From the NCBI GenBank assembly GCA_032622095.1, contig CP136062.1, forward strand, positions 35,030,918-35,094,917: a stretch of DNA of 64,000 nt. Reading direction: 5' to 3'. A model generated the notes under the pieces. It was given only the letters and a program-made list of their open reading frames with translations, made no database searches and was not told where the DNA came from. The stretch's first letter is position 1. Each line of letters starts with the position of its first letter. The DNA is from Siphonodentalium dalli (Eukaryota; Mollusca; Scaphopoda; Gadilida; Siphonodentaliidae). Positions 1-64,000 of the stretch are shown one piece after another. The position numbers and the translations under genes are program-made.

Positions 1-486
1 TAGTATGTCTATATATACATATACACATTAAATAACACAATACAACGCTCTTTATCAATGGGTTTCCTTTATATTCAATGTATATATAATTAATGTATTC
101 TCTACAATTATATACTAGTAATAGGTTATAGATATTAAACAATATCGTGATTTAGCCTAATGTTTGATTATCAGCGTGGCTTGATAACATGGAGGAAACA
201 TTAAATTATATAATTTGGAAAATGTTTACTACGATCAAGCCGAAAATGGTCTTTAGAATGTTGGGAATCAGAAAATAATAAACAGCATGGGTTATCAAGA
301 GAGCATCTCTAGTTTAAACGAACTTCAAATACAGAACGTTTGTTTGTGGTTTCGGTTCTAATTCTCCCGACCTAATATGATCACTAGAGAAAGAACCGTG
401 CAGTTCAGAATTACCGAACTACACCCTAGCTGAAAATGGGCCAGAGTAACCTCGTAATCAAGCACACGTAGATTTTCAAACGATTG

Positions 487-498
487 ATCGCGCGCGAT
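487..498. other. GC palindrome in the satellite unit
   Basis: ATCGCGCGCGAT is a perfect 12-bp palindrome in otherwise AT-rich DNA. It is found at the same offset in every unit except the terminal unit 13, where it reads ATCGTACGCGAT. Confidence 0.85.
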
Positions 499-914
499 GG
501 TGCACCAAAAAACCGTACAGTATAAACCTGTATGTCGCGTACCGGTATAATAATATGTAAGTTTGTAATTGTTAATTTTTGTTCCTCCCTGGATATAGGT
601 TGGATTTAACGTCCATCTGAATAGCAATTTTTTAGAAACAGTTCTTGGGAGTAATCCGAGTTCAGATAAAGTTAACAATATTGAATTTATAGGAATCGAG
701 CTGTCAAGTAGAATGAAACAAAGTTACCTTAATTTGTTGATTTACATGGTCGAAGTGTTATCCATTGTCCGAAGCATATATAACACATATGGTAGCGAAT
801 AGACAGCCACCACTTCCAGAAAGAAAACCAAACAATGTCTGAATGTATCACAGGCAAAATGGAACCCCACTCCGTTGTATTGCAGCAGAGGTTGTTTTGG
901 GGAAATAACGTTGA

Positions 915-945
915 TGAGTCATATGACGTAATCGCGCGCGACGTC
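915..945. promoter_or_regulatory. AP-1/CRE-like and CpG palindrome cluster in each satellite unit
   Basis: TGAGTCA (915-921) is followed at once by TGACGTAA (924-931), TCGCGCGCGA (932-941) and GACGTC (940-945). TGAGTCA and TGACGTAA match the consensus sites of AP-1 and ATF/CREB bZIP factors. The cluster is repeated unchanged in all 13 units. No promoter or transcript can be shown from sequence, so the regulatory reading is inference. Confidence 0.35.
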
Positions 946-1860
946 GTTGATATGTGCTGTTAACCACAAACCTGCCAAATTAGTTATCTATAATGATTCA
1001 GTATCCAGAAAAGGAACAGTGTTTACCGTGGCAGGGATTGTTTAATTAAATCAATGTATTGCAGCCCAAGGTGTATCTAGGTGAAACAAAGGAAATCAAA
1101 CCATAAAAAGTAGTCAAACTCAAACTTTAATGTAACTAAATATAATGTAAGAGTTGTCCCTATAAACTGAGTCATTGTTAAACTGTCAAACGTCTAATGA
1201 TCAAAAGACTCCTCTAAAGCGGGTGACCAGGAACACCGAGTTCCATATCATATTAGTTTTGTGATACCCATAAACATATGAGCAGAGGGATGCTCGTATC
1301 CCGGTTCCACAGTAGAGGCACCCCTGTCTTGGATTCCGGTAGTGGAACATCACTAATGGTATCCAGAGCAGTCTGCCTTGCGGCAGTTTACAAATGTCAT
1401 GATATGAGTAACAAAAACATAGAATATACCAGTCTAGACTACCTTGGATTAATCGCTCTTTATCATATTCTCGTATAAAACCCAACGAAAACCGCAGACG
1501 CTCTTTATCCATGATGTGGCATATTCGCCGGAAACGAACCAACAACATGTATAACTCATGTTAAAATTGGTCGGGCGGATTCCAAATCCTAACTATACCC
1601 GTTTATTAGTCCAGTAAATTTCCAGACCAAACTCCAGCCAATTAAGTTAAACCCACCAAACACCTCATAGGGAGATGAACAAGGGAGAGAATACCAACAA
1701 AAAGGGGGCCATAGCTATATATGGTCGAAGTTGGCCAGCGGTCCCAGAATATGGACCCGACCTGTCTCTGTATATAGTATACCCAAATACCAAAATTACA
1801 TGTTATCCAGTTGATACTTTATAAAGTTATTATCCATAAGTCAAAATCGAGTATATGGAT

Positions 1861-1882
1861 GGACAGACCGACAGACGGACAG
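1861..1882. repeat. GACAGAC-rich segment inside the satellite unit
   Basis: A run of GGACAGAC-type words followed by ATTAATA, present in each unit. Such words are typical of short interspersed repeats in molluscs and other invertebrates, so this part of the unit may derive from one. Inference only. Confidence 0.4.
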
Positions 1883-2373
1883 ATTAATAATATAATAAAA
1901 TGCGTCCATATTCTTTTTTAATTTAAACATATGTTGCACGCGGAGTTTGAGTTTCCGATATTATGCATCACATCTAATGGTATTAAACAATACATACACG
2001 TGTTATGCATGCATGCTAGGGTGGAAATTCCAGATAATCGTAACAATCATGCTTAATATACATAATTTGCATATAAACCGTCGACAACCGCTTTTTGGGT
2101 GGTATTGTATGATTATGGAGCCAATTATCAGAAAGTAACTACACTGTTCCAAGAGGTAAACATTGCGTTGTTGATTACTCACACTATCGTGGCAAGGTTA
2201 TTTTGTTATCTTGTCATCGGAGGTACCGTTGTTCATATAGGGAGGATAGCCAATATACTATACCTGTTATTGAAACATAGAATTTAAAGGATTAAGAACC
2301 GTTTGCATACATTGTTATATGGGGACAAACCCAGGAGAAAATATAAGTGTTTATATATAGGAGGGACTTAATT

Positions 2374-4745
2374 TAGTATGTCTATATATACATATACACA
2401 TTAAATAACACAATACAACGCTCTTTATCAATGGGTTTCCTTTATATTCAATGTATATATAATTAATGTATTCTCTACAATTATATACTAGTAATAGGTT
2501 ATAGATCTTAAACAATATCGTGATTTAGCCTAATGTTTGATTATCAGCGTGGCTTGATAACATGGAGGAAACATTAAATTATATAATTTGGAAAATGTTT
2601 ACTACGATCAAGCCGAAAATGGTCTTTAGAATGTTGGGAATCAGAAAATAATAAACAGCATGGGTTATCAAGAGAGCATCTCTAGTTTAAACGAACTTCA
2701 AATACAGAACGTTTGTTTGTGGTTTCGGTTCTAATGCTCCCGACCTAATATGATCACTAGAGAAAGAACCGTGCAGTTCAGAATTACCGAACTACACCCC
2801 AGCTGAAAATGGGCCAGAGTAACCTCGTAATCAAGCACACGTAGATCTTCAAACGATTGATCGCGCGCGATGGTGCACCAAAAAACCGTACAGTATAAAC
2901 CTGTATGTCGCGTACCGGTATAATAATATGTAAGTTTGTAATTGTTAAATTTTGTTCCCCCTGGATATAGGTTGGATTTAACGTCCATCTGAATAGCAAT
3001 TTTTTAGAAACAGTTCTTGGGAGTAATCCGAGTTCAGATAAAGTTAACAATATTGAATTTATAGGAATCGAGCTGTCAAGTAGAATGAAACAAAGTTACC
3101 TTAATTTGTTGATTTACATGGTCGAAGTGTTATCCATTGTCCGAAGCATATATAACACATATGGTAGCGAATAGACAGCCACCACGTCTAGAAAGAAAAC
3201 CAAACAATGTCTGAATGTATCACAGGCAAAATGGAACCCCACTCCGTTGTATTGCAGCAGAGGTTGTTTTGGGGAAATAACGTTGATGAGTCATATGACG
3301 TAATCGCGCGCGACGTCGTTGATATGTGCTGTTAACCACAAACCTGCCAAATTAGTTATCTATAATGATTCAGTATCCAGAAAAGGAACAGTGTTTACCG
3401 TGGCAGGGATTGTTTAATTAAATCAATGTATTGCAGCCCAAGGTGTATCTAGGTGAAACAAAGGAAATCAAACCATAAAAAGTAGTCAAACTCAAACTTT
3501 AATGTAACTAAATATAATGTAAGAGTTGTCCCTATAAACTGAGTCATTGTTAAACTGTCAAACGTCTAATGATCAAAAGACTCCTCTAAAGCGGATGACC
3601 AGGAACACCGAGTTCCATATCATATTAGTTTTGTGATACCCATAAACATATGAGCAGAGGGATGCTCGTATCCCGGTTCCACAGTAGAGGCACCCCTGTC
3701 TTGGATTCCGGTAGTGGAACATCACTAATGGTATCCAGAGCAGTCTGCCTTGCGGCAGTTTACAAATGTCATGATATGAGTAACAAAAACATAGAATATA
3801 CCAGTCTAGACTACCTTGGATTAATCGCTCTTTATCATATTCTCGTATAAAACCCAACGAAAACCGCAGACGCTCTTTATCCATGATGTGGCATATTCGC
3901 CGGAAACGAACCAACAACATGTATAACTCATGTTAAAATTGGTCGGGCGGATTCCAAATCCTAACTATACCCGTTTATTAGTCCAGTAAATTTCCAGACC
4001 AAACTCCAGCCAATTAAGTTAAACCCACCAAACACCTCATAGGGAGATGAACAAGGGAGAGAATACCAACAAAATGGGGGCCATAGCTATATATGGTCGA
4101 AGTTGGCCAGCGGTCCCAGAATATGGACCCGACCTGTCTCTGTATATAGTATACCCAAATACCAAAATTACATGTTATCCAGTTGATACTTTATAAAGTT
4201 ATTATCCATAAGTCAAAATCGAGTATATGGATGGACAGACCGACAGACGGACAGATTAATACTATAATAAAATGCGTCCATATTCTTTTTTAATTTAAAC
4301 ATATGTTGCACGCGGAGTTTGAGTTTCCGATATTATGCATCACATCTAATGGTATTAAACAATACATACACGTGTTATGCATGCATGCTAGGGTGGAAAT
4401 TCCAGATAATCGTAACAATCATGCTTAATATACATAATTTGCATATAAACCGTCGACAACCGCTTTTTGGGTGGTATTGTATGATTATGGAGCCAATTAT
4501 CAGAAAGTAACTACACTGTTCCAAGAGGTAAACATTGCGTTGTTGATTACTCACACTATCGTGGCAAGGTTATTTAGTTATCTTGTCATCGGAGGTACCG
4601 TTGTTCATATAGGGAGGATAGCCAATATACTATACCTGTTATTGAAACATAGAATTTAAAGGATTAAGAACCGTTTGCATACATTGTTATATGGGGACAA
4701 ACCCAGGAGAAAATATAAGTGTTTATATATAGGAGGGACTTAATT
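2374..4745. repeat. Satellite unit 2
   Basis: Unit of 2372 bp with the GTTAAATTTTGTTCCCCC variant. It shares with unit 3 alone the changes CACGTCTAG, GCGGATGACC, AAAATGGGGG and TATTTAGTTATC. Units 2 and 3 look identical or nearly so, which points to a very recent duplication or gene conversion. Confidence 0.93.
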
Positions 4746-7117
4746 TAGTATGTCTATATATACATATACACATTAAATAACACAATACAACGCTCTTTAT
4801 CAATGGGTTTCCTTTATATTCAATGTATATATAATTAATGTATTCTCTACAATTATATACTAGTAATAGGTTATAGATCTTAAACAATATCGTGATTTAG
4901 CCTAATGTTTGATTATCAGCGTGGCTTGATAACATGGAGGAAACATTAAATTATATAATTTGGAAAATGTTTACTACGATCAAGCCGAAAATGGTCTTTA
5001 GAATGTTGGGAATCAGAAAATAATAAACAGCATGGGTTATCAAGAGAGCATCTCTAGTTTAAACGAACTTCAAATACAGAACGTTTGTTTGTGGTTTCGG
5101 TTCTAATGCTCCCGACCTAATATGATCACTAGAGAAAGAACCGTGCAGTTCAGAATTACCGAACTACACCCCAGCTGAAAATGGGCCAGAGTAACCTCGT
5201 AATCAAGCACACGTAGATCTTCAAACGATTGATCGCGCGCGATGGTGCACCAAAAAACCGTACAGTATAAACCTGTATGTCGCGTACCGGTATAATAATA
5301 TGTAAGTTTGTAATTGTTAAATTTTGTTCCCCCTGGATATAGGTTGGATTTAACGTCCATCTGAATAGCAATTTTTTAGAAACAGTTCTTGGGAGTAATC
5401 CGAGTTCAGATAAAGTTAACAATATTGAATTTATAGGAATCGAGCTGTCAAGTAGAATGAAACAAAGTTACCTTAATTTGTTGATTTACATGGTCGAAGT
5501 GTTATCCATTGTCCGAAGCATATATAACACATATGGTAGCGAATAGACAGCCACCACGTCTAGAAAGAAAACCAAACAATGTCTGAATGTATCACAGGCA
5601 AAATGGAACCCCACTCCGTTGTATTGCAGCAGAGGTTGTTTTGGGGAAATAACGTTGATGAGTCATATGACGTAATCGCGCGCGACGTCGTTGATATGTG
5701 CTGTTAACCACAAACCTGCCAAATTAGTTATCTATAATGATTCAGTATCCAGAAAAGGAACAGTGTTTACCGTGGCAGGGATTGTTTAATTAAATCAATG
5801 TATTGCAGCCCAAGGTGTATCTAGGTGAAACAAAGGAAATCAAACCATAAAAAGTAGTCAAACTCAAACTTTAATGTAACTAAATATAATGTAAGAGTTG
5901 TCCCTATAAACTGAGTCATTGTTAAACTGTCAAACGTCTAATGATCAAAAGACTCCTCTAAAGCGGATGACCAGGAACACCGAGTTCCATATCATATTAG
6001 TTTTGTGATACCCATAAACATATGAGCAGAGGGATGCTCGTATCCCGGTTCCACAGTAGAGGCACCCCTGTCTTGGATTCCGGTAGTGGAACATCACTAA
6101 TGGTATCCAGAGCAGTCTGCCTTGCGGCAGTTTACAAATGTCATGATATGAGTAACAAAAACATAGAATATACCAGTCTAGACTACCTTGGATTAATCGC
6201 TCTTTATCATATTCTCGTATAAAACCCAACGAAAACCGCAGACGCTCTTTATCCATGATGTGGCATATTCGCCGGAAACGAACCAACAACATGTATAACT
6301 CATGTTAAAATTGGTCGGGCGGATTCCAAATCCTAACTATACCCGTTTATTAGTCCAGTAAATTTCCAGACCAAACTCCAGCCAATTAAGTTAAACCCAC
6401 CAAACACCTCATAGGGAGATGAACAAGGGAGAGAATACCAACAAAATGGGGGCCATAGCTATATATGGTCGAAGTTGGCCAGCGGTCCCAGAATATGGAC
6501 CCGACCTGTCTCTGTATATAGTATACCCAAATACCAAAATTACATGTTATCCAGTTGATACTTTATAAAGTTATTATCCATAAGTCAAAATCGAGTATAT
6601 GGATGGACAGACCGACAGACGGACAGATTAATACTATAATAAAATGCGTCCATATTCTTTTTTAATTTAAACATATGTTGCACGCGGAGTTTGAGTTTCC
6701 GATATTATGCATCACATCTAATGGTATTAAACAATACATACACGTGTTATGCATGCATGCTAGGGTGGAAATTCCAGATAATCGTAACAATCATGCTTAA
6801 TATACATAATTTGCATATAAACCGTCGACAACCGCTTTTTGGGTGGTATTGTATGATTATGGAGCCAATTATCAGAAAGTAACTACACTGTTCCAAGAGG
6901 TAAACATTGCGTTGTTGATTACTCACACTATCGTGGCAAGGTTATTTAGTTATCTTGTCATCGGAGGTACCGTTGTTCATATAGGGAGGATAGCCAATAT
7001 ACTATACCTGTTATTGAAACATAGAATTTAAAGGATTAAGAACCGTTTGCATACATTGTTATATGGGGACAAACCCAGGAGAAAATATAAGTGTTTATAT
7101 ATAGGAGGGACTTAATT
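4746..7117. repeat. Satellite unit 3
   Basis: Unit of 2372 bp carrying the same private set of changes as unit 2. It has the GTTAAATTTTGTTCCCCC variant that also marks units 6, 9 and 12, and so is the third member of the first trimer. Confidence 0.93.
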
Positions 7118-9490
7118 TAGTATGTCTATATATACATATACACATTAAATAACACAATACAACGCTCTTTATCAATGGGTTTCCTTTATATTCAATGTAT
7201 ATATAATTAATGTATTCTCTACAATTATATACTAGTAATAGGTTATAGATCTTAAACAATATCGTGATTTAGCCTAATGTTTGATTATCAGCGTGGCTTG
7301 ATAACATGGAGGAAACATTAAATTATATAATTTGGAAAATGTTTACTACGATCAAGCCGAAAATGGTCTTTAGAATGTTGGGAATCAGAAAATAATAAAC
7401 AGCATGGGTTATCAAGAGAGCATCTCTAGTTTAAACGAACTTCAAATACAGAACGTTTGTTTGTGGTTTCGGTTCTAATGCTCCCGACCTAATATGATCA
7501 CTAGAGAAAGAACCGTGCAGTTCAGAATTACCGAACTACACCCCAGCTGAAAATGGGCCAGAGTAACCTCGTAATCAAGCACACGTAGATTTTCAAACGA
7601 TTGATCGCGCGCGATGGTGCACCAAAAAACCGTACAGTATAAACCTGTATGTCGCGTACCGGTATAATAATATGTAAGTTTGTAATTGTTAATTTTTGTT
7701 CCTCCCTGGATATAGGTTGGATTTAAAGTCCATCTGAATAGCAATTTTTTAGAAACAGTTCTTGTAAGTAATCCGAGTTCAGATAAAGTTAACAATATTG
7801 AATTTATAGGAATCGAGCTGTCAAGTAGAATGAAACAAAGTTACCTTAATTTGTTGATTTACATGGTCGAAGTGTTATCCATTGTCCGAAGCATATATAA
7901 CACATATGGTAGCGAATAGACAGCCACCACTTCCAGAAAGAAAACCAAACAATGTCTGAATGTATCACAGGCAAAATGGAACCCCACTCCGTTGTATTGC
8001 AGCAGAGGTTGTTTTGGGGAAATAACGTTGATGAGTCATATGACGTAATCGCGCGCGACGTCGTTGATATGTGCTGTTAACCACAAACCTGCCAAATTAG
8101 TTATCTATAATGATTCAGTATCCAGAAAAGGAACAGTGTTTACCGTGGCAGGGATTGTTTAATTAAATCAATGTATTGCAGCCCAAGGTGTATCTAGGTG
8201 AAACAAAGGAAATCAAACCATAAAAAGTAGTCAAACTCAAACTTTAATGTAACTAAATATAATGTAAGAGTTGTCCCTATAAACTGAGTCATTGTTAAAC
8301 TGTCAAACGTCTAATGATCAAAAGACTCCTCTAAAGCGGGTGACCAGGAACACCGAGTTCCATATCATATTAGTTTTGTGATACCCATAAACATATGAGC
8401 AGAGGGATGCTCGTATCCCGGTTCCACAGTAGAGGCACCCCTGTCTTGGATTCCGGTAGTGGAACATCACTAATGGTATCCAGAGCAGTCTGCCTTGCGG
8501 CAGTTTACAAATGTCATGATATGAGTAACAAAAACATAGAATATACCAGTCTAGACTACCTTGGATTAATCGCTCTTTATCATGTTCTCGTATAAAACCC
8601 AACGAAAACCGCAGACGCTCTTTATCCATGATGTGGCATATTCGCCGGAAACGAACCAACAACATGTATAACTCATGTTAAAATTGGTCGGGCGGATTCC
8701 AAATCCTAACTATACCCGTTTATTAGTCCAGTAAATTTCCAGACCAAATTCCAGCCAATTAAGTTAAACCCACCAAAAACCTCATAGGGAGATGAACAAG
8801 GGAGAGAATACCAACAAAAAGGGGGCCATAGCTATATATGGTCGAAGTTGGCCAGCGGTCCCAGAATATGGACCCGACCTGTCTCTGTATATAGTATACC
8901 CAAATACCAAAATTACATGTTATCCAGTTGATACTTTATAAAGTTATTATCCATAAGTCAAAATCGAGTATATGGATGGACAGACCGACAGACGGACAGA
9001 TTAATAATATAATAAAATGCGTCCATATTCTTTTTTAATTTAAACATATGTTGCACGCGGAGTTTGAGTTTCCGATATTATGCATCACATCTAATGGTAT
9101 TAAACAATACATACACTTGTTATGCATGCATGCTAGGGTGGAAATTCCAGATAATCGTAACAATCATGCTTAATATACATAATTTGCATATAAACCGTCG
9201 ACAACCGCTTTTTGGGTGGTATTGTATGATTATGGAGCCAATTATCAGAAAGTAACTACACTGTTCCAAGAGGTAAACATTGCGTTGTTGATTACTCACA
9301 CTATCGTGGCAAGGTTATTTTGTTATCTTGTCATCGGAGGTACCGTTGTTCATATAGGGAGGATAGCCAATATACTATACCTGTTATTGAAACATAGAAT
9401 TTAAAGGATTAAGAACCGTTTGCATACATTGTTATATGGGGACAAACCCAGGAGAAAATATAAGTGTTTATATATAGGAGGGACTTAATT
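7118..9490. repeat. Satellite unit 4
   Basis: Unit of 2373 bp with AAAGTCC, TGTAAGTAA, CATGTTCTC and CAAAAACCTC variants. It is nearly the same as unit 5 and of the same class as units 8 and 11. It occupies the first slot of its trimer but carries second-slot markers, as if converted by its neighbour. Confidence 0.93.
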
Positions 9491-11863
9491 TAGTATGTCT
9501 ATATATACATATACACATTAAATAACACAATACAACGCTCTTTATCAATGGGTTTCCTTTATATTCAATGTATATATAATTAATGTATTCTCTACAATTA
9601 TATACTAGTAATAGGTTATAGATCTTAAACAATATCGTGATTTAGCCTAATGTTTGATTATCAGCGTGGCTTGATAACATGGAGGAAACATTAAATTATA
9701 TAATTTGGAAAATGTTTACTACGATCAAGCCGAAAATGGTCTTTAGAATGTTGGGAATCAGAAAATAATAAACAGCATGGGTTATCAAGAGAGCATCTCT
9801 AGTTTAAACGAACTTCAAATACAGAACGTTTGTTTGTGGTTTCGGTTCTAATGCTCCCGACCTAATATGATCACTAGAGAAAGAACCGTGCAGTTCAGAA
9901 TTACCGAACTACACCCCAGCTGAAAATGGGCCAGAGTAACCTCGTAATCAAGCACACGTAGATTTTCAAACGATTGATCGCGCGCGATGGTGCACCAAAA
10001 AACCGTACAGTATAAACCTGTATGTCGCGTACCGGTATAATAATATGTAAGTTTGTAATTGTTAATTTTTGTTCCTCCCTGGATATAGGTTGGATTTAAA
10101 GTCCATCTGAATAGCAATTTTTTAGAAACAGTTCTTGTAAGTAATCCGAGTTCAGATAAAGTTAACAATATTGAATTTATAGGAATCGAGCTGTCAAGTA
10201 GAATGAAACAAAGTTACCTTAATTTGTTGATTTACATGGTCGAAGTGTTATCCATTGTCCGAAGCATATATAACACATATGGTAGCGAATAGACAGCCAC
10301 CACTTCCAGAAAGAAAACCAAACAATGTCTGAATGTATCACAGGCAAAATGGAACCCCACTCCGTTGTATTGCAGCAGAGGTTGTTTTGGGGAAATAACG
10401 TTGATGAGTCATATGACGTAATCGCGCGCGACGTCGTTGATATGTGCTGTTAACCACAAACCTGCCAAATTAGTTATCTATAATGATTCAGTATCCAGAA
10501 AAGGAACAGTGTTTACCGTGGCAGGGATTGTTTAATTAAATCAATGTATTGCAGCCCAAGGTGTATCTAGGTGAAACAAAGGAAATCAAACCATAAAAAG
10601 TAGTCAAACTCAAACTTTAATGTAACTAAATATAATGTAAGAGTTGTCCCTATAAACTGAGTCATTGTTAAACTGTCAAACGTCTAATGATCAAAAGACT
10701 CCTCTAAAGCGGGTGACCAGGAACACCGAGTTCCATATCATATTAGTTTTGTGATACCCATAAACATATGAGCAGAGGGATGCTCGTATCCCGGTTCCAC
10801 AGTAGAGGCACCCCTGTCTTGGATTCCGGTAGTGGAACATCACTAATGGTATCCAGAGCAGTCTGCCTTGCGGCAGTTTACAAATGTCATGATATGAGTA
10901 ACAAAAACATAGAATATACCAGTCTAGACTACCTTGGATTAATCGCTCTTTATCATGTTCTCGTATTAAACCCAACGAAAACCGCAGACGCTCTTTATCC
11001 ATGATGTGGCATATTCGCCGGAAACGAACCAACAACATGTATAACTCATGTTAAAATTGGTCGGGCGGATTCCAAATCCTAACTATACCCGTTTATTAGT
11101 CCAGTAAATTTCCAGACCAAATTCCAGCCAATTAAGTTAAACCCACCAAAAACCTCATAGGGAGATGAACAAGGGAGAGAATACCAACAAAAAGGGGGCC
11201 ATAGCTATATATGGTCGAAGTTGGCCAGCGGTCCCAGAATATGGACCCGACCTGTCTCTGTATATAGTATACCCAAATACCAAAATTACATGTTATCCAG
11301 TTGATACTTTATAAAGTTATTATCCATAAGTCAAAATCGAGTATATGGATGGACAGACCGACAGACGGACAGATTAATAATATAATAAAATGCGTCCATA
11401 TTCTTTTTTAATTTAAACATATGTTGCACGCGGAGTTTGAGTTTCCGATATTATGCATCACATCTAATGGTATTAAACAATACATACACTTGTTATGCAT
11501 GCATGCTAGGGTGGAAATTCCAGATAATCGTAACAATCATGCTTAATATACATAATTTGCATATAAACCGTCGACAACCGCTTTTTGGGTGGTATTGTAT
11601 GATTATGGAGCCAATTATCAGAAAGTAACTACCCTGTTCCAAGAGGTAAACATTGCGTTGTTGATTACTCACACTATCGTGGCAAGGTTATTTTGTTATC
11701 TTGTCATCGGAGGTACCGTTGTTCATATAGGGAGGATAGCCAATATACTATACCTGTTATTGAAACATAGAATTTAAAGGATTAAGAACCGTTTGCATAC
11801 ATTGTTATATGGGGACAAACCCAGGAGAAAATATAAGTGTTTATATATAGGAGGGACTTAATT
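9491..11863. repeat. Satellite unit 5
   Basis: Unit of 2373 bp of the CATGTTCTC class (with 4, 8 and 11). Private changes include CGTATTAAACCC near 10963, which removes a stop codon and lengthens one ORF, and CTACCCTG near 11630. Confidence 0.93.
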
Positions 11864-14235
11864 TAGTATGTCTATATATACATATACACATTAAATAACA
11901 CAATACAACGCTCTTTATCAATGGGTTTCCTTTATATTCAATGTATATATAATTAATGTATTCTCTACAATTATATACTAGTAATAGGTTATAGATCTTA
12001 AACAATATCGTGATTTAGCCTAATGTTTGATTATCAGCGTGGCTTGATAACATGGAGGAAACATTAAATTATATAATTTGGAAAATGTTTACTACGATCA
12101 AGCCGAAAATGGTCTTTAGAATGTTGGGAATCAGAAAATAATAAACATCATGGGTTATCAAGAGAGCATCTCTAGTTTAAACGAACTTCAAATACAGAAC
12201 GTTTGTTTGTGGTTTCGGTTCTAATGCTCCCGACCTAATATGATCACTAGAGAAAGAACCGTGCAGTTCAGAATTACCGAACTACACCCCAGCTGAAAAT
12301 GGGCCAGAGTAACCTCGTAATCAAGCACACGTAGATTTTCAAACGATTGATCGCGCGCGATGGTGCACCAAAAAACCGTACAGTATAAACCTGTATGTCG
12401 CGTACCGGTATAATAATATGTAAGTTTGTAATTGTTAAATTTTGTTCCCCCTGGATATAGGTTGGATTTAACGTCCATCTAAATAGCATTTTTTTAGAAA
12501 CAGTTCTTGGGAGTAATCCGAGTTCAGATAAAGTTAACAATATTGAATTTATAGGAATCGAGCTGTCAAGTAGAATGAAACAAAGTTACCTTAATTTGTT
12601 GATTTACATGGTCGAAGTGTTATCCATTGTCCGAAGCATATATAACACATATGGTAGCGAATAGACAGCCACCACTTCCAGAAAAAAAACCAAACAATGT
12701 CTGAATGTATCACAGGCAAAATGGAACCCCACTCCGTTGTATTGCAGCAGAGGTTGTTTTGGGGAAATAACGTTGATGAGTCATATGACGTAATCGCGCG
12801 CGACGTCGTTGATATGTGCTGTTAACCACAAACCTGCCAAATTAGTTATCTATAATGATTCAGTATCCAGAAAAGGAACAGTGTTTACCGTGGCAGGGAT
12901 TGTTTAATTAAATCAATGTATTGCAGCCCAAGGTGTATCTAGGTGAAACAAAGGAAATCAAACCATAAAAAGTAGTCAAACTCAAACTTTAATGTAACTA
13001 AATATAATGTAAGAGTTGTCCCTATAAACTGAGTCATTGTTAAACTGTCAAACGTCTAATGATCGAAAGACTCCTCTAAAGCGGGTGACCAGGAACACCG
13101 AGTTCCATATCATATTAGTTTTGTGATACCCATAAACATATGAGCAGAGGGATGCTCGTATCCCGGTTCCACAGTAGAGGCACCCCTGTCTTGGATTCCG
13201 GTAGTGGAACATCACTAATGGTATCCAGAGCAGTCTGCCTTGCGGCAGTTTACAAATGTCATGATATGAGTAACAAAAACATAGAATATACCAGTCTAGA
13301 CTACCTTGGATTAATCGCTCTTTATCATATTCTCGTATAAAACCCAACGAAAACCGCAGACGCTCTTTATCCATGATGTGGCATATTCGCCGGAAACGAA
13401 CCAACAACATGTATAACTCATGTTAAAATTGGTCGGGCGGATTCCAAATCCTAACTATACCCGTTTATTAGTCCAGTAAATTTCCAGACCAAACTCCAGC
13501 CAATTAAGTTAAACCCACCAAACACCTCATAGGGAGATGAACAAGGGAGAGAATACCAACAAAAAGGGGGCCATAGCTATATATGGTCGAAGTTGGCCAG
13601 CGGTCCCAGAATATGGACCCGACCTGTCTCTGTATATAGTATACCCAAATACCAAAATTACATGTTATCCAGTTGATACTTTATAAAGTTATTATCCATA
13701 AGTCAAAATCGAGTATATGGATGGACAGACCGACAGACGGACAGATTAATACTATAATAAAATGCGTCCATATTCTTTTTTAATTTAAACATATGTTGCA
13801 CGCGGAGTTTGAGTTTCCGATATTATGCATCACATCTAATGGTATTAAACAATACATACACGTGTTATGCATGCATGCTAGGGTGGAAATTCCAGATAAT
13901 CGTAACAATCATGCTTAATATACATAATTTGCATATAAACCGTCGACAACCGCTTTTCGGGTGGTATTGTATGATTATGGAGCCAATTATCAGAAAGTAA
14001 CTACACTGTTCCAAGAGGTAAACATTGCGTTGTTGATTACTCACACTATCGTGGCAAGGTTATTTTGTTATCTTGTCATCGGAGGTACCGTTGTTCATAT
14101 AGGAAGGATAGCCAATATACTATACCTGTTATTGAAACATAGAATTTAAAGGATTAAGAACCGTTTGCATACATTGTTATATGGGGACAAACCCAGGAGA
14201 AAATATAAGTGTTTATATATAGGAGGGACTTAATT
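11864..14235. repeat. Satellite unit 6
   Basis: Unit of 2372 bp of the third-slot class: GTTAAATTTTGTTCCCCC plus AACATCATGGG, a marker seen only in units 6, 9 and 12. Private changes include AGCATTTTTTTAG near 12485 and GATCGAAAG near 13062. Confidence 0.93.
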
Positions 14236-16609
14236 TAGTATGTCTATATATACATATACACATTAAATAACACAATACAACGCTCTTTATCAATGGGTTT
14301 CCTTTATATTCAATGTATATATAATTAATGTATTCTCTACAATTATATACTAGTAATAGGTTATAGATCTTAAACAATATCGTGATTTAGCCTAATGTTT
14401 GATTATCAGCGTGGCTTGATAACATGGAGGAAACATTAAATTATATAATTTGGAAAATGTTTACTACGATCAAGCCGAAAATGGTCTTTAGAATGTTGGG
14501 AATCAGAAAATAATAAACAGCATGGGTTATCAAGAGAGCATCTCTAGTTTAAACGAACTTCAAATACAGAACGTTTGTTTGTGGTTTCGGTTCTAATGCT
14601 CCCGACCTAATATGATCACTAGAGAAAGAACCGTGCAGTTCAGAATTACCGAACTACACCCCAGCTGAAAATGGGCCAGAGTAACCTCGTAATCAAGCAC
14701 ACGTAGATTTTCAAACGATTGATCGCGCGCGATGGTGCACCAAAAAACCGTACAGTATAAACCTGTATGTCGCGTACCGGTATAATAATATGTAAGTTTG
14801 TAATTGTTAATTTTTGTTCCTCCCTGGATATAGGTTGGATTTAAAGTCCATCTGAATAGCAATTTTTTAGAAACAGTTCTTGTAAGTAATCCGAGTTCAG
14901 ATAAAGTTAACAATATTGAATTTATAGGAATCGAGCTGTCAAGTAGAATGAAACAAAGTTACCTTAATTTGTTGATTTACATGGTCGAAGTGTTATCCAT
15001 TGTCCGAAGCATATATAACACATATGGTAGCGAATAGACAGCCACCACTTCCAGAAAGAAAACCAAACAATGTCTGAATGTATCACAGGCAAAATGGAAC
15101 CCCACTCCGTTGTATTGCAGCAGAGGTTGTTTTGGGGAAATAACGTTGATGAGTCATATGACGTAATCGCGCGCGACGTCGTTGATATGTGCTGTTAACC
15201 ACAAACCTGCCAAATTAGTTATCTATAATGATTCAGTATCCAGAAAAGGAACAGTGTTTACCGTGGCAGGGATTGTTTAATTAAATCAATGTATTGCAGC
15301 CCAAGGTGTATCTAGGTGAAACAAAGGAAATCAAACCATAAAAAGTAGTCAAACTCAAACTTTAATGTAACTAAATATAATGTAAGAGTTGTCCCTATAA
15401 ACTGAGTCATTGTTAAACTGTCAAACGTCTAATGATCAAAAGACTCCTCTAAAGCGGGTGACCAGGAACACCGAGTTCCATATCATATTAGTTTTGTGAT
15501 ACCCATAAACATATGAGCAGAGGGATGCTCGTATCCCGGTTCCACAGTAGAGGCACCCCTGTCTTGGATTCCGGTAGTGGAACATCACTAATGGTATCCA
15601 GAGCAGTCTGCCTTGCGGCAGTTTACAAATGTCATGATATGAGTAACAAAAACATAGAATATACCAGTCTAGACTACCTTGGATTAATCGCTCTTTATCA
15701 TATTCTCGTATAAAACCCAACGAAAACCGCAGACGCTCTTTATCCATGATGTGGCATATTCGCCGGAAACGAACCAACAACATGTATAACTCATGTTAAA
15801 ATTGGTCGGGCGGATTCCAAATCCTAACTATACCCGTTTATTGGTCCAGTAAATTTCCAGACCAAATTCCAGCCAATTAAGTTAAACCCACCAAACACCT
15901 CATAGGGAGATGAACAAGGGAGAGAATACCAACAAAAAGGGGGCCATAGCTATATATGGTCGAAGTTGGCCAGCGGTCCCAGAATATGGACCCGACCTGT
16001 CTCTGTATATAGTATACCCAAATACCAAAATTACATGTTATCCAGTTGATACTTTATAAAGTTATTATCCATAAGTCAAAATCGAGTATATGGATGGACA
16101 GACCGACAGACGGACAGATTAATAATATAATAAAATGCGTCCATATTCTTTTTTAATTTAAACATATGTTGCACGCGGAGTTTGAGTTTCCGATATTATG
16201 CATCACATCTAATGGTATTAAACAATACATACACTTGTTATGCATGCATGCTAGGGTGGAAATTCCAGATAATCGTAACAATCATGCTTAATATACATAA
16301 TTTGCATATAAACCGTCGACAACCGCTTTTTTGGGTGGTATTGTATGATTATGGAGCCAATTATCAGAAAGTAACTACACTGTTCCAAGAGGTAAACATT
16401 GCGTTGTTGATTACTCACACTATCGTGGCAAGGTTATTTTGTTATCTTGTCATCGGAGGTACCGTTGTTCATATAGGGAGGATAGCCAATATACTATACC
16501 TGTTATTGAAACATAGAATTTAAAGGATTAAGAACCGTTTGCATACATTGTTATATGGGGACAAACCCAGGAGAAAATATAAGTGTTTATATATAGGAGG
16601 GACTTAATT
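14236..16609. repeat. Satellite unit 7
   Basis: Unit of 2374 bp, the extra base lying in a T run (CGCTTTTTTGGG) that fuses two ORFs. It is matched in length and markers by unit 10, three units further on. Confidence 0.93.
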
Positions 16610-18982
16610 TAGTATGTCTATATATACATATACACATTAAATAACACAATACAACGCTCTTTATCAATGGGTTTCCTTTATATTCAATGTATATATAATT
16701 AATGTATTCTCTACAATTATATACTAGTAATAGGTTATAGATCTTAAACAATATCGTGATTTAGCCTAATGTTTGATTATCAGCGTGGCTTGATAACATG
16801 GAGGAAACATTAAATTATATAATTTGGGAAATGTTTACTACGATCAAGCCGAAAATGGTCTTTAGAATGTTGGGAATCAGAAAATAATAAACAGCATGGG
16901 TTATCAAGAGAGCATCTCTAGTTTAAACGAACTTCAAATACAGAACGTTTGTTTGTGGTTTCGGTTCTAATGCTCCCGACCTAATATGATCACTAGAGAA
17001 AGAACCGTGCAGTTCAGAATTACCGAACTACACCCCAGCTGAAAATGGGCCAGAGTAACCTCGTAATCAAGCACACGTAGATTTTCAAACGATTGATCGC
17101 GCGCGATGGTGCACCAAAAAACCGTACAGTATAAACCTGTATGTCGCGTACCGGTATAATAATATGTAAGTTTGTAATTGTTAATTTTTGTTCCTCCCTG
17201 GATATAGGTTGGATTTAAAGTCCATCTGAATAGCAATTTTTTAGAAACAGTTCTTGTAAGTAATCCGAGTTCAGATAAAGTTAACAATATTGAATTTATA
17301 GGAATCGAGCTGTCAAGTAGAATGAAACAAAGTTACCTTAATTTGTTGATTTACATGGTCGAAGTGTTATCCATTGTCCGAAGCATATATAACACATATG
17401 GTAGCGAATAGACAGCCACCACTTCCAGAAAGAAAACCAAACAATGTCTGAATGTATCACAGGCAAAATGGAACCCCACTCCGTTGTATTGCAGCAGAGG
17501 TTGTTTTGGGGAAATAACGTTGATGAGTCATATGACGTAATCGCGCGCGACGTCGTTGATATGTGCTGTTAACCACAAACCTGCCAAATTAGTTATCTAT
17601 AATGATTCAGTATCCAGAAAAGGAACAGTGTTTACCGTGGCAGGGATTGTTTAATTAAATCAATGTATTGCAGCCCAAGGTGTATCTAGGTGAAACAAAG
17701 GAAATCAAACCATAAAAAGTAGTCAAACTCAAACTTTAATGTAACTAAATATAATGTAAGAGTTGTCCCTATAAACTGAGTCATTGTTAAACTGTCAAAC
17801 GTCTAATGATCAAAAGACTCCTCTAAAGCGGGTGACCAGGAACACCGAGTTCCATATCATATTAGTTTTGTGATACCCATAAACATATGAGCAGAGGGAT
17901 GCTCGTATCCCGATTCCACAGTAGAGGCACCCCTGTCTTGGATTCCGGTAGTGGAACATCACTAATGGTATCCAGAGCAGTCTGCCTTGCGGCAGTTTAC
18001 AAATGTCATGATATGAGTAACAAAAACATAGAATATACCAGTCTAGACTACCTTGGATTAATCGCTCTTTATCATGTTCTCGTATAAAACCCAACGAAAA
18101 CCGCAGACGCTCTTTATCCATGATGTGGCATATTCGCCGGAAACGAACCAACAACATGTATAACTCATGTTAAAATTGGTCGGGCGGATTCCAAATCCTA
18201 ACTATACCCGTTTATTAGTCCAGTAAATTTCCAGACCAAATTCCAGCCAATTAAGTTAAACCCACCAAAAACCTCATAGGGAGATGAACAAGGGAGAGAA
18301 TACCAACAAAAAGGGGGCCATAGCTATATATGGTCGAAGTTGGCCAGCGGTCCCAGAATATGGACCCGACCTGTCTCTGTATATAGTATACCCAAATACC
18401 AAAATTACATGTTATCCAGTTGATACTTTATAAAGTTATTATCCATAAGTCAAAATCGAGTATATGGATGGACAGACCGACAGACGGACAGATTAATAAT
18501 ATAATAAAATGCGTCCATATTCTTTTTTAATTTAAACATATGTTGCACGCGGAGTTTGAGTTTCCGATATTATGCATCACATCTAATGGTATTAAACAAT
18601 ACATACACTTGTTATGCATGCATGCTAGGGTGGAAATTCCAGATAATCGTAACAATCATGCTTAATATACATAATTTGCATATAAACCGTCGACAACCGC
18701 TTTTTGGGTGGTATTGTATGATTATGGAGCCAATTATCAGAAAGTAACTACACTGTTCCAAGAGGTAAACATTGCGTTGTTGATTACTCACACTATCGTG
18801 GCAAGGTTATTTTGTTATCTTGTCATCGGAGGTACCGTTGTTCATATAGGGAGGATAGCCAATATACTATACCTGTTATTGAAACATAGAATTTAAAGGA
18901 TTAAGAACCGTTTGCATACATTGTTATATGGGGACAAACCCAGGAGAAAATATAAGTGTTTATATATAGGAGGGACTTAATT
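16610..18982. repeat. Satellite unit 8
   Basis: Unit of 2373 bp of the CATGTTCTC class. It shares TCCCGATTCC (near 17910) only with unit 11, and AATTTGGGAA with units 10 and 11. Confidence 0.93.
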
Positions 18983-21355
18983 TAGTATGTCTATATATAC
19001 ATATACACATTAAATAACACAATACAACGCTCTTTATCAATGGGTTTCCTTTATATTCAATGTATATATAATTAATGTATTCTCTACAATTATATACTAG
19101 TAATAGGTTATAGATCTTAAACAATATCGTGATTTAGCCTAATGTTAGATTATCAGCGTGGCTTGATAACATGGAGGAAACATTAAATTATATAATTTGG
19201 AAAATGTTTACTACGATCAAGCCGAAAATGGTCTTTAGAATATTGGGAATCAGAAAATAATAAACATCATGGGTTATCAAGAGAGCATCTCTAGTTTAAA
19301 CGAACTTCAAATACAGAACGTTTGTTTGTGGTTTCGGTTCTAATGCTCCCGACCTAATATAATCACTAGAGAAAGAACCGTGCAGTTCAGAATTACCGAA
19401 CTACACCCCAGCTGAAAATGGGCCAGAGTAACCTCGTAATCAAGCACACGTAGATTTTCAAACGATTGATCGCGCGCGATGGTGCACCAAAAAACCGTAC
19501 AGTATAAACCTGTATGTCGCGTACCGGTATAATAATATGTAAGTTTGTAATTGTTAAATTTTGTTCCCCCTGGATATAGGTTGGATTTAACGTCCATCTG
19601 AATAGCAATTTTTTAGAAACAGTTCTTGGGAGTAATCCGAGTTCAGATAAAGTTAACAATATTGAATTTATAGGAATCGAGCTGTCAAGTAGAATGAAAC
19701 AAAGTTACCTTAATTTGTTGATTTACATGGTCGAAGTGTTATCCATTGTCCGAAGCATATATAACACATATGGTAGCGAATAGACAGCCACCACTTCCAG
19801 AAAGAAAACCAAACAATGTCTGAATGTATCACAGGCAAAATGGAACCCCACTCCGTTGTATTGCAGCAGAGGTTGTTTTGGGGAAATAACGTTGATGAGT
19901 CATATGACGTAATCGCGCGCGACGTCGTTGATATGTGCTGTTAACCACAAACCTGCCAAATTAGTTATCTATAATGATTCAGTATCCAGAAAAGGAACAG
20001 TGTTTACCGTGGCAGGGATTGTTTAATTAAATCAATGTATTGCAGCCCAAGGTGTATCTAGGTGAAACAAAGGAAATCAAACCATAAAAAGTAGTCAAAC
20101 TCAAACTTTAATGTAACTAAATATAATGTAAGAGTTGTCCCTATAAACTGAGTCATTGTTAAACTGTCAAACGTCTAATGATCAAAAGACTCCTCTAAAG
20201 CGGGTGACCAGGAACACCGAGTTCCATATCATATTAGTTTTGTGATACCCATAAACATATGAGCAGAGGGATGCTCGTATCCCGGTTCCACAGTAGAGGC
20301 ACCCCTGTCTTGGATTCCGGTAGTGGAACATCACTAATGGTATCCAGAGCAGTCTGCCTTGCGGCAGTTTACAAATGTCATGATATGAGTAACAAAAACA
20401 TAGAATATACCAGTCTAGACTACCTTGGATTAATCGCTCTTTATCATATTCTCGTATAAAACCCAACGAAAACCGCAGACGCTCTTTATCCATGATGTGG
20501 CATATTCGCCGGAAACGAACCAACAACATGTATAACTCATGTTAAAATTGGTCGGGCGGATTCCAAATCCTAACTATACCCGTTTATTAGTCCAGTAAAT
20601 TTCCAGACCAAATTCCAGCCAATTAAGTTAAACCCACCAAACACCTCATAGGGAGATGAACAAGGGAGAGAATACCAACAAAAAGGGGGCCATAGCTATA
20701 TATGGTCGAAGTTGGCCAGCGGTCCCAGAATATGGACCCGACCTGTCTCTGTATATAGTATACCCAAATACCAAAATTACATGTTATCCAGTTGATACTT
20801 TATAAAGTTATTATCCATAAGTCAAAATCGAGTATATGGATGGACAGACCGACAGACGGACAGATTAATAATATAATAAAATGCGTCCATATTCTTTTTT
20901 AATTTAAACATATGTTGCACGCGGAGTTTGAGTTTCCGATATTATGCATCACATCTAATGGTATTAAACAATACATACACTTGTTATGCATGCATGCTAG
21001 GGTGGAAATTCCAGATAATCGTAACAATCATGCTTAATATACATAATTTGCATATAAACCGTCGACAACCGCTTTTTTGGGTGGTATTGTATGATTATGG
21101 AGCCAATTATCAGAAAGTAACTACACTGTTCCAAGAGGTAAACATTGCGTTGTTGATTACTCACACTATCGTGGCAAGGTTATTTTGTTATCTTGTCATC
21201 GGAGGTACCGTTGTTCATATAGGGAGGATAGCCAATATACTATACCTGTTACTGAAACATAGAATTTAAAGGATTAAGAACCGTTTGCATACATTGTTAT
21301 ATGGGGACAAACCCAGGAGAAAATATAAGTGTTTATATATAGGAGGGACTTAATT
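18983..21355. repeat. Satellite unit 9
   Basis: Unit of 2373 bp of the third-slot class (AACATCATGGG and GTTAAATTTTGTTCCCCC). It carries the longer T run seen in units 7 and 10, plus private changes at ATGTTAGATT and GAATATTGGG. Confidence 0.93.
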
Positions 21356-23729
21356 TAGTATGTCTATATATACATATACACATTAAATAACACAATACAA
21401 CGCTCTTTATCAATGGGTTTCCTTTATATTAAATGTATATATAATTAATGTATTCTCTACAATTATATACTAGTAATAGGTTATAGATCTTAAACAATAT
21501 CGTGATTTAGCCTAATGTTTGATTATCAGCGTGGCTTGATAACATGGAGGAAACATTAAATTATATAATTTGGGAAATGTTTACTACGATCAAGCCGAAA
21601 ATGGTCTTTAGAATGTTGGGAATCAGAAAATAATAAACAGCATGGGTTATCAAGAGAGCATCTCTAGTTTAAACGAACTTCAAATACAGAACGTTTGTTT
21701 GTGGTTTCGTTTCTAATGCTCCCGACCTAATATGATCACTAGAGAAAGAACCGTGCAGTTCAGAATTACCGAACTACACCCCAGCTGAAAATGGGCCAGA
21801 GTAACCTCGTAATCAAGCACACGTAGATTTTCAAACGATTGATCGCGCGCGATGGTGCACCAAAAAACCGTACAGTATAAACCTGTATGTCGCGTACCGG
21901 TATAATAATATGTAAGTTTGTAATTGTTAATTTTTGTTCCTCCCTGGATATAGGTTGGATTTAAAGTCCATCTGAATAGCAATTTTTTAGAAACAGTTCT
22001 TGTAAGTAATCCGAGTTCAGATAAAGTTAACAATATTGAATTTATAGGAATCGAGCTGTCAAGTAGAATGAAACAAAGTTACCTTAATTTGTTGATTTAC
22101 ATGGTCGAAGTGTTATCCATTGTCCGAAGCATATATAACACATATGGTAGCGAATAGACAGCCACCACTTCCAGAAAGAAAACCAAACAATGTCTGAATG
22201 TATCACAGGCAAAATGGAACCCCACTCCGTTGTATTGCAGCAGAGGTTGTTTTGGGGAAATAACGTTGATGAGTCATATGACGTAATCGCGCGCGACGTC
22301 GTTGATATGTGCTGTTAACCACAAACCTGCCAAATTAGTTATCTATAATGATTCAGTATCCAGAAAAGGAACAGTGTTTACCGTGGCAGGGATTGTTTAA
22401 TTAAATCAATGTATTGCAGCCCAAGGTGTATCTAGGTGAAACAAAGGAAATCAAACCATAAAAAGTAGTCAAACTCAAACTTTAATGTAACTAAATATAA
22501 TGTAAGAGTTGTCCCTATAAACTGAGTCATTGTTAAACTGTCAAACGTCTAATGATCAAAAGACTCCTCTAAAGCGGGTGACCAGGAACACCGAGTTCCA
22601 TATCATATTAGTTTTGTGATACCCATAAACATATGAGCAGAGGGATGCTCGTATCCCGGTTCCACAGTAGAGGCACCCCTGTCTTGGATTCCGGTAGTGG
22701 AACATCACTAATGGTATCCAGAGCAGTCTGCCTTGCGGCAGTTTACAAATGTCATGATATGAGTAACAAAAACATAGAATATACCAGTCTAGACTACCTT
22801 GGATTAATCGCTCTTTATCATATTCTCGTATAAAACCCAACGAAAACCGCAGACGCTCTTTATCCATGATGTGGCATATTCGCCGGAAACGAACCAACAA
22901 CATGTATAACTCATGTTAAAATTGGTCGGGCGGATTCCAAATCCTAACTATACCCGTTTATTAGTCCAGTAAATTTCCAGACCAAATTCCAGCCAATTAA
23001 GTTAAACCCACCAAACACCTCATAGGGAGATGAACAAGGGAGAGAATACCAACAAAAAGGGGGCCATAGCTATATATGGTCGAAGTTGGCCAGCGGTCCC
23101 AGAATATGGACCCGACCTGTCTCTGTATATAGTATACCCAAATACCAAAATTACATGTTATCCAGTTGATACTTTATAAAGTTATTATCCATAAGTCAAA
23201 ATCGAGTATATGGATGGACAGACCGACAGACGGACAGATTAATAATATAATAAAATGCGTCAATATTCTTTTTTAATTTAAACATATGTTGCACGCGGAG
23301 TTTGAGTTTCCGATATTATGCATCACATCTAATGGTATTAAACAATACATACACTTGTTATGCATGCATGCTAGGGTGGAAATTCCAGATAATCGTAACA
23401 ATCATGCTTAATATACATAATTTGCATATAAACCGTCGACAACCGCTTTTTTGGGTGGTATTGTATGATTATGGAGCCAATTATCAGAAAGTAACTACAC
23501 TGTTCCAAGAGGTAAACATTGCGTTGTTGATTACTCACACTATCGTGGCAAGGTTATTTTGTTATCTTGTCATCGGAGGTACCGTTGTTCATATAGGGAG
23601 GATAGCCAATATACTATACCTGTTATTGAAACATAGAATTTAAAGGATTAAGAACCGTTTGCATACATTGTTATATGGGGACAAACCCAGGAGAAAATAT
23701 AAGTGTTTATATATAGGAGGGACTTAATT
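21356..23729. repeat. Satellite unit 10
   Basis: Unit of 2374 bp with the longer T run; counterpart of unit 7. Private changes include TATATTAAATG near 21430 and GCGTCAATATT near 23258. Confidence 0.93.
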
Positions 23730-26102
23730 TAGTATGTCTATATATACATATACACATTAAATAACACAATACAACGCTCTTTATCAATGGGTTTCCTTTA
23801 TATTCAATGTATATATAATTAATGTATTCTCTACAATTATATACTAGTAATAGGTTATAGATCTTAAACAATATCGTGATTTAGCCTAATGTTTGATTAT
23901 CAGCGTGGCTTGATAACATGGAGGAAACATTAAATTATATAATTTGGGAAATGTTTACTACGATCAAGCCGAAAATGGTCTTTAGAATGTTGGGAATCAG
24001 AAAATAATAAACAGCATGGGTTATCAAGAGAGCATCTCTAGTTTAAACGAACTTCAAATACAGAACGTTTGTTTGTGGTTTCGGTTCTAATGCTCCCGAC
24101 CTAATATGATCACTAGAGAAAGAACCGTGCAGTTCAGAATTACCGAACTACACCCCAGCTGAAAATGGGCCAGAGTAACCTCGTAATCAAGCACACGTAG
24201 ATTTTCAAACGATTGATCGCGCGCGATGGTGCACCAAAAAACCGTACAGTATAAACCTGTATGTCGCGTACCGGTATAATAATATGTAAGTTTGTAATTG
24301 TTAATTTTTGTTCCTCCCTGGATATAGGTTGGATTTAAAGTCCATCTGAATAGCAATTTTTTAGAAACAGTTCTTGTAAGTAATCCGAGTTCAGATAAAG
24401 TTAACAATATTGAATTTATAGGAATCGAGCTGTCAAGTAGAATGAAACAAAGTTACCTTAATTTGTTGATTTACATGGTCGAAGTGTTATCCATTGTCCG
24501 AAGCATATATAACACATATGGTAGCGAATAGACAGCCACCACTTCCAGAAAGAAAACCAAACAATGTCTGAATGTATCACAGGCAAAATGGAACCCCACT
24601 CCGTTGTATTGCAGCAGAGGTTGTTTTGGGGAAATAACGTTGATGAGTCATATGACGTAATCGCGCGCGACGTCGTTGATATGTGCTGTTAACCACAAAC
24701 CTGCCAAATTAGTTATCTATAATGATTCAGTATCCAGAAAAGGAACAGTGTTTACCGTGGCAGGGATTGTTTAATTAAATCAATGTATTGCAGCCCAAGG
24801 TGTATCTAGGTGAAACAAAGGAAATCAAACCATAAAAAGTAGTCAAACTCAAACTTTAATGTAACTAAATATAATGTAAGAGTTGTCCCTATAAACTGAG
24901 TCATTGTTAAACTGTCAAACGTCTAATGATCAAAAGACTCCTCTAAAGCGGGTGACCAGGAACACCGAGTTCCATATCATATTAGTTTTGTGATACCCAT
25001 AAACATATGAGCAGAGGGATGCTCGTATCCCGATTCCACAGTAGAGGCACCCCTGTCTTGGATTCCGGTAGTGGAACATCACTAATGGTATCCAGAGCAG
25101 TCTGCCTTGCGGCAGTTTACAAATGTCATGATATGAGTAACAAAAACATAGAATATACCAGTCTAGACTACCTTGGATTAATCGCTCTTTATCATGTTCT
25201 CGTATAAAACCCAACGAAAACCGCAGACGCTCTTTATCCATGATGTGGCATATTCGCCGGAAACGAACCAACAACATGTATAACTCATGTTAAAATTGGT
25301 CGGGCGGATTCCAAATCCTAACTATACCCGTTTATTAGTCCAGTAAATTTCCAGACCAAATTCCAGCCAATTAAGTTAAACCCACCAAAAACCTCATAGG
25401 GAGATGAACAAGGGAGAGAATACCAACAAAAAGGGGGCCATAGCTATATATGGTCGAAGTTGGCCAGCGGTCCCAGAATATGGACCCGACCTGTCTCTGT
25501 ATATAGTATACCCAAATACCAAAATTACATGTTATCCAGTTGATACTTTATAAAGTTATTATCCATAAGTCAAAATCGAGTATATGGATGGACAGACCGA
25601 CAGACGGACAGATTAATAATATAATAAAATGCGTCCATATTCTTTTTTAATTTAAACATATGTTGCACGCGGAGTTTGAGTTTCCGATATTATGCATCAC
25701 ATCTAATGGTATTAAACAATACATACACTTGTTATGCATGCATGCTAGGGTGGAAATTCCAGATAATCGTAACAATCATGCTTAATATACATAATTTGCA
25801 TATAAACCGTCGACAACCGCTTTTTGGGTGGTATTGTATGATTATGGAGCCAATTATCAGAAAGTAACTACACTGTTCCAAGAGGTAAACATTGCGTTGT
25901 TGATTACTCACACTATCGTGGCAAGATTATTTTGTTATCTTGTCATCGGAGGTACCGTTGTTCATATAGGGAGGATAGCCAATATACTATACCTGTTATT
26001 GAAACATAGAATTTAAAGGATTAAGAACCGTTTGCATACATTGTTATATGGGGACAAACCCAGGAGAAATTATAAGTGTTTATATATAGGAGGGACTTAA
26101 TT
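23730..26102. repeat. Satellite unit 11
   Basis: Unit of 2373 bp, counterpart of unit 8 (TCCCGATTCC and CATGTTCTC). Private changes include GGCAAGATTATT near 25925 and GGAGAAATTATAAG near 26065. Confidence 0.93.
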
Positions 26103-28475
26103 TAGTATGTCTATATATACATATACACATTAAATAACACAATACAACGCTCTTTATCAATGGGTTTCCTTTATATTCAATGTATATATAATTAATGTAT
26201 TCTCTACAATTATATACTAGTAATAGGTTATAGATCTTAAACAATATCGTGATTTAGCCTAATGTTTGATTATCAGCGTGGCTTGATAACATGGAGGAAA
26301 CATTAAATTATATAATTTGGAAAATGTTTACTACGATCAAGCCGAAAATGGTCTTTAGAATGTTGGGAATCAGAAAATAATAAACATCATGGGTTATCAA
26401 GAGAGCATCTCTAGTTTAAACGAACTTCAAATACAGAACGTTTGTTTGTGGTTTCGGTTCTAATGCTCCCGACCTAATATGATCACTAGAGAAAGAACCG
26501 TGCAGTTCAGAATTACCGAACTACACCCCAGCTGAAAATGGGCCAGAGTAACCTCGTAATCAAGCACACGTAGATTTTCAAACGATTGATCGCGCGCGAT
26601 GGTGCACCAAAAAACCGTACAGTATAAACCTGTATGTCGCGTACCGGTATAATAATATGTAAGTTTGTAATTGTTAAATTTTGTTCCCCCTGGATATAGG
26701 TTGGATTTAACGTCCATCTGAATAGCAATTTTTTAGAAACAGTTCTTGGGAGTAATCCGAGTTCAGATAAAGTTAACAATATTGAATTTATAGGAATCGA
26801 GCTGTCAAGTAGAATGAAACAAAGTTACCTTAATTTGTTGATTTACATGGTCGAAGTGTTATCCATTGTCCGAAGCATATATAACACATATGGTAGCGAA
26901 TAGACAGCCACCACTTCCAGAAAGAAAACCAAACAATGTCTGAATGTATCACAGGCAAAATGGAACCCCACTCCGTTGTATTGCAGCAGAGGTTGTTTTG
27001 GGGAAATAACGTTGATGAGTCATATGACGTAATCGCGCGCGACGTCGTTGATATGTGCTGTTAACCACAAACCTGCCAAATTAGTTATCTATAATGATTC
27101 AGTATCCAGAAAAGGAACAGTGTTTACCGTGGCAGGGATTGTTTAATTAAATCAATGTATTGCAGCCCAAGGTGTATCTAGGTGAAACAAAGGAAATCAA
27201 ACCATAAAAAGTAGTCAAACTCAAACTTTAATGTAACTAAATATAATGTAAGAGTTGTCCCTATAAACTGAGTCATTGTTAAACTGTCAAACGTCTAATG
27301 ATCAAAAGACTCCTCTAAAGCGGGTGACCAGGAACACCGAGTTCCATATCATATTAGTTTTGTGATACCCATAAACATATGAGCAGAGGGATGCTCGTAT
27401 CCCGGTTCCACAGTAGAGGCACCCCTGTCTTGGATTCCGGTAGTGGAACATCACTAATGGTATCCAGAGCAGTCTGCCTTGCGGCAGTTTACAAATGTCA
27501 TGATATGAGTAACAAAAACATAGAATATACCAGTCTAGACTACCTTGGATTAATCGCTCTTTATCATATTCTCGTATAAAACCCCTTCGAAAACCGCAGA
27601 CGCTCTTTATCCATGATGTGGCATATTCGCCGGAAACGAACCAACAACATGTATAACTCATGTTAAAATTGGTCGGGCGGATTCCAAATCCTAACTATAC
27701 CCGTTTATTAGTCCAGTAAATTTCCAGACCAAATTCCAGCCAATTAAGTTAAACCCACCAAACACCTCATAGGGAGATGAACAAGGGAGAGAATACCAAC
27801 AAAAAGGGGGCCATAGCTATATATGGTCGAAGTTGGCCAGCGGTCCCAGAATATGGACCCGACCTGTCTCTGTATATAGTATACCCAAATACCAAAATTA
27901 CATGTTATCCAGTTGATACTTTATAAAGTCATTATCCATAAGTCAAAATCGAGTATATGGATGGACAGACCGACAGACGGACAGATTAATAATATAATAA
28001 AATGCGTCCATATTCTTTTTTAATTTAAACATATGTTGCACGCGGAGTTTGAGTTTCCGATATTATGCATCACATCTAATGGTATTAAACAATACATACA
28101 CGTGTTATGCATGCATGCTAGGGTGGAAATTCCAGATAATCGTAACAATCATGCTTAATATACATAATTTGCATATAAACCGTCGACAACCGCTTTTTGG
28201 GTGGTATTGTATGATTATGGAGCCAATTATCAGAAAGTAACTACACTGTTCCAAGAGGTAAACATTGCGTTGTTGATTACTCACACTATCGTGGCAAGGT
28301 TATTTTGTTATCTAGTCATCGGAGGTACCGTTGTTCATATAGGGAGGATAGCCAATATACTATACCTGTTATTGAAACATAGAATTTAAAGGATTAAGAA
28401 CCGTTTGCATACATTGTTATATGGGGACAAACCCAGGAGAAAATATAAGTGTTTATATATAGGAGGGACTTAATT
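26103..28475. repeat. Satellite unit 12
   Basis: Unit of 2373 bp, counterpart of units 6 and 9. A private ACCCCTTCGAAAAC near 27582 replaces ACCCAACGAAAAC and shifts the frame of the largest minus-strand ORF, leaving its far end different. Confidence 0.93.
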
Positions 28476-30513
28476 TAGTATGTCTATATATACATATACA
28501 CATTAAATAACACAATACAACGCTCTTTATCAATGGGTTTCCTTTATATTCAATGTATATATAATTAATGTATTCTCTACAATTATATACTAGTAATAGG
28601 TTATAGATCTTAAACAATATCGTGATTTAGCCTAATGTTTGATTATCATCGTGGCTTGATAACATGGAGGAAACATTAAATTATATAATTTGGAAAATGT
28701 TTACTACGATCAAGCCGAAAATGGTCTTTAGAATGTTGGGAATCAGAAAATAATAAACAGCATGGGTTATCAAGAGAGCATCTCTAGTTTAAACGAACTT
28801 CAAATACAGAACGTTTGTTTGTGGTTTCGGTTCTAATGCTCCCGACCTAATATGATCACTAGAGAAAGAACCGTGCAGTTCAGAATTACCGAACTACACC
28901 CCAGCTGAAAATGGGCCAGAGTAACCTCGTAATCAAGCACACGTAGATTTTCAAACGATTGATCGTACGCGATGGTGCACCAAAAAACCGTACAGTATAA
29001 ACCTGTATGTCGCGTACCGGTATAATAATATGTAAGTTTGTAATTGTTAATTTTTGTTCCTCCCTGGATATAGGTTGGATTTAACGTCCATCTGAATAGC
29101 AATTTTTTAGAAACAGTTATTGGGAGTAATCCGAGTTCAGATAAAGTTAACAATATTGAATTTATAGGAATCGAGCTGTCGAGTAGAATGAAACAAAGTT
29201 ACCTTAATTTGTTGATTTACATGGTCGAAGTGTTATCCATTGTCCGAAGCATATATAACACATATGGTAGCGAATAGACAGCCACCACTTCCAGAAAGAA
29301 AACCAAACAATGTCTGAATGTATCACAGGCAAAATAGAACCCCACTCCGTTGTATTGCAGCAGAGGTTGTTTTGGGGAAATAACGTTGATGAGTCATATG
29401 ACGTAATCGCGCGCGACGTCGTTGATATGTGCTGTTAACCACAAACCTGCCAAATTAGTTATCTATAATGATTCAGTATCCAGAAAAGGAACAGTGTTTA
29501 CCGTGGCAGGGATTGTTTAATTAAATCAATGTATTGCAGCCCAAGGTGTATCTAGGTGAAACAAAGGAAATCAAACCATAAAAAGTAGTCAAACTCAAAC
29601 TTTAATGTAACTAAATATAATGTAAGAGTTGTCCCTATAAACTGAGTCATTGTTAAACTGTCAAACGTCTAATGATCAAAAGACTCCTCTAAAGCGGGTG
29701 ACCAGGAACACCGAGTTCCATATCATATTAGCTTTGTGATACTCATAAACATATGAGCAGAGGGATGCTCGTATCCCGGTTCCACAGTAGAGGCACCCCT
29801 GTCTTGGATTCCGGTAGTGGAACATCACTAATGGTATCCAGAGCAGTCTGCCTTGCGGCAGTTTACAAATGTCATGATATGAGTAACAAAAACATAGAAT
29901 ATACCAGTCTAGACTACCTTGGATTAATCGCTCTTTATCATATTCTCGTATAAAACCCAACGAAAACCGCAGACGCTCTTTATCCATGATGTGGCATATT
30001 CGCCGGAAACGAACCAACAACATGTATAACTCATGTTAAAATTGGTCGGGCGGATTCCAAATCCTAACTATACCCGTTTATTAGTCCAGTAAATTTCCAG
30101 ACCAAATTCCAGCCAATTAAGTTAAACCCACCAAACACCTCATAGGGAGATGAACAAGGGAGAGAATACCAACACAAAGGGGGCCATAGCTATATATGGT
30201 CGAAGTTGGCCAGCGGTCCCAGAATATGGACCCGACCTGTCTCTGTATATAGTATACCCAAATACCAAAATTACATGTTATCCAGTTGATACTTTATAAA
30301 GTTATTATCCATAAGTCAAAATCGAGTATATGGATGGACAGACCGACAGACGGACAGATTAATAATATAATAAAATGCGTCCATATTCTTTTTTAATTTA
30401 AACATATGTTGCACGCGGAGTTTGAGTTTCCGATATTATGCATCACATCTAATAGTATTAAACAATACATACACTTGTTATGCATGCATGCTAGGGTGGA
30501 AATTCCAGATAAT
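28476..30513. repeat. Satellite unit 13, truncated and most diverged
   Basis: Partial unit of 2038 bp. It ends at CCAGATAAT, where complete units continue CGTAAC. It has more private changes than any other unit, for example GATTATCATCG, GATCGTACGCG (which breaks the GC palindrome), AAAATAGAACC, AGCTTTGTGATACTC, AACACAAAGG and CTAATAGTATT. Greater divergence at an array edge is usual for satellites that are homogenised internally. Confidence 0.93.
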
Positions 30514-30640
30514 GAGCCTTGTGTTTGACGAAATGATGTGGACCCATAGTGCCATTGATGGTCCATAAAATAGACTAGGCCATAGTTTATATAGGGTCAA
30601 GGTAAATTGCTAAAGCTATATACCATTATTGGACCACAAG
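30514..30640 (-). repeat. EL-A copy 3, truncated and inverted, abutting the satellite
   Basis: Read on the minus strand, this matches the two EL-A copies at 33.25-34.22 kb. Shared blocks on the plus strand include GAGCC(T/G)TGT at the junction, CATAGTGCCA, ATGGTCC and GGTCAAGGT. The match begins inside EL-A, not at its end, so the junction with the satellite is a recombination or deletion breakpoint and not a clean insertion boundary. Confidence 0.7.
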
Positions 30641-31000
30641 CTGCATTGTTGAGAACAATGAGAACTAATAGTGCAATAATTTTCTCAAATGTGAGGCTAC
30701 TTTAATCCCATAATAATATAATCTTGGTGCTTGTTTAATATGAAAACAGATTTCACAGAACTTACCCATAATCTGAATCTGAGAACACGTAGTTAGGCTG
30801 ATGGCTGTTGCCTTTTTGAGATTATTAAGTACTTAGTAATATACCCCAAGCTGCATTGTTGCCACAACTGTGATTTATTACAGTGTAGTTAAATTATTTT
30901 TACATATTTATGTCAGCGCGATGTAAGATGAAAACAGATTTCAAACCCCGAACTTGCCCATACTCTGACAACAGTCAGTTTGGCTGATTCGCTGCTCATT
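30637..31000 (+). repeat. Diverged ~200-bp direct duplication beside the array
   Basis: CAAGCTGCATTGTTG occurs at 30637 and 30847, and ATGAAAACAGATTTCA at 30740 and 30928, in the same order, with further similarity between (ACTTACCCATA / ACTTGCCCATA). This is an old tandem duplication of roughly 190-210 bp. No gene seen. Confidence 0.65.
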
Positions 31001-32130
31001 CGATATCTGCTATTCATAGTATATCCCATTTTGCAAACGCTAAAACTAATACCCGGTGCGTCCATTGTAAAGAGCACTATCACGTCGCGTAATATATGCT
31101 CCACAAAATGTCCCTTTTAGTTGAGCCCCCTTTATAACACTTATTAGCGGAAGTTTCCCACTCATCGCTTTATTTAAGTATTTAAGTTTGATGGCTAAAT
31201 ATATGGACAGCCATACGTCACATGAAAATCAATAGGTGTTTACTAATTAACTAGCAGTAAATACATCGGTTTACCCAGAACAGTGCTCGAACAACTTCCT
31301 GTCAACGGCATCTACAGTAAACACATGTGAGCGGTTGACTCGATTACGCAAATCCTGACTACGCGGTGAAGTATTTTACACTCGTTGTCATGTGGCAAGA
31401 ACTATTGAACTTAAAATACAATGATAAATATTTGAAAGAAATCAGGGTGGGTACTACATTGGTAGTTCGGCACATATTCTTTACGTTGTACAACATAAAT
31501 AATTCAAAAGGTGTCACTCAGATTTCTACGATAGAGTTCTTACCAACGACATTACATTAAACGGCATCTAGCGACGTCTATTTATTTTGCGCACAAAACA
31601 TATAAAATAGTTCTTCTCTATTTAAAAATAATGTCCGATAGAGTTATTAAAATTGGCAGTGGTGTCGCGTACGTCTATTCATTTAGAAAAGACGGATATT
31701 GATTTTTAAATGACTTCTGCTCAGTTAGAACTAACTTATTGGCTGTAATTCGATCTTTATTAATTTCAATTAATCTTAATTTTGAATTACTTTTGTTAAA
31801 TTGGAATTGACTTGCCGAGTGTTATTCGACATTTGTTAAATTTCATGTGACTTCTATTAAATTGGAATTTACTTATTGGTTACTTAGTAAATTCATATTG
31901 ATTTGATAATAATAAAAACATTTATTTGACGTATTATTTGTACCAATTAGCCGCCCATATAAATCACTTGCAAATATAGTTCAAGGACATTCAAACAAGA
32001 CTTATACATACCAAAAACAGTGTCAATTTATTACTGAAAACTCATATGGCATCGCGGTGGGTAGATGTGTTAAATCACGAAATTCTGTAAATCTATCAAC
32101 ATCAAGAAGACATTTTGTTTAGCAATGACT
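31001..32130. other. No gene recognised; AT-rich DNA
   Basis: Only short ORFs without recognisable motifs. 31740-31920 is a run of TTAAATTGGAATT-like words of low complexity. Nothing else can be supported. Confidence 0.6.
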
Positions 32131-32188
32131 ATTTGCGCTTATCGTTAGTGACCTTGACATATCAAGGTCACTATTGATAAGCGCAAAT
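32131..32188. repeat. 58-bp near-perfect hairpin
   Basis: Arms 32131-32157 and 32162-32188 match at 25 of 27 positions around a 4-base loop (CATA). The inner stem contains TGACCTTGA / TCAAGGTCA, the extended half-site bound by NR5A/ERR-type nuclear receptors. Most simply a small foldback element; a receptor-binding role is inference. Confidence 0.8.
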
Positions 32189-33014
32189 GTTCGCCACTAA
32201 TGCTTGTTTCCATAAACCAATGTAAACTTTAGGTAGTTATTCAATTATTCACGATACGTACAATTTAATGTCAAGTTTCCAAGTGCCATGGAAACACAAA
32301 TTTATCAAATATGTGCCAATTAGATTTTCCTAACAACAATTCAGCTATCTAGTATACGAAGAGAAAGTTTTGTTTCTACTCCGGGCTGACCAAGGTTGAT
32401 CCCAATTCTCGGCTATATTGATCGCCTGTACTATTTAAGCATAATATAATTACGCATACTTTGGTGGCCAATACTATAGAAGCCTAGTTTTGTGATGCCA
32501 ACGTTCTTCTGTAATTTCCTATTTTTGTAAAACGAGACTTGTGTAGTACTCGAATACCTCCATTCAACTTAAATGGTTGAAAGTAATTATGTTCATCAAG
32601 TTAAGGTCTATGTGGTGATAATAGGTTACAAGAAAATAAATATTAAAACTAAAGAACGAAAAAACATTTCTGTGAAAAAGTTCAGACCAAAGTGTGCAGT
32701 TGTGTTAGAATTAATGAATTACATAAAGGGGGTCGAGGAATTCCAATTGGGTTTATGCGAAATACCATACAGTTTATAAATGTTCGCATATTGAAGCCGC
32801 TGTTATGTAATCATCATTGTTATAGTGGCGTTACCGATGAAAGTCAAAATAGATAGAAAAGTTTAATAAAACTGGACGATAAACCTTGGAAAATGTCAAA
32901 GCATTGAAAAATAATATGAAAATAATATTTAGACTAAAATACTTGAACATACTATGTACGCTATCAGCGATATTGTTTTGACAAATCACTGTAACAATAA
33001 TGATTAAATAACAA

Positions 33015-33235
33015 TTGCTACCATATTGGATCCATACAGCCCCCATACGTGGTTTAATGGTAACAGGTAAAATTTCCGGAGTAGCAGTCCATGTATGTAG
33101 TTTTGAATATTCATGAATTCCATACATGAAATTCATAAATATTCAAAAGCTCTATATATGGAATGCTACTCCATAATTTTGACTTGTAGCACTGAATGTG
33201 CGGAATGGGGCTGGATGGTTCCAATATGGTAGCAA
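33015..33235. mobile_element. Foldback (MITE-like) element, 221 bp
   Basis: The two halves are imperfect reverse complements centred near 33125. TTGCTACCATATTGGA at 33015 pairs with TCCAATATGGTAGCAA ending at 33235. GGAGTAGCA at 33078 pairs with TGCTACTCC ending at 33172, and TTTTGAATATT pairs with AATATTCAAAA. No target duplication is clear, and arm decay suggests an old insertion. Confidence 0.7.
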
Positions 33236-33249
33236 CTCAGTGATCTCGC

Positions 33250-33650
33250 TTAATTTGGGGATTGCTTTCAGGACTACCGCACTAGGTTTAGCGGAATATG
33301 AGACAATTAATATAAAATAGACCAATATATTGATTTTTTCTCCCAATGACCTTGATCCTATTTTTTCTAGTGGCCCAGTTCGTTTCACGGACCATTGGTG
33401 GCACTATGAGTTCACTTCATTAGCTCAAAGACACGGCTCATCGGGTTGCCAACAGTGGGCTTTTTAACATTTCTCCAGATAGTTGCCGTTGCCATGAAAA
33501 CTATATTATATTCAGAAATAGTAACCCTCATTCGGGCACCCTTATCCATAAAGATTCCACTATAACTATGCTACATATATGTGAATTATCGAGCTTTAGA
33601 TACTAAACTCACAATATCTTGTTTATTTTGGTCTGATGTTATCTTGACGG
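33250..33650 (+). repeat. EL-A interspersed repeat, copy 1
   Basis: Shares an ordered series of blocks with 33805-34220: GAGACAATTAATA, CAATGA(C/T)CTTGA, CGGCCCAGT-like, TGGCACTATG, CAGTGGGCTT, GCCATTGCCATG-like, CGGGCACCC, TATAACTA and CACAATAT. Overall identity is perhaps 65-70% by eye. No ORF survives. The family is not recognised. Confidence 0.7.
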
Positions 33651-33804
33651 ATATGTATCTTGACATGTATTGCCACAAATATTATAAATATTAGTACTTA
33701 AAATGTGATTATGTATAGATTAGATGTTGTGACATTTCGACATTGATCGTCTTATATCAAGTGCGGCATATATCAAATTGAACGTCGTGATGGGGCCCTA
33801 ATTT

Positions 33805-34220
33805 ATTTGCATGGGGATTCTTTTTTCATGACTAAGGCAATAGGGGTAGCGAAATAAGAGACAATTAATACACGAGTGGACCAAAATATGACATTTGTCC
33901 AATGATCTTGACCTTACCAATTGACATTGACCCTATATGTCATAGCGGCCCAGTCAGATTGGTGAACTATTGATGGCACTATGCCCTAACACCATTCCTT
34001 GGAACACAACTCTCATTGATTCTAAACAGTGGGCTTCTTCAACGTTTCTCTAAATATTTGATGCCATTGCCATGGAAACCTGATTTTATCCCGACACATG
34101 TCCTCCACCCGGGCACCCCCCTAAAAATAAATTTCTTATAACTAAGCAACATATATTTAAAGTTTCATGCTTTAGTCACTAAAGTCACAATATGGCGATT
34201 TGTTTGGCCTAAGGGGCCCC
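33805..34220 (+). repeat. EL-A interspersed repeat, copy 2
   Basis: Direct-orientation homologue of copy 1, starting about 555 bp downstream. It begins near TGGGGATTCTTT and ends near GTCACAATATGGCGATTTGT. Both copies are heavily diverged, so they are old; tandem placement may come from a segmental duplication. Confidence 0.7.
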
Positions 34221-35941
34221 ACTATAATACCAGGTAAAATTTCCAAATGACCATAGTTACAGGAGTGATCACTGCACAGATGACAACATTCACGACCTGG
34301 TTTAATATGTGTGCAAGGTTTATCCAACTGGTCCTATAGGCTACATGGTTTATGTTACTAAGCGGCACAAGCCATCTCAATCTCGCTTCATATTCATTTC
34401 TAAAATGGTTTCTGATGAGAACGGACTTTGTTTTTAAACGCCATGTAACGCGATAATATAGCGTATTTCCGAGATTCGAGATTCAGGATTTTCAAGATGC
34501 CAATGTGTGTGTATGCATCTGGCGAAAGTGACTGTCGTTTCCACTTTTCAGTTTGCAATGTTTTATCTTAACATTCGACTTTAAATAACATTAAGATTCG
34601 AATGTGGTCGATGGCATTGTTTAATCTAGCGTCAACACTTGTTTTAGTTACTGTGTGGCTTATTAAACCGAACTAAAACACTCCGGGATATTTGTGTAAA
34701 TATCGTTCGTCATCCTGGCATGTTCCCATGCACAATTCAGCATATGTGTAGAAAAATAACAGATATTTTGCTCTCGTGTTTGTTAACACCCTACTGCTTA
34801 TACTGGTTGTTATGAATTCGCTAGTGGTGTCTTCCATATCGCTAGACAGACACATGTCCATCGACGATTAAGCTATCGGCGCATTGGCTATAATTGGAAA
34901 TGAGCGGTACTTACGGATAGGTCCATTGATCAGTGTGCGTTGTCGTGTACGCTATTTTAGATGTTACAATTATATTAGTACATGTGTACAACACAAATCA
35001 CGGTACAATCCACGACGTCGTCAGCATCTCACGCTTCCGTGATTTAAATCAAATTCGAATTGGTTAAAATCATATAATACCCCGATGACTGTAGCAGGAC
35101 CAGGCACCTACGTCAGTAATGTAATCTCCAATCCGTTGCTTCAAACGCTCGGAAAGCTTCTATATGATGTGTACGACCTAGATATTTGTTGCAGGAATTA
35201 TTGTACATACGAGTGAAAGGGTTATATGAATTTTGGAACAGGTATTACATACTTGAGGTGTTTGATGTTTAAAATCGGAACACAATCGACACCTACTTAC
35301 TTGTAAATTCCAGTTATAAATATGAGATTTGTTTTAAATGCATGCTTTCTCGGTTTATGTCCTGTTTTATAGTATTTATCTGTAGACAGTCTTCATAAAT
35401 AACAATGTTAACTTAGTGTTCATGAAACACGAACAAGACTTAGTGACAACACGAACATGAAATAGGTCACATGACCTCGAATCAGAAACAGGCTGCTTTC
35501 ACGGTAAATTTACCTATTTTTGGCCAATTCTTGGCTATCGGCCCATTTATTATAAAATACGGGTTCTTATATTTCAACACGACTTTCCGCAATGAAGCAG
35601 TATGACACTATGTTGACAATAACTAATATGTTGTCCGTTTAGATTTTTGACAATTGTCACAGGTTCATGATATCCCAAGGATTTATGCAAAACAAAAAGG
35701 AATGGAAATTTGGAAGATCTTGGGCATCAAGACACCACCAAATCGGATGTCCTGACATAATTCAAGTCATTACCATCCGGAATTGTAGACATCAACAACA
35801 TTCGCATAACTAGTTAACATAAACACACAATATCTGAATGTGTCCACATTTTCAAACTATACAAATTTCCGTATGGCTGAGGACCCCAAAAGGCATCTTG
35901 ATAGTGTAACGATACCTTAATTTATCATGTGTTGCATGCAG
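34221..35941. other. No coding sequence recognised upstream of the lectin exon
   Basis: No motif-bearing ORF. A methionine at 35322 begins a short hydrophobic peptide that would resemble a signal sequence, but it meets a stop at 35370 with no good splice donor before it. It is not annotated as the lectin's first exon. Confidence 0.55.
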
Positions 35942-36100
35942 GCTGCCCTTCTGGGTATGACCAAACATACTGTACCAAGTACTACAACACTCTGAAGACG
36001 AGAAGCGACGCCAAACAGCAGTGTGAATCGGATGGTGGACATTTGGCAGAGATCGCAAACCCATGCATGCACGCCTACATTACACCACAACTCGGATACA
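35942..36100 (+). CDS. C-type lectin domain protein, exon encoding the N-terminal half of the domain
   Basis: The exon is bounded by a TTGCATGCAG acceptor (AG at 35940-35941) and a GTAAGT donor at 36101. It is 159 bp with both ends in phase 1. It encodes the first half of a C-type lectin-like domain: CPSGYDQTYC (paired cysteines of the long-form domain), then AKQQCESDGGHLAEI, matching the family pattern A..C...GG.LA.I. The tryptophan usual before the A..C block is absent. The second half lies 13.1 kb away at 49223-49428 and joins in frame through an AAT codon. A signal peptide and any upstream exons were not found. Such single-domain lectins in molluscs are usually secreted recognition or shell-matrix proteins; which one this is cannot be told. 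The intron starts with a TTAA-flanked transposon only 5 bases after the exon. Confidence 0.85.
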
Positions 36101-36136
36101 GTAAGTTAACCCTTTACCCAACAGAAGGCCCCTGTG

Positions 36137-36203
36137 CCAATGCATTCTCTTATATATGCGAGTCGACCATAGGTCGCCTCGCATATATAAGAGAATGCAT
36201 TGG
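36137..36203. repeat. 67-bp palindrome A within the MITE
   Basis: Stem 36137-36168 / 36172-36203, 32 bp with one mismatch and a 3-base loop. Core words are CCAATGCATTCTC and TATATATGCGAG. It would fold as a cruciform or an RNA hairpin. Confidence 0.9.
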
Positions 36204-36284
36204 TTTAACACATTAAAAATTATAAAATTGTTAAAGAATGTAAGAAAAAATGGTAAAAAGTGTTAAAAAAATATTTTGTTTAGG

Positions 36285-36351
36285 CCAATGCATTCTCTTA
36301 TATATGCGAGGCGACCTATGGTCGACTCGCATATATAAGAGAATGCATTGG
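36285..36351. repeat. 67-bp palindrome B, inverted copy of palindrome A
   Basis: This is the reverse complement of 36137-36203 over its full length, and is itself a 32-bp stem with one mismatch. Similarity extends about 7 bp outward (CCCTGTG / CACAGGG). Confidence 0.9.
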
Positions 36352-36505
36352 CACAGGGCATAACTGTAACTATCACAATGTGGTCAAGGAGCCGGTTCCA
36401 ATGATATCCATATTTGTATGGTTCTATTGAGACAGACCGAAGATATTTTAGGCTGTTGAAGCTTTATTTGGCCGGTTTTGGCCGGTTTGTTGGGTAAAGG
36501 GTTAA

Positions 36506-37465
36506 GTAGACCCGGATGTGTATGTACGATTTATATGATTACGTTAATTTATCGTTATACAGACTTCATAATTATGCAAAACGGGATTATTCGTGTTGGC
36601 AATAATTTTGTGACGATGCTTATTATCCTAAAGCAACAATATGCCGAAAATTGTCTTTGTTTTTAATATAGACTAAGGATTAAGAACAAACAATTCCTTT
36701 GGTTCGTACATTGCTTAATCTGATTTTGGGACTCCACCATTGTTAACAACTACCGTCCAAGTAAAACTGGTTGGGGACTAGAAATGGTTACACTGGTGTA
36801 AATATGGTTCTGAGCTAACTCGGAGCGAATTTGTTCGCTATTTATAATGGATGCGGGAAGAAAATATAGCAGATAATATAATATACCCTGGGTCCTGGTT
36901 GGTCAACAGCCTTATTCCTTGTTTTCATAAATAACACATTACACATCTTCACTATACACTCACATAGGTAAAATAGTAATTGGTGCAGGAATTAATGTTT
37001 TTTGCATCAAAAGTTACCACACATGACAACCTTAAATATTTGAAGATAACTCGGGACCTGGACATTATAATGTAAACACTAAAACGTTTGCACAGAGACC
37101 TATGGAAACATTTACACAAGTTAGTGTACACATAACCTGAAGGACAACAATGACCTGTTTCGCCTTGTGATCCTTCGGGGTAACTTTAAGGCATTTGCTG
37201 GCATTTGTTACAGACTGGTCTCTTAGTCCACTGTAACGCTAATGCACGGTGTGGATAATCCTGTTGCTGATGTATTCTTTCACTTGCATCAGCCAAAAAA
37301 CTGATATTAATTTTCATGAAAAATGCTAAGGTATTTCCAAGGTAGTAATAGTCACCTGATGAATAACATTACCCATAACACGGGCAAGCTAATGACTCCC
37401 ATGGCAACTGAAATTATAATAAGAAGCTAGCATACAGTATTTTGGATTTTATAGACAGCATTGTA
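36506..37465. other. Intronic DNA, nothing recognised
   Basis: Between the MITE and the Helitron no coding motif, structured repeat or RNA gene was recognised. Confidence 0.55.
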
Positions 37466-38135
37466 TCTAATATATGTTGGGACTTCTGTTTGTCTGTTAG
37501 CTATGGCCGGGAAAACTGCCGGACGGATTTCGACCAAACTTCCTATCTAAGGGTAAAAAAATCCAGATGAAGTGTCGTCGCATTGCTTTTGAGAAGCTCC
37601 GAGCACTCATTCTCCATTCCCACTGCCGCCGTATTTGATAAAGAGCGTGTCTGTGTCCAGACATGAGCGTCTTGTGTCTGTGTCCAGACATGAGCGTGCT
37701 GTGTTATCCTTATGTCTGTGTTCGTACTTAGGGGTTCCTAGGAATGGGGGAGATTTCCATCGTGTCAGTTTTTCCGCACGAGGTGACCTTCATCTTGAAA
37801 CGGGTACCCACAAATGATATATATGTATGTGTGTGTCCGTTATAGACTCGAAAACTGCCCTACCGATTGAGTGCAAACTTGCTACCTAGGGGAACTTTTG
37901 TACGGAAAGTCTCATGGACCAGTCAAATTGTGACCCCGACCTGACCTTGACCTTCAAAATGGTCAATTCAATGTCAAATCGGGTAAAACTGACGGATTTC
38001 GACGAAATTTGATACCTATGGATACTTTTGTCCGGGGAGTGTTTTGGACGGGTCAAATCGTGACTCCAACCTGACCTTGAGCTTCAAAATAGCAATTCAA
38101 GGTAAAAGCCCGGACGAAGTCGGGTCACCTGCTAG
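37466..38135 (+). mobile_element. Non-autonomous Helitron
   Basis: The 3' end has the hallmark Helitron terminus: a short hairpin (CCCGGACGAAGTCGGG, one bulge) about 12 bases before CTAG at 38132-38135, followed by T. The 5' end is placed at TCTAATATATG (37466, after A), fitting the A|TC insertion rule, but is less sure. Internally, two diverged ~133-bp modules share TACCTA, TGACC(T)TGA and TTCAAAAT words typical of widespread invertebrate Helitrons. A 27-bp tandem pair lies at 37647-37697. No Rep/helicase ORF. Confidence 0.75.
37647..37697 (+). repeat. 27-bp tandem duplication
   Basis: GTGTCTGTGTCCAGACATGA followed by GCGT occurs at 37647 and again at 37674. It is preceded by ATAAAGAGCG, a word that also recurs in the satellite on the other strand. 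Confidence 0.85.
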
Positions 38136-39376
38136 TAGGTATATATAATGAAACCGTGTCATTTCTAGTGGCTAGGTCCATTTGAAGGTCAAATGTATTA
38201 AAGACACGGTTGGCCTTGGCGGTGGGTATCCTGTGAAAATATCCACCCGTCAAAAACCGCCACAAACAGAAAGAACATCAAAATGTAGATAGACTTTGTC
38301 CGTATACAAATAAGAAAAATCGCATAAACTGTATGTTATGGTCATATGTTTGACCATTGTTATGTAAACAAAAGCATAAAAAGTTACTTTTCTGGTGTTT
38401 GTTTATGTTTTGATGGTAAACATAAAGAGCGTTGTTTGTTGGTGAATACCTGATATGGAACTAATAAAGAGCGTTTATGCCATTTGTGTGTGATTAGCCA
38501 GTAGCATTGTGCTGTCTTCTGTAACACAACCAGGATCTTGCTTAGGTAAAATATAGTAGGTCTTTATGATAACATGCTGTTTACGCGATGGTCATGGTAT
38601 ATATGAACGGAACTGTATGCGTTTTAATGTTTTTCTGTTTACGATGTTTGGAACAAATATGAATATTTTCGACAATTAAGGCCGCACCGTGCCTTTAACT
38701 ATTGGATACATTAACGAAAATGCTTCAGCGCTTTGGTGAGAGCATATCCGTGTCCTTCTAATTTAATATATGCCCATATTAAGTTGTCTTGGGTAACACT
38801 TGCAGACCTGAATGTGCCATATGTTGGCTTACATTGTGCTGATAAAGCCATGGCCCAGGTGTTTGATGGTCAACTGATCAGATCTGGAATAAATGAAGTA
38901 GTTAGTTGCTGTTTGGTTAATGTTTCTTCCTCTTTTTTTTTGCCAGATGTTCTTATGGTGATGTTATTGGTGATGGGGAAATCGACCTTTTGTTTTCATT
39001 AATGTTCTTATATTTGTACATTTGCGATGCATTATCTATTGTGTCGTTTAAAATATTTTTTTTCAAATTGGGCTTTCTGTATTTTAAACGCTCCATTTGC
39101 TTATTTTACTACTTTTATATCGGGAGTAATTAAGCTGGTTTGGATATTGGTTTAACGGTTGGTGTAGGAGAGGAAGGTGATGGATCCGTCTCGATGTAAT
39201 CAGCAGTCTTCCTGGTGAATTTGGAGGTGTCAGCATTTGTATGTGGTTGTGTGTAGCCCATCGCCAAGTCAAACTGCGTAAAGATTTGGATGAAATTTAT
39301 GCGAATTGTAGAGCGAAGCATGAATTTGTGAATTCCATGCTTTAAATTATTATTTGCCAATTCGGTTGAATTATAA
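38136..39376. other. Intronic DNA with two ATAAAGAGCG words
   Basis: No gene recognised. ATAAAGAGCG occurs at 38422-38431 and 38464-38473, 42 bp apart. The reverse complement of the same word occurs three times per satellite unit, two of them 45 bp apart. Confidence 0.5.
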
Positions 39377-39517
39377 GTTACGGGACGCTTAGTTGTCGGA
39401 TATGGTGTCATGTGAGGCGAAGTTAGATCAATATTAGGTGAGGCCGTAGGCCGAGCCTAATATTGATCTAGCTGAGCCTCACATGACACCATATCCGACA
39501 ACTGAGCATCCCGTAAC
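39377..39517. mobile_element. 141-bp hairpin (foldback) element
   Basis: GTTACGGGA at 39377 pairs with TCCCGTAAC ending at 39517. The arms of about 68 bp are near-perfect (for example TTGTCGGATATGGTGTCATG with its complement), closing around GAGGCCGTAGGCCGAGCC. No convincing target duplication. The close arm match implies a young palindrome or ongoing arm correction. Confidence 0.8.
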
Positions 39518-40684
39518 GTATTTATTATGTCAGTGGGCAACATCCAGCATATCCCTTTAATTAAGCGTTGATGTAATTTATTTTAATTTAGAAAGTTAAA
39601 TGTGTCGTCTATGGCCATTAACATATGTAACGTCACAGTAATGCGCCATTGGCGTTGAACGGCAGTGCATTGAGTCAATGGCTAATCACCATAAGTAGGA
39701 CAACTTGGTGGGTTTGATTGTTAATTTTTGAGTCTTTAGAATTCCTCAAATATATCGCATGCAGGTTTTGGTACATGGTAAGTAATTTGTCTTTAAATTT
39801 ACAGAAAATGATTTGCGACAGATATCCCCTTTCTTGGCGCCAAAATACACCAAAAATATTCCCGAGGCGACGGAGTTTCTGAAAACATGATGGTGGATAA
39901 GCACCTAATATTGATTTCATATGGGGACACTGATCTAATATGGGTTCATATACCGTCACTATTTATCGACGCTGATTGGCTAATCGCAAGAGCTGACATA
40001 ATAATAAGGCTTATTCTGCTATTGTAAAGTGTTATTAGATTCCGGCCATTTTGATAGCCATTTTGGCAGCCATTTCTGAGCCTGGGTTTCTGTTGTTGCT
40101 GCTGATTTACACCCATCCTATGAATTCCACTTCTCGTGTGACAAACAATCGAACGTATATGCTTCATTTCCATACTCATATGTTCGTTTTGTGCTCGTAT
40201 TTAAGACAACATGCGGTATCCAGAACCATGCTGGATGCCATTTTGAATTGAACCAGTTGGTTCGAGGACATTTGCGCATGTTTCGACACCAACATGCGTT
40301 TTTACTTTATCGACCAGACTCAGGAAATAAAACTGTGTAGTGATGTTTGAATATATTGTGGTGTGGTTTGAAAAATTCATTATTTTTTTATACCAGCTGA
40401 CAGTAGTTACGAAAACACAATATTTAAAGACGAATTCCGTGCCTCTCAGATACATGTATGACTTTTTTTTATACATAAACAACCATAAATGTCAAGCGTT
40501 AACATTTGAAGACAATTCTGAACCTTAGAATTGTTGGTGACAATATACAATAAAATGTTTTCACTGATGACTATGGAAAACATTTACACCGTTGTAACCA
40601 ATTGTAATTCAATTGAGTATTTGTCACTAAAAATAAGCATTCTGATTGGCCGAGAGCGGATAACTTTAGTTTTCGATTCAGCGA
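39518..40684. other. Intronic DNA, nothing recognised
   Basis: No gene or RNA recognised. CCTAATATTGAT near 39904 repeats a word from the 39377 hairpin, possibly a fragment of the same element. Confidence 0.5.
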
Positions 40685-40880
40685 CATCGGCCGCTTCAGC
40701 GTGCTTCAAATCTGAATGTAGCACGGTCAAATTGCATTGGCACAGACAGAGTAGCGAAACGAGCACATCCGCGCGTTGTTGTCTATAGATACCGTTCATC
40801 GGCCGCTTCAGCGTGCATCAAATCTGAATGTGGCACAGTACAATTTCATCGGCGCAGAACGGAGTAGCGAAAAGAGCCAA
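40685..40880 (+). repeat. 112-bp tandem duplication
   Basis: CATCGGCCGCTTCAGCGTGC starts at 40685 and 40797 and is followed in both by TCAAATCTGAATGT and by AGTAGCGAAA. Copies are about 85-90% identical over 80 bp. Confidence 0.85.
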
Positions 40881-41055
40881 CCCGCCCCACAGGAAATGGT
40901 TTCCGAGCAGTGTTCGAGTAACGCAATGAACAAACCCAACGATTTGTGCACTGTGACAACAGCAAAATGAAAGTCTCGATTCGTGTCATGAAAACGACTA
41001 AATGATACTTTTTATACAGTTTGTTTGCAAATTCCTTGCTAGATTGAATTACAAT

Positions 41056-41201
41056 GGAGATAAACGTACCCTGTTTCGTTGTACATTCTGGGATTCGAGC
41101 ATGAAAACAGTTTGTGAACTCGCCGGCAAGCCGGCTCGTTCACAAACTGTTTTCATGCTCGAATCCCAGAATGTACAACTCAACAGGGTATGTTTATCTC
41201 C
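41056..41201. mobile_element. 146-bp hairpin (foldback) element
   Basis: GGAGATAAAC at 41056 pairs with GTTTATCTCC ending at 41201. The arms (about 68 bp) match except for a few positions and share TTGTACATTCTGGGATTCG and GAAAACAGTTTGTGAAC; the centre is CGCCGGCAAGCCGGCTCG. No target duplication was identified. Confidence 0.8.
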
Positions 41202-42643
41202 TAAATGTCGCATAAAATAACTGTTTGGTACAGTTGTAATCGGACAGTTGTAATAGGAAGGGGCCAACCTAAATTTGCCAACGTGCAACCTCTCATGACT
41301 ATGCCAGTATCAACCATCATCGCCAATAATTCGCCACTCCCATCTGCATAACAATCTTCTATTCGTGGCTATATAAACATTTTCAAATTATTATTTATTT
41401 TCGATTGATAAGGGCAAGTATGCATGTAAAATATGTCTAACGGTCTCCTGGACCCCTTCTTTCGGAGACGGAAATGTTCGGATAATAAGAAAAAAACGTG
41501 TCAGTCGCACAATGTAAGTAGGATGTTTAAATTCGGATGGCAAACTGATTTTGGCCCTAATGGCCGGAGACACGTTCATTACCCGCACGACGAAGCAGCC
41601 ACTTTCCGTTCATCGCGGCGGGCCTCCTTTAAAGCGAGATATCGTGACCAATCGACGATATTCACGCATCCGCCGCGATTTGTAGCGACGGGAATTTACA
41701 GACATTCATAATTTGGCTTATAATAATCGCGGCGATTCGCCAGAAATCTTCGCTGATAATCGCCAATAAACGCCGCAACCCACTAAACTCACGAATTGTT
41801 TCAATATATGTCTGATTGTTCTCACATACCACAGGTCGATTGTACACAAGTTCCCCTGAAGATGACTGTTATAACTACGTTAGTTTTGTCCAAAAAAATT
41901 ATTTTTTAAAAAAAGTTTCTGTTAAATTAATAAATGAGTCCAAACTAAAAAAAAAACATTCAAAAATTTAATTGAAACAAAAATCGAATAAAAAATCAAG
42001 ATATATTTTACTCGTCGTGTTCATGTAGCTTCTAGCGTAATGCACAGCATGTTTGGATCTAAAAGTGCTAAATGAAAACGATATGCTGTTTGCTATTGGA
42101 TTTACTGTGTCACCACTCTTTCTTAACTCAAACAAATGGTGATATCATAATGGAATCGCACTCAAACAAACAAAGCATACATGTATGCAAGTAAATTTAG
42201 AAGAGAAACATAACAATCATTTGTAGCACACATCGTGGAAATCCTCAAAACCGTCCTCGATTAAAAAGGGGAAGGAGCTATCATATTTAAGAACGTTCTT
42301 TGTTATAATGTGTCTACAACTGTTTGAAAACAACAGGACGAACGATTTGCATGTATCAGAGATGACCGTAGAAGAAATGTTGCTCGCCAAACAAAAACAT
42401 AAAAAACATCTTAATTTGATTTTTAAATAGACAGCTTGCCACCCGTTTAAGGCGACACATTCTGCATATTCTCGTGTTGTTTGTAAGAGACTAACCGCGC
42501 ATATCTTATTGGGGATTTGGGGAGAACCCGGTGAGATTTGGAAGGGGTGGCACCCCTTCCCTACAGCCAACTTTGAAATTTGGGGGGGGTTCATGGTATG
42601 GTTTAATAGTACGGTGAGATGATGATGACAGTGGGCATGGTAA
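41202..42643. other. Intronic DNA, nothing recognised
   Basis: Contains ACAGTTGTAAT twice near 41231 and 41245 and an A/T-rich low-complexity stretch at 41880-42000. The minus-strand ORF at 42217-42594 has no recognisable motif. Confidence 0.5.
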
Positions 42644-42755
42644 CTCGAGGGCGATCATATCTATCAAAGAATGCTCTTTGTCAATCGAATGGTATCATTC
42701 TTTGGCCTCCACGCATTCACCGGTAACGATTATATATCTGACTATATAAAGAAAG

Positions 42756-43208
42756 TGTACCACTCTCGGGCTGGTCCCAGGTTCTTAGCATTAAGTTGGC
42801 AATTCTTAGAACACGTTGATGAGATTTATTATTACAAATATTTACAAAGTCACATCAGGCGGCCACGGAGAATAATACCACAACATCTTCTCACGCTGCA
42901 CGTTAGTATCAAGTGTGCGTTCAGAAACAAGAGAGAGCCCAGTCTTTCAATCCCCGGCTGAAATAGTATATATGTAAATCTGAAAGCCACACCCAACCAC
43001 GTGTACCAATCTTATCCGTACACGTACTGGCCTGTCCAAACAGGTTAAGATTTAATTCAATCTGTATAGGAAATCACTTACTCGCAACGGAATAGCGCAG
43101 GCTATTCAATTTCGGGTCAGTTTCCCACGCATAATTTATGGACCTAATTGTAGGGTATTGACTTCCAGATTAAACTTATATACGCCGGGTAACATTGGAA
43201 GTATTACA
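42756..43208 (-). repeat. LTR copy (3' LTR in element orientation)
   Basis: 453 bp, aligned without gaps to 46656-47108. Differences include TATATGTAAATC / TATATGGAAATC and GACCTAATTG / TACCTAATGG. An ORF that spans it is not conserved coding; it is read from both copies only because they are duplicates. Confidence 0.8.
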
Positions 43209-43405
43209 TAACTCTCATCACCTTTTTCAAGATTTTTGTCCTAAGACAAAAAACTTGATAATTCCGTGACGGGAGCTCCAAACTATCCCATTTGGAATAT
43301 ACATGTAACACAATAAAACATAAGTTTTTAACACAGGAATGTCATACTCCGAATCGTCGATAGCAGGAATTGTTCCGAACAGAGGAATGTCATAATCCTG
43401 GAATA

Positions 43406-43771
43406 TTAGCTTCTGATTCCGTGTTGGGAGTTAATAGTGGCCTCCCTATTAACTCCGTTCGTCCTGGCTCCATTCCGAATACCAAGTGGATCCAGATCCA
43501 GCGATGGAGGACGTCGATCGATCTCATCGTCATAGCTATGTTCAAATAATCGCCTTGTGTCGGTACGAAAATTGGAATGAATTCCAATTTGACCTTGAAT
43601 GCGGGCGACATTTGACAAAGGATCAATATGGTTTAATATCCATAATTTGACTTCCTGTGGAGGGTTATATTTGCCTTGTTTCGATACGAAAGATGAATAA
43701 AGTTCAACTCGATCTTGAATTTGGGCATAACTAAAGGGCAACATATTACTGTCTAGTGGAAAGGACTTCAT
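43406..43771 (-). CDS. Unrecognised 121-codon ORF inside the LTR element
   Basis: An open frame on the element's own strand, near its 3' LTR. It is hydrophilic, with no gag knuckle (CX2CX4HX4C), protease DTG/DSG or polymerase motif visible. Its two halves show weak internal repetition (AQIQDRVELYSSF against ARIQGQIGIHSNF), so the DNA may be a diverged tandem repeat and not a gene. Low confidence as coding. Confidence 0.2.
   Translation of the reverse strand: MKSFPLDSNMLPFSYAQIQDRVELYSSFVSKQGKYNPPQEVKLWILNHIDPLSNVARIQGQIGIHSNFRTDTRRLFEHSYDDEIDRRPPSLDLDPLGIRNGARTNGVNREATINSQHGIRS
43437..43466. repeat. Short perfect hairpin, 11-bp stem
   Basis: GGAGTTAATAG / CTATTAACTCC around an 8-base loop (TGGCCTCC), within the LTR element. 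Confidence 0.7.
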
Positions 43772-43799
43772 ACGTTGTGTTTAGAAACTAATATTAATC

Positions 43800-44200
43800 A
43801 AGTCTGGTTGGCATTAGCGTGTGAATATCACGCTATACGTGTAGAACACGTTTCATTGCACAGAAATGCCCATGTAACCGACTAACCTTTTAATTTGGCT
43901 CAAAGGCCCTACAATACCAGCATGGTACAAATGCTCTTGTACAAATGCTCTATAAACTGAGATTTTAGAAATTCCTTGGCACGGTGTGTAAAAATCACGC
44001 CTGTCACGTCAAATCGCTATCCATTAACTTGGAATGCCAAACCAAACATCTCCATATATACCAGCATGTACCTTAATGCTCTATAACATAAACATTTTAC
44101 AACATCATTAGCGCCGACGTGTCAAAATCTCGTCGTTTGTGTCAAAGCACGATTCCATAGACCTGGAACGCCAAATTAAATATCACGGGCCCTGTATTTG
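43800..44200 (+). repeat. Diverged tandem repeat inside the LTR element
   Basis: Two to three copies of roughly 140-170 bp share ACCAGCATG, AATGCTCTATAA, GTGT(A/C)AAAATC and TGGAA(T/C)GCCAAA in the same order. Boundaries are approximate. Confidence 0.55.
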
Positions 44201-44303
44201 GGCATACCCGTCGAGTAATCTATAGCTTGTCAGCTAGTAATTCTTACAACTATCATAAACATTAACAACTCCCACACCAGGACATTTTATATAAATGCCA
44301 TCG

Positions 44304-44320
44304 ATTATATATATATATAT
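44304..44320. repeat. (AT)n microsatellite
   Basis: Run of alternating A and T, about eight dinucleotides. Confidence 0.9.
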
Positions 44321-45087
44321 TCCTTGTGAAACGGAATAAAATGTACAACTCATGAGACAATTTGCTTGGCTTATTGGTTCACCTACTCATAGCTAATTAT
44401 ATATGGGTTTTAATAAAACTACTTTACCTTATTATCATGATATTTCCTTTTAAAACAATTCAATAGTTCACTATACAAACTTTAATTTCCTGACATCAGC
44501 TATCTCTTTAAACGTATTTCCAGTTCATTCTCATATGTCTCTTTAACTTAAAATCATCAGACAACGACTAACTTATATTTTCATGACCTCAGACAACTCT
44601 TAAACGGAATGTGCAAGCTAATTTTCATTCACATGTCCCATGTTCCTCGTAAAATATGAATTCTCGATATGGTGAACGAAACTGAATTTATATGTGATAT
44701 GTATGAAATTTTACCAAGCAGTCAAATTTCAATTATCTCCATAACACTCGTGGACATTCATTTAAATTGTTCGCCTGAGCGACTCCACTCGGTTGCAATA
44801 TAATTGACTTAGCCTTGTATCATCGCCAGTGCGGTTAATGAAAAACTGATTATTGTCCCGTGGAAAGTTTTGACCAGTTTGCATAATTAATACCCTAAGG
44901 CCATGTGTTGGCTAAACGAGGGTCTCGATATATCATTCAGGAATTTTGACCAAACAATTTGTATGTATCTTAGTAATTGCCTTATTTTGTCATTTGAGTT
45001 TGATGGGCTAAGCAGCAAGTTGTGAATTTTCTGTTGGACGGATATATTTCTCAATGATAATGTTTTCAACATAGCTATGGTTCAAAC

Positions 45088-45150
45088 TGTGTCTTTATTC
45101 AGGACAATTTTTATGAAAAATTGTGTCTTTATTCAGTACAATTTTCATGG
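45088..45150 (+). repeat. 34-bp tandem duplication
   Basis: TGTGTCTTTATTCAG recurs at 45088 and 45122, followed by (G/T)ACAATTTT(T/C)ATG in both. Confidence 0.8.
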
Positions 45151-45984
45151 AATTAATAGGATTATCTGGATAAATTCATTTTCTTTTCTCCGAAAACTCC
45201 TTAAAAAGTAAGTTCTTTGTTTTTCTTCTTTTATATTCTACATGTATATTATTACGTGTACTCGGTGCCGTCCACAAACATTTAGACATACTGGAAAGCA
45301 TGTTAGTCTGATTAACACTTACAGACACTCTCAGAATACACGTAATAGATGTAATTATGGCATAATCAATTTTCTAGCCATTCTTTTCTTGTATGGGCAC
45401 AACATAATTGATTATTCAGTTACATTTCTGACTTTCCAACTTGTCAACTCTGATCAACTTTGGTTTGTTCGAAACTTGAACACATTAATACCATTTCGAT
45501 AACGCCTACATACAATGGCGATACATGTACAGCGATCTATCTATTTTTAAAATCGACACTTTAACCCAATCCTTGTGTCATAACAAAATACCACTAACCA
45601 TCCGTGTAGATGTTTTTGCAAAACATTGGAACCATTTGGCTAAATGGAACCTTCCTGAACCATACTTCAAACTTCAAGTGACTATAATGTCTCTAATTTA
45701 AAATTTTCCGAATTACTTCAACTAATTTCTTTTATTTAAAGATATATCTCGCTGGACGCAACCAGTCTCTTGACAAACTGTCATAAATAACCAATGTTTT
45801 CAAATGGATAATCTGAGCACAATAAAACTAATAGTATACGCTCAATTGACCGATATAACAGCCTTAACAACAATTGAACCCACAATTCGTTCAAAACCAG
45901 AACTCACTAAACTCATACTAATTAACTTGACAACATCCTAAACTCATCAGTAATTTTAATAACTATATAACCTGCATTAGGTGT

Positions 45985-46515
45985 AATAATTTAGACCAGC
46001 GTACATGTAACTAATAATACCTCGAAAACAAACAATCTTTATTTCAAATCGACGCAACGATTTTTGAAACAACAATTTGACATAGAAAACGCTGATACAA
46101 CCGTAATTTCCAAGCATACCTAATATAGAAAAATTGACGCAACAATTTAAACTATAACTGTGAATTCCCTGAACATAATTCCCTGCATAATTTAATAATC
46201 CAATGGGAGTCATTCTCGCACAGATTGTCAAACCAACCTCAACCGTTTCTTGGATGCCATATGCTCTGGACACATTCTCCCAGTGATTAATTTCATCTAG
46301 CTGATAACATTTTTCAATTTTAATAATTACGGCCAATTTGCACAAAAATTTAGACCAGCAACAATTAGCTAATAATATTTCGAAAATAAAAACCACTCTT
46401 TATTTCAAATCGATGCAACGATTATTGAAACAACAACAACTATAAATAAACAGTAGTTTCTAAGTTTACCTTATATAGAAAAATTGATGGAACCATTTTA
46501 AACTATAGTTAATTC
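45985..46515 (+). repeat. Direct duplication of ~170 bp within the LTR element
   Basis: The segment near 45987-46160 and the segment near 46346-46515 share AATTTAGACCAGC, TTTATTTCAAATCGA, GCAACGATT, GAAACAACAA, TATAGAAAAATTGA and TTTAAACTATA in order. About 75-80% identity by eye. It creates a 139-codon minus-strand ORF that I do not regard as a gene. Confidence 0.75.
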
Positions 46516-46655
46516 TACCTATAAAGAGTTGTGAACCAAGCCAAATAATTGCAAAATTGTCTCATACCTTGTATTCCTTCCTATTTCCCCGTTACCACCT
46601 GGCATCCATCTCCAAGAATTCCAAGAAATGTCTAGCTCACGGCACCACGTCGACC

Positions 46656-47108
46656 TGTACCACTCTCGGGCTGGTCCCAGGTTCTTAGCATTAAGTTGGC
46701 AATTCTTAGAACACGTTGATGAGATTTATTATTGCAAATATTTACAAAGTCACATCAGGCGGCCACGGAGAATAATACCACAACATCTTCTCACGCTGCA
46801 CGTTAGTATCAAGTGTGCGTTCAGAAACAAGAGAGAGCCCAGTCTTTCAATCCCCGGCTGAAATAGTATATATGGAAATCTGAAAGCCACACCCAACCAC
46901 GTGTACCAATCTTATCCGTACACGTACTGGCCTGTCCAAACAGGTTAAGATTTAATACAATCTTTATAGGAAATCACTTACTCGCAACGGAATAGCGCAG
47001 GCTATTCAATTTCGGGTCAGTTTCCCACGCATAATTTATGTACCTAATGGTAGGGTATTGACTTCCAGATTAACCTTATATACGCCGGGTAACATTGGTC
47101 GTATTACA
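46656..47108 (-). repeat. LTR copy (5' LTR in element orientation)
   Basis: Direct repeat of 42756-43208. Flanked on its outer side by AAAG (47109-47112) and on its inner side by the primer-binding-site-like TGGTGCCGTGAGC on the minus strand. Confidence 0.8.
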
Positions 47109-47154
47109 AAAGCAAGAAAGTATGTTTTAATCTATTGAAGAAGAACAACAAATA

Positions 47155-47343
47155 CAGTAATGCTCTAAATAATCGACACCTTAACCACAGCGGAATTATG
47201 GGTAACTTTCCAGGATTTAGTCGGAAATATGGCTCAGTGAGAGTTTTCCGACGAATGGCAACAAGCCATATTTCCGACTAAATCCTGAAAAGTTACCCAT
47301 AATTCTGCTGTGGTTAAGGGGTCGATCATTTAGAGCATTACTG
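47155..47343. mobile_element. 189-bp hairpin transposon with ATA target duplication
   Basis: Arms 47155-47234 and 47264-47343 are 80 bp each with 4 mismatches (95%), around a 29-base loop. Ends are CAGTAATGCTC...GAGCATTACTG, and ATA lies directly outside both (47152-47154 and 47344-47346). Taking out the element and one ATA leaves the surrounding pseudogene in a single frame across the site, which supports these exact boundaries. CAGT...ACTG ends recall Tc1/mariner, but that group duplicates TA; the 3-bp duplication is more like PIF/Harbinger. Class unresolved. Confidence 0.85.
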
Positions 47344-47860
47344 ATATGTTGAAGCATTTGCAGATTTTGGTTCTGATTGGCATCTTCCGTATGTTAGCAG
47401 CATCGTTGAGGATTTCACAAGTAAATTATACGACTGAAGAGGCCATCATCCGTAGATGAGACACACCGTGAGATATTTTTGGAACATTATAAAAGACGGA
47501 AAAATTGTGGACCTACCCCTGATACCACCATGTTTGACAGTTTGTAACTTACTGTCAAACAAGCAAATTATATTAGTCGTATATCACGATTGTCAAGAGA
47601 TGCGAATAGTATTCTCGTACCAGCCCTTGTTTCCATGGCTGGACATGTGACATGTCAATTATTTGGACCGAAACCATGTTCCCAGCGGACATTTCGTCAC
47701 TACCGGTTGAGACTGAGATCAAGATTGCCACAGTGCCACGTACGAAAGTGATAACTGGGACAGCCGGTATCTGTTGAGCACTAAATGATTAAGCTAATTA
47801 AGCTGATGTTGTAATGTCTCATTTCTTGCGTACGGTTTAGTTAAGAAATTAAAGAGCCAT

Positions 47861-48176
47861 AACAGTTACGTTGCATGAATTGATAGTATAATGGATGCAA
47901 AATAGCGGCTCACTCAGACGCACGTCAAGCACGTCACCAGATAGCGTTTGGGGGGGGGGTACCCCGCGTTTGCGCCAAGTACGTCACATATTTCATATGC
48001 GTAAAGAAGTATTGCAGGCACTAGACGACTTACTTCCGCTAACAGTTACTTTTTATGAGTTCAATATGGTTTAATGGTGGTAAAATCGCCACTCAGACGC
48101 TCGTCAAGTGTGTCCCTTGATATAATTGTTGGGGAGGGTTGATGTTTTGTCCGCGTTCGCCCAACGTACGTCACAT
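47861..48176 (+). repeat. Diverged 180-bp tandem duplication
   Basis: Copies at 47861-47989 and 48041-48176 share AACAGTTAC, CACTCAGACGC, CGTCAAG, CGCGTT(T/C)GC and GTACGTCACAT in order. A (G)10 run lies in the first copy. Confidence 0.7.
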
Positions 48177-49222
48177 GGCCACGATTATGCACTAATCGTA
48201 TAGATATGCTTCGTAATACATAACTGTATATATTTCATGAAAACATATGGGAGGTTTTCGATAATCAGAGTTGAAATAGACACATTTAGATGAATCAGCA
48301 ATAAATATGTTCGTGAAAATCGAAATACGTCACAGCGCAAATGTCAAATAGCTATCTGACAACTTGCCATTTTCGATAGCACTGATAATTTAGGAAACCA
48401 ATGAGAGGCCATTCCAAGTAGACACTGGATTCAGTACTGCTATGTGGCATGATAGGACTGCCAATTCCTCTTGCACTAGCTGGCATATCGTTTAGTGTCA
48501 TTGTCCATTAATGTGCAGACTGCTCGCTGCATTTGGTTCCATATGTCACTAAGGGGAGTCCCACATGCCGGTGACCATTTATTCTGACATGTGGTCAGGA
48601 CCAAATATCTAGCACAAAGTTCCTTCGTAGTGAACCAGTCATTTTGCGAGTTTTGGAAAGTCGACTCACCACATTCCATTTATGTTCATTTAAGTATGAA
48701 TCCGCTCACCATACTATCTTCCCAAAGTTTCATCGCATTCTTATTGCTACATCTGGCGTTCTCGAAAAGATAAGGCGGTTACTCACCTATTCGATGTGAT
48801 TATGTTCAGGCGGTTACTCACCTATTCGATGTGATTATGTTCATGAATAACTTCTCAAGCCACACATGCATGGGATCGTTCTCTCCATTATGTTTTGTCA
48901 TGACCTAGTGGCGAGTTCGTGGCGAGACACGGCGACACAGGGTCAGACGTTTATCTCGTCGAAACCGTCTCATAATAATAGATTCAGTATGTTTATTACA
49001 TAATCCATGTGCGCTGCTGATGATCACCGTTGTCTACTTTTATATTCTGGCACATCCAATTTTGTAATTGTGACATATTTCGGCCTGATCGAATAATTCT
49101 TTTTCAAAAATAGTTCACCGTGCGCTCTCTCACTGATCAGAATCTCTGTATTTGTGATATGTTTATACAATAAACTATGTATCTATGCTTGTTCATTTGA
49201 CACACTCATGTATATACTACAG
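48177..49222. other. Intronic DNA with a short tandem repeat
   Basis: No gene recognised apart from the 35-bp tandem pair listed separately. It ends at the TATATACTACAG acceptor of the lectin exon. Confidence 0.5.
48774..48843 (+). repeat. Perfect 35-bp tandem duplication
   Basis: 48774-48808 is repeated exactly at 48809-48843, starting GGCGGTTACTCACCTATTCG. Identity implies a very recent slippage or duplication. Confidence 0.92.
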
Positions 49223-49428
49223 ATACCTGGATCGACGGCATCCGGTGCGCTGGTACATTCGACTTCTGCAACTGGAATGGTGTTTCACTCGCCTGGGTTG
49301 TCTGGGCGCCAGGTCAGCCTAGTAGCGAGAGTGGCCAGATATATATGGCATTAGTTAGTGCTGACGACTGGATGTTCCACGACGCAACCCTCACCATGGA
49401 CCTACATTTCGTTTGCCAGTGGACATAG
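49223..49428 (+). CDS. C-type lectin domain protein, terminal coding exon
   Basis: Acceptor AG at 49221-49222 and stop TAG at 49426-49428; it joins the 35942-36100 exon in phase 1 to give a domain of about 120 residues. It encodes the second half of a C-type lectin-like domain: TWIDG, then WVVWAPGQPSS (the W..G.P loop), DDW and HFVCQW at the end, where the last cysteine should pair with that of AKQQC. Oddities: the sugar-specificity triplet is QPS instead of EPN or QPD, the WND calcium motif is not evident, and the usual penultimate cysteine pair is missing, with RCAGTFDFC supplying two other cysteines. Classical calcium-dependent sugar binding is therefore doubtful. The protein stops 4 residues after the last cysteine, so the lectin domain is C-terminal. 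Confidence 0.88.
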
Positions 49429-49510
49429 ATGGGACCAGATGGCGTGAGGCCACCACGATCACGGCGCACAACAGCAGATACAATTTGTGTTAATTAATGT
49501 CCAATACTTA

Positions 49511-49516
49511 AATAAA
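49511..49516 (+). terminator. Polyadenylation signal of the lectin gene
   Basis: AATAAA 83 bases after the stop codon, followed within about 20 bases by the T/G-rich CTTGTTTTGTTTCTGT. This is the expected arrangement for a poly(A) site. Confidence 0.65.
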
Positions 49517-49520
49517 ACCT

Positions 49521-51530
49521 GGAAAAGAACTTGTTTTGTTTCTGTCCGCACATAATCTGCTTAAAACCGCCTCATTTTAACTGAATAATGTGCTGAAAAT
49601 GAGACCATTTTAGTCACGTTATCGACTCATACTTATGCGATTCTAAGAAGATTTTGCGCCGACAATGACACAAATAACCAAACCACGACTTGTTATGTCC
49701 ACTCTTAACACGTGTTTTCACTGTGGACTGCGCCATAAAACGAATTAACGGCTATGACTCCACTATCTGCCTATCTAAGGATCAAATAATCACATCATGT
49801 ACCTAGTTCACATTATAAGTCGATTATGTGCGTATTTGACCATTCATGTGTTTTTTATCCAATAAGTTAAAAATAACGAGAGATTACGCTGTGTAATTTA
49901 TCCGCTAAGTGTGTTTAGACAACATATATTTATACGTACATGTACTAGGGCTGGGTTGTTGGGTGCTCATCTGCGTTGCGGTGCTGGGACGTCAGATTAG
50001 GGATTTGATACCAATATAATATATCTTATAAATCTACACATCTACATTCGTTCAGAGGGCAGATTGGTCCGCTGAGTGAAATGTAACCATAAAAGACACT
50101 GACTGTGGTGATTTGAGTAAATAAACTAAGTACTAATTTGTTTGTGTTCTTATCTATTGACATATTTTTGTTCCGGAATATTGTAAAGGCATCTATTGAA
50201 CAGATAAAAAACTTGCAAAGAAAAGTATATTAACAAACTAGTACAACATGTGTATGCAGTTGTGGTTGGACGTTAAATAGATTGGAGCAGTTTCAATAAA
50301 CACGTTTTAATCCTCAGCCATATTATAAAAACCACATGATCATCACGTGACTAGACTCAATAATAAACGGAACAAAATAAATAGCGTAACTCCAATACAT
50401 ATGCTATGCTGTTATCAATGTCAACAACTATTCTACTCCGGTGCATACGAAAAGAAATGGGTGTTATAATTCCTCGGCGAAACATGTATTGATGAAATCA
50501 GTGGCACTGGTATGACCCTTAAATACAGACGGACTGAAGTAACATACCGTGCGTTATAAAAGGTGCAAATCGGGGCTATTAACTGAGATATGCATTTTGC
50601 CGTTCACCATCACATTTATAATATCTTAACGACGGATGAATTTCCCTTCTATTTAAAAGCATTGACCTGGCGATGGTTACACTCTGGGCGGGATACCAAT
50701 GAACTATAAACCGGATATAAAAGGTACATGGGCTGAGATGTGTGTTGACTAGATATTTAAAAACCGATTCCTATCTCTGAATAGCATACATTAACTGAGC
50801 GCTATTTATCTCTGCTAAATATGCTTGCTACGCAGGCGGTAGCTATATTGGTTTATTTAGATATTGCACTCACACAGACATCTGCGTTCGAAATGTTAGT
50901 ATTATTATTACATTAACCAGAATAAACCAAGTCACTATGGAATAACGGATAATATGACCATCACGTACGACGTAATTAGTCGAAAAAGGGGAATAACTCC
51001 ACAAAATAGTCGGACGGACCTCATATTCGCAGGTGTACAGGTTCCCCTGATAATAAATATCGGTGCCAAGCTTTGAAAAAAATACAGAAAAATATAGGAA
51101 TAAAAGCTCTGAAAAATATACGTCTCTAGATAGACACAAGTTGATTCCAACCCCCATATAACTCGTTATGTGGGTATATTTACATACTAAGTGTGATTGT
51201 CACTAAATCCAGAATTATGATTGGTCGGCGCCCACGTGGCTAGTTGCAATTATTTCTCGGTGAACGCGCAACAGCTCATAACGTGCAACCTCATAATTAC
51301 ATCGACGCGTCATAGGTTTTAGAAAGACGAACGCGTAATGTTTTGGGCGCATTTGGACTCGCGCGCAGAATTGACTTAATAAATCATCGGGTTTCAATAT
51401 AAAGATAAAATGTTCCTATTAACTTTTGCCAAGGGTGCTATGGGATAGTTTGGGCTGGTTTTGTCACGATACATTTTTCAATTTAAATACATTTACAAAA
51501 GTGGCTTTTTCGTTAAATGTATATAAATAT
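49521..51530. other. Intergenic DNA, nothing recognised
   Basis: No motif-bearing ORF, RNA gene or clear repeat. ORFs at 50870-51157 on the minus strand overlap in two frames and have no recognisable domain. Confidence 0.55.
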
Positions 51531-51687
51531 AAGGATTAACTGTCATGTGGACTGTTTTTATGGAGATGTAACCGTGAGGTAAGTGGTCATAACTTGTATG
51601 TAAGACCCTTCGGGTTTTACACTAGTTATGACCACTTACCTCACGGTTACATTTCCATAAAAACAGTCCACATGACAGTTAATCCTT
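51531..51687. mobile_element. 157-bp near-perfect hairpin with TTCG loop
   Basis: AAGGATTAACTGTCATGTGG at 51531 pairs with its complement ending at 51687. The stem runs about 70 bp, with one mismatch in the outer 50 bp and small bulges further in, and closes at GACCC-TTCG-GGTTT. If transcribed it would give a long double-stranded RNA hairpin. It is most likely a foldback element; no target duplication was found. Confidence 0.82.
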
Positions 51688-54600
51688 CTATAACAGATGG
51701 TATATAACGATTACAACTGTGTCCCCAAGCAGTGTCTCGTTTTGGTTGTTGATACCGGTAACAGCTAGTAGTGGATACGGTATTGCACCTGGTATTAGTA
51801 TGACTCACCCCAATCAACACAAACATATATGCACCAATATAACCCCATAGACATACATAATAATCAAACGAAAATTCACAATGTTTATTTTTACCCCAAA
51901 TTATTATAATCTCTTTTTAAGTTATGATGTCAAATAAACTTTTGGGGATTTTATATCAGTAACTGGGGCCAACAACTGTGTTCGAAAAGATATATCATTT
52001 GGCTGATATAAACCAACATCTGCATAACAGTATGATGTTGCCATTACCAATACGACTTGCGAAACCCTTCAAAACATCAACCAATTCACTGGTGCACAAC
52101 AGCTCATTATTCTGTTATACCGTCCAGTGCGCAATCGAAAAGATCCCTTTCTCCTCCGGCAAAGAAACTTTACCAGCGGAATGCTAGAAGAAAAGACGAT
52201 AAGGCGAGTATTTATAACGAACCAAAGCCGGACGATTTGGGTCGTATATAGGAATATATCTGATTTTGTGACGTCACCAATTAGTATCTGATATAACACT
52301 GCTGTTTTGACATTCTGCGATGCCTTTGTCGCAAAGTAGATCGGTGGGCTTAAAGCATTAATGTCGTAATCGGAAATAAACGCGTGTGAGTCTTTCAATT
52401 CCCGGCGTTACAAAATGGGGGAAGTTACAATCGGAATTATGCACAGTGAAGTTTATTCATAGCCGCGGTTTACATTTTATTGAGAATATAATTATGACAT
52501 ATTAAGGACTGTCAACTATTTGCATTGGAATGGCCTAAAATAAAAATCGTGCGTGTAATGGGAAAATACCAATGACTCTGGCAGGGCGGGAGACAATGTT
52601 GGTATTGAAATCGAAATTCTTGATAATTCAAACGTGTTATCGCGTTCAAATTATCCTAATATTACATACGTGAATCTGATAATCCTTTGATATCCTTCTA
52701 TTTCCATGAATTCACAAGGAACACATACTTAACAACAAAGCAGACGATACATTCAGGTTATCGCGAATTCGGTATATAATGAAAGCTACATCATGACATT
52801 GTTCGTCGAGTTTCGTTTAAATCGACATGATGGCATTTTATGAATGAAATGAACATTCTTCGTATAGTACACATCTCAATCGGATGGCGCACACAGCGTC
52901 AATAATATAATGGTTAATAACACTCAAATATTCCCCTCTCCACAGTATCCAACAGTCTTGTCTTTTGAACACTTTCAGTTTGATGTTGTGAGTTTATATT
53001 CTATAATAATTTGTACAAAATATACGGCTTATAAAGGCTTTTTTAGGTTTAAGTATGACGTGGTAAGCTCGTAGTCTTTGCATTGTGAATGTCCGATTTA
53101 TCACATGCCCTGATGTGTGATTGGCCTAATTGGTATACGAAATTTGATCAATCATTGTGCATGTCTGAATTGTAATTAATCATGCCACGATATAAGGCCA
53201 AATGAATCTTATTTGATGGGAATACGAATGTATGAAGTTATTTTTATCAGATTTAAAAAAGACAGAAGTATCCTAGCTTATGCGTGTTTTATCTGTGGTT
53301 CGTTATTTACGCTTGCATATGGTCACATTAGACGAAATTCATAATTCAATGTTGACATGAGACCCCAATATGCTATCAATTATCAGCGTACACCTAACTC
53401 AGAAATGCGGCAGTGATATCGTATGCATTTACTGCATGGAAATTAGAGTAGTATTTATAGATTACTATATTATCGTATTAGATAAGTGTCGTTGAAATAG
53501 TGACAGAACTATTGGGAATGAGCAATTACAGAAAGTATAACAGTTTAGTTTGATCATTTGAATTGGAAAACAGAAACAGCAACCAACTTCTCCGTTTAGA
53601 GTTTGATAACGCGGTACATTGTCTATTATATTCCAATAATTATAATACCTATTAGTTTGTATAATGTTTTGCAATTGTGTGGCGTTTATTCCGCTATATT
53701 GTACTTTGTTAGAGTATGGTGCTCCCAGTGGTCAATGTGCTAATAAATGTAAGGTTTAGACGTGTTTTATGTAATTTGGGTACCTTTATCAACATATTAT
53801 GTTTTGACTAATGCATAGTCTGCTAGTTCGAGTGATTAATATTTAGTCAAACCTGCTATGTGCAGTTATTATTTGAAAAAAATATATACAGTTGATTATG
53901 TTGGAATATTTTAATATTTGGGTACAGCATTGTTATATGCCACATTATTATAATATATTATTGGAATCGAATATGTTTCAATGGAGCAATTGAGCGCCAG
54001 TGCTGTGGTATAAAGATCTGAAAATTATTTAGAATTAACACAGTGGCATTAGTACACCACATTTGCCCTTGATGTTATAACTGACAGCGACATCTTATTG
54101 TAAACTTATTGTGTTGCCCAGTGGTGGTGAGCATCAAATCAAGAGACACCATTTTAGAGACTTCTAACGGTCAATATGAAAAATGTGGTATGGATAGTTG
54201 GCGCACTTTCGCAAAATACCTACAACAATACATCGCATCGACTATAACAAAATAAAGGAAGTGATATTTGATTGCAAGCTGTTCTGTAACTTCTCTATAT
54301 TAGATCTCGCTGATATAAACCGTTGCATACTGCAGCGATTCTCTCATAACATACTGAGAGTGCCGGGAACCATTTTCACACAGTGTGTGTGCGTCTATCA
54401 GGGTGGAGATTATCGATTGTTCCTCTATTGTGTGTATGTGAACAAAACGCAAGGGACATTAAGCTAACTCAATTTCCAATTTTAAGGCGATGGATTGGAA
54501 AAGGACGATATGGCCAGCCATTTCTTACATCATTTAAAGGCCCACTTAATTTTCGAGTCTACGATTATTTTGTTATTGTGACTTGATATACGGTTTTAAT

Positions 54601-55720
54601 AACAATCTATGCCATAAAATATGATTAAAATACTATAATTCATCACTATTTGAAACAACTGTGTCTCAGAAGATGCCCACAGATAAATAGAAAACTGCTG
54701 AAGACTTCCCCCTCTTGCATCCACAATGCAACATAAATAAAGAGGAATAACTCTATCTTTAATATATAGAGTTTTTCCCGCTGCATTGAAAATAATACAG
54801 ATGTTTACTTCAATTTTGATGACAAAACTCAACAAAAACAACATGTCCACAGTTTATTACACCGGATAAGTTGATAATACAATGTTTTGGAGCTTCCTCT
54901 TTCAAATGGTATATAATATGGCATCTGGGGATTCGAAAATTAAATTGGCCTTTAACACTATGTAGATAATGACCATATCACCAGTCACCTCGGCCTTCCG
55001 AGTCATTCAGAATATATCTGTAAATTAATTTGTGGAAGTGAGGGCTAAAATATTTAATCAGTGTTGGTATCCATCCCCTCTGAAATCCCTGATTTTGTAA
55101 ATTTGGTGGAAATAAGCGGAAACAAATCTTAGATTGTGTTGCCCGTCCCCATTTCTGTCCTTGACCCCGACAGCGGTCACTTTATTATTGTTTAACATGT
55201 ATCATTATATTCCTCGTAAAATTGTTCATTTTAAGACATCTGACATCAACTGTACCATGACACTCCCCGTTTTATCACTCATAGCCAGACAGACAAACAC
55301 AATTGAGTTTTATTGGTACATGTATATATTATCCTGGTATTCAAAAAGCACCAAACAATTATTGGTAAGAAACGTTTTTAAAATCAGCGTCCAATTTGAC
55401 AACATTGAATGCAATTTCAGGGGATGAAATATTCCATTTCCAGAAGCTTGTCCGGAGACAAAAACATGTTAGTGATACAGCTGCTGTCAATATATGGTTG
55501 TGTAATGAATCTGTATATGATCGAATGACTCCTTTAGTTCAATACAGCCAACTACTTTCAACTCGCTGACAACGAAAGCGTCAGCCATCTCTACTTTGTT
55601 TCGACAACGCGGCATGGTCCGGTCGTGATGAACCATTGGTCCGAATGGTATCCCGTGACTTTAACTATAAACGCAGTAAAATGACATGCGAAAATATTTT
55701 ACTGCACATGTTATTTAAGA
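51688..55720. other. Intergenic or intronic DNA, mostly unrecognised
   Basis: Only short ORFs without recognisable motifs, except the weak exon candidate at 52165-52251. No RNA genes or structured repeats seen. Confidence 0.5.
52165..52251 (+). CDS. Possible terminal exon (weak)
   Basis: A pyrimidine-rich stretch (CCCTTTCTCCTCCGGCAAAG) resembles a splice acceptor and is followed by 28 codons of strongly hydrophilic sequence with an IYNEPKPDD segment and a TAG stop. This could be the cytoplasmic tail of a membrane protein. No partner exon was found, and chance is a real alternative. Confidence 0.15.
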   Translation, partial: KLYQRNARRKDDKASIYNEPKPDDLGRI

Positions 55721-55880
55721 TTAACCCAATGCATTGTGTATTCTTACTAAATGTTGGGTACATTTTACTAATCATATTTTACTAAACTGCCAAACACCTG
55801 ATTATTATGGTATTGGGCTAAAATCTTACCCAACGGAATTTAGAGTATGTATATATGAATTTTGCCGATATACAGTTATC
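55715..55880 (+). repeat. Flanking direct repeat, left copy
   Basis: Shares with 57108-57250 the ordered blocks CCAATGCAT, GTACATTTTACTAA, CATATTTTACTAAACT, ATGGT(A/G)TTGGGCTAA, CCAACG(G/A)AA and GCCGATAT. About 75% identity by eye. Confidence 0.75.
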
Positions 55881-56099
55881 TCCATAAGTTCGTTTATCAA
55901 GTTCCTGTGAATATGTATATCGACGAAAAGGGTGTGATTACGCCGTTTCGGATACCAAGAATGAGCCCATTATATAAGCCACGAGATTGAGAGCTTCCGC
56001 ACTAAACTGATATAGCTAGTGTTGCGACAGACAGCTCCCGTTGTCACACCACAAGATCCGAGGGCCGGAACAGGGACGTGGCGACAACGGGGTTGGGGT

Positions 56100-56990
56100 C
56101 TCACCCCTCCCAACTTTGGTTGAAAAGTTCAACAGTTGGATGTTTCATTCCTGACACAACATTAGTTGGAAATTTCACACCAACAGTAGGTTGAAAATGT
56201 TCTTGTAGTTTGATTTTCAAACAATTTATTTGGGGAATTTATTGTTTTTGGACCAATATTTGCAGATTTTCCTACTTTCGGTAAACAATTTGGACTGAAA
56301 TGGCCATCAGTTGGAAATTTTCCAACCGTTGGGGGTGTCAGCTTGAAAATTTCCAACACTTGGAAAGCTTGTGTTCTGGTCCCTCCCCCATGGTCAGTCA
56401 AAAATTGCTAGTTAATTTAAGGAAACAATATTGTCATACATTTGGTCAAAACTGTCATTGGAATTGTCGTCAATTGGAAATATTCCAACCTAAGTGGGGT
56501 GTCAGGTTTGAAATGTCCAAGTCTTGATGCCAGTCTAGATGTTAGGTTTTGCGTTTTTCTTGTTCACAATTAAACATTTTCTCACACCGGGCTGAACCAT
56601 GGTCCTTTTCCTGGTCTCTTCCCCGTGGTCAATAAATTAGTTTCATAAACAATATTTTACTACATTTGGTCAAAGTTTGGACTGAAATGGTCATCAGTTT
56701 GACATTTTCCAAACCTAATTGTGAGTATGTGGTTTGACATTTCCAACACTAGGGAAGTTTGAGGCCAGTCTAGATGCTAGGATTTTTGCGATTTTCTTCT
56801 TTGGATTTCAGACTTTTCTCACACCTGGCCGAACCCTGGTCGGTCCGGTGGGTCCTTGTTCCTCGCCCGCAGCCGTGTGCACTTGTCTGGAGTTAGACCA
56901 CTTGATGCTAGGATTTATGTAATTTTCAGGTTAAAAAGTCTGAATGTTCTCATACCGGGTATATAGAACAATGGTCCATGAATAGGCTAC
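56100..56990 (+). repeat. Diverged tandem repeat between the flanking direct repeats
   Basis: Recurring blocks: GGACTGAAATGG(C/T)CATCAGTT at 56291 and 56678 with a weaker match near 56450, GCCAGTCTAGATG near 56531 and 56764, and CTCACACC(G/T)GG(C) near 56581 and 56820. About three units of roughly 165-230 bp. Short ORFs here come from the repeat and are not annotated as genes. Confidence 0.65.
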
Positions 56991-57107
56991 CAGGCCTGAG
57001 CACTGAGGTGCAAATGGAATTCTGCAAAACTTCTGATTTAATGGGGGTGCAGCTGTAATTCCCAAAGTAGACACCCCAACTGAGACCCGGCTAGCTATGT
57101 CCGATTA

Positions 57108-57250
57108 GGCCAATGCATGGTGTATTATCACTGCATGTTGTGTACATTTTACTAAACATATTTTACTAAACTTTCCAACACCCGATTACCATGGTGTTGG
57201 GCTAAGATCTTAACCAACGAAATGTAGAGTGTATAGTTTAAGCCGATATT
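57108..57250 (+). repeat. Flanking direct repeat, right copy
   Basis: Homologue of 55715-55880 in the same orientation, 1.39 kb downstream. Confidence 0.75.
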
Positions 57251-57254
57251 CTCT

Positions 57255-57895
57255 CTTATTATGCCCCCGACCATCCGAGGAGGATATATAGTGGAGTCCT
57301 CCGACCGTCCGTAACAAACATTTCACAACACAGCTCAAGTATATATAATAGTCCAATTTGGATGTTCTTGGTACGCCGATAGACCAGCATTGTGGAAATG
57401 ATCTCCACATATTACAGGTTTTGTCCATACTTTTTCCAGAGTTATGGCCCTTTGCTGGACTTTATTCTGTGGAAGTCTTTATTTTTGGATTTCGTTGTCA
57501 TGGTGATATCACATGTTGGGGTGAAAGGATGTCCATTATTTTTTACCAGAGTTAAGGCCCTTGTTTGACTTGGAAAGGTTCAACTCGTAACTTTGGTGTT
57601 AATTATATGATGTCGTTGTCCTTTGGCATGGTGATAGCACAGGTTGGTGGAGAGGATGCCCACAAACTACGGTTTTCGTCTATTATTTTTTCCCCCAGAG
57701 TTACGGCCCTTGTTTGATTTGGAACTTTCTGGATCGGGGTATATGGAGACCTTCGACCGTCCGTCCGTCATAGTGCAGGTTTTGGCCGCACTTTTTTCCA
57801 GAGTAGTGGCTATTTGCCTGAGATCTGTCCCGATGTTTGTTTCGTCCACACGTTTTGCCAGAGTTATGACCCTTTGCTATGGTTATGACTGGAGT
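57255..57895 (+). repeat. Mollusc-type interspersed repeat with CCAGAGTTATGGCCCTT blocks
   Basis: Opens with TGCCCCCGACCATCCGAGGA and CCGACCGTCCGT. CCAGAGTTATGGCCCTTTG at 57436 recurs in diverged form at 57546, 57695, 57798 and 57858. Repeats with such blocks and GTCCGTCCGT runs are common in bivalve and gastropod genomes (established observation; family name not recalled). No ORF of its own. Confidence 0.65.
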
Positions 57896-58015
57896 TAAAC
57901 TGAGAAAATGCCCCACGATTTCTTCATTTCCATAGCCAATATTGAGAGTACAGTCGGTGTCATTGGCCCACGCTTGGCGTTGCCCATGTTGAATTAGTCC
58001 ACAGTAATATAAAGT

Positions 58016-58043
58016 ACTAGCATGGTTATCCGGCGTTGCCCAG
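58016..58043 (-). mobile_element. Helitron-like 3' terminus (weak)
   Basis: On the minus strand, CCTGGGCAACGCCGGATAAC is followed by CATGCTAGT, resembling the hairpin plus CTAGT end of invertebrate Helitrons. The stem is imperfect, no 5' end was found, and GGGCAACGCC recurs nearby at 57972-57985 on the same strand. Confidence 0.35.
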
Positions 58044-58700
58044 GTTAAAGTGATGTGAAACCCTCTGATGTGGACAACTGGTGGGAATAGAGAATACCAT
58101 TGCCCTAGTGTTACATGTATTATCATAAATTGTAGGATCCTGAAAAGTCATCTGTTACTGATTGTTTTCTTTTACCAAAGAAGAAATTATATTTGACTGC
58201 ACACTGAGACCAATATTTTGAACAGAATTTCTATACATTGCCATCTCTCTTGACAAAATGTATCTTTTCTGTAGTAAATATCCTGAATTTAACAGACTCA
58301 ATTGTGTTATAATACATCAGTCATTCGGACATTCAACTCGCTGACGGTACAAGGTCCCTCAGTTTGCAAAAATATATGTATCTCTTAGATAGAATAATAG
58401 ATATACGTTTATGGCTTTCTCCGATGCATCTGTTTTTGCTAGCTCACTATACGGATGTCCTGATTCCCGTCTCCATATAAATATGGAAAACTCGGTACCT
58501 AATATACTGAATGACGTGGGTCTTTCTTGCTTATTTTATTTCAACTTTCTGACTGATTCTGAAACTGCCTATACAGCAGGGTGATCTGCCTATCATTAGC
58601 TTATGTCAGCTTCCGGTGGGCAAGACATGGCACCTCTTATCGTGGACTCAAGTGCCATTGTGGACCCCCTGTACTCACATAATATGAGAAGATATAATTG
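58044..58700. other. No gene recognised
   Basis: Unremarkable AT-rich DNA without motif-bearing ORFs. Confidence 0.5.
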
Positions 58701-60130
58701 TTCAAGTGACTTAATCGGATCACCATGTGTCAAGGTTGTACAATTTGAACGAATTATGGAGAAAACTATATAAAACTTTGGCCGATATCGGCAGCTAAAA
58801 CCCTTTACTAACCCCTCCTATATCCTCCCTGACCCAAATGTGGCGCCTTTAACCCACACGATTTGATTCCTCATATAATGTCACAAGAATGAGTATGAAT
58901 TGTGTGGAAATAGTGTGGAAAATAGTGCTAAACATAATTAGTTGTATCAGCTTTTGTTCCCCTCCCCATTAATGACTTGAGGGGCGACACTTTTGACGTA
59001 TTTGAACCAGTTTGTATACGTTTGGTGGCAATCGGCAACTAAACACATTCTTATCATATTTAGTGCCCCCCCCCTTCTTTCACCAAAATGGTACCAATTT
59101 GGCATATTCCAATCACATGATTAGATTCCTCGTGGAGAAGAATATATATCAATTGGTGGAAATCGCTAAAATAGTTGTTTATCTATTGTGGTGCTCCTCT
59201 CCCCCTCCGTACACCCCTGACCCGAACGGTGTCATATTAAGAACACACACATTTGTTAAAAACACAGACATTCGTGAGTATAAGCACCCACTGTCGCGTC
59301 TTTAATCCACACGATTTGATTCCTCGTATCATTGGAGACGAACGTGTATTAATTTAGTTGACATTGGCGGTACAAATACTTTTATAAATGTTGGTGACCA
59401 TCCCACTCCTGAATTAAGCGGCGCCACTTTTGACATCTTTAAACCACACAATTATACTCATTATGAAGATGATTATACGTTTACGTGGTGGAAATCGGCG
59501 TAAACAAATTCCTATCTCATCTCTCACCAAAATAATTTGGCGTATTTAAACCATGCGATTTTATTCTGCCTATCACTTTGGTGGAAGTCGGCACTAAATT
59601 TATTTGCTCTATCAATTGTTCTGCCCCTTCCATTTACCCTGATTCGAACTGATCCGCTGTTGACATTTAACCCACACAATTAGACTCCTGATATCATGGA
59701 TATGATTATGTATAACTTTGCTTGTAAACGGAGACTAAACAAGTTCATATCAAATTTAGTACCCGCCCCGATCTCTCACACAAACGGCACCAATATGACG
59801 TCTTTAAATCACATGATTAGATTCCTCATATCATGCAGAGGAATGTGCACCAATTTGCTTGACATCGGCGCTAAAATACATTTTTATCAATGTTGGTGCC
59901 CCTCTCCTTTTCCGTGCACCTTGATTTGAACGGCGCCGTTTTTGCCATATTTAAACCAAACCATTATATTCCTCGTGTCGTGAAGACGATTATGTATTGG
60001 TACATGTTTGGTGGAAATCGGCGACAATAAGTTTTTGCTGCCCCCTCCTTTTCATGACCCTGACAACCACATCGTCACTTTAGAAAATTCTAACCCGCAT
60101 CATTATCTTCCTCGTGATAATCTACCCATG
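58700..60130 (+). repeat. Highly diverged ~140-bp tandem repeat
   Basis: A composite motif recurs: (TTTAA)CCACACGATT(A/T)GATTCCTCGT, then GTGGAAATCGGC(G)CTAAA, a C-rich tract (GTGCCCC.CCCC), CCCTGA..CGAACGGC and GCCACTTTTGACGT. The GATTCCTC anchor or its remnants lie near 58861, 59119, 59312, 59450, 59556, 59678, 59816, 59962 and 60101, giving about nine units, the later ones 97-149 bp apart. Short ORFs within it are by-products. Confidence 0.7.
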
Positions 60131-60799
60131 TTATATGGTACCCTTGAATGTCTATAGAACAGAGGCAGATAGACATACAGAAATTCGCAAATATGGACAT
60201 ACACGTAAATGCCTATATTGAATGGAGATTGTCGAAAATAAATAAATCAATCAACCAATCACTCTTATACAAATATTCAACCATTATTCTACTTTCAGTA
60301 AAAATTAAGATTGAAATGGCCATCACATGGATATGTTTTAGGTTCGAAACTTCATTTGGAAATTGAACGCGATTGTGCAAAAGAAGTTCCCCGGAGTTTG
60401 TGGTTCTACAAGAGACGTGCAAGTGTAACTTTTATGTCGGTTACCCCACCCCAAAACAAAGACCCTCTACATGTATATAACAACGTATCAATAACCAATA
60501 ACAAATACAAATAACAGGGGCAATAACTAGGATTCTAATTCATAATAATGCAAATAAAACACAACCACTTGCTTCAATAACACAATCACTGGATGTTTAA
60601 TAGGAGTTAATACGAGTACGTGTTGTGCGATCGTCAGTGGGTGGGCGACTGTGATTATATTTTGAAAACCTGTTTCCAGGTCGATGTTTCACGACGAGAG
60701 CAGTGATATGTCGCATTAACTCTTTGCCATAGTAGCTGTCACTTCGTATCGGTATTGGCGCTCTGGTCATGATGCTGGCACGTCTTTCCGTATGATGAA
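60131..60799. other. No gene recognised upstream of the 60.8-kb exon
   Basis: Only short ORFs. No TATA box or initiator can be assigned with confidence. Confidence 0.5.
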
Positions 60800-61192
60800 A
60801 TGAACAGAAGGGAAATAAAACGTTTGAAAAAGAAACGACTGGCCGCGATGAACATTCTGAAATTTGCTGTGGAGATGAAGAGGGCAATCTTAAATGATGT
60901 AGTGAATTTTCTTGGGATTTTCTTACTGACCTTCTTCGCTGCCTGCCTGTTTGGGATAACAACTGCTAACAATTTACCCACAATAATACATGGCGATTCC
61001 ATCACGAAATTTGTTGAAGAGATTACTAACACCAAAGTTTCCAACATTATACGATGCAAAAACCTTGGCAACAAAAACTCCGCCTGTGACCTTGTGAGGT
61101 TTAACATTGACACACGCGCGTGCGCGTTGTTCAGACATGTAAGCTGTGGCGAGAATGTTAGTGGCTCCGGCAAAAATGATAAATTCATCATG
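60800..61192 (+). CDS. Probable first coding exon of a type II membrane protein
   Basis: 131 codons from ATG at 60800 to a consensus GTGAGT donor at 61193, in phase 0. Residues 1-30 are lysine/arginine-rich (RREIKRLKKKRL) and would face the cytosol. About residues 36-57 form one hydrophobic membrane segment (FLGIFLLTFFAACLFGI). The rest would be extracellular, with four cysteines in C(x8)C(x12)C(x6)C spacing. The C..L.N....C..V.FN.DT..C.L pattern resembles a PAN/apple-like module, common in mollusc surface and secreted proteins; this likeness is by eye. No later exon was found on the plus strand. A 154-codon ORF lies antisense, but it lacks an ordered domain layout and a splice signal of similar quality. 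Confidence 0.5.
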
Positions 61193-61513
61193 GTGAGTTT
61201 CATAATGCATGTTTAAAATATGTGATAGTTGTAGAAACATCTCCAACTTTTCAAACTTCCTTCGAGTGCACTGCTAAAAGTGATTTTCTTGTTTTGAAAA
61301 AAACGTTATTCAGATCAAGACATGTGATCCGGGGAGTAACTTAGGTGATTATCCAGACTGTCCTTTTTAGCCGTATTACAATTAAGAAGAAATATTATCT
61401 TAAATAAAATTGATTTTCATTGTTTAGATTAATTTTTCAAGAGCAATTCTATGACAAAATCTTAGCATTTATAAAAAAGTTTATTTTTGATAACAAAAAA
61501 AATAACTAGAACA

Positions 61514-61906
61514 TTATTGTTCGTATAAAATTGTTCTTACACTCTGAGAAATATTATAGTCCGTGAGCCAATTGTCAGAAGACGCTTTTCGATCTCTTTG
61601 CAACCTCCCCCTCCCATTTTTCATTTCTAAATACCAAAATGTCTGGCCTCTCATGTCGGGTACAGTTACACAGTGACACCAATCTCCAGATATAAAATGT
61701 GTCCAAATGTTGAGAGAGAACAATGAGAGTCTACACCAAGTATCGATGTATATTTGTTCCCCATCGTTGGTCAGATAATAGAGGCACGCGGCGGTATTTT
61801 TGCTCTCGCAGGTATATGTTTGACGTAAATAATGACCGTGAAATGTGTACGAGTATGATACAATACTAACTGGTGTAATAACTCTTTCTATTATCACATA
61901 ATTCAT
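61514..61906 (-). CDS. Possible exon of unknown protein, minus strand
   Basis: A 130-codon open frame with a cysteine-bearing middle (YTCESKNTAACLYYL, DTWCRLSLF and GDWCHC) that reads more like protein than most ORFs here. No domain was recognised. Possible acceptor TTACACCAG near 61869 (minus strand); no convincing donor. It could be an exon of a gene convergent with the 60.8-kb exon, or chance. Confidence 0.22.
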   Translation of the reverse strand: MNYVIIERVITPVSIVSYSYTFHGHYLRQTYTCESKNTAACLYYLTNDGEQIYIDTWCRLSLFSLNIWTHFISGDWCHCVTVPDMRGQTFWYLEMKNGRGRLQRDRKASSDNWLTDYNISQSVRTILYEQ

Positions 61907-63160
61907 GAACTTTTGGAAACTTGATATTACTTATCCAAACTGACCCAAAAGGCACATGTTAGTGAATATTTATTTCAATCTAGCTATATATTGAATTTTA
62001 TCCGGCATTTCCCCCAACAAAAATGAGTATCTATAGTCCTTAAGACAGACAATCAATTGCACATTGAAATAAATTAATTGAAAAAATAGGGTCTACGGAC
62101 ACTAGTGACCCCATCGTGTGGTAGATTCACTCATAAGCATATGGTTGCCATCATTATGTTCTCAGTTGAAATATATATAAACTATCCACAAAATTGTTAA
62201 TAAAAATTGAAAAAAATATACGAAATTGTTAACAGAAAGGTGATCATATGAGGTCTTATGAATTAACAAACTCTAGACCAGTTTTCTCGTGTTGTTTTAC
62301 CACAGCATAAATTTAATCACAATTTTGTAACATTTTGAGAAATGAGTATAAATTATTATTTTTAAAATTTTAATCTTAGTTCACGTCGAGACACCGTTAT
62401 TTATAATTCCCTTCACCATTCTCTAGAACCAGTTTGACACATGCAGCATTCTACACGTAAACTGCGTCATCCGTTTTTCTGCGAAAAGTATATGTTAGGG
62501 GATATGGCTAAGTTTACCCTGACATCGCATTTTCACATAAATGCTGTTGACATTCCATCATAGCATCGTTTTTCTAGGTCATTGGGGCAATATTGGAGAC
62601 ATGTTGCCGATCAATAGCCCACGTGGTTAACAAATTATAGCTAATTATATGTGAGACTTTATTTCAAAATCCAAGTAATTTTTCGCAATTTCAAAATATT
62701 TATCGCAATATTTTCTAACTAGCTTTTTTCCTAACAATATATTGGGACACTTTCTGAAACAGTCAACAATCAAAATCGGATGTGTCATATGATTATCTTT
62801 AATGTGATACGGACAATGCATATACACATTTCACCCAGTACTCTATAGGTAGCTCTCATACTGTTTTATAGGTGTGAATTTTGACATAACTGATGTTGTA
62901 GATATAAAAATAAATGATGATCGGTCACATTCATTACATAATATGTTTCTGCTTCTAGTAAAGGTCACGGAAACAACGAATCCCGACTAAATCCAGAAAC
63001 AACGAATCCCTACAAAATCCCATTTAACTGTTTAACTACACATGTATCACATGCTTCAACACTAACAGTACAAATTAAACTGCGTTATTTTTTTCTGTTT
63101 CTGGGCGCCAAAAAAGTCCAGATTTAACAGTTGATTTAACCCTGTTTTCACTTGCTCGAG
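61907..63160. other. No gene recognised
   Basis: AT-rich DNA. ACAACGAATCCC(G/T)AC occurs twice in a row near 62975 and 63001. Confidence 0.5.
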
Positions 63161-63188
63161 AGAGAGAGATACACCAGAGAGAGAGAAT
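63160..63188. repeat. (GA)n microsatellite, interrupted
   Basis: GAGAGAGAGA, then TACACCA, then GAGAGAGAGA. Confidence 0.85.
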
Positions 63189-63409
63189 TCGTACATATCT
63201 TATTAAAAGTTTACCTTATACTCGAGAGCTTGTTCAGAACTTGAGAACAAGAAGGAATGGTCACTTCTCTGCTGTCTTTGCGGGTATTGAAATGTTATAA
63301 TGTAGGATTTTGTATCTTGGTGTCCCGCCCTTCTAGGTCCTGCTACCATTCAGTGCATCACTTAGTCTTAGGCCTCAAAAGTTGTCTTTTAAACGCATAT
63401 TGTATAAGC

Positions 63410-63480
63410 AGTATATTATGTACAGTATATCATGTACAGTATATCATGTACAGTATATCATGTACAGTATATTAAGTACA
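63410..63480 (+). repeat. 14-bp minisatellite with palindromic core
   Basis: ATGTACAGTATATC repeats at 63418, 63432, 63446 and 63460, with partial units on both sides. Each unit contains the palindrome TGTACA. Confidence 0.92.
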
Positions 63481-64000
63481 GGTTGAAACAAACAAACTCA
63501 CCACCGTCATGTACAATCCAATACATCGTTCAATTTAGATATGCGCCCTGGTTATGGTGTTATGCAGTCGTAGTGACCAGGGCGTAGCCATAATTTTGTT
63601 TCAAAATAACAACTGCATCCATTTGGAAATTTCATATTGTAAACTGGTATAATTTTGTTGATGCTTGATGTTTCCAACTGAAAATTAGCACCCATTTTGA
63701 AGTCCTCTATCGGTATTCAGAAAATGGTTTCAAAGGAGAGATGCAAACCAAATTTACGACTCGTTATAGATCATTATGTAGTTGGACAATTCCAGCCAGG
63801 GACGTCACGAAGGGGTCATGAATATAGTCTAGGCAAATATGAACACAGGTGTCGCCTGGAGAGGGAATTTATGAGACCTACATCTTTGGTTAGCATGAAC
63901 ACGTAACTTTCGGAATCCGTATGTTGGTTTTGTCAGATAGGCGGACTTTTTTCGCACCGCGTAGTTTCTCGGTGAAAAAATCGGTCATTTTTTAAATAAA
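63481..64000. other. No gene recognised
   Basis: A 69-codon plus-strand ORF at 63697-63906 is hydrophilic with no recognisable motif; not called. Confidence 0.5.

Follow-up and report, generated by a model that had tools for sequence, protein, structure and literature searches.

In the scaphopod mollusc Siphonodentalium dalli, the window that we analysed, i.e. the whole stretch of 64,000 nucleotides, starts with a tandem array of a 2.37-kb repeat. The question raised by this locus is whether the units of the array are ordered in blocks of three, forming a trimeric higher-order repeat, and what kind of process could have produced such an order.

Structure and content of the array

Thirteen head-to-tail copies of the 2.37-kb repeat, all in a single orientation (plus strand), fill positions 1-30,513. 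Twelve of them are full units of 2,372-2,374 bp, and each of the other units is 99.3-99.6% identical to unit 1. With many highly similar copies in head-to-tail order, the array has the make-up of a long-monomer satellite. The last copy, unit 13 (28,476-30,513), is a partial unit of 2,038 bp that ends at unit position 2038 and forms the array edge; a sequence-only reading had placed the end of the array at 28,475, which is one partial unit too early. Unit 13 also has the most private changes: 10 over the first 2,030 alignment columns, where the other units have 0-4.

The right flank (30,514-64,000) is without further copies of the unit. The best matches between the flank and the unit are only 14 bp long (E 0.3), and no sequence is common to both sides of the junction between the array and the right flank. 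Among the right-flank open reading frames, none scored above the Pfam family cut-off (19 of the 70 frames of at least 70 amino acids were scanned).

Judged from its sequence, the unit is probably noncoding, with the reservation that a gene made of small exons or belonging to an unlisted family could escape these scans. The longest open frame is 121 amino acids, a length equalled in 14% of 300 random sequences. No Rfam family matched the unit, and no Pfam match was found at E up to 1 in the scan of 11 of its 21 listed open reading frames of at least 45 amino acids. An array of genes (rRNA, tRNA, snRNA or protein) is unsupported by the scans, the one for tRNA having been run in bacterial mode. 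A composition of shorter subrepeats was also rejected, as the autocorrelation of the unit has no standout offset, and the internal repeats are only two-copy repeats of 14-20 nt. In a comparison with a plasmid collection (distant mode) nothing matched, and two exact strings from the unit were absent from the viral contigs.

Haplotype order and three-unit periodicity

The alignment of the units contains 56 variable columns, of which 20 are informative. By kind there are 27 transition, 26 transversion and 3 indel columns; most differences are single-base changes and not homopolymer indels. Using letters of our own for the haplotypes, the order of units 1-13 is X C' C' / B B C / A B C / A B C / Y. 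The C haplotype is marked by columns 285, 576 and 586, and C' is C without the state at 285. Columns 610, 648 and 649 mark A and B together, and B is further marked by columns 1467 and 1662; units 8 and 11 have the marker at 1304 as well.

Two clean A B C trimers are found, units 7-9 (14,236-21,355) and units 10-12 (21,356-28,475), each of 7120 bp on the plus strand. They are preceded by a modified trimer B B C, units 4-6 (7118-14,235, plus strand), in which unit 4 is of the B type rather than A and differs from unit 5 at two sites, both private to unit 5. The first three units (1-7117, plus strand; 2373, 2372 and 2372 bp) carry the haplotypes X, C' and C'. Unit 1 is not an A unit, the A/B block being missing. 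Units 2 and 3 do not differ at any site. Unit 3 matches the C position at two columns alone (576/586) and differs from units 6, 9 and 12 at 13-15 sites.

It had been proposed that the array expands as trimers that start at 1, 7118, 14236 and 21356. These positions are correct unit starts and the periodicity is there, mainly in units 4-12, but four trimers is an overstatement: just two are clean and one is modified, units 1, 2 and 13 misfit, and unit 3 fits by two columns. The proposal was built on four marker strings, all of which we located exactly, GTTAAATTTTGTTCCCCC in units 2, 3, 6, 9 and 12, AACATCATGGG in units 6, 9 and 12, TCCCGATTCC in units 8 and 11, and CATGTTCTC in units 4, 5, 8 and 11, with no occurrence elsewhere in the window on either strand. 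The markers and boundaries are sound, but the regularity of four trimers is not. The four strings span just five variable columns (576, 586, 285, 1304 and 1467), and a handful of markers can lend such a pattern more regularity than it really has. Similarly, the unit lengths 2374/2373/2373 do repeat in units 7-9 and 10-12, but that units 9 and 12 are equally long is partly a coincidence. The base at column 586 is missing from both, and unit 9 gains a base at 2093 and unit 12 one at 1481; as different insertions lie on top of a shared deletion, the match in length is not independent support.

The periodicity can be measured with all variable columns. For units 1-12 the mean numbers of differences per pair at lags 1-6 are 11.6, 14.0, 9.0, 12.8, 14.9 and 11.5, where a random unit order would give 12.8. 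Shuffling the order of the units gives p = 0.010 (0.00995) at lag 3 for units 1-12, and p = 0.004 for units 1-13 over the first 2,030 columns, both uncorrected for six lags; with the six-lag correction these become ~0.06 and ~0.02. For units 4-12 the lag-3 value is p = 0.0009, in a range that was picked after seeing the data. All other lags from 1 to 6 have p of at least 0.14 in all three sets of units. In the sense that units i and i+n are closer than neighbours, beyond chance, the array behaves as a higher-order repeat at lag 3. Unit by unit, i is nearer to i+3 than to i+1 for seven of the nine units, as would be expected for a trimer, but not for units 2 and 4. Within units 4-12 there are 12 informative sites; six are perfectly period-3 and three agree at 5/6 steps, while sites 219, 2001 and 2093 agree at 4/6, 4/6 and 3/6 steps. 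That the period-3 signal is real, rather than a chance order of units, is probable rather than overwhelming.

The contrast between C and A/B lies mostly in one stretch of ~365 bp, columns 285-649. Such confinement is what one might see if the haplotypes were arranged by chance and the units kept alike by gene conversion, with a three-unit block never having been copied. A second group of sites (1304, 1467 and 1662) backs the same period, however, and we regard a chance arrangement as unlikely.

A stricter definition of a higher-order repeat asks for blocks that are much more alike than the monomers. Units 7-9 and 10-12 are 99.75% identical (18 differing sites), units 4-6 and 7-9 99.69% (22 differing sites), and units 4-6 and 10-12 99.64%. 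The identity between neighbouring units is 99.51%, i.e. a divergence of 0.49% compared with 0.25-0.31% between adjacent trimer blocks. The contrast (99.69-99.75% against 99.51%) goes in the right direction and is small, which makes the array a borderline case under this definition. The identity of units 1-3 to units 4-6, 99.42%, is about the background level, so this first block does not count as a further copy of the trimer. The phase of the trimer is arbitrary: when the blocks are cut as 3-5, 6-8 and 9-11, successive blocks differ at 21 and 21 sites, compared with 22 and 18 for 4-6, 7-9 and 10-12. A block repeated many times in order is not what the window contains, with two clean A B C blocks and one B B C block among 13 units; additional copies of the trimer may be present outside the window.

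In an array of 99.5% identical units, misordering, haplotype switching or polishing during assembly might have made or blurred the pattern. The near-identity of the units gives room for this, in particular the exact identity of units 2 and 3, with an exact run of 3,017 columns at lag 1. However, had a 7.1-kb block been repeated falsely, its copies would match exactly, while the adjacent trimers differ at 18 and 22 positions, and the differences are mostly single-base changes. An assembly artefact appears quite improbable to us.

Relationships among units and origin of the pattern

In a tree built from the 12 full units, the A/B clade has a support of 98, units 8+11 of 88, units 2+3 of 100 and units 4+5 of 68. 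The clade of the C units, 6+9+12, is weakly supported, with a value of 34 in the best tree; in the consensus tree unit 6 joins units 2+3 (48) instead. Clustering of adjacent units, which would speak against a trimer, is seen in part: units 2 and 3 are mutual nearest neighbours and unit 5 is nearest to unit 4, which itself is equally near to units 5 and 8. Units 2 and 4 had been thought to be converted by a neighbour. This is possible, but a single-unit duplication fits their whole-unit near-identity equally well.

Not all sites fit one tree. The four-gamete test fails for 16 of the 190 site pairs, although seven of the 16 failures involve the indel at 2093, where a recurrent change is plausible. 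Unit 6 has the C markers in its left part and the states of units 2-3 at 1633/1891/2001 in its right part, and resembles a mosaic that joins a C unit to a unit of the 2-3 type. Both the failures and the mosaic are expected from exchange or conversion between units.

The three positions of the trimer are not equally conserved. Pairs differ at 4-7 sites among units 4, 7 and 10, at 2-6 sites among units 5, 8 and 11, and at 11-14 sites among units 6, 9 and 12, whereas copying of whole A B C blocks alone should give equal differences at all three. Units 6, 9 and 12 have 15 private changes and the six A/B units eight, an excess with a binomial p of 0.003 by site and 0.016 when changes within 10 bp are merged. 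The likeliest source of part of the A/B similarity would be an exchange between A and B units that continued after the trimer was formed and erased private changes.

We consider it likely that the array is a local and incipient trimeric higher-order repeat, itself functionless, that arose by out-of-register exchange of several units in an ordinary noncoding satellite with long monomers. Blocks of units would have been duplicated by homologous exchange out of register, either between sister chromatids or by unequal crossing over. An offset of three units in one or two such events could account for the A B C order of units 4-12, and the near-identical pairs 2/3 and 4/5 could have come from single-unit duplications or conversions. 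This process, unequal exchange generating repeat patterns, was reportedly proposed by Smith in 1976, a work cited in PMC4053949.

We simulated arrays under neutral duplication and deletion of blocks, with assumed array sizes and rates, so that the results show only what neutral exchange can do. A multi-unit pattern was called when some lag from 2 to 6 had a p of 0.01 or lower and fewer differences than lag 1; with p 0.00995, the real array clears this threshold only narrowly. Runs that showed no variation were left out, namely 2 of the 600 in two settings of 300 runs and none elsewhere. With random blocks averaging 1.5-5 units, the multi-unit pattern appeared in 6-18% of the runs per setting, and the pattern at lag 3 in 1-5%. 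Single-unit duplication gave no multi-unit pattern in 320 runs (120 + 200). Conversion alone, as in the chance arrangement discussed above and as the 16 four-gamete failures would permit, led to multi-unit patterns in 5 of 120 runs when any lag was counted. Its lag-3 pattern was seen in 0 of 120, a loose comparison given that the simulated arrays had a median of 21 differences and the real array has a mean of 12.8. Multi-unit exchange is thus the best maker of the pattern, and neither selection nor a preferred trimer is needed. The idea of an array that expands as trimers is partly supported, in that the three-unit periodicity is present and multi-unit exchange explains it best, but its extent is overstated.

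Comparison with known repeats

Could the array instead be part of an established and functional trimeric higher-order repeat, such as the margin of a centromeric array whose repeat unit is 7.1 kb long? The period-3 order of units 4-12, and trimer copies that are slightly more similar than neighbours, would agree with this. We find it barely credible, given that only two copies are clean, that the contrast in identity is small (99.7% and 99.5%), and that units 1-3 fit worst although they are farther from the visible edge, where homogenisation should be better. Furthermore, the eight strongest offsets within the unit include none of 170-180 bp. It is also highly improbable that we see the frayed edge of a large array in which the true unit is a 7.12-kb trimer kept in order, possibly centromeric, in an animal; if true, a 7.12-kb trimer of 2.37-kb monomers would be an unusually long higher-order repeat.

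A trimeric higher-order repeat on a monomer of this length had been called unusual, a claim that is weak in view of the systems reported elsewhere. A survey of animals and plants reports higher-order repeats in 76 of the 171 species for which Sanger data existed, and its authors name polymorphism plus the pattern of recombination within the array as the cause (PMC4053949). As here, multimers were more alike than monomers; the repeats of the survey were found inside single Sanger reads, so the monomers were short, and blocks of three or more were rarely seen owing to the limited read length (PMC4053949).

Primate alpha satellite resembles the present array in having monomer types in a fixed order and blocks more alike than adjacent monomers. 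Its monomer is 171 bp (PMC4053949), compared with 2.37 kb here, and its monomers are described as ~70% identical within a block and up to 97-100% between blocks (PMC8122249). The contrast here, 99.5% against 99.7%, is far smaller, and only two clean copies are present. In the beetle Chrysolina carnifex, another invertebrate, a trimeric higher-order repeat is described with a 211-bp monomer and a 633-bp trimer (PMC8122249), and complex higher-order repeats are described in nematodes (PMC3694981). Closest in monomer length is the potato 2D8 repeat, with monomers of ~3 kb in a 5.9-kb dimeric higher-order unit; it is a dimer in a plant, homologous to the rDNA spacer, with monomers of unequal AT content, as summarised in PMC8122249. 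The human DXZ4 macrosatellite, likened here by its description, consists of tandem 3-kb units that are not obviously protein coding, in an array confined to the human X chromosome. Among the titles and abstract openings retrieved from an open-access library, none dealt with a trimeric higher-order repeat on a monomer of ~2.4 kb, which does not prove that no such case has been published. A trimer on a 2.37-kb monomer is a combination of features that are already known.

Nothing in the sequence by itself points to a function. Two clean blocks, two pairs of near-identical neighbours and one mosaic unit can still be read in the array, and the locus illustrates on a small scale how a higher-order repeat on a kilobase-long monomer may begin through multi-unit exchange.

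Inverted repeats to the right of the array

Six inverted repeats were found in the flank to the right of the satellite array. In five of them (36130-36358, 39373-39521, 41056-41201, 47155-47343 and 51527-51691) the arms measure 71-80 nt, with 88-97% complementarity between the two; these five look like small foldback elements. The arms of the sixth, 33015-33235, are only 73% complementary.

Other features of the right flank

An ORF on the forward strand, 35905-36213, has a weak similarity to C-type lectins. It matches a macrophage mannose receptor chain at an E-value of 0.0004, and the Pfam Lectin_C match (E = 0.032) is under the cut-off. This similarity hints that the DNA comes from an animal. 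The 3' part of the ORF enters a foldback repeat.

The flank also contains a 300-nt direct repeat with 99% identical copies spaced by 3,900 bp (42756-43055 and 46656-46955), a 35-bp unit duplicated in tandem (48773-48843, 2.0 copies, 100% matches) and a minisatellite of 5.2 copies of a 14-bp unit (63409-63481, 94% matches).

The terminal satellite unit

Unit 13, the partial unit that ends the array (28476-30513), carries ten private changes, i.e. differences found in a single unit of the alignment, while every other unit has between zero and four in the same columns. This excess is consistent with poorer homogenisation at the edge of the array.
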